Source: Paracyclopina nana
Taxonomy: Eukaryota; Arthropoda; Copepoda; Cyclopoida; Cyclopettidae
Assembly (NCBI GenBank): GCA_019096065.1
Contig: JAGUCH010000002.1
Coordinates: forward strand, 2,554,501 to 2,618,500
Length of the DNA stretch: 64,000 bases
Reading direction: 5' to 3'
The notes beneath the pieces were generated by a model, which was not told the DNA's origin, ran no database searches, and was given only the letters and a program-made list of their open reading frames with translations. Positions 1 through 64,000 of the stretch are shown one piece after another. Each line of letters begins with the position of its first letter. Position 1 is the first letter of the stretch. The position numbers were made by a program, and so were the translations under genes.

Positions 1-1
1 A

Positions 2-908
2 TATTCAAAACGTGCATGAGAAGACCAAACACTTTGTCTGTCATCTCTGTGGAAAGGGATTTGCAGATAAACCAAAGTAAACAATTTCATAATTTTTTTG
101 AATGCTTCCTAATTTGTATTAGTAACGTAGGCTTCAAAATCATTTGGACACAATGCACACCGAGCCAGCTCAATGTGATATCTGCCTGGCCAAATTCTCG
201 TCGAAAATTTCGCTGTATCGGCATCACATGTCCAGCCACAAGGATTTCCCACTCTCCATGGATACAACCCAGTTTGAGTTTTGTGACCAGTGCGGGATGC
301 CTTGCTTGAACAAGATTGCTCTCAAAAAGCATCTTTACATGCACAAAAACAAGAAGAAATACACAAAGAGGCCATCTACCAAGCAAACAAAAGGTACAAT
401 TAGAATTTTCCTATTTATTTATAATTGTATTTTGCTTATTTTTGCCATAGTGGAATTGTATCCATGTGCTACTTGCCAAAAGCCATTTCGTAGCAAGGCT
501 GGATTGGATCAACATGACAGAGTGATACACCAAAAAATCAAGGCGTTCGCTTGCACAGTATGTAATAAGTCTTTTGGCTACAAGAAAACCTTGGAATGTC
601 ACATTGCAGTTGTCCATGAAGATTCTGGGGCATTTCCGTGTGACCAGTGTGGTAAAAAGTTTGGCGTGAAATCTGCTCAGCAACAGCACATCAGCATTGT
701 CCACAACAAGGAGGAACGCTACAAGTGTGACATTTGCGACAAAACGTTTGCGCGCAAGGATTACTTTCAAATACATATGCGCTCAGTGCACGAGCGAGTC
801 AAGCCGTATGTGTGCGACCACTGTGGCAGCTCCTATGGTCAAATGGGAGATATGTACAGACATGTGCGAAAAGTGCATGGGGTCGAACCCATCAAAGTGA
901 GAGACTGA
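2..908 (+). CDS. C2H2 zinc-finger protein, 3' part (5' end outside window)
   Basis: Probable nuclear DNA-binding transcription factor. Three exons are visible: up to 76, 131-393 and 451-908 (TGA). Splicing the first two rebuilds a perfect finger across the junction (CHLCGKGF then H-x4-H). Eight consecutive C2H2 fingers can be read, including CDICLAKF, CDQCGMPC, CATCQKPF, CTVCNKSF, CDQCGKKF, CDICDKTF and CDHCGSSY, most with H-x4-H spacing. A longer linker between fingers 3 and 4 is rich in Lys and Thr. The second intron (394-450) is 57 bp, a multiple of three without a stop, so an unspliced reading frame also stays open. It is nevertheless called an intron because it has GT-AG ends and encodes a hydrophobic stretch foreign to the protein. 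The true start lies to the left of the window. DNA target unknown. Confidence 0.9.
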
Positions 909-1018
909 TTACCGAAACAGAAATATATTCCCAACTATCTTGCTTTGTTAGTGCCTGGTTTTTTTTCCACAACTTAAGCAATCTGAGCAATTTTCAAAGA
1001 CCAATTTTGTGCGACTAA

Positions 1019-1240
1019 GGGCCTGTTCACCTGCTTATTATGGCCGTTATTTTGGCAAAATATTGGAGAGAAATACTGAGAAACTGAGAATTTTTATATT
1101 GGTGTAGGATGGCTTTTGGTACCAATATACCGATTCCGAAGTCAAAATCTTAAAAATGATTTAACAAATACCACATATTTGCAAATTTCATCATAATATC
1201 GCGCGTTATTTTGCTGATAATATTGCAGGTGAACAGGGCC
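1019..1240 (+). mobile_element. 222-bp MITE, PIF/Harbinger-like, TAA target duplication
   Basis: Terminal inverted repeats start GGGCCTGTTCACCTGC on the left, with the matching complement ending in GGTGAACAGGGCC on the right. The element is flanked by TAA at 1016-1018 and 1241-1243. A 3-bp TAA duplication with GC-rich ends fits non-autonomous PIF/Harbinger (Tourist-type) elements. No coding capacity. A second copy in the opposite orientation lies at 33208-33429. Confidence 0.85.
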
Positions 1241-1243
1241 TAA

Positions 1244-1656
1244 GTATGCCATTATTTTATCTGGTTAATTGACCTGAACATTTCAATTATTTTTTCTTGC
1301 TAGGTCCTTCTCATGTGAAGCTAAAAAATGGAGTTCAAATTTCCTTTTGGTATTGCAGATTACCTTTAATAACTCAATACTCCTTTCTGTCCTTAATCAA
1401 AGTTAATGTTGCGTGGTACTATATGGAGTTATTTCACGGAAAGAGCCGATTCTGTGGCATTTTCCTCCATTAGGCCCACGCAATAATTAGCAAAGTGGAC
1501 AGCTGCTTGTTCTATTTTCCCAACAATTTCTTTTTTAAGACAACTCATTCCTCCTGAATCACTCTGACCGAAAGGTAACTAAAAAGGAATAAAAAAGCAC
1601 TACATTATCATTCTCATTATTTTTTCGAGTAGTTTTAAGAAATATCATTGTAAAAG
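1244..1656. other. Intergenic stretch upstream of the GPCR gene
   Basis: AT-rich sequence between the MITE and the GPCR start codon. I see no exon, repeat or RNA gene in it. It presumably contains the promoter of the gene that follows, but no recognisable core element was found. Confidence 0.5.
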
Positions 1657-2644
1657 ATGTCTGATGAATCTCTTGTTGCAAAGATAATCTTTGGGGCTCA
1701 GTTTGGGCTTCTCGAAATAGTTAGCAATGGGCTGCTGATAGTCCTCACAATTTTTGAAAAGTATGGAATGGATCCCCAAAAGCGAACAATTGTCAACATG
1801 TTGGCAAGTGGTATTTGCAAAAATGCCTTGTTATGCAACACCCTGTCAATGCCGTTCATTTACTGCTTCATCATTGTTCAGCCAATAGGTAATCTCTTTT
1901 CAAGCATTTCTATGAATACTTAGAAACTTTTTTCTTCATAGGATATTTTGCTGCCTATTGGGCCGTATTTGTGTCTGCCTTCTGCATGACCAATATAGCG
2001 TACCTGATTTCGCAAATATTTGTTCTAAGGTTTCTCTACATCTACTTTTGGTCGAGACTGGCACTGCTTAACGATGAGTTCTTCAGCTCTTTTCTGAAGA
2101 AGTGGGCATACTTAATCAGCTTCTTGGCCAATGCGACAAGAATTCTCTTGGGAGAATTTTCAACAAACATCTTTGTGAACACGTTCCAAAATAAGAAATC
2201 AGTCCATGTGGAGTTTCACAAGCATGTCCACTTCTAGTAAGCATTAACTAATTCAAGGTGAATTGTAAACATGTTATTTCATTTTCCAGCTGCTTAGTCC
2301 TCCCTGCAATGCTGATGAATTGTGCTGTCTTCGTTTCAAGCATCTTGATAGCATATAAAAAGCACATGACGAAAACTCCAGTAACGACTCAAAATAATGC
2401 TTCAACCTTCAACAACCAGAAATCAAATGAAAACATCCTCAGCTTTGCTGCAATGTGTGTTCTAGCTTTGACCGTGTTTGGAGTATCAGTGATGCCTCTC
2501 CTTCAAATTCAAATGGACTACTCAAGCAATATGACAATTGTGAAAACGTATGTTTCTGCTCTCTCCTTGGCAATGGTGGCATGCCCCTCTATTTACTTTA
2601 TCCTTAAACCAAAAGCTTTTTCAGCGGTTTGGCAGTTGTTTTGA
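1657..2644 (+). CDS. Seven-transmembrane receptor, divergent rhodopsin-like GPCR
   Basis: Likely plasma-membrane G-protein-coupled receptor, ligand unknown. Exons 1657-1888, 1942-2236 and 2290-2644 join in frame to give 293 residues. Seven hydrophobic segments are visible: LLEIVSNGLLIVLTIF, a helix ending in MPFIYCFII, one ending in LRFLYIY (position of the DRY motif, here degenerate), a weaker fourth, CLVLPAMLMNCAVFVSSIL, MCVLALTVFGVSVMPLL and a last one with CPSIYFILKP in the place of NPxxY. The N-terminus is short and has no signal peptide. The C-tail is only a few residues, too short for a typical arrestin-binding tail. AATAAA follows about 10 bases after the TGA. A truncated paralogue lies at 3254-3690, so this is probably a local gene family. 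The missing DRY and NPxxY make the class assignment tentative. Confidence 0.75.
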
Positions 2645-2734
2645 AATTGAAGCAAATAAACTAAGGGTCTTGGTTGTTTTTTAAATGTGAATATATACTT
2701 CAGAAAGTTGATTTTGCGGATCATTTTTGGCCAC

Positions 2735-3126
2735 AGCCCGATCCCAACAAGGAACATCAGCATAGTACAGTACGGTTAACCAGTTAAGTCAGGTCGAGCT
2801 GAGGGGGCGAGCTAGCTGTGACCTGACTATAGCCCGGTTCCAACAATGAAAATCAGTATAGTATGGACACCTTACTTATACTTATAAGTATAGTATGGTG
2901 CCTGCTAGCTCGCGCGCTCAGCTGCACCATACTATACTAGTTAATCGTACTTATACTATACTTATTTTGTTGTTGGAACCGGGCTAATGCTAAAAAGTCA
3001 AGTTACCTCTCCTAACTAGGCTGATTTTCCTTGTTGGAACCAGGCTCACATCAATACTGCTTAAAAAACATAGCCCTGTTAACCCGTACTATATACTATG
3101 CTGATATCCCTTGTTGGAACCGGGCT
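2735..3126. mobile_element. Nest of short inverted-repeat elements (MITEs) with AGCCCGGTTCCAACAA ends
   Basis: At least five copies of one terminal motif occur: left-type ends near 2735 and 2831 (AGCCCGGTTCCAACAA, first copy diverged) and right-type ends finishing near 2985, 3045 and 3126 (TTGTTGGAACCGGGCT). The best-defined inner element is 2831-2985, with a possible TA duplication on both sides. Its interior is itself partly palindromic (repeated AGTATAGTATGG and its complement). The arrangement reads as insertions of related elements into one another. Non-coding. Confidence 0.7.
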
Positions 3127-3253
3127 CATGTTTTAAGCCAAGAGAGCCTGCTCCACTCTTTGTTTGGTATTTAGTAACTTGTATCAATAATCGTGGCTTT
3201 CCTGTGATACCTTGAGCAGCTTGAGGTAGTTTCTTCCTAAATCAAGAGTAAGT

Positions 3254-3690
3254 ATGATCCCCGCTTCTATTGTTTCAAAAGTGATAAATGGACTTCTTTT
3301 CCTTCTAATTGAAACAGTAAGCAATGGGCTTTGGCTGGCCATGATCTTAATTGAATACTCTATACACAAAACTAGAGCACTGAATTTTGATGAGAGTATC
3401 TCGTTCTCAACAACAGCTGAACTTTTTTGTGACAAAACTAAGGTACAGCTCAAACTACAGCTCCGATCGGAACGAAAATTTGAGGTGTTCTTGGTTTCTC
3501 GATACAATTGCCAAATTGCGAATAAAAAATTGCACAACATAACATAAAAAACGGTGGAACAAAAATGGGCAGTTGTCGTGCTACCGTAGGCCCACCGGCC
3601 ACCTTTAGGCTGTTTTTGTGAACTGAGTTTTGAGAATGTTTTACTCATCAAAATACAGGGCTCTACACAAAACAACTGCGACTATCTAAG
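3254..3690 (+). pseudogene. GPCR paralogue fragment, disrupted by a MITE
   Basis: From the ATG at 3254 the translation parallels the N-terminus of the receptor at 1657: both have a first helix containing ETVSNGL or EIVSNGL and continue to a short positively charged loop. The frame is interrupted at 3372 by a 293-bp element and resumes at 3674 for a few codons (about ACTGCGACT) before a TAA near 3689. None of the later six helices follows. It is therefore a 5' fragment of a tandem duplicate, broken by an insertion and truncated, not a functional gene. Confidence 0.75.
3373..3665 (+). mobile_element. 293-bp hAT-like MITE inserted in the GPCR fragment
   Basis: The ends are inverted repeats: TAGAGCACTGAATTTTGATG on the left and its near complement (ending ACAGGGCTCTA) on the right, about 21 bp with three mismatches. 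The direct 8-bp duplication CACAAAAC occurs at 3365-3372 and 3666-3673. An 8-bp duplication with TAGAGC/CAGGG-like termini is typical of non-autonomous hAT elements. Removing element plus one duplication restores the receptor reading frame across the site, confirming the boundaries. Confidence 0.88.
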
Positions 3691-3740
3691 GTACTGACAT
3701 ACTGATGAGTGCTCGTTTTTGGACAATTTTTAAGGGATTG

Positions 3741-4164
3741 CACAGTGGGTCAAAAAGCCATTTTCACGCGCACGAGATAATCCGCCAAATCGCCAGGATT
3801 CTCATTTAACCACCAATTTTCAACTTCTAATTGGGTTGCAAAAATGGTTTGAATTGACTGACACTTATTCAAATTTGACTCCAAAATATAACTTTGCTTG
3901 AAATAGTGTTCAGCTAGGAAAATGGTTGAACAGCCATTTTTGCCCATTTTTTGGACAGCCACAACTTTTATTTGGAATATAATTAAATTTTTCTTTAATG
4001 ACTGAGTGGTCAATAGGACCCCATTTAATTATAATTCATCATAATTGGCTGCGGATGCGGAATAGGGAGCTCTGATTGTCAATTTTTAGCTTACTGCCCT
4101 GTGAAAATTGACTTCCGCGAGTTTTTTCCTAGTGCGCGTCAAGAAGGCATTTTGAGCCACTGTG
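3741..4164 (+). mobile_element. 424-bp inverted-repeat element (MITE) with GATTG flanks
   Basis: About 33-bp imperfect terminal inverted repeats begin CACAGTGGGTCAAAA and end with the complement finishing in GAGCCACTGTG. Both arms run inward to the shared string GCGCGT/ACGCGC. GATTG flanks the element on both sides (3736-3740 and 4165-4169), suggesting a 5-bp target duplication. No open frame of interest. Family not recognised. Confidence 0.75.
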
Positions 4165-4411
4165 GATTGGTAATTTCAAAATGGAGGAAAAACTTGGCTT
4201 CCAAAATATACTACCAATTGAATTCAATTCAGGAAATGGTTGCCTAAAGCTCTGAAGACATTTCAGGTGTTGCTCTGGAACAAGAAATTAGACCATATTC
4301 AAAATGGTAACAAATGAGAGCTGTATTATTAAGCATTATAAATAGTACAATGAGTGAGGCTTCGATAAAGGTAAGTTTACAGCATACATTAAAGTGAATA
4401 TCAAGCATTTA

Positions 4412-5739
4412 TCAGAAAAACGTTCTTGGGTGTCTGCACCCCAATTTGAACCTGTACTTGGAGACTTGAACATGGCAACACTTTTGCACCCCAAAACAGT
4501 CATTGTCGTAACGGCAAGTTTCATCACCATAAGTGCCAAAAATATTTCTAGTGGGGAAGAAGAACCTATTGTTGCTGGAACTTTGAGGTGTAAGCATTTC
4601 AGGAATTCTTTCACGTTCGCGATGTTGTTCATCAGTGCTACTCGTTTTCATGTAATCCGGCATTTCTTCATCCTCGAATGTAATCATTTTTGACCTCTTT
4701 TTCAGCACTTTGTAAGCAACTTCTGGCTGCTGTTGGGGATGACCATGCTTGTACTGTTGCATCTCCACACTTTTCCTCTTCTTCCTGATGTAATCAGAGC
4801 CAGGAAAGAAAATAGGATCGCCATACGGAGGATAGCCATAGTCAAATACTGAAAATACAGCAATAGCAGTATTTCAAGCTTGGAATACGCACAAAAACCG
4901 AATCGGCTCAAATGAAATCATACCTTCGTTTTGGCTGTATCCATTATTATAAGAGCTATAACTAGAATAAGGTGCACCCGCGTACACGTGATTATTGCTA
5001 GGAATAGACGTACCCGAGTACGGTAGGAAATTACTTGTACCGCAGGCGGTACACCCGTATGGATCAACCGCAGCTGAGTATCCTGGTCTGTAATGGTTCA
5101 AGCCTCTGGTGTAGTAGTCATCATGGTAATCATGTGGGAACTTTGCAGGTGGACAAGCCCCAGGTTTTTCAAACTGCCAGTAGCCTATAGAAGTATTTAA
5201 CAGTAAAACTGCATTTTTATTCATTCACTATGTATTTGTAAATTTCACCTGGCTGTACTGAACCTGTCCCTGCCAAACCTCCAAGGTTATCTAAATATGT
5301 CATTTTTTCATTATTTCAAGTCCCTGCTATCCCCTCATTTTAGTTTTGAAAATAATTTGAATTGAGTTTTATTTATAAGAGCTTACTGGTGTAAGAGTTG
5401 AATACGGATTGTATTGGGCTCCATGCTTGGTCCAAGGAGTCCAAGGGAGGTCCAACTGGACTGGGGAAAAGGTACATGCAGCAAATAGAATTGAAGTTCC
5501 TCTTGCAGCAGAAATTGGATCGGTCTATGCTCCGCCTACAGTCACTTTCTTTGCAGACAGATGTCAAAAAGATGTCTAAAAAATTGTCAAATATTATCAT
5601 GCTTAATTAATGTAATTTCCACTTTTTTACCAGCTATCACACCTAAGGTTCTAGGTTCCCTTTTAGCTTGAGGATCTTTTTGGCCATTTTGGCTTTCCTC
5701 AACTAATTCTTCACTTTGCACAGCACTTGTAGCAGTGAT
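4412..5739 (-). CDS. Secreted Cys-rich protein with WAP-like four-disulfide segments (5' exon not found)
   Basis: Five exons join with continuous phase on the minus strand: 5739-5631, 5575-5387, 5290-5249, 5184-4924 and 4848-4412 (TGA), about 345 codons. Cys-rich pieces resemble whey-acidic-protein cores. The first is a CxxxxxC then CC cluster in the second exon. Later come KPGACPPAKF at the start of exon four and a final CRYDNDCFGVQKCC followed by GCRHP, matching the C-x5-C-x4-CC layout of the family end. Between them lie Tyr/Gly/Ser-rich stretches (PYSSYSSYNNGYS) and a basic, Gln-rich linker. WAP proteins are extracellular and often protease inhibitors or antimicrobial, but here the first half of the motif and the last half are separated by more than 150 residues, so activity is uncertain. 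The start exon, expected to carry a signal peptide, was not identified upstream of 5739. Confidence 0.6.
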
Positions 5740-7620
5740 CTATAAATAAAAGGGCATTTTTTTTGCTTAAGTCTCAGTTATTTGAGTTAATTATTTGGTT
5801 ACCACAAGAAGGAGGTAAATATGGGATTTCATGGTGGTGCTACCACATAGAATGTTGCTTCGAAACTGGCAACACATTTTTTATCAACAGTGAAACATCG
5901 CAAGTATGCAAAAGAAGACGTTTCATTTGCGACCTTCAAGGTTTCGCGCAATAATTTTGGCTCCAGGAAGAATTTTGTCACATTGCACCAGGTCAGGTCA
6001 GGTGTGACACGCCCTGTAACTTGAACTTTATTCATAATTTCACAATAAGCCGTAAATTCTGCTACTGCAGCATTTAATCACATCTTGAGTCAAAATAGCA
6101 AGGAATTGCATTTTTTCCAAAGCAATACCTAATAAAGGATGAAAATAGAAGATAGCTCTTTCAGTATTGTGCTCCAAGGAAAACAAATTTACTTGGAGTT
6201 TTGCATTGAAAGATAAAACAGCAATTATGAGTTTCTTTAGATGAGAAGCAAGATTTAAGTGTGTATGTAGACAGTAGCTTCCTATATGTATATAAGCATC
6301 CATACAATTTTGAATAGTCTTTTGTTTCTCTTGGAAGAATGATGATTACTGTAACTTTTTGTATCCTAATTTGAATTGATGGCAAAGAGTGGCGCAACTT
6401 TGTTTTTGTTCAATTGTCAGCAGTTGCTGACCAGATTTGTTGTTGTTTCACCTTCTCAGTTCTTCTTCCTGAAGTTAAGAACAGTAGCGCAAGAATGATG
6501 CAACACTGTTCTGCTTGAGAAACTTACAAAGAAAATTTTTTTTTCACTTATTATAGGAAACAAACTCGATTAGGATGAATTTAAGAGTGAAGATAAACGG
6601 CTAGACAATTGTTTGGCTGCCTGCCAAACTTTACAAGGTCAAGTTTGAATCTTACAGAAAGCATGCTCAAAATTTTTATTGCACATATAGAAAGCTTGGC
6701 CTTGCATGAAATGTTATCTACCTCGTTCACAAAGTTATGACAAAACATGAGCATTACTTTTTTTATCTTTGCTCTCCATTATTTTTTCTCAGGCTTTTTC
6801 TCAAGATTGATGGACAAGCTCTTGTTTGAGGCTAAAGCAAATAGCAGAAAGGCCACAAATTAGGCTAGAAAAGGCCAACAAGCAACGAGCTGTTGTCGAA
6901 AACTGCCTGCCATTTAGATAAATAGCAATCAACGAAGAAGCTGGAATTTAAATTGACAAGAAAATGCAGAAAGCTAAACATCCATTATTTCCTACTTACC
7001 CTAATTGGATTTGTCAACAATTTTCAAATAACAAGATTTTACACAGAATTTCCACTTTGGGAATTCGTTTTGAAGTGAGTGCAAAATGAGGGCAGTTCTT
7101 CCCACTGTGGCTGGGCCTGAATATGATCTCGAACAAAAAGTACTAACATGTGGGCAGCTTCTCAGTCTTCAAATAGGCAACGCGCGAACACAACACGAAA
7201 TTTTGCTTCAATAACATGCGTGGGCGTTTCTCCTTCTTCAATTCATAAATGCCAAAAGAATAAATTGAAGATTTCATGCTTAGTTTTGGCATATTCCACA
7301 TTATACTGCACTATCAAACAAGTAAGAATTTTTTCTTACAGTGTCTTAAGATATGCATATTTTTGGCCTAGAATAAAAAAGTTTTTTTTAATACCTGAAT
7401 TAATTGGACATCTTCAAATTCTTTTTGCCAGAAATGCAAGGTTGAATTTGGAATTTTAAAGAGCTTAGAAAAGTTTTTTCTTGGCTTGAGTGGGTTTTTA
7501 GTCCCATTTGAAGCCCCTTTTAAGGCTTGATCTGCTTCAATTCACGCATTCTATGCTATATCACACAACCTGCTCAACAAGAACAAATCTTGACACACCT
7601 GTTGCATTTTCTGTTTCAGT
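5740..7620. other. Long intergenic stretch, no gene recognised
   Basis: AT-rich sequence between the minus-strand WAP-like gene and the plus-strand membrane-protein gene. It should contain the missing first exon of the former and the promoters of both. Short frames exist but none has splice continuity, domain signal or protein-like composition. The last bases before 7621 (TTCTGTTTCAG) look like a 3' splice site, so a 5'-UTR exon of the following gene may lie here. Confidence 0.5.
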
Positions 7621-8287
7621 ATGGTAGACTTCACCAAGATCTTGCCTAGTAAAGTATTTTGTTGCCTTGACTTTGACCCAGGAGCCAAGATTCTCATTGG
7701 GATCATCATACTCCTGAGGTTCATCTGTATGGTCTTGGGTTGCTTTTATGGGCCTTATTTGTATGCAGTTTTGCCTCTGGGAGGACTTTATCTAGGTGGA
7801 GACATTTTGCTGCTCTACACCATTTTTGGCAGTGGTTTGACACGAATTTCAAATTACCCAGAATCTTCATCAGCTTCATCTTTGGATGGTATTATGGATA
7901 CTTTACAGTAATGCACTTCATGCTTAATTTTTTTTTTTTGACCTTTCAGAAAATTGTGACTTCAAAAGCCAACGAATTTGGATATTCTTCTGGTTGGCTC
8001 TTAACATTTTTGCCATTTTTGGCCTGTCCCTATCACTCATATTATTTCTGGTGCAAATTGGCTGGTGGTCCATGACCCATTTGGCCATTCATGTGGCCAT
8101 TTTCTTCTTGGTATTGGTGCTTGTCATGCTTCTCATTTATGGTCAGCTCATTGTGGTCACCACTTACTTGATTCTCAAAGATGCCTGGGTCAGAGGAATC
8201 ATTGGTGGGATCAGTGATGACGAGGACAGAGCAGGACTCACGCATAATGGGAAACGAGTGCACGCTTCCCCACGAACCCTTTTGTGA
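7621..8287 (+). CDS. Four-pass membrane protein whose 3' end is invaded by the transposon
   Basis: Exons 7621-7888 and 7950-8287 join in frame (61-bp intron) to 201 residues. Four hydrophobic segments are visible: AKILIGIIILLRFICMVLG, a second around LPLGGLYLGGDILLLYTIF, IWIFFWLALNIFAIFGLSLSL and LAIHVAIFFLVLVLVMLLIYG, with short loops and an acidic C-tail (SDDEDRAG). The layout resembles small tetraspan families of arthropods, but I do not recognise the family. The final codons are not host sequence: at 8268 the reading frame enters the transposon inverted repeat and stops at the TGA inside it (8285-8287), adding SPRTLL after ...RVHA. Joining the left flank to the right flank of the array predicts that the ancestral frame ended at TAA directly after that Ala, with an AATAAA now at 33202-33207 about 45 bases downstream. 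The host poly(A) signal is thus displaced by 25 kb. Confidence 0.8.
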
Positions 8288-9017
8288 AAGTAAAAGCCAG
8301 ATCAAAGTTTCCAAAAATGCATAGTGCTTAAGCTGGGTAGTTACCTTTCAAATGCATTTTTTATTATTGTTAGCGTTACTAAAAAGGCACAACAAAGCCA
8401 TAATTCAAATGCAATTGAATTAAAGTTGAAAAAGTCACTTCAAAGTTATTGATATTAAATGCGACGAATGGCTTTATCAAATGCATTTTTATTGCCATTC
8501 AAATGCATTTTTAGTTTTTTTGACGAAGAATATGAAATGCGGATGAAAGCGTAATCAAAGGCAGTGAATTTTGGCCTTTCGAGGCTGCCGCTGTATTGCG
8601 AGGCTGCGTTTGAAATTACCGCGCGACCTTTGAGCGAATTTGAAATGCATTAACACCCTGTTGTAATGTATTCTTTATTAATGGCCTCGTTAAGGAACTG
8701 CACACACATATAAATTTTCTATTGAGTGCTCTATTAGGCACCTCAAATGCAATTAAGTTATTATCTTAAATTTCTGCGCGACTCTACTGTTTGTCGGCAT
8801 TCAATAAGGTTGCTTATCACATATCAATCACAATAATTTTGTCAAATCGGAATGCATTGCAATGACGCTTTCTAATGACTGAGCGTCATTGCTTAGAAAT
8901 GCAAACTTTTAGCGCAAAGTTGCGCTTACTACGTACTGCCAAAGGGGTTTGAAAAAGAAAAAATAGAAATATTAATTATCGAGGACCAATATTCTTGTCA
9001 TCATTTTAGGCATTGCA
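8285..9017 (+). repeat. Left subterminal repeat region of copy 1
   Basis: Non-coding 0.7 kb holding repeated variants of CAAATGCATTTTT (for example at about 8351, 8481, 8501, 8639, 8744 and 8850), several AAAGCCA/CAAAG motifs and a hairpin CAATGACGCT...AGCGTCATTG near 8860-8891. Candidate binding sites for the element-encoded proteins and the 3' flank of the minus-strand gene. Equivalent regions begin copies 2 (16596-17328) and 3 (24908-25618). Copy 3 lacks 22 bp here. Confidence 0.75.
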
Positions 9018-12000
9018 TCACTTCCTCTTCGCACGCTCGGCCATCTCATCAAATTGCCTTTGGGCTGCAATGGCTTCAGGAGTGATCAAATCAGCCATGG
9101 CACTGGAGGATTGGACACCGAAGGTTGTATTTGGATCCTATACGAAAGTTACAATTACTTCGTGCATTACGATTGTAGTAGTATAATGCAAATTAAAAAT
9201 GCTATAACTGCAACGATTTCTTACTTTCTTACGCATTTAGAATGCAACTGATCATAAAATCAACTGTTTTAATAAAAACGGAAGGTTAAGTGACTTGTAT
9301 CACTTATTGAAACATTTTGGTAATAAAAATGCATTAGGAAATTAATAATAAGGCTTTGGGCTTACGGGTGGAGGAGCTTGGGACGATTGGATGACTTCAT
9401 CATCGTCGTCATTTCCATCTGATGGCTCTTGGCCATCATCTCGGCTCACGTCTGCCATTGAAGGCGATCCTGTTGGAGTTTTCGTCAAATTAGCGAGCTC
9501 CTCTTCATCACTCTCCGTGTGGACTTTAATTGGCATTGACCAACTGCCTTCGTAAGGGGGAAATTGGCGTAGGAGTCCATCAATGTCCTGCATGTAGTCT
9601 GCAACGACCTTCTTATATATTTCCTCCAGCTGAAAAGGTAAACGTACAGGCTTAATTGCATTGAGGAACTTTTGGGATTACAATCAAGCTGCAGTTGAAC
9701 TTACATTCGGCACAAAAGAAATCTTGTCCCAGGTGAGCTTTGAGATGTCTTCACCCTCAACTGCAGCTGCAGCAACAATCGTCTTGATGACGTCGTACAC
9801 TGAGAAGACGTGTTTGGAGCGTCTTGCCATCAAAGAGTAGAAGACTTCTTCCTCCGGTGGGTATTCTTTGTCCTCCTCGTCTTGGCTTTCATCAATGGAC
9901 AAATTGAATTCGGAGCGCAGCCTCATGCGGTCGCAATAGGCGACTCTATTTTCTGGCTCCAAGTGAGCAGGGATGGCGTGCTGCAATTTGGAGGTAGAGG
10001 TTGAAGAACCGAAATGCATTTACAAGTTAATAGTGAGCGTACCTGATTGTGGAAGTAGTACTCATTGTCAGTATTATGCATGACATCGATCATGCAATCA
10101 CTATCGTTAGTTTTCTCGTGGGCCACTTCCAACTGCCTCGTCCTTGAATTCGTAAAGCGTTGAGCAATACGCAACCGGATCTTTGACATGTCCTCCATTG
10201 GAGCCTCTTTTCCCAAATCCATCTTCTTCCTTAGGTACGGAATGACGTCACTTTTGATGATTTTCGGCAAGGCCTCTGGAATCTCACGCTTGAAGTATTG
10301 CTGCTTTTTGACACTGCAATTGAAAGTGTTCCGTCACGTCATATTGAGAAAAGCAGCTGCCAGCATGCAAATGACTTTGACAGCTGAGTAAATGATGCGA
10401 AAATAAACTTACGACTTAGGTTGCTTCCAAATCAAATGTGCCATCGCCAACCTCGAAAAGAAGCAGTCGGTGACAGCAAACGCAATACGAGTATTGACGT
10501 TGTATTTGGGGCTGTCCAAGTCAGCCTTCATCATAGCCACAACCTTGCTTTGCACGTAGTGTGAGGCCAAAAACACATCGCATCCCTCACCCATGAAGTC
10601 GAAGGGCAGCAAACGGCCAAGAATGCCCACTGCTCGTGAGGCTTTCTCAGCAGCGTGATCACGATTCTCTTTGATCTCATTACGAATGCGTGCCTGCTCT
10701 ACACTGAAGTCGGCAATCAAGTCTTGGATGTTCTCCGTCGACTTTTGAATTTTCTGCAATAGGAAATGCAAGCGCGCTTAGTTTCATAGCCTACAGTCGA
10801 TCCTACTTGCACCAACAATGCTTCGCACGTACTTGTTACGCATCATTTCAAATTCAATTTGCAGTTACATTAACGTTGCATGGACTAACCTTTAGAATCC
10901 CGATAGGCTGCTTGTTGCCTGCCTCTTGCTCATCCATGATCCTGCGTACCTCTTCGCGAACTATTTCCCTCATGTCATTGCGCATTGTTGGCATGACGTA
11001 TTGAGACATTACATCTTGCACGGTCGTTCGAATTTGAGTTGCAAGGTCAACTTCACCTCCATGGCGGCGGCGCAAGTACTCCTCAAGGTACTGGTTGAAA
11101 CGAACCTCCATTTGGTCATCGCTGATGAGGAATGCATTTGTGACCGGCTGCAAGAAATGTAGCGTCAGAAATGTTGCAATGTCAAATGCGCCTTCAAAGG
11201 CATTTGGAAGTTTACCTCTCCTGCTGGGAATTCGCTGACAACTTCGGCTACCACTGGAGGAATTGCTCCAGGTGGGGCAACGGGAACAAGTTGTGGCTCG
11301 TTAGCAAATGCCTGTGGTGGAGCAACTACCGCCAAAGGTGGTTCCGAAGGAGGTGCATCCATGGCTGATGGCGTCGTCATTGCCGGCGGCGAAATTGAGC
11401 GGCAAATAGTTTGGACAACGCCCCCTGCAGTTCGAGCGCAGTTGTCAGGGGTTGACTCCTTGGGCTTCCCAGAGGCTGGAACAATGCCTAGTTCGGACTG
11501 AATGCCAGCAACAGCCTTTTTTGCTGACGCACGTTGGCTTCTTTTCTCCACATCTTTGGCGGGAGATTGGCTTCGGCTCTTCTTAGGGTTGGATTTTGAC
11601 CCCGATAATTCAGTCAACGTGGAGTCAAGTTCCTCCATCAACGTCACGCTCGAATCGCTTGAATCAGTTTCGAGTCCACTTGCCTTTCGCTTCTTGGCTG
11701 AAAAGAAATATTTAATGCATAACATTTCTTATGTCTTGGCTTAGAACTGCATACCTAATCCTTTCTTGGTCCTTGGTCCAGACTTCCCGGGGGTCTTCCC
11801 TTTCAGTGGCATTCCTTTTGTTGCCTTGCCTTTTGCTGGCGACGAACTAAACAAAGGATTCGTCACGAGATGGCCTTGGGCAATTGGCGAAACCTGTGAT
11901 TAAAAAGTCAAGTTAAGTGTGGTTTGAAGACATTGAAAGGCTTACCGCTGATTGATTGGGCGAATTCCCAGCCTCGGATGCCGAACTCGATATTGGCATT

Positions 12001-12639
12001 TCCTTGCCTTTTCGTCCAATTCGGACTGGAGTTGCCTCCTCGTCGGAATCCTCCAATTCGCCTCCAGTTTGTGGCAAGCTTGAAACTCCTTTGCGTCTTG
12101 TGCCAGCCCCAACCCAAGGGTAGTACATCCTTTTGCCCTTAATGGGATCCATTTCTGGGTACGTCCAGGCGCACATGAACTTTTCGCCGAAGGATTTGAT
12201 CAGCGTCATTTTCATGGCCTTGCGTTGACCAAAGGAAAGGCCTTTAAAACGCTTGTTAAGCTTGTCCTTAACCTCTTGGATGCGGCTTGGCTCCATGCCT
12301 AAAGAATTCGGAAGAGCAGTAAATGCGACGTGGATCTAATATCGAAATGGATTTTGGAATACCTTTTTCAATCCTGCAGAAAACGGATAGCTCCTTGTCG
12401 GGCTCGCAATCGTCGATCATGACTTTCGCCGTCTTCATTCGATTGGCGATGCTCATCTTCTTCGTCGGGTCGAAGCCAAAGACGACGTTCAAAGGCTTGT
12501 TGGACTCGTAATAACGGTAGTTGGCCGCCAATTGTTGGATGGGCTCATCGTCACGGATGCAAACGACCAACAATAGGTCGTACGTGGCCCCAGCATTGTC
12601 GGGAGGAGTCGTTTCCCTCGGTTGCAGATTATGCGCCAT
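9018..12639 (-). CDS. Transposon-encoded protein 2, 10 exons, 926 aa, function unknown (copy 1)
   Basis: Ten exons with consistent phases: 12639-12363, 12298-11946, 11893-11755, 11697-11216, 11147-10890, 10753-10413, 10313-10043, 9980-9705, 9629-9366 and 9137-9018, ending in TGA. All introns are 37-135 bp GT-AG. No domain was recognised with confidence. The first 210 residues form a compact, conserved-looking region. Then comes a basic, Pro/Ala/Ser-rich low-complexity section (KKRKASGLETDSSDSS, APPQAFANEP). After it lies a helical block with coiled-coil character (IQKSTENIQDLIADFSVEQA) and a globular part around LLPFDFMGEGCDVFLASHYV, and finally an acidic tail (DGNDDDDEV) ending in ERAKRK*. 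By analogy with CACTA elements, which pair a transposase with a DNA-binding accessory protein (TnpA), it may bind the subterminal repeats, but that is inference from layout only. In this copy all exons are open. Confidence 0.85.
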
Positions 12640-12969
12640 CTTCGCTTTTTAACGCTCTTCTATTTGACGAGATTTTTTTAAACTTGTAAAAGACGCGACT
12701 TTTTTATTACGCAGTTGAAACGGTTTTCCACAGCGAGCGGCCGGAATCAGGCGCCAAGAAATTCTTGGCCGTACGGGCTAGTTCGGCTGACAGGGCTGGC
12801 AGTTACTGTTTAGAGGCGGGAAATTTCAAACATGCCTTCTCGCTGCCTTTGAAGTGCCTTTGTACTTTTGATTGGCAGCTTGGGCAGACGTGGCTGCTTG
12901 AAGTTGCTACGTACTTTGCCACTGAGCCGTCAGCTAACGCGTAAATCGGCGTACGAAAATAAGCGAACA
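12640..12969. promoter_or_regulatory. Divergent promoter region between the two transposon genes (copy 1)
   Basis: The start codons of the two genes face away from each other across 330 bp that contain no other exon, so both must be driven from here. It is more GC-rich than the element termini (GCGAGCGGCCGG). No TATA box is obvious. Equivalent segments are 20951-21280 (copy 2) and 29242-29571 (copy 3), sequence-identical by eye. Confidence 0.6.
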
Positions 12970-15900
12970 ATGGCGAAAAAGAAGAAAAATTCGCATAAAC
13001 CTTTGACGAACGCTGAAAGGCAGGCCAAGCACCGAGCAAAGGTGAAGGAGAATTTGAGGCGACTACGGATCCAGCATTTGCAGTGTCAAGCGGCTGTCAG
13101 ACTTGTTCAGGCGCAACAAGCAAGTACTCGTAAAGCGTAAGTTTTGCTGCTGAAATTTGAAAATTTGACGCACCTAATGCATATTCCATTCTTAACAGTT
13201 TAGAGGAGCAATTGCAAGGCAATGAGCTTGACCGTGATCCATGCAATTCCGTTGCAAGTGAAGCTGCAGTTGCCAAGTACGTCGATGGTTTGAATGACTT
13301 CATTGAAAAAGTGATTTTGGATGACGGCGAGAGTGACAATGAGCGTAAAGACAGCGGCGACTCAGATGATGGTGATGTCGTGTACGATGAGCAGGAACGC
13401 TTCAGCGCAGCAGAAGTCATCAACAGAGGATTGAAACGACGACGCGAAATGGACTTCAACCCCATTAAGGCTAACGTTGATGGACGGAATAGTGATGATG
13501 AGCGCATCAACGACTCTCAAAATGACGATGAGATCATCCAAGCAACTGAAGTCCTTGCGCCTATCAGAAAGAAGAAGAGGTTCGCCGATTTAGTCGCAAA
13601 TGATGAATTGCCAGCAGGGCAAACATTAGAAGACAGTTACATCTATGACGACGACGAAGATCAAGGAGATGCAACTGATGCATCAGAATTGAATGGTGAA
13701 GGGATTCAAGAGCCGGTTCTGGATTCAGAAACTGTCAGTGTTCCGGAGACGCAATTGGAGCCACAACTGCCTTCAACTTCCAAGGCAGAGGAATCTTTCC
13801 CACCGCTCTTCAATGAAAAAGGAAAGCGCACTGTTATTGAGGATCCGGAGACTGGTGAATTTATGGTATTCGACCCACTTAGTGATATAGACACAGAAAG
13901 CGATTCAAATGCTGATGAGATGTTTGAAAAGAAGCAGCCAGTGTTCAAAGACGCTGTCGATTTAGCATTTTTAAAAGATGGTAGTGATTACGACATTGAC
14001 TTTGAACTTTCAAGCGGAGATGACAGTCATGGCGACGGCAACGCAAGCAGAGACAACGACCACTTCAATGAAGTTTTAGGTGCTCCGCCCTTACCTGGTG
14101 AAAATGACGAAGTTGTAAGTTTAGTTTTACTTTGTAATGCATTTAACAAACTTATAGCTGAATAAATGAAATGTGTATGCATGTCCCGCAGGATCTGTCT
14201 GATGAAGATGTTTGGTTTGATGCGCGAGAGGAGCAGGAACCTGACAATGATGATCAGGTTGAAGACAACATGGTGCCATCAATGGGTACAACTTTGAAAG
14301 ACTTTCGAGATGCACTTGCAGAAGATGAGCACTTACCAACGCAAAAGGAGAGAGACCATCAACTCTACGCAAGATTTTTTCATCTTGTCTCACTTATGGG
14401 ATCGCGAATGCGCGAGGCAAAGGCATACTGGAACTTTGCTAGGTCTTTATGCAACCGAAAGTTGTTGTCATTCAACACAATTCGAAAGCGCTTTGAAAAG
14501 CTATGCCCTAAAGTCACAATTACGTATGAGTTTAGGGACAATGTGACGAAAAAGATTTACCACCATCAAGGTGACAAGTTACCGCGACGACAATTTCCTC
14601 GACCAAGATTCACACTAATCTCGGAATGGTCGTCAGTCTCATTGAAGGATTTGTACAAATTCTTTGTGAGTGTACATCCAAAGGGATTCAAATGTGAATG
14701 GGATGGCAAAAAATTTGTTGATTTGTTTATGGACGGTGTGCCAATAACCAAAAGTGGTGATGCCAAAATGGACGTCCTCTGTGCTCGATTTGCTCCTTGC
14801 AGAAAAATTTGGCCAGCTGCAATGCATGTGACTCGAAATGGACATGGCACCCAATTGCTAAGTCTCCTGAAGGATGTGCTTGACGAAGCACTTGAAAATG
14901 ACTTCATTGTCAGAAAGTTCATTGGTGACAGTCCAATGCGTGCCAAAATCAAGTGCCTTAAGCAACACAATGGGTACGGCAGCTGCGAGTGGTGTTATTG
15001 TTGGGGAGAATATGACACAAATTTGAGCAAAATGACTTTCCCTGCAAACACAATAAAATATAAGAGGAGAACGCATGCTGAATGGATTTCAATTGCAAGG
15101 CAAATCAAAAGCAATCCAAGACGGATCGGCATTAAGAAGCGCTATGGCATCAAGGGATTTTCGCCGTTACTGGACCTGGATTATTTCGATATCATCAAGG
15201 ATTTCGTCCCAGATCCAATGCACCTGATTTCTCTTGGAGTTGGAAGGGCTTTGCTTGCTTCAATCTTTGACACCAAGCAGGGAAAGGCTGTGTCATCTGC
15301 TGACGGGCTTGCAACAGCTCGCAAATTTGACGCTGAGTGGGCTTTCCAAGATTTGCCAAGTGAATTTGCAAGGAGACCGAGGACAATCAAAGACCACTTC
15401 GCCAATTTGAAGGCATCGGAGTTTTTGGCAATTATTGTTTGTGGTTTCACTCATCTGTACGAGGCTCTCAGTTACGAACATCAGCGCCCAATTAGAAAGC
15501 TTTGGATGTACTTTTGCTACATTGTCCACGCAGCGCTGCTACCAAATGTTATATTCAATGAGATCATGGACGATGACAAGGCATTCAAATTGCAAAAGAC
15601 ATTTTACGAAATGTATGAGAAGAATTACAGAGACGGTTGCACTTTCAATGTGCATACCTTCAGCCACCTACTCGAAATTAGAAAAATAGGCCATCTCAGC
15701 GACTTCAGTGCAATGCCATTTGAGTCATTCTTCTCATTTCTGAAGAGAATTCTCTTGCCAAACACAATGAGCTACGGGAAGCAATCTTTGATACGTTCAT
15801 TTATTAGCAACATGAATGCACATCCATGTGGCTACAAAGTCGTGATTTCTAGCCGACAAAAAAACGTTGCATTGACAGCTTGGTGTGCACTTTCGATGGC

Positions 15901-16137
15901 AGCTTCTATGAAATACTTGAAGGTGGCGAAGATAACACGTTCAAGGCACGCGAAGTCTTCACGCGTGCATACGAAGTCCCAGAGGCACCTGAACTGGATT
16001 GGGGAGCCGTAATGGTGAAGAAATTCCATTCTGTTTCCAGAGATACGTGCATTCTGGAAAAAGAAGACATTCATTGCAAAGCCATCAAAGCTGGAGATGT
16101 ACTCATTTCGATACCAAATGATGTGTACTACACATAA
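12970..16137 (+). pseudogene. Transposase gene of copy 1, frameshifted near its 3' end
   Basis: Exons 12970-13136, 13199-14114 and 14192 onward, as in copy 2. The A run at 15858-15864 has seven A where copies 2 and 3 have eight. The frame therefore shifts and ends at 16012 with a foreign tail, losing roughly the last 90 residues of the 1,009-residue protein. The catalytic region (see copy 2) lies upstream of the shift and is intact, so partial function is conceivable. A consensus error is equally likely, because the same kind of single-base loss occurs in several host genes of this window. Confidence 0.8.
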
Positions 16138-16571
16138 AAATGTATAAATTAACGTGTGATATGAATAAATCTTGAAGGAAGTCCGAAGGAAGACGCAATT
16201 TAATAAAATTAAATACAAATCCCGCGCATGCAATTTCATTTGAAACGCATTTTTCGTAAAAGTTCAGTCAACTTTGACAAAGGCAACTATTCATTTTAAC
16301 ATAAAATTTGAATAAATTTGTAAAATTCAAACAAAATTCATTCAGTCTGCATTTAGGTCATGTCGCCATTGATGTAACTTTGTAAAAGCCACTGCAAAGT
16401 CAACGATTTCAGGAAAAATTTGATGACTTTGAAATGCATTTGACAACGGCACTTGCAATGAATTTAAAATAACGTTGAAATGGCTTTGTTACGCTTTAGA
16501 GTACAAAGCCATATCAAAGCCACATTGATTGAAGTTCAATTCTGGTGAAATTTTCAAAAGGGTTCGTGGGG
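16138..16571 (+). repeat. Right subterminal repeat region of copy 1
   Basis: Non-coding 0.43 kb after the transposase stop: AATAAA signals near 16163, then GAAACGCATTTTT and GAAATGCATTTGAC variants of the subterminal motif, and repeated CTTTGAC/CAAAG(C) blocks up to the inverted repeat. Equivalents are 24450-24883 and 32738-33171. Confidence 0.7.
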
Positions 16572-16578
16572 TTAATAT
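16572..16578. other. Junction spacer TTAATAT between copies 1 and 2
   Basis: Seven bases separate the right inverted repeat of copy 1 from the left inverted repeat of copy 2, so the junction is a 17-bp-arm palindrome with a 7-base loop. The spacer is not transposon sequence. The same seven bases recur at 24884-24890. Confidence 0.95.
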
Positions 16579-17328
16579 CCCCACGAACCCTTTTGTGAAA
16601 GTAAAAGCCAGATCAAAGTTTCCAAAAATGCATAGTGCTTAAGCTGGGTAGTTACCTTTCAAATGCATTTTTTATTATTGTTAGCGTTACTAAAAAGGCA
16701 CAACAAAGCCATAATTCAAATGCAATTGAATTAAAGTTGAAAAAGTCACTTCAAAGTTATTGATATTAAATGCGACGAATGGCTTTATCAAATGCATTTT
16801 TATTGCCATTCAAATGCATTTTTAGTTTTTTTGACGAAGAATATGAAATGCGGATGAAAGCGTAATCAAAGGCAGTGAATTTTGGCCTTTCGAGGCTGCC
16901 GCTGTATTGCGAGGCTGCGTTTGAAATTACCGCGCGACCTTTGAGCGAATTTGAAATGCATTAACACCCTGTCGTAATGTATTCTTTATTAATGGCCTCG
17001 TTAAGGAACTGCACACACATATAAATTTTCTATTGAGTGCTCTATTAGGCACCTCAAATGCAATTAAGTTATTATCTTAAATTTCTGCGCGACTCTACTG
17101 TTTGTCGGCATTCAATAAGGTTGCTTATCACATATCAATCACAATAATTTTGTCAAATCGGAATGCATTGCAATGACGCTTTCTAATGACTGAGCGTCAT
17201 TGCTTAGAAATGCAAACTTTTAGCGCAAAGTTGCGCTTACTACGTACTGCCAAAGGGGTTTGAAAAAGAAAAAATAGAAATATTAATTATCGAGGACCAA
17301 TATTCTTGTCATCATTTTAGGCATTGCA

Positions 17329-20300
17329 TCACTTCCTCTTCGCACGCTCGGCCATCTCATCAAATTGCCTTTGGGCTGCAATGGCTTCAGGAGTGATCAA
17401 ATCAGCCATGGCACTGGAGGATTGGACACCGAAGGTTGTATTTGGATCCTATACGAAAGTTACAATTACTTCGTGCATTACGATTGTAGTAGTATAATGC
17501 AAATTAAAAATGCTATAACTGCAACGATTTCTTACTTTCTTACGCATTTAGAATGCAACTGATCATAAAATCAACTGTTTTAATAAAAACGGAAGGTTAA
17601 GTGACTTGTATCACTTATTGAAACATTTTGGTAATAAAAATGCATTAGGAAATTAATAATAAGGCTTTGGGCTTACGGGTGGAGGAGCTTGGGACGATTG
17701 GATGACTTCATCATCGTCGTCATTTCCATCTGATGGCTCTTGGCCATCATCTCGGCTCACGTCTGCCATTGAAGGCGATCCTGTTGGAGTTTTCGTCAAA
17801 TTAGCGAGCTCCTCTTCATCACTCTCCGTGTGGACTTTAATTGGCATTGACCAACTGCCTTCGTAAGGGGGAAATTGGCGTAGGAGTCCATCAATGTCCT
17901 GCATGTAGTCTGCAACGACCTTCTTATATATTTCCTCCAGCTGAAAAGGTAAACGTACAGGCTTAATTGCATTGAGGAACTTTTGGGATTACAATCAAGC
18001 TGCAGTTGAACTTACATTCGGCACAAAAGAAATCTTGTCCCAGGTGAGCTTTGAGATGTCTTCACCCTCAACTGCAGCTGCAGCAACAATCGTCTTGATG
18101 ACGTCGTACACTGAGAAGACGTGTTTGGAGCGTCTTGCCATCAAAGAGTAGAAGACTTCTTCCTCCGGTGGGTATTCTTTGTCCTCCTCGTCTTGGCTTT
18201 CATCAATGGACAAATTGAATTCGGAGCGCAGCCTCATGCGGTCGCAATAGGCGACTCTATTTTCTGGCTCCAAGTGAGCAGGGATGGCGTGCTGCAATTT
18301 GGAGGTAGAGGTTGAAGAACCGAAATGCATTTACAAGTTAATAGTGAGCGTACCTGATTGTGGAAGTAGTACTCATTGTCAGTATTATGCATGACATCGA
18401 TCATGCAATCACTATCGTTAGTTTTCTCGTGGGCCACTTCCAACTGCCTCGTCCTTGAATTCGTAAAGCGTTGAGCAATACGCAACCGGATCTTTGACAT
18501 GTCCTCCATTGGAGCCTCTTTTCCCAAATCCATCTTCTTCCTTAGGTACGGAATGACGTCACTTTTGATGATTTTCGGCAAGGCCTCTGGAATCTCACGC
18601 TTGAAGTATTGCTGCTTTTTGACACTGCAATTGAAAGTGTTCCGTCACGTCATATTGAGAAAAGCAGCTGCCAGCATGCAAATGACTTTGACAGCTGAGT
18701 AAATGATGCGAAAATAAACTTACGACTTAGGTTGCTTCCAAATCAAATGTGCCATCGCCAACCTCGAAAAGAAGCAGTCGGTGACAGCAAACGCAATACG
18801 AGTATTGACGTTGTATTTGGGGCTGTCCAAGTCAGCCTTCATCATAGCCACAACCTTGCTTTGCACGTAGTGTGAGGCCAAAAACACATCGCATCCCTCA
18901 CCCATGAAGTCGAAGGGCAGCAAACGGCCAAGAATGCCCACTGCTCGTGAGGCTTTCTCAGCAGCGTGATCACGATTCTCTTTGATCTCATTACGAATGC
19001 GTGCCTGCTCTACACTGAAGTCGGCAATCAAGTCTTGGATGTTCTCCGTCGACTTTTGAATTTTCTGCAATAGGAAATGCAAGCGCGCTTAGTTTCATAG
19101 CCTACAGTCGATCCTACTTGCACCAACAATGCTTCGCACGTACTTGTTACGCATCATTTCAAATTCAATTTGCAGTTACATTAACGTTGCATGGACTAAC
19201 CTTTAGAATCCCGATAGGCTGCTTGTTGCCTGCCTCTTGCTCATCCATGATCCTGCGTACCTCTTCGCGAACTATTTCCCTCATGTCATTGCGCATTGTT
19301 GGCATGACGTATTGAGACATTACATCTTGCACGGTCGTTCGAATTTGAGCTGCAAGGTCAACTTCACCTCCATGGCGGCGGCGCAAGTACTCCTCAAGGT
19401 ACTGGTTGAAACGAACCTCCATTTGGTCATCGCTGATGAGGAATGCATTTGTGACCGGCTGCAAGAAATGTAGCGTCAGAAATGTTGCAATGTCAAATGC
19501 GCCTTCAAAGGCATTTGGAAGTTTACCTCTCCTGCTGGGAATTCGCTGACAACTTCGGCTACCACTGGAGGAATTGCTCCAGGTGGGGCAACGGGAACAA
19601 GTTGTGGCTCGTTAGCAAATGCCTGTGGTGGAGCAACTACCGCCAAAGGTGGTTCCGAAGGAGGTGCATCCATGGCTGATGGCGTCGTCATTGCCGGCGG
19701 CGAAATTGAGCGGCAAATAGTTTGGACAACGCCCCCTGCAGTTCGAGCGCAGTTGTCAGGGGTTGACTCCTTGGGCTTCCCAGAGGCTGGAACAATGCCT
19801 AGTTCGGACTGAATGCCAGCAACAGCCTTTTTTGCTGACGCACGTTGGCTTCTTTTCTCCACATCTTTGGCGGGAGATTGGCTTCGGCTCTTCTTAGGGT
19901 TGGATTTTGACCCCGATAATTCAGTCAACGTGGAGTCAAGTTCCTCCATCAACGTCACGCTCGAATCGCTTGAATCAGTTTCGAGTCCACTTGCCTTTCG
20001 CTTCTTGGCTGAAAAGAAATATTTAATGCATAACATTTCTTATGTCTTGGCTTAGAACTGCATACCTAATCCTTTCTTGGTCCTTGGTCCAGACTTCGCC
20101 GGGGTCTTCCCTTTCAGTGGCATTCCTTTTGTTGCCTTGCCTTTTGCTGGCGACGAACTAAACAAAGGATTCGTCACGAGATGGCCTTGGGCAATTGGCG
20201 AAACCTGTGATTAAAAAGTCAAGTTAAGTGTGGTTTGAAGACATTGAAAGGCTTACCGCTGATTGATTGGGCGAATTCCCAGCCTCGGATGCCGAACTCG

Positions 20301-20950
20301 ATATTGGCATTTCCTTGCCTTTTCGTCCAATTCGGACTGGAGTTGCCTCCTCGTCGGAATCCTCCAATTCGCCTCCAGTTTGTGGCAAGCTTGAAACTCC
20401 TTTGCGTCTTGTGCCAGCCCCAACCCAAGGGTAGTACATCCTTTTGCCCTTAATGGGATCCATTTCTGGGTACGTCCAGGCGCACATGAACTTTTCGCCG
20501 AAGGATTTGATCAGCGTCATTTTCATGGCCTTGCGTTGACCAAAGGAAAGGCCTTTAAAACGCTTGTTAAGCTTGTCCTTAACCTCTTGGATGCGGCTTG
20601 GCTCCATGCCTAAAGAATTCGGAAGAGCAGTAAATGCGACGTGGATCTAATATCGAAATGGATTTTGGAATACCTTTTTCAATCCTGCAGAAAACGGATA
20701 GCTCCTTGTCGGGCTCGCAATCGTCGATCATGACTTTCGCCGTCTTCATTCGATTGGCGATGCTCATCTTCTTCGTCGGGTCGAAGCCAAAGACGACGTT
20801 CAAAGGCTTGTTGGACTCGTAATAACGGTAGTTGGCCGCCAATTGTTGGATGGGCTCATCGTCACGGATGCAAACGACCAACAATAGGTCGTACGTGGCC
20901 CCAGCATTGTCGGGAGGAGTCGTTTCCCTCGGTTGCAGATTATGCGCCAT
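17329..20950 (-). CDS. Transposon-encoded protein 2, 926 aa, function unknown (copy 2)
   Basis: All ten exons of copy 1 recur at a constant offset of 8,311 bases (first exon 20950-20674, last 17448-17329) with open frames. One coding substitution against copy 1 changes a Thr codon to Ala in the Gly-Gly-Glu-Val-Asp-Leu region encoded near 19350, and one changes Pro to Ala near 20098. Role and domain remarks as for copy 1. The intact reading over ten exons in two copies argues that the protein is needed by the element. Confidence 0.87.
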
Positions 20951-21280
20951 CTTCGCTTTTTAACGCTCTTCTATTTGACGAGATTTTTTTAAACTTGTAA
21001 AAGACGCGACTTTTTTATTACGCAGTTGAAACGGTTTTCCACAGCGAGCGGCCGGAATCAGGCGCCAAGAAATTCTTGGCCGTACGGGCTAGTTCGGCTG
21101 ACAGGGCTGGCAGTTACTGTTTAGAGGCGGGAAATTTCAAACATGCCTTCTCGCTGCCTTTGAAGTGCCTTTGTACTTTTGATTGGCAGCTTGGGCAGAC
21201 GTGGCTGCTTGAAGTTGCTACGTACTTTGCCACTGAGCCGTCAGCTAACGCGTAAATCGGCGTACGAAAATAAGCGAACA

Positions 21281-24200
21281 ATGGCGAAAAAGAAGAAAAA
21301 TTCGCATAAACCTTTGACGAACGCTGAAAGGCAGGCCAAGCACCGAGCAAAGGTGAAGGAGAATTTGAGGCGACTACGGATCCAGCATTTGCAGTGTCAA
21401 GCGGCTGTCAGACTTGTTCAGGCGCAACAAGCAAGTACTCGTAAAGCGTAAGTTTTGCTGCTGAAATTTGAAAATTTGACGCACCTAATGCATATTCCAT
21501 TCTTAACAGTTTAGAGGAGCAATTGCAAGGCAATGAGCTTGACCGTGATCCATGCAATTCCGTTGCAAGTGAAGCTGCAGTTGCCAAGTACGTCGATGGT
21601 TTGAATGACTTCATTGAAAAAGTGATTTTGGATGACGGCGAGAGTGACAATGAGCGTAAAGACAGCGGCGACTCAGATGATGGTGATGTCGTGTACGATG
21701 AGCAGGAACGCTTCAGCGCAGCAGAAGTCATCAACAGAGGATTGAAACGACGACGCGAAATGGACTTCAACCCCATTAAGGCTAACGTTGATGGACGGAA
21801 TAGTGATGATGAGCGCATCAACGACTCTCAAAATGACGATGAGATCATCCAAGCAACTGAAGTCCTTGCGCCTATCAGAAAGAAGAAGAGGTTCGCCGAT
21901 TTAGTCGCAAATGATGAATTGCCAGCAGGGCAAACATTAGAAGACAGTTACATCTATGACGACGACGAAGATCAAGGAGATGCAACTGATGCATCAGAAT
22001 TGAATGGTGAAGGGATTCAAGAGCCGGTTCTGGATTCAGAAACTGTCAGTGTTCCGGAGACGCAATTGGAGCCACAACTGCCTTCAACTTCCAAGGCAGA
22101 GGAATCTTTCCCACCGCTCTTCAATGAAAAAGGAAAGCGCACTGTTATTGAGGATCCGGAGACTGGTGAATTTATGGTATTCGACCCACTTAGTGATATA
22201 GACACAGAAAGCGATTCAAATGCTGATGAGATGTTTGAAAAGAAGCAGCCAGTGTTCAAAGACGCTGTCGATTTAGCATTTTTAAAAGATGGTAGTGATT
22301 ACGACATTGACTTTGAACTTTCAAGCGGAGATGACAGTCATGGCGACGGCAACGCAAGCAGAGACAACGACCACTTCAATGAAGTTTTAGGTGCTCCGCC
22401 CTTACCTGGTGAAAATGACGAAGTTGTAAGTTTAGTTTTACTTTGTAATGCATTTAACAAACTTATAGCTGAATAAATGAAATGTGTATGCATGTCCCGC
22501 AGGATCTGTCTGATGAAGATGTTTGGTTTGATGCGCGAGAGGAGCAGGAACCTGACAATGATGATCAGGTTGAAGACAACATGGTGCCATCAATGGGTAC
22601 AACTTTGAAAGACTTTCGAGATGCACTTGCAGAAGATGAGCACTTACCAACGCAAAAGGAGAGAGACCATCAACTCTACGCAAGATTTTTTCATCTTGTC
22701 TCACTTATGGGATCGCGAATGCGCGAGGCAAAGGCATACTGGAACTTTGCTAGGTCTTTATGCAACCGAAAGTTGTTGTCATTCAACACAATTCGAAAGC
22801 GCTTTGAAAAGCTATGCCCTAAAGTCACAATTACGTATGAGTTTAGGGACAATGTGACGAAAAAGATTTACCACCATCAAGGTGACAAGTTACCGCGACG
22901 ACAATTTCCTCGACCAAGATTCACACTAATCTCGGAATGGTCGTCAGTCTCATTGAAGGATTTGTACAAATTCTTTGTGAGTGTACATCCAAAGGGATTC
23001 AAATGTGAATGGGATGGCAAAAAATTTGTTGATTTGTTTATGGACGGTGTGCCAATAACCAAAAGTGGTGATGCCAAAATGGACGTCCTCTGTGCTCGAT
23101 TTGCTCCTTGCAGAAAAATTTGGCCAGCTGCAATGCATGTGACTCGAAATGGACATGGCACCCAATTGCTAAGTCTCCTGAAGGATGTGCTTGACGAAGC
23201 ACTTGAAAATGACTTCATTGTCAGAAAGTTCATTGGTGACAGTCCAATGCGTGCCAAAATCAAGTGCCTTAAGCAACACAATGGGTACGGCAGCTGCGAG
23301 TGGTGTTATTGTTGGGGAGAATATGACACAAATTTGAGCAAAATGACTTTCCCTGCAAACACAATAAAATATAAGAGGAGAACGCATGCTGAATGGATTT
23401 CAATTGCAAGGCAAATCAAAAGCAATCCAAGACGGATCGGCATTAAGAAGCGCTATGGCATCAAGGGATTTTCGCCGTTACTGGACCTGGATTATTTCGA
23501 TATCATCAAGGATTTCGTCCCAGATCCAATGCACCTGATTTCTCTTGGAGTTGGAAGGGCTTTGCTTGCTTCAATCTTTGACACCAAGCAGGGAAAGGCT
23601 GTGTCATCTGCTGACGGGCTTGCAACAGCTCGCAAATTTGACGCTGAGTGGGCTTTCCAAGATTTGCCAAGTGAATTTGCAAGGAGACCGAGGACAATCA
23701 AAGACCACTTCGCCAATTTGAAGGCATCGGAGTTTTTGGCAATTATTGTTTGTGGTTTCACTCATCTGTACGAGGCTCTCAGTTACGAACATCAGCGCCC
23801 AATTAGAAAGCTTTGGATGTACTTTTGCTACATTGTCCACGCAGCGCTGCTACCAAATGTTATATTCAATGAGATCATGGACGATGACAAGGCATTCAAA
23901 TTGCAAAAGACATTTTACGAAATGTATGAGAAGAATTACAGAGACGGTTGCACTTTCAATGTGCATACCTTCAGCCACCTACTCGAAATTAGAAAAATAG
24001 GCCATCTCAGCGACTTCAGTGCAATGCCATTTGAGTCATTCTTCTCATTTCTGAAGAGAATTCTCTTGCCAAACACAATGAGCTACGGGAAGCAATCTTT
24101 GATACGTTCATTTATTAGCAACATGAATGCACATCCATGTGGCTACAAAGTCGTGATTTCTAGCCGACAAAAAAAACGTTGCATTGACAGCTTGGTGTGC

Positions 24201-24449
24201 ACTTTCGATGGCAGCTTCTATGAAATACTTGAAGGTGGCGAAGATAACACGTTCAAGGCACGCGAAGTCTTCACGCGTGCATACGAAGTCCCAGAGGCAC
24301 CTGAACTGGATTGGGGAGCCGTAATGGTGAAGAAATTCCATTCTGTTTCCAGAGATACGTGCATTCTGGAAAAAGAAGACATTCATTGCAAAGCCATCAA
24401 AGCTGGAGATGTACTCATTTCGATACCAAATGATGTGTACTACACATAA
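21281..24449 (+). CDS. Transposase, CACTA/CMC (Tnp2-like) type, 1,009 aa (copy 2, intact)
   Basis: Exons 21281-21447, 21510-22425 and 22503-24449 join in frame. Residues 1-60 are very basic (MAKKKKNSHK, ERQAKHRAKVKENLRR). Residues 60-400 are acidic and probably disordered. The catalytic part follows: LFMDGVPITKSGD near 541 (candidate first Asp of the DDE triad), FIGDSPMRAKIKC near 606 with CEWCYCWGEY near 626 (a zinc-binding-like C-x2-C insertion), PDPMHLISLGVGRALL near 700 and HTFSHLLEIRKIGHLSDFS to MPFESFFSFLKR near 850-875. This order (DG.P, G....C..C, D.MHL..LGV, FSA.PFE) is the signature of the Tnp2-like transposases widespread in animals. The enzyme would excise and insert the element in the nucleus. 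Catalytic assignments are from pattern, not alignment. Confidence 0.9.
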
Positions 24450-24883
24450 AAATGTATAAATTAACGTGTGATATGAATAAATCTTGAAGGAAGTCCGAAG
24501 GAAGACGCAATTTAATAAAATTAAATACAAATCCCGCGCATGCAATTTCATTTGAAACGCATTTTTCGTAAAAGTTCAGTCAACTTTGACAAAGGCAACT
24601 ATTCATTTTAACATAAAATTTGAATAAATTTGTAAAATTCAAACAAAATTCATTCAGTCTGCATTTAGGTCATGTCGCCATTGATGTAACTTTGTAAAAG
24701 CCACTGCAAAGTCAACGATTTCAGGAAAAATTTGATGACTTTGAAATGCATTTGACAACGGCACTTGCAATGAATTTAAAATAACGTTGAAATGGCTTTG
24801 TTACGCTTTAGAGTACAAAGCCATATCAAAGCCACATTGATTGAAGTTCAATTCTGGTGAAATTTTCAAAAGGGTTCGTGGGG

Positions 24884-24890
24884 TTAATAT
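24884..24890. other. Junction spacer TTAATAT between copies 2 and 3
   Basis: Identical to the spacer at 16572-16578, again inside a 17-bp-arm palindrome formed by facing inverted repeats. Confidence 0.95.
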
Positions 24891-25618
24891 CCCCACGAAC
24901 CCTTTTGTGAAAGTAAAAGCCAGATCAAAGTTTCCAAAAATGCATAGTGCTTAAGCTGGGTAGTTACCTTTCAAATGCATTTTTTATTATTGTTAGCGTT
25001 ACTAAAAAGGCACAACAAAGCCATAATTCAAATGCAATTGAATTAAAGTTGAAAAAGTCACTTCAAAGTTATTGATATTAAATGCGACGAATGGCTTTAT
25101 CAAATGCATTTTTAGTTTTTTTGACGAAGAATATGAAATGCGGATGAAAGCGTAATCAAAGGCAGTGAATTTTGGCCTTTCGAGGCTGCCGCTGTATTGC
25201 GAGGCTGCGTTTGAAATTACCGCGCGACCTTTGAGCGAATTTGAAATGCATTAACACCCTGTTGTAATGTATTCTTTATTAATGGCCTCGTTAAGGAACT
25301 GCACACACATATAAATTTTCTATTGAGTGCTCTATTAGGCACCTCAAATGCAATTAAGTTATTATCTTAAATTTCTGCGCGACTCTACTGTTTGTCGGCA
25401 TTCAATAAGGTTGCTTATCACATATCAATCACAATAATTTTGTCAAATCGGAATGCATTGCAATGACGCTTTCTAATGACTGAGCGTCATTGCTTAGAAA
25501 TGCAAACTTTTAGCGCAAAGTTGCGCTTACTACGTACTGCCAAAGGGGTTTGAAAAAGAAAAAATAGAAATATTAATTATCGAGGACCAATATTCTTGTC
25601 ATCATTTTAGGCATTGCA

Positions 25619-28600
25619 TCACTTCCTCTTCGCACGCTCGGCCATCTCATCAAATTGCCTTTGGGCTGCAATGGCTTCAGGAGTGATCAAATCAGCCATG
25701 GCACTGGAGGATTGGACACCGAAGGTTGTATTTGGATCCTATACGAAAGTTACAATTACTTCGTGCATTACGATTGTAGTAGTATAATGCAAATTAAAAA
25801 TGCTATAACTGCAACGATTTCTTACTTTCTTACGCATTTAGAATGCAACTGATCATAAAATCAACTGTTTTAATAAAAACGGAAGGTTAAGTGACTTGTA
25901 TCACTTATTGAAACATTTTGGTAATAAAAATGCATTAGGAAATTAATAATAAGGCTTTGGGCTTACGGGTGGAGGAGCTTGGGGACGATTGGATGACTTC
26001 ATCATCGTCGTCATTTCCATCTGATGGCTCTTGGCCATCATCTCGGCTCACGTCTGCCATTGAAGGCGATCCTGTTGGAGTTTTCGTCAAATTAGCGAGC
26101 TCCTCTTCATCACTCTCCGTGTGGACTTTAATTGGCATTGACCAACTGCCTTCGTAAGGGGGAAATTGGCGTAGGAGTCCATCAATGTCCTGCATGTAGT
26201 CTGCAACGACCTTCTTATATATTTCCTCCAGCTGAAAAGGTAAACGTACAGGCTTAATTGCATTGAGGAACTTTTGGGATTACAATCAAGCTGCAGTTGA
26301 ACTTACATTCGGCACAAAAGAAATCTTGTCCCAGGTGAGCTTTGAGATGTCTTCACCCTCAACTGCAGCTGCAGCAACAATCGTCTTGATGACGTCGTAC
26401 ACTGAGAAGACGTGTTTGGAGCGTCTTGCCATCAAAGAGTAGAAGACTTCTTCCTCCGGTGGGTATTCTTTGTCCTCCTCGTCTTGGCTTTCATCAATGG
26501 ACAAATTGAATTCGGAGCGCAGCCTCATGCGGTCGCAATAGGCGACTCTATTTTCTGGCTCCAAGTGAGCAGGGATGGCGTGCTGCAATTTGGAGGTAGA
26601 GGTTGAAGAACCGAAATGCATTTACAAGTTAATAGTGAGCGTACCTGATTGTGGAAGTAGTACTCATTGTCAGTATTATGCATGACATCGATCATGCAAT
26701 CACTATCGTTAGTTTTCTCGTGGGCCACTTCCAACTGCCTCGTCCTTGAATTCGTAAGCGTTGAGCAATACGCAACCGGATCTTTGACATGTCCTCCATT
26801 GGAGCCTCTTTTCCCAAATCCATCTTCTTCCTTAGAGTACGGAATGACGTCACTTTTGATGATTTTCGGCAAGGCCTCTGGAATCTCACGCTTGAAGTAT
26901 TGCTGCTTTTTGACACTGCAATTGAAAGTGTTCCGTCACGTCATATTGAGAAAAGCAGCTGCCAGCATGCAAATGACTTTGACAGCTGAGTAAATGATGC
27001 GAAAATAAACTTACGACTTAGGTTGCTTCCAAATCAAATGTGCCATCGCCAACCTCGAAAAGAAGCAGATCGGTGACAGCAAACGCAATACAGTATTGAC
27101 GTTGTATTTGGGGCTGTCCAAGTCAGCCTTCATCATAGCCACAACCTTGCTTTGCACGTAGTGTGAGGCCAAAAACACATCGCATCCCTCACCCATGAAG
27201 TCGAAGGGCAGCAAACGGCCAAGAATGCCCACTGCTCGTGAGGCTTTCTCAGCAGCGTGATCACGATTCTCTTTGATCTCATTACGAATGCGTGCCTGCT
27301 CTACACTGAAGTCGGCAATCAAGTCTTGGATGTTCTCCGTCGACTTTTGAATTTTCTGCAATAGGAAATGCAAGCGCGCTTAGTTTCATAGCCTACAGTC
27401 GATCCTACTTGCACCAACAATGCTTCGCACGTACTTGTTACGCATCATTTCAAATTCAATTTGCAGTTACATTAACGTTGCATGGACTAACCTTTAGAAT
27501 CCCGATAGGCTGCTTGTTGCCTGCCTCTTGCTCATCCATGATCCTGCGTACCTCTTCGCGAACTATTTCCCTCATGTCATTGCGCATTGTTGGCATGACG
27601 TATTGAGACATTACATCTTGCACGGTCGTTCGAATTTGAGCTGCAAGGTCAACTTCACCTCCATGGCGGCGGCGCAAGTACTCCTCAAGGTACTGGTTGA
27701 AACGAACCTCCATTTGGTCATCGCTGATGAGGAATGCATTTGTGACCGGCTGCAAGAAATGTAGCGTCAGAAATGTTGCAATGTCAAATGCGCCTTCAAA
27801 GGCATTTGGAAGTTTACCTCTCCTGCTGGGAATTCGCTGACAACTTCGGCTACCACTGGAGGAATTGCTCCAGGTGGGGCAACGGGAACAAGTTGTGGCT
27901 CGTTAGCAAATGCCTGTGGTGGAGCAACTACCGCCAAAGGTGGTTCCGAAGGAGGTGCATCCATGGCTGATGGCGTCGTCATTGCCGGCGGCGAAATTGA
28001 GCGGCAAATAGTTTGGACAACGCCCCCTGCAGTTCGAGCGCAGTTGTCAGGGGTTGACTCCTTGGGCTTCCCAGAGGCTGGAACAATGCCTAGTTCGGAC
28101 TGAATGCCAGCAACAGCCTTTTTTGCTGACGCACGTTGGCTTCTTTTCTCCACATCTTTGGCGGGAGATTGGCTTCGGCTCTTCTTAGGGTTGGATTTTG
28201 ACCCCGATAATTCAGTCAACGTGGAGTCAAGTTCCTCCATCAACGTCACGCTCGAATCGCTTGAATCAGTTTCGAGTCCACTTGCCTTTCGCTTCTTGGC
28301 TGAAAAGAAATATTTAATGCATAACATTTCTTATGTCTTGGCTTAGAACTGCATACCTAATCCTTTCTTGGTCCTTGGTCCAGACTTCGCCGGGGTCTTC
28401 CCTTTCAGTGGCATTCCTTTTGTTGCCTTGCCTTTTGCTGGCGACGAACTAAACAAAGGATTCGTCACGAGATGGCCTTGGGCAATTGGCGAAACCTGTG
28501 ATTAAAAAGTCAAGTTAAGTGTGGTTTGAAGACATTGAAAGGCTTACCGCTGATTGATTGGGCGAATTCCCAGCCTCGGATGCCGAACTCGATATTGGCA

Positions 28601-29241
28601 TTTCCTTGCCTTTTCGTCCAATTCGGACTGGAGTTGCCTCCTCGTCGGAATCCTCCAATTCGCCTCCAGTTTGTGGCAAGCTTGAAACTCCTTTGCGTCT
28701 TGTGCCAGCCCCAACCCAAGGGTAGTACATCCTTTTGCCCTTAATGGGATCCATTTCTGGGTACGTCCAGGCGCACATGAACTTTTCGCCGAAGGATTTG
28801 ATCAGCGTCATTTTCATGGCCTTGCGTTGACCAAAGGAAAGGCCTTTAAAACGCTTGTTAAGCTTGTCCTTAACCTCTTGGATGCGGCTTGGCTCCATGC
28901 CTAAAGAATTCGGAAGAGCAGTAAATGCGACGTGGATCTAATATCGAAATGGATTTTGGAATACCTTTTTCAATCCTGCAGAAAACGGATAGCTCCTTGT
29001 CGGGCTCGCAATCGTCGATCATGACTTTCGCCGTCTTCATTCGATTGGCGATGCTCATCTTCTTCGTCGGGTCGAAGCCAAAGACGACGTTCAAAGGCTT
29101 GTTGGACTCGTAATAACGGTAGTTGGCCGCCAATTGTTGGATGGGCTCATCGTCACGGATGCAAACGACCAACAATAGGTCGTACGTGGCCCCAGCATTG
29201 TCGGGAGGAGTCGTTTCCCTCGGTTGCAGATTATGCGCCAT
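25619..29241 (-). pseudogene. Transposon-encoded protein 2, copy 3, with frame-breaking indels
   Basis: Same ten-exon gene as in copies 1 and 2, but with an extra G at 25981-25984 (exon 9), a lost A near 26756 and an extra A near 26835 (exon 7, mutually compensating), and an extra A near 27069 with a lost G near 27090 (exon 6, mutually compensating). The two compensating pairs scramble about 25 and 7 codons. The uncompensated G changes the phase into the last exon. Either decayed or mis-sequenced. Confidence 0.75.
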
Positions 29242-29571
29242 CTTCGCTTTTTAACGCTCTTCTATTTGACGAGATTTTTTTAAACTTGTAAAAGACGCGA
29301 CTTTTTTATTACGCAGTTGAAACGGTTTTCCACAGCGAGCGGCCGGAATCAGGCGCCAAGAAATTCTTGGCCGTACGGGCTAGTTCGGCTGACAGGGCTG
29401 GCAGTTACTGTTTAGAGGCGGGAAATTTCAAACATGCCTTCTCGCTGCCTTTGAAGTGCCTTTGTACTTTTGATTGGCAGCTTGGGCAGACGTGGCTGCT
29501 TGAAGTTGCTACGTACTTTGCCACTGAGCCGTCAGCTAACGCGTAAATCGGCGTACGAAAATAAGCGAACA

Positions 29572-32500
29572 ATGGCGAAAAAGAAGAAAAATTCGCATAA
29601 ACCTTTGACGAACGCTGAAAGGCAGGCCAAGCACCGAGCAAAGGTGAAGGAGAATTTGAGGCGACTACGGATCCAGCATTTGCAGTGTCAAGCGGCTGTC
29701 AGACTTGTTCAGGCGCAACAAGCAAGTACTCGTAAAGCGTAAGTTTTGCTGCTGAAATTTGAAAATTTGACGCACCTAATGCATATTCCATTCTTAACAG
29801 TTTAGAGGAGCAATTGCAAGGCAATGAGCTTGACCGTGATCCATGCAATTCCGTTGCAAGTGAAGCTGCAGTTGCCAAGTACGTCGATGGTTTGAATGAC
29901 TTCATTGAAAAAGTGATTTTGGATGACGGCGAGAGTGACAATGAGCGTAAAGACAGCGGCGACTCAGATGATGGTGATGTCGTGTACGATGAGCAGGAAC
30001 GCTTCAGCGCAGCAGAAGTCATCAACAGAGGATTGAAAGCGACGCGAAATGGACTTCAACCCCATTAAGGCTAACGTTGATGGACGGAATAGTGATGATG
30101 AGCGCATCAACGACTCTCAAAATGACGATGAGATCATCCAAGCAACTGAAGTCCTTGCGCCTATCAGAAAGAAGAAGAGGTTCGCCGATTTAGTCGCAAA
30201 TGATGAATTGCCAGCAGGGCAAACATTAGAAGACAGTTACATCTATGACGGCGACGAAGATCAAGGAGATGCAACTGATGCATCAGAATTGAATGGTGAA
30301 GGGATTCAAGAGCCGGTTCTGGATTCAGAAACTGTCAGTGTTCGGAGACGCAATTGGAGCCACAACTGCCTTCAACTTCCAAGGCAGAGGAATCTTTCCC
30401 ACCGCTCTTCAATGAAAAAGGAAAGCGCACTGTTATTGAGGATCCGGAGACTGGTGAATTTATGGTATTCGACCCACTTAGTGATATAGACACAGAAAGC
30501 GATTCAAATGCTGATGAGATGTTTGAAAAGAAGCAGCCAGTGTTCAAAGACGCTGTCGATTTAGCATTTTTAAAAGATGGTAGTGATTACGACATTGACT
30601 TTGAACTTTCAAGCGGAGATGACAGTCATGGCGACGGCAACGCAAGCAGAGACAACGACCACTTCAATGAAGTTTTAGGTGCTCCGCCCTTACCTGGTGA
30701 AAATGACGAAGTTGTAAGTTTAGTTTTACTTTGTAATGCATTTAACAAACTTATAGCTGAATAAATGAAATGTGTATGCATGTCCCGCAGGATCTGTCTG
30801 ATGAAGATGTTTGGTTTGATGCGCGAGAGGAGCAGGAACCTGACAATGATGATCAGGTTGAAGACAACATGGTGCCATCAATGGGTACAACTTTGAAAGA
30901 CTTTCGAGATGCACTTGCAGAAGATGAGCACTTACCAACGCAAAAGGAGAGAGACCATCAACTCTACGCAAGATTTTTTCATCTTGTCTCACTTATGGGA
31001 TCGCGAATGCGCGAGGCAAAGGCATACTGGAACTTTGCTAGGTCTTTATGCAACCGAAAGTTGTTGTCATTCAACACAATTCGAAAGCGCTTTGAAAAGC
31101 TATGCCCTAAAGTCACAATTACGTATGAGTTTAGGGACAATGTGACGAAAAAGATTTACCACCATCAAGGTGACAAGTTACCGCGACGACAATTTCCTCG
31201 ACCAAGATTCACACTAATCTCGGAATGGTCGTCAGTCTCATTGAAGGATTTGTACAAATTCTTTGTGAGTGTACATCCAAAGGGATTCAAATGTGAATGG
31301 GATGGCAAAAAATTTGTTGATTTGTTTATGGACGGTGTGCCAATAACCAAAAGTGGTGATGCCAAAATGGACGTCCTCTGTGCTCGATTTGCTCCTTGCA
31401 GAAAAATTTGGCCAGCTGCAATGCATGTGACTCGAAATGGACATGGCACCCAATTGCTAAGTCTCCTGAAGGATGTGCTTGACGAAGCACTTGAAAATGA
31501 CTTCATTGTCAGAAAGTTCATTGGTGACAGTCCAATGCGTGCCAAAATCAAGTGCCTTAAGCAACACAATGGGTACGGCAGCTGCGAGTGGTGTTATTGT
31601 TGGGGAGAATATGACACAAATTTGAGCAAAATGACTTTCCCTGCAAACACAATAAAATATAAGAGGAGAACGCATGCTGAATGGATTTCAATTGCAAGGC
31701 AAATCAAAAGCAATCCAAGACGGATCGGCATTAAGAAGCGCTATGGCATCAAGGGATTTTCGCCGTTACTGGACCTGGATTATTTCGATATCATCAAGGA
31801 TTTCGTCCCAGATCCAATGCACCTGATTTCTCTTGGAGTTGGAAGGGCTTTGCTTGCTTCAATCTTTGACACCAAGCAGGGAAAGGCTGTGTCATCTGCT
31901 GACGGGCTTGCAACAGCTCGCAAATTTGACGCTGAGTGGGCTTTCCAAGATTTGCCAAGTGAATTTGCAAGGAGACCGAGGACAATCAAAGACCACTTCG
32001 CCAATTTGAAGGCATCGGAGTTTTTGGCAATTATTGTTTGTGGTTTCACTCATCTGTACGAGGCTCTCAGTTACGAACATCAGCGCCCAATTAGAAAGCT
32101 TTGGATGTACTTTTGCTACATTGTCCACGCAGCGCTGCTACCAAATGTTATATTCAATGAGATCATGGACGATGACAAGGCATTCAAATTGCAAAAGACA
32201 TTTTACGAAATGTATGAGAAGAATTACAGAGACGGTTGCACTTTCAATGTGCATACCTTCAGCCACCTACTCGAAATTAGAAAAATAGGCCATCTCAGCG
32301 ACTTCAGTGCAATGCCATTTGAGTCATTCTTCTCATTTCTGAAGAGAATTCTCTTGCCAAACACAATGAGCTACGGGAAGCAATCTTTGATACGTTCATT
32401 TATTAGCAACATGAATGCACATCCATGTGGCTACAAAGTCGTGATTTCTAGCCGACAAAAAAAACGTTGCATTGACAGCTTGGTGTGCACTTTCGATGGC

Positions 32501-32737
32501 AGCTTCTATGAAATACTTGAAGGTGGCGAAGATAACACGTTCAAGGCACGCGAAGTCTTCACGCGTGCATACGAAGTCCCAGAGGCACCTGAACTGGATT
32601 GGGGAGCCGTAATGGTGAAGAAATTCCATTCTGTTTCCAGAGATACGTGCATTCTGGAAAAAGAAGACATTCATTGCAAAGCCATCAAAGCTGGAGATGT
32701 ACTCATTTCGATACCAAATGATGTGTACTACACATAA
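29572..32737 (+). pseudogene. Transposase gene, copy 3, exon 2 frameshifted
   Basis: Exon 1 and the long catalytic exon (30791-32737) are identical to copy 2, including the eight-A run. Exon 2 has a 2-base loss at about 30038-30040 and a 1-base loss near 30343. Between them the frame is wrong and stops at 30068. After the second loss the frame returns to normal. As written the gene encodes only about 140 residues, but the entire catalytic exon is intact and the sum of losses is exactly three bases. Confidence 0.78.
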
Positions 32738-33207
32738 AAATGTATAAATTAACGTGTGATATGAATAAATCTTGAAGGAAGTCCGAAGGAAGACGCAATT
32801 TAATAAAATTAAATACAAATCCCGCGCATGCAATTTCATTTGAAACGCATTTTTCGTAAAAGTTCAGTCAACTTTGACAAAGGCAACTATTCATTTTAAC
32901 ATAAAATTTGAATAAATTTGTAAAATTCAAACAAAATTCATTCAGTCTGCATTTAGGTCATGTCGCCATTGATGTAACTTTGTAAAAGCCACTGCAAAGT
33001 CAACGATTTCAGGAAAAATTTGATGACTTTGAAATGCATTTGACAACGGCACTTGCAATGAATTTAAAATAACGTTGAAATGGCTTTGTTACGCTTTAGA
33101 GTACAAAGCCATATCAAAGCCACATTGATTGAAGTTCAATTCTGGTGAAATTTTCAAAAGGGTTCGTGGGGATACATTACACACCCTTAATTTTGAAACC
33201 AAATAAA

Positions 33208-33429
33208 GGCCCTGTTCACCTGCATTATTATCAGCTAAATAACGCGCGATATTATGATGAAATTTGCAAATATCTTGTATTTTTAATGTCATTTTTCAGA
33301 TTTTGACTTCGGAATCGGTCTATTGGTACCAAAAGCCATCCTACACCAATATAAAAATTCTCAGTTTTTCAGTATTTCTCTCCCATATTTTACCAAAATT
33401 ACGGCCATAATAAGCAGGTGAACAGGCCC
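33208..33429 (-). mobile_element. MITE, second copy of the 1019-1240 family, inverted
   Basis: The sequence is the reverse complement of the 1019 element with roughly 85-90% identity by eye, including both ends (GGCCCTGTTCACCTGC and its complement). It starts immediately after the AATAAA at 33202-33207. AAA on both sides may be a 3-bp target duplication. Non-coding. Confidence 0.85.
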
Positions 33430-33551
33430 AAAATCTACTATGAGCAAACATTTGCCAAGTTTGAGCTGGTGTAAAATTTGCAATTTAATATTTTATGAAA
33501 TGGGATTTAGTGCACATAAGCGCTATACTTTATTTTTTTTATATGCACTTT

Positions 33552-36500
33552 TTACAGTCTTAGCCTGAACCCAAAGGCCAATTGAGCACAATTCGAGCAC
33601 TGCAATCCGAGATTATCATGCGTTCTCCAATAGGATCTTTGATAAGTGGTCGCATTGTTGACAAAGTCTTTCAAGTTGATGACAAACTCATAAGCTTGAT
33701 CATAAGACAGGCCAAATCGGTCCAAACCTCCAAAATAGAATAATTTGCCATCCACAGAAGTCATACTGCCATAGCTGGCTGGTAATGGCAAACTTGCCAA
33801 GTAAAACCATTGATTTTTTTCAAAGTTGAAAATCTCACAAGATTTGGTTGCCTGGAAGGTGGACAATCTTTTCAAATATGAAGTCAATAGCAATTGGTTA
33901 AAATACCATAGTGTCAGCATGGAACTTGTTTGACAATCCTCCAGCCACAATGATATAGTCTTTAAAGTATTCAGTCTCATTATCTTTGGTTTTTATGGTC
34001 ACATGTTGACACTGATGCTGATATCTGCCCAAATTCATTGAAGACATTTTCACCCATTTTGCATTTGGAGCTGAGAAGTTATATTTCCACATTGTAGTAA
34101 GCACAACGCGGTCTTCTGTGAGTCCACCAATCAAATATCCAACTTCAGCCTTTGAATCTCCGGCCACACAATGCCCTAATAAATTGTATGATTTTCCATT
34201 CAACACAACATCTGGGCCAGGCATCCTACAAACATTACTCATAGAAAAACATTTTTCGGGTTTTAAAAGCTGAAGTTACCAAATTCCTCCCCGGAAAATT
34301 TCCGAATGGTGATGAAAAGTTCCTTAAAATAACAGCTATTACATACAACAAAATATGTGCATTTATATACCGTCTGACCGTTCAAAATTGGACGGTGCGG
34401 GAATCAAAAGTTTGTGTTGTGAATTCATGAATTTTGAGGCTTAATGGGTATCGTTGGAAAGCTTGAACCTTTGGACATCTTTTTTGTTTTCTGACAAAAT
34501 GAAAAATATTTTTGTGAATTCCGCGTGAGAGCAAAAAATAAACGATGCATCAGTATTTTCGTGACAATTTTCTGGGTTGTTTTGGGAAAATTGAATTTTC
34601 CCGGTTTTTTCCTCTTTCAATTGATTTTTTCTACATTTACAAAAAAGATGGAAAAAGGCTCAATCTTTCCAATGATATCATTAAAAAGTCCTGTATATAT
34701 TGAATATGTGACAAAAAGTTTAGATTCTCGTACCGTCCAATTTTGAATGGTCAGACTGTATATATATATATATAAGGCAAGAATCTTGATTTACTGTTTG
34801 CATGCTTGCCACCAACCATCCAAATGGCATCTGCCAAAAGTGATCCAGAGCCACCAATGTGGCTGTACAGCATATAAGAGCTTAAATGGTTGCTGGACCC
34901 TTCACTGCCTTTGTATCTGACCAAAACTTCAGCCTAAAACTTGATAATGCAGAGAGAAGCCGAGGCTTAGCTGCAAAGTTACCGATGTGTCAGAATCAGC
35001 TCCAGCTACAATCATGTGATTTTCTTTGGTGAAACCAATCCCACGATTGATAGAGCTTGGCCAGTCTTTGGTCTTCAATGATATTGGCACCAAAGTTCTA
35101 TTACTAGTGTACTCCAAATATGCCACTCTTTTGGACTCAAGAATTACAGCAATGTATGAATCTTAGAGAGAATGTCAACAAAATTCACAACGTTTGTAAT
35201 GATTACAAATGGATTACTTAGGTTTTTGTTTTCAGAACCTGGCAAAGCTACTTCGTCTTTTCTTATGAAAAGCTTGCTATTAGTGGTGTCATTAGCATCT
35301 GAAAATGAGCATGTAGTCACAGTTGGAACCCAATCATCTGTAATTAGGAGATGGCAGAAAAGGCCATTCTAGGCGATTTCAAAGAGTATGGAAGCAAAGT
35401 CCATTCAAAAGAGTCATGACTCATAAAGTAAACACTGCTAGAAATCTTAAAAAGGGTTAATTTTGCTGGAAGTTGTCAAGGTGAAAAATCAGCATTACTG
35501 AATTAAGATCTCCTGGAATTCTTTGCCCACCAATGATAAAACTTCCAAGACGTGTTGAAACTGCAGCTGCATAGGCAAGCTTAATAGGTAAAGTTGGACC
35601 TACAGACCAGGTTTTATCCTTGGAATTGAAAACTTCCACAGAATCCAGGTAACTTTCAGTCATTTCTCCATTTTCTATCATCCACATTTTACCCCCACCA
35701 CAACTACCTAACTACCAAATGAGAATTCAATTTAAGTAAAAAACAACATTTAGATTTACCATAGGAACGTCATTGACGATTTTGACAAAACATGAGTGGT
35801 GCACCCTAGAGTAATTCATATTTGGTAGCTCTTGATAAACTCCAGTTTTGTAGTGGTGGAAAAAAGCCATAGAAGTTGATGCATTTGCAAATTGGCCAAT
35901 TCCACCAGCCACAAAAATGTAAGAGCATTCAATTGGCACCGTGCAATGACCAGCCAATTTTTGACGCATCGGAGGTTGAGCTTTAAAATTGTCCAGCCTA
36001 TCACTGATGATTTCTACTGAGTCAACAGCTCTATTTGGATATTCTTCGATTCCTCCACTGATGACCCAATCTCCTGCCACTTCAGGGATTCTTGTAACTG
36101 AGGAGAACAAGCGAGTTGTTGTCAAGGCTAAATTTGAGGCTGTCCATGTATTCAGCACAGGATCCATGATTTCACATTCCCTATGGGAAAAGGGAACTTA
36201 GCTTGAATTATTTTGCTTGAAAGAAAAGGCTCACTTTATAATTTTTCCAATGTGTGAGCCACCACAGAAGATAAGACTATTTTTGTGAAAAAGCAAAACT
36301 GCTCCAATGCTGACATACAGAGTGTCATAAGTAGAGTCTTTTGTGGCACACTTTGAGCTAAAAGTTGAGTCCACATTTTGAGAGAAGCAAATTACTTCAG
36401 AAGAGACTGTCAAACCAGAAGGATTTATGCCAAAAGAGATCCAAATGTTGGGAGGATTCAGATAAGTTTGGTTCAAGTCTGAAGACTGAATTTCCACAGA

Positions 36501-39500
36501 GAAATGCCCATATCTTTCTTCTGAAAGCTTCAAATTTGACAGATGCCAACCAGTTTCCTCATTGTAGAGGAACACCTCGGTTTTGGCGGTCACTCCTGAA
36601 GCTCCACCACTGAAAATGATCCTATTGTTCACAACATTGGCCACTCCAGAATGGACAGGAGCTGAAAAGGAGGTAGTTCTCATTTTGGGTATTTCTAATA
36701 CATCTTACAGGGTCTCACATATTAAAGGTGTAATTTGAGCCCATTGGCCATTGATCACATAATACACTTCAACAGAGTTGAGGCCTTCATTAAGAGCATT
36801 GATTCCACCTAAAACCACTCCCACAAGTAGGCCATCATTTTGCCTGAACAAATTGCAAGCATGAAATTTTCTAGGTATTCTCATTGGGCCTTTGTCAGCA
36901 AATGTATTGGATACAGTTGAGTAAGTGAAGGCAATTCTAGCAAATATCCCCTTGTATCCATATCCACCAGTGAATAAGTATTCTGAATTGCTCAAGGCAA
37001 TGATGCAATGTCCAGCCAAAGCTTGCTTCAAGTCTTGCCCATTTTGCCATGTTTTGTTGACAAAATCATAGACTGAAGTGCTTTCAGAAGGGCCAAGCAA
37101 AATTCGATTATTGCTCACACCTTCACCACCAGTCACCCAGAATTTGGTGCCAGAATCTAGCAGAGTCCCAGCTGCGTATAATTTAGCTTGTGGCATTCGT
37201 TTTTGGTATTGCCACATGAAGTATTGATTTGTTTGATTTTTAGAGCTTTTCAAGTCCAATCCAACGCAAGCTGTGGAAATGGACAGATTTTCCAGTCTTC
37301 CTCCACAAGCTAAAAGTGTGCCCGATTTTGAGTACGTCACAAGGGGATAAGAAGACCTAATTGGAGTCTGAGGAAGTCTAAAAGAGTCAGTAGAGTTGAA
37401 AAATAGCAGTTCTAACGAGGCTGAAGGCAAGATGCTTTTACCAAGTCCCAATATCAAGGCATTAACAGACTCTAAAATTGAGAAATAAAGTTTTCAGATT
37501 GCTACAAAATTTGGAACTTACCAAATGCTCTGCAGTCACCGCCATCATTGTCACACTGACGCACATGATTAAGCAAGTCACAGACTCCAGCTTTTCTGAG
37601 GTTTTGATCATTCAAGCACAAATAGCTTTGAGCTTCAAAAAATTGGCCATCACAGGCTCCCATGTCATAGAGGCACATGGAAGAGTTGTTGATTTGATCA
37701 CAAATGTCATCCCTCATCAATGCATTGTCACAAGAGGAATCAATTCTGCAATTTGTACTGCCAAATGTGTCATTGATTGGACAACAATCAAAGCCATCAA
37801 ATCTGCAGTATGCTTTAATATTATTACCATCACACTCCGAGTTGTACATTAAGCTCTTCTGGCACTTCCACTCATCTGTATTAAAATAAATGTGCTGATC
37901 AAAAGAATTTAGCATCGAAATAAATTATTACCAAAGGTTGCAAATGATTTAGTGGATGGATCCAAGCATTCACATGCTTCACAGTGGCCTTTTTCACATA
38001 AGCTCCGCAACAATCTCCTCCATCATAATCACACTCAACAATGTTGTTTAAATCATCACAGAAACCATTTCCTTTCCACAGCAAAAACTTGCATCTTTCT
38101 ATACCTGCATTAGTGACATTATATATCAAGCACAAAGGTTAATTTCTTATGTCCTGTTCATGTACGCCCCAAACTCCTCCGGAAAATTCACGAATAACAC
38201 CTCAAGGAAAGGAGAAAAATTGTCTTATGACAAGCGCCATCTGATACTAAAAAATCAGATCAACTTAAAGCCAATTTGAAAGTAAACAAATCTAATTTTC
38301 GCTATTAAGTGCTCCACATTTTAGCCCTTGAGCAAAATCAATTGTTAAATTTCTTCTTTTATCAAAGAAATCTGATGAAAGATAGTTTGTTTTGAAATAT
38401 GCTCAAAACCACGAGACAAAATGGGAAAAATTGCCATTAAAAACGCTGCTCGGCCCCAAGCTGAACTTGTAGAGAGACAGTCAGCAATGGATTCACTTTT
38501 CCTTATGGCAATTGTTTCCATGCCATAAGGCATTCTTAATACATGAACAGGGCATTAATCCAATTTACTTCTGATTTCCTTGTTTCTTGGATCTTTGCAT
38601 TTGCATTCATTACAGAGGTGCAATGTCACATTTCCACAGCAATCTCCATTGCTATATTGGCACTGAGGAACATTCAAGTTGTCATCACATTTTCCTGGAT
38701 GTCCATGAAGTAACCCCAGCTCCTTCTTGTTACACTCCTTTTTGACCTCTAAAAATTGCCAAAAGTAAAAATTCTCGCTTGTAACTTTGAAACATCTTAC
38801 TAGTGATGTTGGCAGGTGGAGTTTGGCCTTTGCATGAACATTCTGTGCATACATCAGTATAAACAATTTCTCCACAACAATCATTCCCATCAAAGTCACA
38901 CACTTCATTATTAAGCTCATCATGGCAAAACCCATCACCTTTGGCACCCATATCAAAGTAGGAGCATTTGTGGAAATGTCTGGCATTCACAGTTGAACTC
39001 AAGGGGTCAAATTTGCACAAGCACTGAGTGCAGTTCAAGAAAGCTGAAGGCTCAAAAAGGCAGCAATCTCCCCCATCATAGTGACAGCTCTCAAAATTGG
39101 CCAAATCATCACATTTGCCATCACTGAGCAAGCTCAAATAAATGCAGGTGGAGATGTCAGCATCAGTGGTCTTGTTTAAATTGAGGCAAAAGCAGTCAGA
39201 GCAAAACATTTTGTTTACATTTGTGCCACAACAATCCCCTCCATCATAATTGCAAACATTCCAATTAAAAATGTCATCACAATATCCATCACCAATTCTT
39301 GGGTCATCTAATGAAAAATTGAAAAAACAAAACTGCATTTCAGGATAAGGTAAGATAGGTTTTGTTTACAGCGCAACTTTTCAACATGCAGTCACCAAAC
39401 CTTTTACTCTAATTCAGTAGTACCTTGGCAGAGATCTTTCAGCTCATAAGAGATGCAATTTTGACGTTCCCTTTTAATCTCACAATTTTCTACCTCATCA

Positions 39501-39794
39501 TTACACATCCAAGACCTCACTCTGACACCACTGCCATTTTGGTTTGTGCACTTCGACCAAGGACCCCAAGAAGCCCCTTAAAACAAATATTGTTGCATAA
39601 AAATTAAATCCTTTTCCATGATTATCTTCACCCTCAAAAATGCAAGATTGGACATCAACAAAACAAGGCTCCCTCGAGCACACTAATTTTCGAGTTTGGA
39701 GCCTAGATGCACTACAATTGGACCATTCTTCAAACAAAATTGTAGAGCTTGGTGACGCACTGACTGAAAACAAAAATAGCCAAATTCTGCTCAT
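33552..39794 (-). CDS. Secreted TSP1 - Lin12/Notch repeat - kelch protein
   Basis: Fifteen exons read with good splice sites: 39794-39632, 39576-39424, 39307-38801, 38748-38569, 38104-37932, 37875-37522, 37471-36719, 36661-36235, 36180-35760, 35711-35499, 35445-35218, 35161-34983, 34933-34795, 34225-33907 and 33851-33552 (TAA). Architecture in order: signal peptide (MSRIWLFLFSVSA); two thrombospondin-1-like segments (EEWSNCSA, WGPWSKCT); eight Lin12/Notch repeats (for example CDDIFNWNVCNYDGGDCCG, CDYDGGDCCG) each followed by a C-x2-C-x-C tail; then about 1,000 residues of kelch motifs with more than a dozen Gly-Gly doublets (LLACGGRL, YLFTGGYG, IFVAGGIG, FYFGGLDR). An extracellular ligand-binding or matrix role is likely. 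Single bases appear missing near 37,994 (A run) and 35,358 (T run), and the phase is off by one between exons 13 and 14. Repair of the first two restores both domain sequence and splice phase. The intron after exon 13 holds a MITE. Confidence 0.85.
34370..34758 (+). mobile_element. 389-bp Tc1/mariner-like MITE in an intron
   Basis: Terminal inverted repeats of about 27 bp: CCGTCTGACCGTTCAAAATT on the left, matching the complement of the right end that finishes TTGAATGGTCAGACTG. TA flanks both sides (34368-34369, 34759-34760). CAGT-type ends with a TA duplication fit non-autonomous Tc1/mariner elements. It lies in the intron between kelch exons 13 and 14 and is followed by a (TA)n run. Confidence 0.85.
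38150..38554 (+). mobile_element. 405-bp MITE in an intron, TTA target duplication
   Basis: Ends TGTCCTGTTCATGTA and the complement of its partner TACATGAACAGGGCA, flanked by TTA at 38147-38149 and 38555-38557. The CCTGTTCA core resembles the 1019/33208 family, so both may belong to PIF/Harbinger. It enlarges the intron between Lin12/Notch exons 4 and 5 to 464 bp, far above the usual size. Confidence 0.78.
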
Positions 39795-41498
39795 AGAAGA
39801 ATTTCAAATCCTACGTTTGTCTAAGGCCCACAGTGAGAATAAGGTGACACCACCAATTGCAAGAATGGCAGTGAGGAAACCAGTGGCCAATTTACTTACC
39901 AAGCTAAATGAAACAATTTGGCGCAATTATAAAATAAGGTTAATGAAGCCTTACGCTCGTTTTTCGTAAAGTAGGGCCGCAAAAGCTTTCATAGTATTTG
40001 CAGAAAAATAACTGAGTTCAGCGGCTATCTGATTGCATAACATGATAGCAGCTAGAACAGTCAATGGTTTTGATGGCAATCTAAAAAAGTCGTGTTTTCA
40101 CGCATCAAAAATCCGCTTTAGTTGGAAGAATCAGCGTAGCATATATTGATGAGTACCAGAAAAGATACCAATTAATGGGCTGATTAATTTCGGACAAAGC
40201 TCTGCGTTTGCAAATTGTTTCACAGTGCAATATTAACGTGCGCTGTACGCAAGCTATAAAATTGTCTTTGTAAAAAAATAATTGACAACATTTGAATATT
40301 TGGCGACAAGGAACCAAAATCATCCTTGCATACCAAAATCAATTTTGCCAAAAGTGAAGAAGAAATTAATTCCAGACCTAACCACACATACATAAATGAA
40401 TTCACCACAAAAACGAATGATTTTGCAGCATATTTTAAATTAGTATGTGGTTTTGATCATGTCACCAATTTGAATTTCCCGCGCCTCAAAATTATAGCCA
40501 GGAAACGTCAAAGGGTATTTTTATGGCATCGATCACATGTGGTCACAATTTTAAAGAAGCAATTAATGTTCTTCAACGCCATTACCAAAATGTCCCCTAT
40601 AATTAATGACGTTTGCCATTAGGCAGCATGGGAAGTGAAAAATACGACAATTAATTGCGTACTTTTTGGGCTTTTCAAGGCTAAATCGAGTTCAACATAT
40701 GTTCAACATTTAAAATTGCACAAATCAGTTTTGAATTAGGGTGCCTACACATGCTAAATAGGGGTTTGCATTAATTCATCAAAATGTAAAAAAATCAATT
40801 TGGCCATTTAGCAAAGACTCAAAACAAAGATCTAGCAATCATTCCAGAAATTAACTAATTTTCAAGCTAATTTTCGCGTAAATACTTTGTTTAACTCCAT
40901 ATGAGAACAGTTAATATTTCTTCAAAGCTAAAAAGCTCTGTGAATAGATAGATTTAATAATCTGGTCATGAACCAAACAGTGCAAAAGGAACCAAAATTG
41001 AGGCTTAAAAAAAGCATTATCACAAATACATAACCTAAGATAAATATTATTATTCTGGGTTTTCACAGCTTTATTTTTAGGAATTCGTAATCAGAATAGC
41101 TGTAACAAAAGGGATTCAGCCTGAACAACCTTGTCTTAGAGTATGTCTAAAATCAAGATAATCTTTTAGGGTGAAAACTGCATGATCAGCTGATTGCTGT
41201 CAGCTCTTTGATGGAAGGATTTAGGAAGCGTCATCAAGCCATGTTACGCTGACGCACATTTAATAGAAGTGGCGGCATGCTAAAGAAATACGCATGGATC
41301 CTTCCAATTTAACAGGCTATGATTCCAAGTGACAATGTTTCTGATTTCAGGGCCGCTGCACATTTATCATCACACCTCGCTCGATCAACGAGCACAATTA
41401 AAATCAGTGCAAAGTTGCCTTCCAAAGGAGCCACAACTTTAAAAAGTATTGCTGAGTTGAAGGGAAGCATCATTCCAGTTCAATTTAGAGAATACACT
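39795..41498. other. Intergenic region between divergent genes
   Basis: 1.7 kb between the start codons of the minus-strand kelch gene and the plus-strand Notum-like gene. AT-rich, no protein-like frame, no recognised repeat. It must hold both promoters. Confidence 0.5.
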
Positions 41499-44093
41499 AT
41501 GAAGCAACTGCTGCTCTACATAGGCCTACTGATAGGCCTCACTTATTGCCAACAAGATGATTTGAAGTCCACAATGATGGACAGGCAAAGCCTACATGAA
41601 TATAGTTTAGCCAAATGCAGTGATGGCTCCCCTGCAGCTTATTACATTGAAAAGGTACCAAGAATTAAGAAAAATATTTTGGCAAAATATAATTATAAAA
41701 ATCATGAATTTTAAAGGATCTATCAAATGCTGGCAAGAAAGTCATGATTTTCTTTGAAAACTCGGTGGATGCCATGATGAAGCCTATTCAACCATGCACA
41801 TCTGTGGATGAATGCTTAGACATCTGTGAAAGTTTCCCTGAAGCCTGCTCATCCCCTGTGGATGCTACCAGACTCCAAAGGGATGGACTTTGGTCAAGGG
41901 AGAAGGAAAACAGCCCTTTGCAGATTACTTCAAGGTACCATACCATTTCTATTGCAGTGTGAAAAAGTTGCAACTAGTTTAAAATTTCCATAGATATATC
42001 TTCCATCTTGCTCACTGGATGACTTCAGTGGAGCCAAAGGCCCACTGACAGGCTCAAATGGAGGAAAAATCTTCTTCCATGGCAGGCACATTTTCAGTGC
42101 TCTCCTCAGAGATTTGGTGGCCAATTATGGAATTGATCAAGCTGACAGCATTGTTTTAATTGGCTCTGGATCAGGAGCAAGAGGTGTGGGACATGGATGT
42201 GACTACTTGTCTGATGCAATTGCCACAGTCAATGCTAATGCTCAAGTCAGATGTGTTCTGGATGGACCAGACTTGATCCCTTATTGGCTAAATGACCAGG
42301 TTGCTCAAGACAGGTGTGACACAGTGGGAACAGAGGCCTTTTATGAGGAGGCCACCAAAAATCTCTGGGGCAGAACAGATGATGAATCTTGTGTCAGAGA
42401 ATTGGAGAATTTTGCCAATGATTCTGAAATTGCTTCCACTTGTGGCATCTTTTCCAAGTGACTATAATTACTTCTGTAAGGCTGATTGAGCAATATTATT
42501 TACATGTTATTTTTTCAAGGTATTGGAGGCATGTGAACACACCAATGTTCATTATTGCCAGCCAATGGAACAAAATTGACTTTGATAGGACTACTTGCAA
42601 TGTCTCCCTTGATGATCCTGACTATGAAGTGTACAGAAATGGTAGTGTGATGATTATTTTTTTTTGCTAATTCTCAAAACAAGGAAGTTCTTAATTTCAG
42701 CATGGCAGCAAGGCATTTTGAGCTTGGCTGAAGCTCTAAGCCTTGACCAGCCAGATAATGGATGGTTTTTGCCTTCATGCATTGATGACACCCTTTTTTC
42801 TCCTCTCTTTCCCTTGAGCAAAGGCAAAAGGTCAAAATTCCCCTCTTTGTCAGTGGTGAGCCCAAAAATGTCTTCCAAGTGAGTAAAAGTATACAGCAGA
42901 AATGTGACTTGAGCTAAAATCTTGAAATTATCTAGGTTCTCAACAACTGGTTGGTAAAAGGCACTGAGGATGATGATTACCAAGCTATGGATCAATTTGG
43001 CACTGCCAACCCAGGTTAAAAATTAAAGCTTATAACCTTGAATAGCTAATGTAAAAATTAATTCTAGCTTGTTCAAACATCAACCAAGAAAGATCTCAGC
43101 CTTTGCAGAAAAAGGGCTCAACTCAGCAAAGGCTGGTCCCTCTTGATCCTCTGGATGATGTGCCCAAACCCAAAGGGTTCCCAGATGGCCCCCACCCAAA
43201 CCCAGAGACCCTATTGACACTTTTGGCAAAGGCTTTTCAAACTCAAGATTTCAACCAGGTTGCCCTTCCAACTGAATGTCTTAAAATTAATCTAATAAAA
43301 TTATTTTTGTTATGCTTCAGATTCCCTTTTTCAAGTGACAGATTTTTCAGCAGGACAGCCCTGAAAAGGTTCCAGCAGCCAATAATGAATCATGGCAAAA
43401 GTCAGACCAGTCAGACATGAAGCTAGCTCAGCAAAGAGTCTCAGATGCTGAGGTGATTCTTGGTGCTGAGCTGTTCAAGCAATACTTGTCAGGCCAAACT
43501 GAGCAACAGAGGAGATTTCCAGGCAGCTCTAGCAGCAGCCGAAATGACTTTAGAGACATTGACTTTGACACTCTGTACCAGCTGTAAGATACATAACATA
43601 TTTTGCTTTACTGGGTTCTTGTGGCACGCCATAATTCTTACTCTAGGTATAGGAGCAGAATTTGGCGCCCTTTTGACCTCTTGTATTACAGGTACAACCT
43701 TTACAAACAACCCCAAAGGCAATCTGGCACTGATGCCATTTTTGATCCCATTGACCCACAAACTCCTGAATTTTTTGACTACGACTATGATGTCAATGTC
43801 AACTATGGGCCAGGGAAGTCCATTGCCAACTGGCATTTTGCCTGAGCAAGCTGTGGCTTTGTCAAATTCAAGGTCTAGAAAGGCCAGACTTTGGAGGAAA
43901 GTCTACTATCTCCAATACCTTAGAGAGCTTTACAGAAGGTATGGGAATCTTTTTATAGCACTATAGCTTAACACAACTTTTTCATTTTAGAACTTATGCT
44001 GACTATTACAATGACTATTACTATGGTCTGGAAAAGTCTGGCAACTATGGAAGGCTGACCAAAGATGAAGAAGAGCAATCTAGGAGGAATTGA
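41499..44093 (+). CDS. Notum-like pectinacetylesterase-family protein, secreted
   Basis: Notum-type enzymes are extracellular carboxylesterases (Notum removes palmitoleate from Wnt). Start chosen at the signal peptide MKQLLLYIGLLIGLTYC. Exons: 41499-41654, 41717-41934, 41994-42457, 42520-42641, 42701-42878, 42936-43014, 43068-43258, 43342-43583, one starting 43647, one ending 43938, and 43991-44093. Family landmarks: KVMIFFENS (replacing FLEGG), IYLPSCSLDDFSG, LIGSGSGARGVG (position of the catalytic Ser), then DGPDLIPYW and a Cys-rich end CIDD. The tail is long, Gln/Asp/Tyr-rich and unlike the family. Two single-base losses are evident: a T near 41,920 (repair gives NSPFADYFK-IYLPSC and the right phase) and an A near 42,829 (repair gives PLFVSGEPKNVFQV). 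The joining of frames near 43,840 is unresolved. The usual GG of the oxyanion region is absent, so activity is uncertain. AATAAA near 44123. Confidence 0.8.
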
Positions 44094-44284
44094 GGCGCCT
44101 TTTTTCACATTTTCAGTTAAAGCAATAAATTTTAAATCCAAGATAGTCCATTTATTGAAGAGTCTTATTTTTTGGAAGAATCACACAAGAGAAATATTCT
44201 CTGAACATAATCACTACAACTAAAATTAAGAAATGTATCCTTTAAATAGGCCTGAACCAAGTGGTATCATTTTTTTGACTAGAA

Positions 44285-47059
44285 TTATTCACCCTTGCCA
44301 GGGGGCAAATAGACAAGAGGTCTGTACTCAGGATTCCACATTTTGGAGTAAATGTATGTCTTGAGGCCTTCTTCACCACCTTCCTGTAGAGCTTCATATG
44401 CAACTTTGTTACCCAACTAATTCACAAAAAGCCAAATCATTTAAAGGTCACTCAGAAAAATAGCCATTCTAATACCTTTAAGCCTTCATCAATGGCCTGC
44501 ATCATGACTCTCATGGCCAAGTGAGCTGCAATGGACCTAATGTCCTTGATTTCAGGAAAAGTGGCTCTTCGGGCCAAGTCATCCTCATTGATGAGTTCAA
44601 CAAGAGCTTCAGCAGAAGAGTTGATCATGGCATTTGTGACTACTCCAGTTTGGCCCAAAGCTGCTCCCAGTGCAAGTCCAGGAAAAATGAACCTATTGCC
44701 AGCACAAAAAGCATTATGAAAAGAGCTGAAGAACTTTAAGGATTTTTAGTGCAGGAAAATAGAGGCCAACACCATAAAGGTAATTAACTAGTAGCACAAC
44801 AACAACTACAGGAGGAAACAAGGGAAACAAACATAACCACTGTACCTGTTGTTACACTGTGATGAAGCAACAATCGTACTGCCTTTGCAGTGAGGAAATT
44901 GAGAAGAACTAAATAAAAAAGAGCACTTAAAAATCATATGCTGCATGCAGTAGGGGGTAATTTTCACCCCTGCTAAAAATGCCTTAAACTATTGAAGCTA
45001 TAAAAAGGTATTTTTCTTGAATAAATGTATCAGAGCTTAAATTAATTTAAGTAAAGCTGTCAATATAAAGCAAGCTTTCAAAAAGCTTTTAGCCTTAAAA
45101 TAGAGAAGTTTGTTATACCTGTTGTTGCATTGGGATGAGGCCACTGTCATGCCACCAATATCAACATCTGGGAATGGAGATCCAGAAGCAAAAATGGCAC
45201 GACCTCCAGTGCAACGCTGAGCAGCTTCAGCCGAGCACTCAGCTCTTGAGGTAGGATTGGACAATGGAAAGATAATTGGAGGACTATCCTAAAAACACCA
45301 ATATCTTCAGCATAAGCCCAATTTAAGAAAAGCAAACACTTACTGGGCAACCTTTGCCCACTTCAGTTAAAACGTCATCAGTGAAAATTCCGCCACATCC
45401 ACTGAGGCCAATGAGCACATTAGGCTTAACAGCCTTAACCACCTGCACAAGTATTTAAAATGAATTTTTCAGGACTATTAAAAAATGGATTTTAGTACCT
45501 CAAGGAGAGACATTCCTTCCATGGAAGTGTCATCCTCAGCAAAAGTTGATAATGAGTAGAAGTTTTCCTCCATTTCTTTTAGGTTTGGCCTTGCTTTGGT
45601 GATCAGGCCATGCTCATCCAGAATGAAGAATTTGGCACCAGCTTCATTGTCAGACAATCCATACCTTCTTGTCATGGCATTCCTGATGGTGAGCATCACT
45701 CCAGCTGCAGCACTGCCAGCTCCACAAACCACAAATTTCAGATCCTTGAGGGCAGAAGGAGGAAGGCCTTGAACCTTCAATGCGCCATAAATTCCAGCCA
45801 AAGCTGTGGCAGCTGTGCCTTGAATGTCATCATTGAACATCAAATAAGTGGACCTGATGAAATTAAATAATTAATTGTTTGGTTGCAGAAAAGGAGCTGA
45901 ATCATGCCTGTAACGCTTCAGCAGTGAAACTGCATGCTTGGTCTGAAAATCTTCATGCTGGATTAAAGCCCTTGGCCATCTGAGCTTGATGGCTGCCATG
46001 GCCTCATCGACAAACTCATAGTACTCTTCACCATCCAGCCTAGGCCTTTTCAGTCCCAGGTATCGAGGATCATCGATCAATCTTTGGTTATTGGTGCCAA
46101 CATCAAGGACACAGGGCAAGACTCTCCGGGGATGAAACCCACCAGCTGCCACATAGAGATCCAATTTCCCAATGGAAATGCCAAGTCCGCCAATCCCAAG
46201 ATCTCCTAGGCCAAGCACCCTGGATCCATCAGTGACGACCACAGCATCAACATCATCGTGCTCCCAATTGTAGACCATGGAGGCCATTTCTCCCTTGTCA
46301 TCAGCAGAAATGTAAAGGCCACGTGGCCTTCTAAAAAGATGGGAGAAATTGGAGCAAGCCCAGCCCACTGTGGGAGTGTAAATGATGGGTGCCATTTCAT
46401 CAAAATTGTCCATGAGTAACCTAAGAAAAGTCCAATGGGAGTTTAAAGCAAAAATTATCATTAGCGAAAATACTTGTAAAATAAGGTTTCATTTCTATCT
46501 TGAAGGCCTTGCAGGACGTTCCATTTCCGGATGTCATCCTAAAACGCAAATATTTCATTAAGAAATGTCAAGGGCCTAAAAATTTCGAGATTTGACTCAA
46601 CTGGTTTGACTCCAGATCTTAGGATTTCATCATTGGGATTCTGGGCAGCTCTTTGTGCCCAACCAGATCGGTACTCCTCCATCATCACCTCCTCTTGAGC
46701 TTCGATGTCAAGCCTGGAAAAATAGGCTTTTTCAAGCTGGTCAAGACTTGGCGGGAAAATTCAAATTCTTACGTGGCTGGAGGAACCAGACCTCGGATTC
46801 CAAGGCGATCTCGTTCAGAGGCAGGAAAGGCCAAACCTTTGTTGAAAATCGGGTCTGAGATCAAGGCCATGGATTTCTTGTGGCAAATCTCAGCGCGTAA
46901 ATATTTGCCACCGGCCATTTTGGTCGAGATGCATCTGCCAAAAACCAACATCCATTATTGATTATTTTTAAGGTCATTTGGAGGATCTTTGCGAGCTCAC
47001 CTTGACATCAAATTCGGCCAAAGTCTCGCGTGATTTCTGATCAGAATCTTCGGATCCAT
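44285..47059 (-). CDS. NAD(P)-dependent malic enzyme, mitochondrial
   Basis: Catalyses oxidative decarboxylation of malate to pyruvate. Ten exons with continuous phase: 47059-47001, 46934-46773, 46713-46602, 46538-46474, 46420-45908, 45853-45499, 45442-45344, 45288-45119, 44692-44476 and 44416-44285 (TAA), giving 627 residues. The N-terminus is Arg-rich without acids apart from the first residues ([11 protein letters not shown]), typical of a matrix presequence. Landmarks: [52 protein letters not shown], a segment ending FNDDIQGTA (metal site Asp), [11 protein letters not shown] (NAD-binding loop), [31 protein letters not shown] and [12 protein letters not shown]. Length is slightly above the 580-600 usual, owing to the ends. 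The intron after exon 5 starts GC (CAG|GCATGA) instead of GT. A duplicated cassette-like exon lies in the intron after exon 8. Confidence 0.93.
44846..44908 (-). other. Candidate 63-bp cassette exon in the malic enzyme gene
   Basis: Between exons 8 and 9 a segment begins after TTTATTTAG and ends AACAACAG|GTACAG, both good splice sites. Its translation, SSQFPHCKG then [11 protein letters not shown], parallels the end of exon 8, [11 protein letters not shown] then [10 protein letters not shown]. It is exactly 21 codons in the right phase, so inclusion would insert 21 residues before FIFPG without a frameshift. Third-position differences (TCC/TCA, CAA/CAG, TGC/TGT) with retained amino acids suggest selection. 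Confidence 0.6.
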
Positions 47060-47742
47060 CCTGGATTGGTTTCACTGTTCAGTGTCAACAATGAAAACTT
47101 GACTCAGTTCACCCTCAAAAACTGCTCATAAAAATTCGAAGTAGCTTGGAAATCTCAATTCTCAAGTCGAGCGCTGAAAAATCGAATCGGAAAAACAAGT
47201 CGCGAAAACTACTGATTGAAAGTAACTTTCTTTTTAAGAATCTATATCGAAAAATTGAATGAAGATAAAATAGTCAAATCTAATTTTCAGGATACCATAA
47301 GACATATTTTAATTTTAAATCGTTTCATTTTTGGGTGTTGCAACAATTTTGGATTGGATTGAAGTGCCTAAAATAAAGCCGCTCGGTTAAGTAAATCAGC
47401 TGTTGTAGCACAATATCCATATTGAGTGTGTACTTTCTGTGTCACTTTGTACAGCAGTGCAAGTGCAAGGCCTTGAAAATCCCCTGAGGTTTATTATCCA
47501 GTTCGATTTGGTTTTCATTTTTATGCTTGAAAATTCAGCCATTTTTCTGATATCTTCAATCTCTCCAACTTCGGATTTTAAAAAGAATGATAATTATTTG
47601 TTACAGCCAATTTTTAAAAAAAGTGTAATATGGCTGATAAACAAGTTCAAACGATAAGGTAAACAAAATTGCATGCATTTCTATCTACGTAACATTTTTT
47701 AAAAGAGCAATTTTAACTGGAAGATCATTTCTGCCTTGCCAA
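47060..47742. other. Intergenic region upstream of the malic enzyme gene
   Basis: AT-rich, no convincing exon. A 72-codon plus-strand frame at 47439 starts at a plausible ATG but lacks splice partners, domain or composition support. Contains the malic enzyme promoter and the 3' end region of the next minus-strand gene. Confidence 0.5.
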
Positions 47743-48581
47743 TCAGGCTGAAGTTGTTGGTTCAGGTCCTGGAGCAGAAGTTGTTCTTATGATCACTTCA
47801 TCACTGCTGGAGCTTAGATGAAATAGTTTCAAAGTGGGTTCAATTAAAATAGCTCATTAAATTGCCTTACTCTAGTTCTGAAGTTTCACTAGAGATGGAA
47901 TCATTGCTGCTTTCATTGGACTGTTTGGAGTTAGAATTCCTTTCCTCGGATTCCATTCTTGCATTGTGTTCCTTTTGCCTATTCTCTCCACTGGAGCACT
48001 AGATAAAGGTATATCAGTTGGAGCAGTAGTTGTCCTTATGATTTCATCACTATTGGAGCTTTAATATGAGACATTCAATTTTTGAGATTCTTTAAACAAT
48101 GTCCTGATTTTACTTGTCATGGGAACTTTCATTGGACTCTTGAGAACCTTGGCTGGCAGGCTGCTCTTGAGATTCCACAGATTTGGAGACCAAAGAAGAT
48201 GGACTCCTTCCACTTCTTGGAACAGGTGTACTTGCTGCTGGTGCATCAGTTGCTGCAAGGGTTGTCATGATGATTTCAATGCTATTTGAGCTATGAAATT
48301 GAATTTAAACTCAATGTCAGAGATTGCTTTTAATGTTTTAAATTACTTGTCTCCAGAGCTTTCAGCAGATTCGCCATCATCACTGCCAGAGCTGCATTAT
48401 TTAAACTTAGATAAATATGCTTTGTTACTAAGCTAATTAATAAGAAGAGTTACTTGGCACCATTAGATAGTCCTGGAAATTGATGCTCATCAGATTGCCT
48501 ATTCTTTCCATATACATGTCTAGCATTTGCAGTTTGGGCCAAAGTCAAAGCCAACCATACAATTGATATCGCAAGTTTCAT
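47743..48581 (-). CDS. Secreted Ser/Thr-rich protein built from repeated exons
   Basis: Five exons, all introns in phase 2: 48581-48454, 48391-48347, 48290-48114, 48058-47871 and 47812-47743 (TGA). The start MKLAISIVWLALTLAQTANA is a clear signal peptide. Exons 3, 4 and 5 begin with the same module: NSNSIEIIMTTLAATDAP, NSNSDEIIRTTTAPTDIP and DSSSDEVIIRTTSAPGPEP. Exons 3 and 4 also share a later Ser/Glu-rich stretch (SQESNESSHD, SKQSNESSND). This is growth by duplication of phase-symmetric exons. Exon 4 has 188 bases where 189 are needed, and its second half reads sensibly only with one base added, so one base is probably missing. No known domain. The many Ser/Thr residues suggest O-glycosylation, perhaps a mucin-like or cuticular matrix protein (inference). 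Confidence 0.75.
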
Positions 48582-48876
48582 TATTGCAATAAAACTTCTG
48601 TTGTGATTGCTATGCTTGAACTATGATAAATTCTAGCTCACCAGCATTTTTATACCTTCAGACTCATTACAGCACATCTGTAATTGGAAAAAGTAGCTAA
48701 CTGATCATCAATGACTCATGTGGTTTTCAAACTAAAAGACCATGAACTCTGCGTTATCTGCATCGAAAAATCACACACAAAGATGGTTATGTGAACTTTA
48801 TTACAAAAAGCTGGCAACCTTATGCTTGACATCCAATCAGTCATTTATTGCCGTGCTTATTCATATTTCTCCCATG

Positions 48877-49319
48877 TTAAGTTTTCACAGTTATGGCAAA
48901 AATGGTCAAATTGGAGCAGATGCAGTCGTTAGGCCCCATTGGTTCTTTATGGGTTGTAGCAGCAGTTCCCAGAGCCAAAACCATGAAAAACAGCAGGAAA
49001 AGCCAGATTAAATATCCACTAAACACTCTTCCATGAGCCTTAGCATATTCTTTGCATTTTTCCCACTTGGATTTGCTATCATTGCTTCTGGCGTTGACGT
49101 TTTCTTCCACCAAGATTTGGAACAGATGAGGGTCAAATCCCAAGGCAATCACTCTATGAGGAGTCTGTAAAGGATATTCGGCTAAAATGCTCACAAAGCC
49201 TCAAAGTTAGCATTAAATCACCTGATAATATCTGCGAAAACTTCTTGCTAGATATTGTTCCGATTTTGCTCTGCTGAATGTTTTTGGGGATAGTAAGCTC
49301 TTGTGCTCATGAACGCCAT
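48877..49319 (-). CDS. Small single-pass membrane protein, unknown family
   Basis: Two exons, 49319-49222 and 49164-48877 (TAA). Translation gives about 132 residues: a basic N-terminal part (MAFMSTRAYYPQK, then after repair TFSRAKSEQYLARSFRRYY), a charged middle (SNDSKSKWEKCKEYAKAH), one helix GYLIWLFLLFFMVLALG and a short tail with CIC. Exon 1 contains five A near 49,280 where six are needed to keep the frame and the splice phase, another apparent single-base loss. A start 12 bases upstream (MRPK) is also in frame. The Arg-rich start could be a mitochondrial signal, which is inference. No homologue recognised. Confidence 0.65.
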
Positions 49320-49331
49320 TTTAGGTCTCAT

Positions 49332-50356
49332 TTCGAGGCACTCGACCAAATACTTTGAGGTTACAGGGCATTTTTACATTGATTCCCATTTTCTTTAAAT
49401 ATACTATATGTATCCTTACATCGATAAACATGAGTATTTATGCACATTGGGAGAAAGAGTCTTTTTTTGTGGCACCTCCCTCCATTTTTATGGCTCTAAA
49501 ACAAACAATTTACGCAGCAAGTAAGATTAATTGGGCGTTTGCATATTTTCACAGTTGATGGTGAGATAAAGTCAAGAAAAATATCCAAGCTCTCAGCTTT
49601 CTACAAATTACTCAAATAATCATAGGTTCTTTCCACCAATATTAAAAAGAACTAGCTACAATCCCTGTTTTTGACGAACAAGGAAATGAGAAAATTGCTT
49701 TTACGCATGACGTCATCCCACTTATTAATTTTTCTAATGAAAAAATTATTTGTCCGAAATGACCCCAACAAAGCTGGCCCGACTGTAATGACCGCTGGGC
49801 GTCCTCTGGTCTGGCTCCAGGTGGACAATCAACTGGGCACAGCGGGGAAAATGCAGCCAAAAAGTACCAAACATATGTTTGCAACAGATTTTCAATTCAT
49901 ATTCAAGCAATTTTGGCAGTTGAATAATAATTAAATTATGAAGCGTAATAAGTCTTTTGAACGAGTTATTGCCGACTGTGCTTTGTTCACACAACAATGG
50001 CTTAAGGGGCCGACTACGGCTCGCTGCTAAAACTTTTCTTAAGGCGCCACAAGGTTGGAATGAAGCGAGCGCGCATTTCAAGGGCGGATTTAAATATTTC
50101 AAGGCTCGATATTTACAAAACATTTGAAGAAAGTAACGTTTAAAAGTCCTTATATTATCAATATTCATTTCAAAGTTAAAGTTTGCAGTGATGCTGATGG
50201 CTTTTTGTGAGAAAAGGTGAGTTTCAGCGTTTTTACGAGTGTGATTAAAACAAGCTCGTCTCAATTACGAAGCTCACTTTTGAGTGAATTTGTTTGAAAC
50301 AACAGCAGCAGTGAAGACAAAATTTTAGCCAGCTTCTAGCACTAGTTTGGATTGCA
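49332..50356. other. Intergenic region between divergent genes
   Basis: One kilobase between the small membrane protein gene (minus) and the BMP receptor gene (plus). Frames present are short and on the wrong strand or lack splice context. No repeat recognised. Should contain the receptor promoter. Confidence 0.5.
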
Positions 50357-52600
50357 ATGGCGTCTTTGCCCATTTCCGAGCCATTCGGAGTGGCCAAAAA
50401 AGTGGCTTTAGGCTCCTTTGTCCTGCTCAATCAAATAACCTCAGGTAAGCTCAAGGAAACAGCTTCAAAAATCAAATTTCAAGCTTTTGAACCCTTCTTC
50501 TGTAGGCAATGCTCTAACTTGCTTTTGCCTGGGTCATTGCCCAGACTTCCCCAATGATCCTACCAAAAATGGGACTTGTGAGGCCAAACCTGGAGCCAAA
50601 TGCTTTTCAGCTGTGGAAGAAGTGCTCGATCCTGAGACTCTTCGCTTGGTTCCTGAAAGAACTTATGGCTGTTTACCTCCAGATGAGACTGGACTGCTCC
50701 AATGCAAAGGCCACCTTGTGCCCCATTTAAATCCAACCTCAATAGCTTGTTGTTCTGATGACAACTACTGCAATCTGAGGCTATCTCCAATGTATGAATC
50801 TTCTCCTGACAATGAAGACTCTAATGATGACTTCCTTGGTGCTGCTCAAATTGGAAGCATGACTGCTTACACTCTGCTGATCAGCTTGACCATTTGCTTT
50901 GTCATTGCTGTGCTCCTCATTGCTTTCATGTACCTCAAGTACAAGAAGAGGGAAGACTCTCGGAAAAAGTACTTGCTATGCAGTAGGAATGATCCAGAGG
51001 CTGCACTCAAGTTCTACCCTGGCACCTTGAGTGACCTGAGGGATCAGACCAGCTCTGGATCAGGATCTGGATTGCCCTTGATGGTGCAGAGAACCATAGC
51101 TAAGCAAATTGAAATGATCCAGCCTGTGGGAAAGGGCAGATATGGAGAAGTCTGGTTGGCCAGATGGAGCAGTGACAAAATTGCTGTCAAGGTAAAGCAT
51201 CTTTTTTTGTCACTCATAGCAAATTCAATTCCTTTGTTTCCAGGTATTTTTCACCATTGAGGAGGCCTCATGGTTCCATGAAACTGACATCTACCAAACA
51301 GTGCTCATGAGGCATGAAAACATTCTAGGCTTCATTGCTGCTGACATCAGAGGTAAGCAAAACACTTTTTCATTAGATAGGACATTCTTTAAATTCAAAT
51401 TCTAAAGGAACTGGAGGCACAGGAACACAAATGCTACTCATCACTGACTACCATAAACATGGATCACTCTATGACTTCTTAAGGCTCAACAAAATTGATG
51501 ACAAGACCATGGTAAGAGATATTATTTTAATTATCTGCGATTTGTTGCTTCAACTTTCTTCATAGCTCAAAATGGCTCATTCCACTGCGAGTGGATTAGC
51601 TCACTTGCACACTGAAATACATGGAACTCCAGGCAAACCTGCCATTGCTCATAGAGACATAAAAACCCGGAATATTTTGGTCAAAGATGACTTGTCTTGC
51701 TGCATTGCAGATTTTGGTCTAGCCGTCAGATACTGCAGGTAATTTATTTGCTTTTGTAAATTGATGTGGCTCGACACAATTTTTTTGTTTAGTGAGAAAA
51801 ACGAGGTGGATTTGGGGGCGCCAAATACCAGGGTAGGAACGAGACGTTACATGGCTCCAGAAGTTGTGAGCAACCTCATGAATTTGAAGAATTTTGACAG
51901 CTACAAACAAGCTGATGTCTACAGCTTCGGTCTCGTCTTGTGGGAAATTTGCAGAAGAACAGTTACTGGCGATGAACATGCGGTAATACTCCCATTGTCT
52001 ATGGCTAATTATTTCCTCATATTCTTTTGTCTTTAGGAATTTTACGAGGATTCTGCTCTGCCTTATTGTGAATATGTCACCTCAGATCCTACCTTTGAAG
52101 ACATGGAATCTGTCATCTGCAAAAAGGTACATTTTGAACGAAAAAGTAATCATGAATCTCCCTCGTTCATTTAATTTATTTTTTTGCAGAACTTGAGGCC
52201 TTCAATTCCTGAGAGGTGGGAAAATAGTGAGCCTTTGGCTTCTGTGTCCAGAATGATTCGAGAATCTTGGCATAAAGACCCTAGAGCCAGACCCACTGCA
52301 CTCAGATTGAAGAAGAACTTGCACAACATTAGGAGCAACTATAACAATGGGCAAATCAAGGCTAGTGCCAAGGTTGACATGAGCAGCAGCCCACCAGTAG
52401 TGCAAAAGTATGCAAAAATCAGCAATAACAGACACCATTTTCATCATGAAAAACCAACAAAAAAGAACCCACTGCAACCCAAAAGTATTCATCCAGATGG
52501 AAAATCATTGTCAGCTTTTTATTTATATATCTACAACATCATCATTGTAAAGTGCCATTTTTACATCTCCTCCCGAATTTGTATTATTTTACAAAGCTAA
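50357..52600 (+). CDS. BMP type I receptor serine/threonine kinase (ALK3/6-like)
   Basis: Plasma-membrane receptor that, once phosphorylated by a type II receptor, phosphorylates R-Smads. Eight exons, fully in phase: 50357-50444, 50506-51191, 51244-51352, 51408-51511, 51566-51738, 51793-51982, 52037-52126 and 52190-52600, 616 residues. Order: N-terminal hydrophobic stretch (weak signal peptide), Cys-rich ligand domain from CFCLGHC to [10 protein letters not shown], membrane helix about 148-173, GS box [21 protein letters not shown] near 211, then the kinase with [28 protein letters not shown] and GTRRYMAPE. The loop [20 protein letters not shown] is the L45 region of the BMPR1 class, which selects Smad1/5-type substrates, with GTG in place of SW. 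An unusual C-terminal extension of about 100 residues, basic and His/Lys-rich then hydrophobic, follows the kinase. An alternative last exon cannot be excluded. Confidence 0.93.
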
Positions 52601-52851
52601 AATGAACCTGGCCTACATACAAGTAGGCATCAACAAACAATAATGAAAAAAGAAAGATAATCACCTTTTATCAAACACACTGTGCCATATATACATATGT
52701 TTTTAACCAATAAAATGAATTGTCTAATCTGAAAACATAGCCAAGTCTGCCATAAGGAAAGAAGAACAGGTTGTCAAATGACTTTTAGCGCCTATGTTAC
52801 TCTCAGGTGATTCTCAAAAAGTCATGAGTAACCAACCAACTTGAAGAAAAA

Positions 52852-55150
52852 ATGGGGCCAAAATTTGGCTTCATTTTTGCCTTACTTCTTGCTGAAGGAT
52901 TTTGCCAAGGATATTTATGCAGTGACAAGCCTTTGATTGAATTAATTACTCATTGCGAAGACTCCAATGCAGTGTCCAATTTTGCAATTGAACCAAAGCC
53001 CAAAAATTTCAAAAAGAGCCTGAATGGCCAAGTGAGGGTAAAGTTTGGGCCTGCATCATTACATTCATTCAAGATGGGAAAATGCTTCAGAATTTCCCCA
53101 GACTTTGACTTTGCCAATTCAGTTAGTGAATTAAGCGGCAAATTCATCAATGATGTGCTAACTAACGAAGTTCATTTGGGACTTGGGAATGGAGCACACA
53201 TCAAGCTGAACTTGAATGAAAAAGGTCATTTGTGTGGGCCTCAGAAGCATTATGATGACACGAAAGGTCTGCAAAAGTCACCTTTTGGACTCTAACAAGT
53301 AAATCATGGATGAGGAAAGAACATGGCTGGTTTCAAATGAGCTCAGAAGATTCCAAGTTTACTTTCATTACTAAAGACTTCAGCAATATTCTTGCATGTG
53401 CCAATACAAACTGGGTTTACAATACTGCTTATGAATGCTTTAGGCTTGATGATAACAGTGTGAAAAATATCCAAGGATTTACTCACATTGAAGGACATCT
53501 CGTCAAAGAACCTTGTGATAAGCATGAAAAATATCATGTTAACTTGGAGAGCTCAGAAGAATTCAAATTGACTGAAATGAAAAAATATGCAAACTCAAAG
53601 TGCATGGAAAATTCACACGATGTCTTTGGTTGGCTGAAAAGTGTGGAAAAAGACCACCTTATAAACAACTATTTAGAATTCAAGGATCATCTTATGACTG
53701 ACTTGCCCACTCAATTAATTCTTGATGTTCCTGAATGCTCTCAACCTGAAAATAAGCAGCCAGAATATGTTGAAATATTCGTAGATGGCCAACGCATTTT
53801 CCAGGGGTCTGTTCAATTCAGCCCCAAAACAGGAAAAGCCATAATTGACCTAAGGAAAAACAATGAATTACTCAAGGCTGCTTTAGCATCCAATGCTAAA
53901 TTGGCACCCTTTGAGTTCCACCTTCTGAGAGCTAAAATGATACATGTTGAAGTTAACCGAGGCCCAGGTAATTTTGTTGCAACATCATTTAAATGAAAAT
54001 AATTTTAATATGTATGCAATTGAAGGAACTTTGGAGGGAGATGATGAGCTTTCACTGTTAGTAGTTGGGCATATTTGCAAAAATGGCCAACTTTGTGGGC
54101 TTGTGACCAAATATGGCCAACGGTTGAGAGATCCTAAAATGGGAGATAATTATTGCAGTTTTATCAGGAACAAGTTGACTTATGTGGGATTTCATGACCC
54201 ACTAACAAGTGAGCCAATTGGGCCAATCTACAAAATTCTGCTTGGAGACTCAGTGATGTACTCTGAGGGCAAAAAGTTTTCGGGGCCAAATATTGCCTAC
54301 ATGTATTACAAGAATGATTTTGCCATCCTGGGAGACTTTGATGGTTCCAGCCTTTTAAAATATGGCCAAAAGGTTGGCTTTACATTAAAGGAATGTGATG
54401 ACAATGGGCTCATGCAGCTGACATTTTCTGAACCGGTTCATCCTGAAATAGTCTATCATTATGAGCCTCCACAAGAGACCAGTTTTGGAGATCAGCCTCA
54501 ATTGGAAGATGAATTGGCAACTGAATGGCTGCAAGTCAAATTTGTCAATGACTTTAAGGTACAGCTGGGTTAAAAAACATGTGCTAATTTTGCAAAAATT
54601 GCCTTTTTAGGGAGATGCCATGTATGCAATCAAGGATATTCCAAAAGGCACAAATATTGCCCAATATGGTGGGTACAGAATGGAAAAAGCCCAACCTTTG
54701 CCAGTTGAGCTCCAATTACCTGGAATACCTTACAGACACATCATAGGCATTTGTGACATGGTGGTTGATATACCAAAAGGGTACACTGACCACCTCAAAT
54801 ACAATGGTACCCTTGGCCATAAAATGAACCACAACTTTGACAACTCCATAGAGTACAACATTGTAATTTGTCCACATTATGAGGTTTCAAAGTAAATTCA
54901 TTTGAGCTCTTAGGTTGACAGTGTGAGGTATGGATTGGTTGGCGTTTTCACAACTATCAAGGATGTAAAAGGAGGAGATCAAGTTTTCTCCAATTATGCA
55001 TACTCTCCCAAAGATTCAGGCAAAATCAAGGCAAGGCAATGGTATGCAGAAGAATGGAAGAGCTTTATTGCTGATCCAGCCAATGAAGACAAAGCAGGGA
55101 TTTTATCTCAGAAATTTGAGGCAAAGTACGGCACAACAACTGAGACTTGA
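52852..55150 (+). CDS. SETD7-like SET-domain protein with a signal peptide
   Basis: Exons 52852-53967, 54026-54558, 54611-54883 and 54914-55150 (TGA), about 719 residues. The N-terminus MGPKFGFIFALLLAEGFCQG is a classic signal peptide. Residues 25-370 are not recognised. The middle has repeated short beta units (GQLCGLVTKYGQRLRDPKMG, PNIAYMYYKNDFAILGDFDG) like the MORN region of SETD7. The end matches its SET domain: DAMYAIKDIPKGTNIAQYGG, LGHKMNHNFDNSIEYN (place of NHSFTPNC) and FTTIKDVKGGDQVFSNYAY with WYAEEW. SETD7 is an intracellular lysine methyltransferase, so secretion would be odd. NHNFDNSIEYN keeps the N-H pair but not the Cys. One T is missing near 53,285 (four instead of five). Adding it joins the two frames. 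AATAAA at about 55163. Confidence 0.8.
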
Positions 55151-55310
55151 ATTGCAGACTAAATAAACACTTCATTTAGAAGCATAAGAAATCCTGTATT
55201 TTGGGATTTTCCACTTTTAGTTGAAATTCGCAAACTTGTTTTGTCCTCAACATTTACTGCTAGTACTGAGAAATTCATGGGTAGAAGAAGAAGATATTGA
55301 GTTTGCAAAA

Positions 55311-57283
55311 ATGCATTATTTTGCAACTCTCTTCCACCTAGTTTTGGCGGCGTGGCCAATCTTGGCAACGTCAGATTTGAACCTTTTGGAGATGAGGTTG
55401 GATCGCATTGAAGCAAAATTGGAGTCCCAGACAAATGAGAATAGCTTGCGGTTGAACGAGGCGCAAGCCAAAATTGACTACTTAGAAAGAGAAGTTCTCC
55501 ATTTAGGCAAGCAAATTGCTCAAATGAAGCAACCTTCAGCCAAAGAAAAGGTATTTTTCAGCTTCCATTCTTGTAGCAGGCTAAAATAGATGAAATCTTA
55601 GGTTTCTCCACAAAGCCACAAAATTAATTATTTAACTGAAATCTCCAAGTTATTGGCACCGAGAACTTGCTCAGAGCTTTATACCTATGGAGTGACTACA
55701 TCAAATACCTATTACATTGATCCTGATGGCCCCAAAAATGGCAGCAAACCAGTGGAGCTCTTCTGTGATTTTGACTCTGGAGCAACCTTGGTGAGCCATG
55801 ACAAGGACAATGAGACGATTGAAATAGGCCATTGCAATGGGCCAGCTTGCTTCAGAGTAAGCTTCAATTACGAAGCTGACACAAGCTTTATAACTGAGTT
55901 GATAGCCCAGTCTGATTATTGCGAGCAGTCAATCACTTTTGACTGCTTAATGGCCCCTCTAGCTTTTGGATCATCCTCATTTTTGGCCTCATGGGTGGAC
56001 AGAAATGGTAAAAATGGTGGCCGAAAAAGAAAGCTAATTTGTTAAGGCAAATTATTCTCTTAAAAACTAGGCCAAGATCAGATGTTCTGGCATGGAAATG
56101 ACTCCTCAAGCCGGATGTGCAGCTGTGGCTTCGAAAATTCCTGCAAATCTAGATTTGGGTTCACTGAAAGTGACTGCAATTGCAATGCCATGCTTTCCGA
56201 ATGGGCTCAAGATTCTGGTGTGATTAGCAACTCCAGCCTGCTGCCAATCTCTAGCTTTTCTTACGGACCATTATTCAATGAGATTGACAAAGGGAAAATC
56301 TCAGTCGGACCATTGAAATGCTTTGGTTCCAAAAGCCAATTGTCAGATGGGGCAAACTTCCTTAAGGCCAAAAAGGTGGCTCCAAAACCAGAGCCTGCTG
56401 CTACCAATCCCTCAACAACTGATGATTCAGGGGACTTTTTGGACGCAGAGGCTTTGCTAAGTGGCCCGAGGAAAAGTCCCTGTAAGTCATTGACAAAACA
56501 ATTTTTTCATGAAACCAAAGCTTTATTCATCACTAGATGCTGATTGCTACCAAGTTTTCCTGTCAGGAAGCCTTTACCAGGCAAATATTACATAGCACCT
56601 GACCACTACAATGAAGTTGAGGTGTATTGTGAGAAAGGTGGCTGGACTGTGATCCAGTCCAGAGGGCAATTTGGCAACCCAGAAGATTACTTCTACAGAA
56701 ATTGGACTGAATATCAAAGAGGATTCGGAGTTGCTGGCGTGGAGCAATGGATTGGCCTGGACAACATTTACTACCTAACAAACAGAGATGAAAAAACGCA
56801 GCTTCAAATAATTATGGAGGATTTCAATGGGGTCACCAAAGTGGCCAATTATGGCACTTTTTCCCTAACTGACAATGTGAGTATATGATCTTCTAGGAAA
56901 AATTTTAAGAGCACAGCTTTGCATACATAGGCAAATGGAGCTAAATGTAAGTTAGAAAGGCAGAGGCGATGAAACAACTAAACTTTTAGGACCTATACCG
57001 ATTATTTATTGGTCCTTGCAGCGGAAACGCTGGCGATCAGCTCAGTTATCACAATGGAGCTCCTTTCTCAACTCATGACCATGACAATGATAGCTACTCT
57101 GGAAATTGCGCCAAGTCATACCAAGGTGCTTGGTGGTACAAAAAGTGCCATGCCAGCAACTTGAATGGAAGAAATTTTGGTGACTTAAAAACGCCCTATG
57201 CCCAGGGAATTGTGTGGAAAAGCATCACCACTCATTATAGAAGCTTAAACTCGGTGCAAATGCTAGTCAAGCCGTCTAAATAA
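55311..57283 (+). CDS. Secreted fibrinogen-related protein with coiled coil and Caspr-like region
   Basis: Exons 55311-55550, 55602-56007, 56071-56481, 56537-56876 and 56990-57283 (TAA), about 563 residues. Order: signal peptide MHYFATLFHLVLAAWPILA; a coiled coil (LDRIEAKLESQTNENSLRL); a fibrinogen-like half domain of the type found in Caspr/contactin-associated proteins (TCSELYTYGVTTSNTYYIDP, CEQSITFDC, MCSCGFENSC, LPISSFSYGPL); an acidic linker; and a C-terminal fibrinogen domain with CYQVFLSGSLY, GGWTVIQSRGQF, FGVAGVEQWIGLDNIYYLT, a calcium-site-like DHDNDSYSGNCAKS and WWYKKCHASNLNGRNFG. Such lectin-like proteins bind acetylated sugars and act in innate recognition. One base is missing near 56,579, between FLSGSLY and GKYYIAPD. 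AATAAA overlaps the stop. Confidence 0.83.
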
Positions 57284-57421
57284 AACAAAGAGTACTATTA
57301 CTAAGATTATGTGAGGCTCTTTAAAATTTGGGGACAATTGCGCTGGTGCAAAGGTTGTCATGAGTGAAATCAAATTAACTAGTGAAAGTTTGGAAGTGGC
57401 AAGAAAATGCTTAAGGCATGC

Positions 57422-57710
57422 TACCCAACCAGAAATTCTGGACCCTCATACGGCAAAAAAACCCTCAGTGAAACTTTTACGTTTTATCAACAATAAGTTG
57501 AAGTCGTTATGTAACATTAACTGCCTTGACACCTAGGTAAAATCGAAAATACCAATTTTCCGTGTCACATTCGATTTTTCTCAATTTTTTTTCATAGGTG
57601 GTACGGAAGTTAATGTTACATAACGACATAAACTCAACCTGGGTTAAACGAAGGAGTGATAACACGTTCCAATAACTTTCAGAAAACTTGGGAAAATTTC
57701 TGGTTGGGTA
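57422..57710 (+). mobile_element. 289-bp MITE with TGC duplication and internal palindrome
   Basis: Ends TACCCAACCAGAAATT and the exact complement AATTTCTGGTTGGGTA. TGC flanks both sides (57419-57421 and 57711-57713). A second inverted pair sits inside (GTTATGTAACATTAACT and its complement). It separates the fibrinogen-related gene from the lone fibrinogen exon downstream. Family not recognised, non-coding. Confidence 0.85.
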
Positions 57711-57974
57711 TGCAGAACATTAAAGCCATTTAAAGTATCTTATTCTACACATAAATCATAAACTTAAAGTACATCAGGAGTTTTAAAGAATGTGAAGTTA
57801 ATTGTATGTGCCTAACTCAGGATGGAATTGGTTGCATAACAAAAACTTGCAAAGAGAATTGTTTGGAAAGGTTGATTTAACCGTCGTCAAGATTAAGTTG
57901 CTAAATGAGAACTTGGCCAAGATATGGTCAAGATCATGAAGACCTTCAGGCTAATTTTCAAACCTCTTTGCAGT

Positions 57975-58276
57975 TTTTGTACCGATTGAGAGTAACTCAG
58001 TTTGAAGGGACGGCTTCAGATGATCTAAGCTCCCACAGTGGTCATCCTTTCTCAACTTTTGATCAAGACAATGACAAGTTCATTAAAAATTGTGCTCAAA
58101 CGTTCAAGGGAGCATGGTGGTACCAAGAATGCCATTCTTCTAATCTGAATGGGTGGAATTTTGGCAAAATTGAGAAAACTCCTTATGCTCAAGGAATTGT
58201 TTGGCATGGTTTCACCACTCACTATCAAAGCCTCAAACATGTTAAGATGATGGTTATTCCAAATAAACATCTGTAG
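57975..58276 (+). pseudogene. Lone C-terminal exon of a fibrinogen-related paralogue
   Basis: After a 3' splice site (CTCTTTGCAG at 57974) the frame encodes FLYRLRVTQFEG, then SHSGHPFSTFDQDNDKFIKN and GAWWYQECHSSNLNGWNFG up to VIPNKHL*, collinear with the last exon of the gene at 55311 (about 60% similar by eye, calcium-site DQDND kept). No upstream exons of a second copy are present: the region before it is a MITE and AT-rich sequence. An AATAAA follows at 58262. Most simply a leftover of a tandem duplication. It could also serve as an alternative last exon of the upstream gene. Confidence 0.7.
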
Positions 58277-58288
58277 TAGAGCTATTTT

Positions 58289-61200
58289 TTATTCAAGGAA
58301 GTAAGAATAATCATGGCTCCCAAATTGTGGATCAGCTGTCTCAGCATTCTTAGAAATGTCAAAATCCTCCTCAGATGGGGCTTTCTCAGTTGTGCTACTC
58401 CCAGCAGTTGAGGTTTCCTCTTCTGCTACTTTCAAGCAGTTTGCTGAGCATGGAAAATCCATGATTGGAACGCAGCACTGAATGGTGTAGTAAAATATGG
58501 AGCCTTTGGGACAAGCGGTGACTGTTGTTCTTCCCTCATGACATGACAAGTACTTCTTAAACCCATGATTACCAAGAGCTGGGAATTTGATGCTGACTCC
58601 ATTAATACTTTGGCAACTCCCACTCTCTACTTTGTGCGTTATGAAGACTTTGTGTGGCTCTGTTATTTTGGTGCTTGGCTCAGTCAAAGGCTCAAGGTCA
58701 ATCTTTTCAATAGAAGCCAAAATATTAGATTTTTCAAAAGGTTTAGGGCTGGCCAAGGTGCCATTGGCTATTATTTGGTTCTCAGTTTCAGGGCTGACTG
58801 GGCTAACATAATTTGCTGAGACAAAAGGGCTCAAATCCACTCTGGCTTTGAGCCAAACATACTCATTATTTTGCATGTTTTGAGATTTCCCATCCATGAA
58901 GTAAAACAAGCCTCCAGGTGTACCTATTGATAAAAAATTGGCTGCTCCTTGCACTGGTTTCTTACTATCAGACTAATGTTTACCTAATGCCACATCCCTA
59001 GAATCCTGAGCCACCATGCTTTTTACAAAAGTAACATAAAGTGTACCACCAGCTATGGTCTGGACCTGTACATTCTTTAGCTGAGATTCTGGATAATCTT
59101 CACTTGTACCAGCCCTGAAATCATAAATTATTTTCTCATCTTTGATTTCAGCCAGGAAAATTATTTATCAACTCATTGATGATCTTTTCAGTGACATTTT
59201 TCCCAGTTGCCACAATAATATTAGACTTTTCCTGTATGCAGAAGAAATATAATTATAATTATAAAATTCAGACTTGCTACTCTTTTGCAACATTTCACTT
59301 ACAAAATTGTCAGATTGGTTTAGAGTAAAACCAAGAGTAGTTGAAGTCTCATTTTTGACCATGATGACAAATTTGACATCAGTGGAATTGGGCAGCTTGT
59401 ACATCATCAATAAGTACTTACAATGACCAATCACTGTAATGTTACAGAGGCTTGGGAACTGATAGTGACCAATGAAAGTATCTGAATATGTATGGATCAT
59501 TTTTAGGGGGACTTGAGCCATTTACCAACTATCACAATACCTGCATTTGAAGTCAATATGGGATTTTTTTGAGATGTTGCCTCACTGATTGATGAATTGG
59601 CCAGTTCATTGGATGGAATTGTTGTCCCTGATGTTGTGGACGGTTCCTCTTCTTCTTCTTTTACAATATTGCCAGCAGAATCCACCTCCACTTTCTCAAC
59701 AACTTCAAGGACTTTGGCTGTTGAAGTTTCCTCTTCCTCATCATAACCATAATATTCATCATCGTAATAATCATCATCATAGTCATACTCCTCATCATAA
59801 TCTGATTCACTGTCTTCCTCCTTATCTTCTTCCCTCTATTAGAGAAGCCTTTAAAAAGCATACATCTTACTAAAAACAGATTATTACTTCGTCATTAGAG
59901 TCTGTTGATGCAAATGGCTCTGGAGAGGTTTCATTTTGACTGTCTGTGTGTTTGTTTGACTTGTGCTTTTTTCCTGTTTTCAAAGAGGACTACAAAAATA
60001 TAGAGCAATACAGCCACAATAGTGAAGAAATTAAAGCATAAAAGTTACTTGAGCAGCGACAGATTTGCCTTCACCATCATCTCCTGCTTGGTCAACCACT
60101 TCATTGTACTCATCAAAAATCTCTGGTGGCCTTTCACTTTGCTTGTCACGTTTCTCATCTACCCTGTCATCATCATAATACTCTTCATCTTCGATACTGA
60201 CATCATCTGGGTCCTCAGTTGTAGCTACTAGCAAATCTGATGATTTTTGGGTGGTCTCATAATCATCATCATCATCATAATAATAGTAATATTCAGACTG
60301 AGTGCTATTTTCCCCATCTACATTACTTGGACTTTCTTCTTCATTCTCATAATGATCGTCCTCTTCATCAGCCAAGTCAGTTTCATCATCAGATTCAGTA
60401 TCATTGCCAGAGTCAGTGTCATCATCAGATTCAGTACCCTCATCATCAGATTTAGTATCATCATCCTCGTCATTTGATTCAGTAGCATCATTCTCATTTT
60501 CAGATTCAGTATCATCATCATTTTTTGTATCATCATCTCCATCCTTAGTGCCAGTATCATCATCAATTTCAGTTTCATCTTCTTCATCCTTAAGGCCAAT
60601 AGCATCATCTTCATAATTCTCATCATCAGTAGCATAAACATCATCCCCACTTTCATCATCACCAGAAGCATAAACATCATCATTTTTGTCTTTATTTTTA
60701 TCACTGTTATCACCATAGTCACCATCATCATTGAAATCACTTTCTTCAGCATAATAGAAAGCATCTTTGTCAATTTCTTCAACTTCGTGCTTGGCAGTGC
60801 TAGTCTGCAGCAAATGTTGACCAGATCTCATAAACTTTTGATGCTTGTGCAATTTTGATTTCCCCATTACCTCTCTTTGCCCAGACTCTGGCCTTTTTGA
60901 ATTGTCATAATCTTTGGATTCTGGACTTGTGTTCTTTGTGGGCTCAACTTCATCCTCCTCCATGTACAAATCCTCAGAATCAATAAGCTTAGTATACATG
61001 GACTGCTTCCTAGTGGCAATATTTTCAGCTGCCTCAAATTCAAGAGCAGCTAGTAACTTTCTTGCTTCCACTGAAGCCCTTTCACTCTCAAGACATCTAA
61101 TCGAATGAAAAATAAATTATAGTCAAGGCAAAAATATTGTTATTTTTACCTATTTTTTACACAGGGAGCTTTGTGCTTGCAATCTTTGTAAGTATCACAT

Positions 61201-61382
61201 TCAATTGTACATATGTCATTCTTGCACACAGGAAGCCGTGAAGGACAATCTGTGTCAAGTGTGCAAGGTAGCTTCACCAATTTGGTGCTCTTCAAAGGCT
61301 TCTGAGGAGCTTTGCTTGCAGCTAGTGCAAAGAAAGCTATCCATATTTGAGCAAAGTGAATAACTTGCTTCAAAGTGGACAT
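58289..61382 (-). CDS. Secreted, extremely Asp/Glu-rich protein with chitin-binding-like C-terminus
   Basis: Exons 61382-61150, 61096-60049, 59989-59888, 59835-59541, 59481-59303, then pieces near 59,230-59,160 and 59,115-58,985, and 58923-58289. Order: signal-like start MSTLKQVIHFAQIWIAFFALAAS; a Cys-rich module (CTLDTDCPSRLPVCKNDICTI); about 300 residues dominated by D, E, S, T and Y (runs of Asp, YYYYYDDDDD); a second acidic block; a folded region (FPSLCNITVIGHCKYLLMMY); a piece with AGGTLYVTF; and a segment SCQSINGVSIKFPALGNHGF to CPKGSIFYY-QCC that resembles a peritrophin-A chitin-binding domain. Very acidic secreted proteins with chitin binding are seen in mineralised or calcium-binding matrices, so such a role is inferred. 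The splice between the pieces near 59,160 and 59,115 is unresolved (no GT donor, possible GC donor). Confidence 0.75.
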
Positions 61383-61463
61383 GCTTTTTCATAGCAGATC
61401 TTTGAAATTCAACCCTCAAAGGTCAACTTTACAAGCTTAAATGAATTTTCATTTATCATTTTT

Positions 61464-63185
61464 TCAAAAAGTTTTATTCTTGAAATAGCTAGTGTGATTT
61501 GACATTATCTTCACAAAAAGTGCAATAACTATCAGAACCAAAACAATGAAAGGCACCAGGGACAAGTAACGTTTCACATGGTAGGTCTTAGCCTGGAGTG
61601 AGGTGGAGTGGAATATTCTGGTGGTGTATTCTTCTCGATCACTTGGAGATAAATTAGAGCTCAATATTGCTAACAACTTGTCAGTTTCGAAATTCAGCCA
61701 GGGCAAGTCATGTCCAATTTTGTCAGACAAGTCTGACAAACCAATGTCACCCAGCAAAGGTAGGATTCCTGGAGATGAGAGCTGAATAAGCATCTTGTAG
61801 CACATAGTAGGCTTGCAGCATTATTTGTGCATAGCCCCTCTAAAAGAAATTGTGTTTACAAAAAAAATATGCTAAAAAATGAACCCTATTAGAAAGGCAA
61901 TTTGAAGCTTCTCGATCAATTTAATTACTCTTGAGAGTTCCCTAGTGCTGAAAAGTTGATACCTGTAAGGAAGACATCTTCCATCCACAAATAATTGCGA
62001 TGGAATTCTCTTTCAAATAGGCTGACTAATTTAATAGCAACCTTGGTATTGAACAAGTAAAAAGCACCCTGGCAATATGGTGGGTACATTGCATAGGGAT
62101 ATTCCATAAAAGTTACATGCCTAAAATTAATTTAATTAATTCTGCAGCCATACAGCATTAATTGTAGAGCACCATTTTGAACCTTCTTTTCTGTAGGGTA
62201 GACTATTGCTGTATATTCTGCAATAAATTCTTTCATCAGTTGCATTTAATTGTGATAAGAACGCCTTCACTGCCTCCATGTTCACCAATACATCATCGTC
62301 AATTTTGATGATCCACTTCATACGGGTGTGTTTTGCGGTAGCTATTGAGATCCATTGAAAGGCTGAAATCAGCTTCAATCCAACTGTGTGATAGTTATCT
62401 TCAACACCTATAAAGTTGATTTATCAGGATAAATAAAGCTACCAAATTTTTGCAACATCATTTGCACTTTGATCCACAGATAAACTGAGACAGGTTTAAT
62501 TACCTGGGATGATCATGTCTTGGTAGAGCTTATTTTCTAATTCAATGAGATGGAATTGCTCTTGCGAAGCATCATTAGGAATGCCAAATACAAACAGTAA
62601 TTGGACATTGTAGTCCAATTTAAACTTGTTGGTGGGCCCAATAGTGTTTCGAAGAAAATCTCTGCTTTCAAAATCATTCCATCGAGCAATAACAAGTATG
62701 ACTGCTTCAGCATGGCCTGGGAGACCATTACTTGGTTGAATACTGTATCTTGTATAATTTGAAATGTCTAGATAGGGAGAACGAGTCATAGCATTAACTT
62801 ACTTTTATAAAAACACATTTTGCGTTCAAAAGCACCTGTCATTTGGTAATTTCAAACTCACCAAGCACATTAATTTGCTTTTTATTTTTCTGCATAGCTT
62901 CATCTGTCACAAGTTGTCTCCATTTCATCCTAAAGTAGCAACTTTTGGGAATCTGCTCTTCCACTTTGATGCCTGCTAAACTATTATTGCATTCCATCAA
63001 CAATTTTTGCATCCGAGTTTCATTGTGGTAACTTTCTAATAAAAGGTTACCAATTTGCAATCCCACTGATATTAGATGAGATAAATAATTTACTGCAATA
63101 TTTTATTACATCTTCCTTGTAACTCACCAAAAATCCAAACTGAGAGAATAACCAAAACAATAAATGCATCAGTTGAAAACAGCAT
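61464..63185 (-). CDS. Beta-1,3-galactosyltransferase-like glycosyltransferase (GT31), copy A
   Basis: Golgi type II enzyme adding a hexose in beta-1,3 linkage to glycans. Six exons in phase: 63185-63128, 63065-62862, 62767-62504, 62407-62173, 62120-61963 and 61768-61464, 407 residues. N-terminal signal anchor DAFIVLVILSVWIFG. Family blocks: ARWNDFESRDFLRNTIG (R..IR.T-like), LLFVFGIPN, ENKLYQDMIIPG, WIIKIDDDVLVN (the DxD metal site), YPYAMYPPYCQGAFYLF and WMEDVFLTG (ED[VY]..G block). Odd: after the catalytic part the chain continues about 70 residues and ends in a second hydrophobic helix YLSLVPFIVLVLIVIALFV with a basic tail, so the protein may cross the membrane twice. A tandem paralogue lies just upstream on the same strand. 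Confidence 0.9.
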
Positions 63186-63236
63186 GGCTGAGCATGTAAC
63201 AGAGATCTATGTCAATAATTTGCCATAGATAAGATA

Positions 63237-63273
63237 AGGCCGCTAGAGTAACTATAGCTCGAGCGGCCTAAAG
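63237..63273. repeat. Short hairpin with AGGCCGCT arms
   Basis: AGGCCGCT(A)GAG and CTCGAGCGGCCT face each other across about 12 bases directly upstream of the galactosyltransferase start. It may be a regulatory hairpin or a remnant of an inverted-repeat element. No further support. Confidence 0.4.
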
Positions 63274-63458
63274 ATAAGCAGCAGCAAAGCGGTTTTTTTT
63301 ATTGCTGCAACTTGCTGAATTTTACCAGCCAAATTGTCTTCCGTTTTGGACTGGCAGATAGGAGATACTACCAGGCAATTATCTTAGTGCCATAGCAATC
63401 AGATAAAAGCAACTCGAGAGCTTTAAAGCAACATTTCAATTTTTATTCTTATTTGATT

Positions 63459-64000
63459 TTAAATAGCTCTACTTTTGAAATGACTTGTGCGCTTGGACAT
63501 TAGCTTTACAAATATTGTGATGACAATCAAGATCAATGCAATGAAAGCCACAATAATCAAGTAACTTTTGATCCTGTAGTACTGAGCTTGGTGGGAGTTA
63601 GAATGAAATATTCTTGTGGTGTACTCTTCACGTTCACTTGGATACAATTGTGAGGTGAATATAGCTAACAATTGGTCAGTCTGGAAATTCAACCATGGCA
63701 ACTCATGTCCAATTTTCTCTGACAAGTCCTTCAAAGCAATATCGCCAAGGATTGGTAGTATACCTGGAAAGTATTCAATATTTAGCAGTAGATAATATTG
63801 GGTTGCATGGCCTTTTATGACCAATCTAACCACAAATTGGATATATTGATTCATATAAGGGCATTCAGTTAAATTCCATATTTTTGTTAGTACCTGTTAG
63901 GAAGACATCTTCAATCCACAAGTAGTTTCGATGGAATTCTTTTTCAAATAGACTAATCAATTGTGTTGCAACATCGGTACTGAACAAATAAAAAGCACCT
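63459..64000 (-). CDS. Beta-1,3-galactosyltransferase-like, copy B (cut by window end)
   Basis: The last exon (63763-63459, TAA at its end) translates as GILPILGDIALKDLSEKIGH, continuing ELPWLNFQTDQLLAI and ending in a C-terminal helix IIVAFIALILIVITIFV. This is residue-for-residue parallel to the final exon of copy A (GILPLLGDIGLSDLSDKIGH). The preceding exon, from about 63894 to the window edge, encodes an FHRNYLW-EDVFLTG block like copy A, with Ile for Met before the Glu. It is a tandem duplicate whose 5' half is outside the window. Confidence 0.88.

Follow-up and report, generated by a model that had tools for sequence, protein, structure and literature searches.

Structure of the array, its genes and its insertion site

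Three copies of one DNA transposon lie head to tail in the window, the whole stretch of 64,000 nucleotides of Paracyclopina nana DNA that was analysed. Self-BLAST and alignment confirmed the initial annotation, which had described three full-length units in direct orientation, with identical 17-bp inverted ends and 7 bp between units. All six unit ends matched CCCCACGAACCCTTTTG exactly (17 bp), and both junctions carried the same spacer, TTAATAT. The features of the array are as follows.

7928..8287, + strand, final ORF in a putative gene for a host membrane protein
8266..8267, TT target duplication left of the array
8268..16571, + strand, unit 1, from self-BLAST, alignment and ends; flanks TT/TT
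8268..8284, + strand, unit 1 left terminal inverted repeat (TIR), CCCCACGAACCCTTTTG
16555..16571, - strand, unit 1 right TIR
16572..16578, junction 1 spacer TTAATAT, probably TT (first-site target copy) + AAT + AT (second-site target copy)
16579..24883, + strand, unit 2, the middle unit and probable recombinant, on the same basis; flanks AT/TT
16579..16595, + strand, unit 2 left TIR
24867..24883, - strand, unit 2 right TIR
24884..24890, junction 2 spacer TTAATAT, same as junction 1
24891..33171, + strand, unit 3, from self-BLAST, alignment and ends; flanks AT/AT
24891..24907, + strand, unit 3 left TIR
33155..33171, - strand, unit 3 right TIR
33172..33173, AT target duplication right of the array

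The array sits at the presumed stop codon of the putative host ORF. As predicted from the reading frame, the host stop would be lost and the ORF would run on through six residues encoded by the transposon (SPRTLL) to a new stop. Joining the two flanks with AAT restored an in-frame TAA of this ORF. The argument from the stop codon is limited because the ORF had no Pfam match and no paralogue was found to confirm the gene. No uninterrupted copy of the empty site was seen among the 41 matches listed to the joined flanks. Rfam gave no match in the window at gathering score.

The two genes of the initial annotation were recovered as a plus-strand transposase and a series of minus-strand ORFs, the latter with protein-level matches in a distant member of the family.

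22482..24449, + strand, transposase ORF of unit 2, 655 codons, with D188, D253, C272/C275, H495/H499 and E518
14171-16012, + strand, its unit 1 counterpart, shortened to 613 codons
30770-32737, + strand, its unit 3 counterpart, 655 codons
21523..22476, + strand, upstream ORF of unit 2, 317 codons
13212-14165, + strand, unit 1 counterpart of the upstream ORF
17653..20959, - strand, second gene of unit 2, a series of ORFs

The upstream plus-strand ORF is broken in unit 3 (84 codons vs 317). The initial annotation had suggested that copy 2 may still be active; in the assembly unit 2 alone keeps both plus-strand ORFs open, but the differences that break units 1 and 3 may be errors. The upstream ORF is likely the N-terminal part of the transposase gene, because several relatives carry longer single ORFs. 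In the second gene, ORFs at 18234-18644, 18720-19088, 20224-20646 and 20579-20959 matched the C8 element of the family at the protein level, as did a 21-residue piece of ORF 17653-17988; none of the plus-strand ORFs across 17653..20959 did so. For the transposase, neither Pfam nor PDB sequence and profile searches yielded an informative match, and Pfam likewise had none to the second gene. A single-sequence structure model of the transposase had a mean pLDDT of 35.4 and was unusable for judging an RNase H-like fold.

The transposase and its family in the genome

D188, D253 and E518 were invariant in 15 of 15 family members; together with C272, C275, H495 and H499 they were invariant in 8 of 8, three of them distant. 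The invariant C(2)C (C272/C275) and H(3)H (H495/H499) lie between the second D and the last E, and the D, D and E residues are presumably catalytic. According to excerpts from PMC12730594, the CMCT clade (CACTA/Mirage/Chapaev/Transib) has C(2)C and H(3-4)H between the second D and the last E, and CA..TG termini "in most cases". By this signature of D, D, E, C(2)C and H(3)H the predicted transposase is assigned to the CMCT clade.

The target duplication was 2 bp in 28 of 32 other family elements, 3 bp (AAT) in two more and absent in two, in keeping with the 2-5 bp of the clade. Its letters are variable and target-site preference was weak over the 28 sites; the computed chance of a matching duplication is about 0.07 per element. 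These duplications across the family, together with the TIRs, back the earlier description of the element as complete. The ends are CCC..GGG in the three units, in a decayed copy and in 31 other elements, although these 31 were found with the CCC pattern and their ends are not independent evidence. One distant element, found via its transposase, is also CCCC..GGGG-ended. The family thus departs from the CA..TG termini, a character that does not strictly define the clade.

Two more specific assignments were rejected. EnSpm/CACTA proper, with CAC..GTG ends and 3-bp duplications, was ruled out by the CCC..GGG ends and the mostly 2-bp duplications. The piggyBac superfamily, whose target duplication is TTAA, was considered because the ends begin with CCC and the spacer contains TTAA; it was ruled out by the variable 2-bp duplications and by the flanks TT/TT and AT/AT, and the TTAA within TTAATAT is coincidental.

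As far as excerpts from PMC12730594 describe them, EnSpm/CACTA and the wider clade (Mirage, Chapaev, Transib, Plavaka, ESTA, Lanisha) share with our element a C(2)C/H(3)H transposase, TIRs and short target duplications. They differ in that the clade is mostly CA..TG and EnSpm CAC..GTG, whereas the element is CCC..GGG, with 2-bp duplications of no fixed sequence and no Pfam match. In the same excerpts, Plavaka A/B resembles it in 2-bp or 2-3-bp duplications and CMCT motifs; however, Plavaka is described there from fungi and has TGT..ACA or CATCA..TGATG termini, whereas the CCC..GGG element has an animal host. With its CCC..GGG termini and the lack of a Pfam match, the family may be an unlabelled CMCT lineage. 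We would go further only tentatively, with the rather doubtful proposal of an unnamed lineage (CCC..GGG ends, unspecific 2-bp duplications, two divergent genes) in which the transposition complex tends to favour reinsertion next to or within existing copies of the element. If this were true, self-proximal hops would seed tandem arrays and exchange would expand them, and the triplet at the stop codon would have been caught at the first step.

The transposase family is resident, with at least 99 loci in the host animal genome (92 Mb). Close subfamily matches were limited to the array and one decayed copy in DNA searches covering 6.3 kb of the 8.3-kb element and in a TIR search. Excluding the array's two pairs, three pairs of family members lay within 10 kb among the 99 loci listed, vs about 1.1 expected, so that closeness was only modestly above random. 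These three were one nest on C8 and two pairs of different elements. The C8 pair (4369491/4376093), a candidate second tandem array, was rejected as a full element nested in its near-identical twin (C8:4369012-4385476, target CT). A same-strand pair, C2:6513128 and C2:6521722, was rejected as a tandem pair since the two elements are not the same, their identities to the search query being 45% and 38%; the right end of the former was not found. Among the 99 transposase loci listed, no head-to-tail array of a single element was seen apart from the present triplet. In viral contigs, 26 stretches matched a pattern and none of the 26 encodes a relative.

The C8 nest shows that members of the family can also insert into one another, and we counted this in favour of a double insertion.

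Origin of the array and differences among its units

The outer units have matched flanks, TT/TT for unit 1 and AT/AT for unit 3, and the computed chance of both is about 0.005. The middle unit has AT/TT, the pair required of a recombinant with the left end of a second insertion (E2) and the right end of a first (E1). Because its flanks mismatch while those of units 1 and 3 match, we read it as such a recombinant. The array probably arose by two insertions 5 bp apart in GC-TT-AAT-AT-ACATT and one unequal exchange, from an 8.3-kb CMCT element at the presumed host stop codon.

The empty target is expected to have read GCTTAATATACATT. A two-gene cut-and-paste element of 8.3 kb with a DDE-type transposase would first have entered the stop codon of the putative host gene with a 2-bp target duplication. 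A second copy, oriented like the first, would then have entered 5 bp from it and produced TT-E1-TTAATAT-E2-AT. It most likely came by a local hop, and the array itself is the likeliest donor because the subfamily was otherwise found only as one decayed copy. A single unequal exchange between the direct copies, by crossover between sister chromatids or homologues or by an equivalent template switch, would have given TT-E1-TTAATAT-E2/E1-TTAATAT-E2-AT. The array has the marks of a tandem from double insertion, with full-length head-to-tail copies at almost one target site and joints of TT + AAT + AT. Given the weak target-site preference, a pair of insertions only 5 bp apart would still be a rare event unless targeting is local.

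Three independent insertions at one place would draw on the repeat hits seen in the C8 nest, yet a third insertion with a 2-bp duplication at either of the two sites predicts a 2-bp joint (e.g. AT) at one junction and both carry 7 bp; we regard this as extremely improbable. Integration of a circular or rolling-circle concatemer, in which the fixed end joint of the circle predicts identical 7-bp spacers, also fits poorly and is very unlikely: a single insertion predicts matching outer duplications and the outer flanks are TT vs AT, TT + AAT + AT explains the spacer exactly, and the other family elements occur singly, 28 of the 32 having ordinary 2-bp duplications. Some transposases, as in maize Ac/Ds, can pair the ends of neighbouring elements. 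Such alternative-end transposition between sister chromatids could yield a product resembling a tandem duplication, with the duplications made directly and without ordinary unequal crossover. Footprints, or host flank shared between the copies, would then be expected at the joint, but the joints hold only intact ends and seven letters that fit the target reading, and we give this route hardly any weight.

The two-insertion reading with unequal exchange supplies the route that the initial annotation had left unstated when it described recent amplification. Its near-identical full-length copies of a TIR transposon in direct tandem were confirmed, and the target-duplication letters point to that route. 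In pairwise alignments, units 1 and 2 differed by 4 substitutions and 1 gap over 8304 aligned bases, units 2 and 3 by 3 substitutions and 8 gaps (one of 22 bp) over 8278, and units 1 and 3 by 5 substitutions and 9 gaps over 8277. Counted from the alignment, the differences came to 9 indel events and 6 substitutions. The indel share was higher than between unit 2 and the old decayed copy (59 gap openings, 860 mismatches; Fisher p ~1e-7), and the indel-type differences look like uncorrected long-read sequence error. The claim of very recent amplification was supported and was perhaps understated, because much of the difference among units is of this type and possibly error.

All differences were private to one unit, with no shared marker for the exchange point. 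The three plain transitions were T/C in unit 2, T/C in unit 1 and A/G in unit 3. The 22-bp loss left the following feature.

25100..25113, single remaining copy in unit 3 of a 14-bp repeat, TCAAATGCATTTTT, present in two copies in units 1 and 2

The third unit could instead be an assembly expansion or haplotype merge of a dimer from double insertion (or of alleles of differing copy number). The dimer TT-E1-TTAATAT-E2-AT already holds all the junction types present, and the indel-heavy differences resemble uncorrected error. Each unit, however, has its private transition, unit 3 also has its private 22-bp loss, and deriving unit 2 from pieces of units 1 and 3 would take three switches and a private base. 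An expanded dimer is unlikely, though the least unlikely of the alternatives, and the private transitions favour three real units.

Relation to known tandem transposons

The transposon hobo belongs to the hAT superfamily. In Drosophila, double insertion followed by copy gain, with hobo reaching 16 copies, is attributed to McGurk and Barbash 2018 in excerpts from PMC12628747 and PMC12368964, where Drosophila DNA-transposon dimers are also described as common. Full-length tandem arrays had initially been called rare, which is too strong in general in view of these dimers, although the triplet was the sole such array among the 99 transposase loci listed. As those excerpts present them, the dimers are likewise head-to-tail DNA-transposon copies from separate insertions at nearly the same site, followed by gain; here the element is 8.3 kb long and of another superfamily, the sites are 5 bp apart, and there are three copies at one locus. 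The process of double insertion is thus already known, and the triplet is an unusually readable example.

At this locus the letters of the target duplications alone record the origin of the array, distinguishing the original end insertions from the recombinant unit. They allow the route from double insertion to tandem repeats to be tested at a single locus, in an animal host and a resident family without a Pfam model, and suggest that the array formed exactly at a host stop codon. The insertion behind melanism in the peppered moth, described in an excerpt from PMC12368964 as a 9 kb tandemly inserted element, is, on that description, also a long tandem transposon at a host locus.

Structure and copy number of the array

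The genome searched comprised 91,952,342 bases in 10 contigs, with the window at G000:C2:2554501-2618500. Self-comparison and alignment resolved the array as follows.

8268-16571, direct orientation, unit 1
16572-16578, joint 1, TTAATAT
16579-24883, direct orientation, unit 2
24884-24890, joint 2, TTAATAT, the same letters as joint 1
24891-33171, direct orientation, unit 3

Each unit starts with CCCCACGAACCCTTTTG and finishes with its reverse complement, giving six exact copies. As assembled, the array is a complete tandem triplet of recent origin, and the initial annotation of near-identical elements in direct orientation, with 7 bp between them and identical inverted ends, was borne out at that level. 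Genes flanking it in the window matched the Pfam models TGF-beta receptor GS domain, LNR, Kelch and C2H2, which marks the genome as that of an animal.

Allowing up to 2 mismatches, CCCCACGAACCCTTTTG occurred at 22 places in the genome, including the array's six; the reversed pattern, as a control, occurred at 13. One exact and one 1-mismatch copy delimit a further element (C2:13095032-13103475), and the 14 other places (1 with one mismatch, 13 with two) were not assigned to the array subfamily. Two parts of the unit, covering 6.3 of its 8.3 kb, served as DNA queries. Besides the three array copies they detected one decayed copy at C2:13.095-13.103 Mb, which lacks some parts, carries an insert of about 2.1 kb and is 71-92% identical piece by piece, and weak matches to other elements; these copy counts are lower bounds.

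The units differ by 6 substitutions and 9 indel events in the alignment, compared with 860 substitutions and 59 indels between unit 2 and the decayed copy (Fisher p ~1e-7 for the indel share). We take the indel surplus to be residual error in the sequence; the reading-frame disruptions of units 1 and 3 are therefore not trustworthy. The near-identical twins of a family element on contig C8 showed 2 substitutions and 3 gaps over their larger part and none over the smaller 1628 bases. The main rival to three real units is a real dimer, or merged haplotypes, assembled as a trimer. Of the six substitutions, two in unit 1 (columns 3524 and 3526) could instead be compensating indels, and one in unit 3 (column 5176) lies at an alignment edge. 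The other three are transitions, and each unit has one of its own; this speaks against the dimer or merged haplotypes, and on this sequence evidence three real units are favoured.

Flanks and formation of the array

The family terminal inverted repeat (TIR) gave 71 hits. Pairing 58 of them gave 29 elements, and 4 more hits gave two elements on C8; with the decayed copy added, the set came to 32 elements. The 9 unpaired hits were left out. The reversed pattern gave 53 hits, so single hits carry little weight, and pairs are backed by their flanks. An exact 2-bp flank match, expected by chance at about 0.07, was present in 28 of the 32, AAT/AAT flanks in two, and no duplication in two (C2:4510471 and C3:4184630). 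Target-site preference was weak (28 sites). Eight short elements of 1.1-1.6 kb on C1, C4, C7 and C8 share the family TIR, all with 2-bp duplications, and are likely non-autonomous derivatives.

The formation of the array can be read from its flanks, which are TT/TT for unit 1, AT/TT for unit 2 and AT/AT for unit 3; a random match of both outer pairs has a chance of about 0.005. A target GC-TT-AAT-AT-ACATT would have been hit twice, at TT and at AT, 5 bp apart, resulting in TT-E1-TTAATAT-E2-AT, where E1 and E2 are the two original insertions. A single unequal exchange of E1 with E2 would then give the observed trimer, its middle unit being a recombinant flanked on the left as E2 is and on the right as E1 is. 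Insertion of the whole array as one concatemer should leave equal outer flanks, but they are TT and AT, and a third separate insertion should leave a 2-bp joint, but neither joint is 2 bp. The two-insertion and exchange process is already known from Drosophila, according to the portions consulted of PMC12628747 and PMC12368964.

Five pairs of neighbouring loci less than 10 kb apart were found among 99 family loci, with about 1.1 expected at random: two inside the array, the C8 nest, C2:6513128/6521722 and C3:5574133/5582041, each of the last two being two different elements. At C8:4369012-4385476, a full 8235-bp element lies within a 99.85% identical twin (target CT), which doubles as an empty site and reveals the 2-bp duplication. 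At C2:4509452-4518918, an apparent full element lies within a short one (outer flanks TA/TA, inner flanks TT/AA unmatched). The close pairs and the two nests hint at self-proximal insertion, short of proof.

The insertion site

Left of the array is an open frame (7928-8287) with many hydrophobic stretches. When the flanks are joined with AAT, it reads ...NGKRVHA followed by TAA in frame; with the element in place, it gains six residues and then a stop. We infer insertion at the stop codon of a putative host gene, although the in-frame stop could also be chance. Genome and Pfam searches found neither a paralogue nor a model for this gene. In the joined-flank search, which scored 40 of 536 candidates and listed 41 matches, the left 150 bases had no listed match but themselves, and none of the 41 read through as an empty site. 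The right flank passes into an abundant short repeat. An inverted pair at 1019-1241 and 33207-33429 (~222 bp, 94% identity) comes from a genome-abundant short element, with at least 39 other places among the matches listed.

Transposase family and second gene

Two protein searches combined gave at least 99 distinct transposase loci, including the three units. The first scored 68 of 239 candidates and listed 69 matches, the second scored 71 of 238 and listed 72, so the total is a lower bound. No internal stop codon was present in 64 of the 69 and 68 of the 72, some partial. Between the 655-codon ORF and 14 relatives from the top of the first list, identity is 54-57%. D188, D253, C272, C275, H495, H499 and E518 are invariant in all 15, and also in an eight-member set with three distant members. 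They agree with the signature of the CACTA/Mirage/Chapaev/Transib (CMCT) clade in the consulted portion of PMC12730594, whereas the family ends in CCC..GGG and most of the clade in CA..TG. No Pfam model matched the transposase, and literature searches on the clade, covering the entries listed and that portion of PMC12730594, showed no CMCT lineage with such ends, short of proof that none exists. Because of these two results, the family may represent a CMCT lineage that has yet to be labelled. A distant member (G000:C2:6516555-6524163; loci L120, L122) has inverted ends readable as CCCCACAAAATTTTT with a TA target, so CCC ends and a 2-bp duplication may be common to the whole family.

In the second-gene stretch, minus-strand ORFs matched the C8 element protein at 34, 38, 41 and 53% over 77-137 residues, with one further minus-strand match (62% over 21 residues); no plus-strand ORF matched it at the protein level, and DNA matches between the two were confined to the transposase. 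Pfam was of no help on function. This pattern makes a second, minus-strand gene under selection likely and supports the proposed two-gene content. Elsewhere in the window, tandem repeats of 15-45 bp occupy 59738-60681, mostly inside an ORF at 60031-61071.
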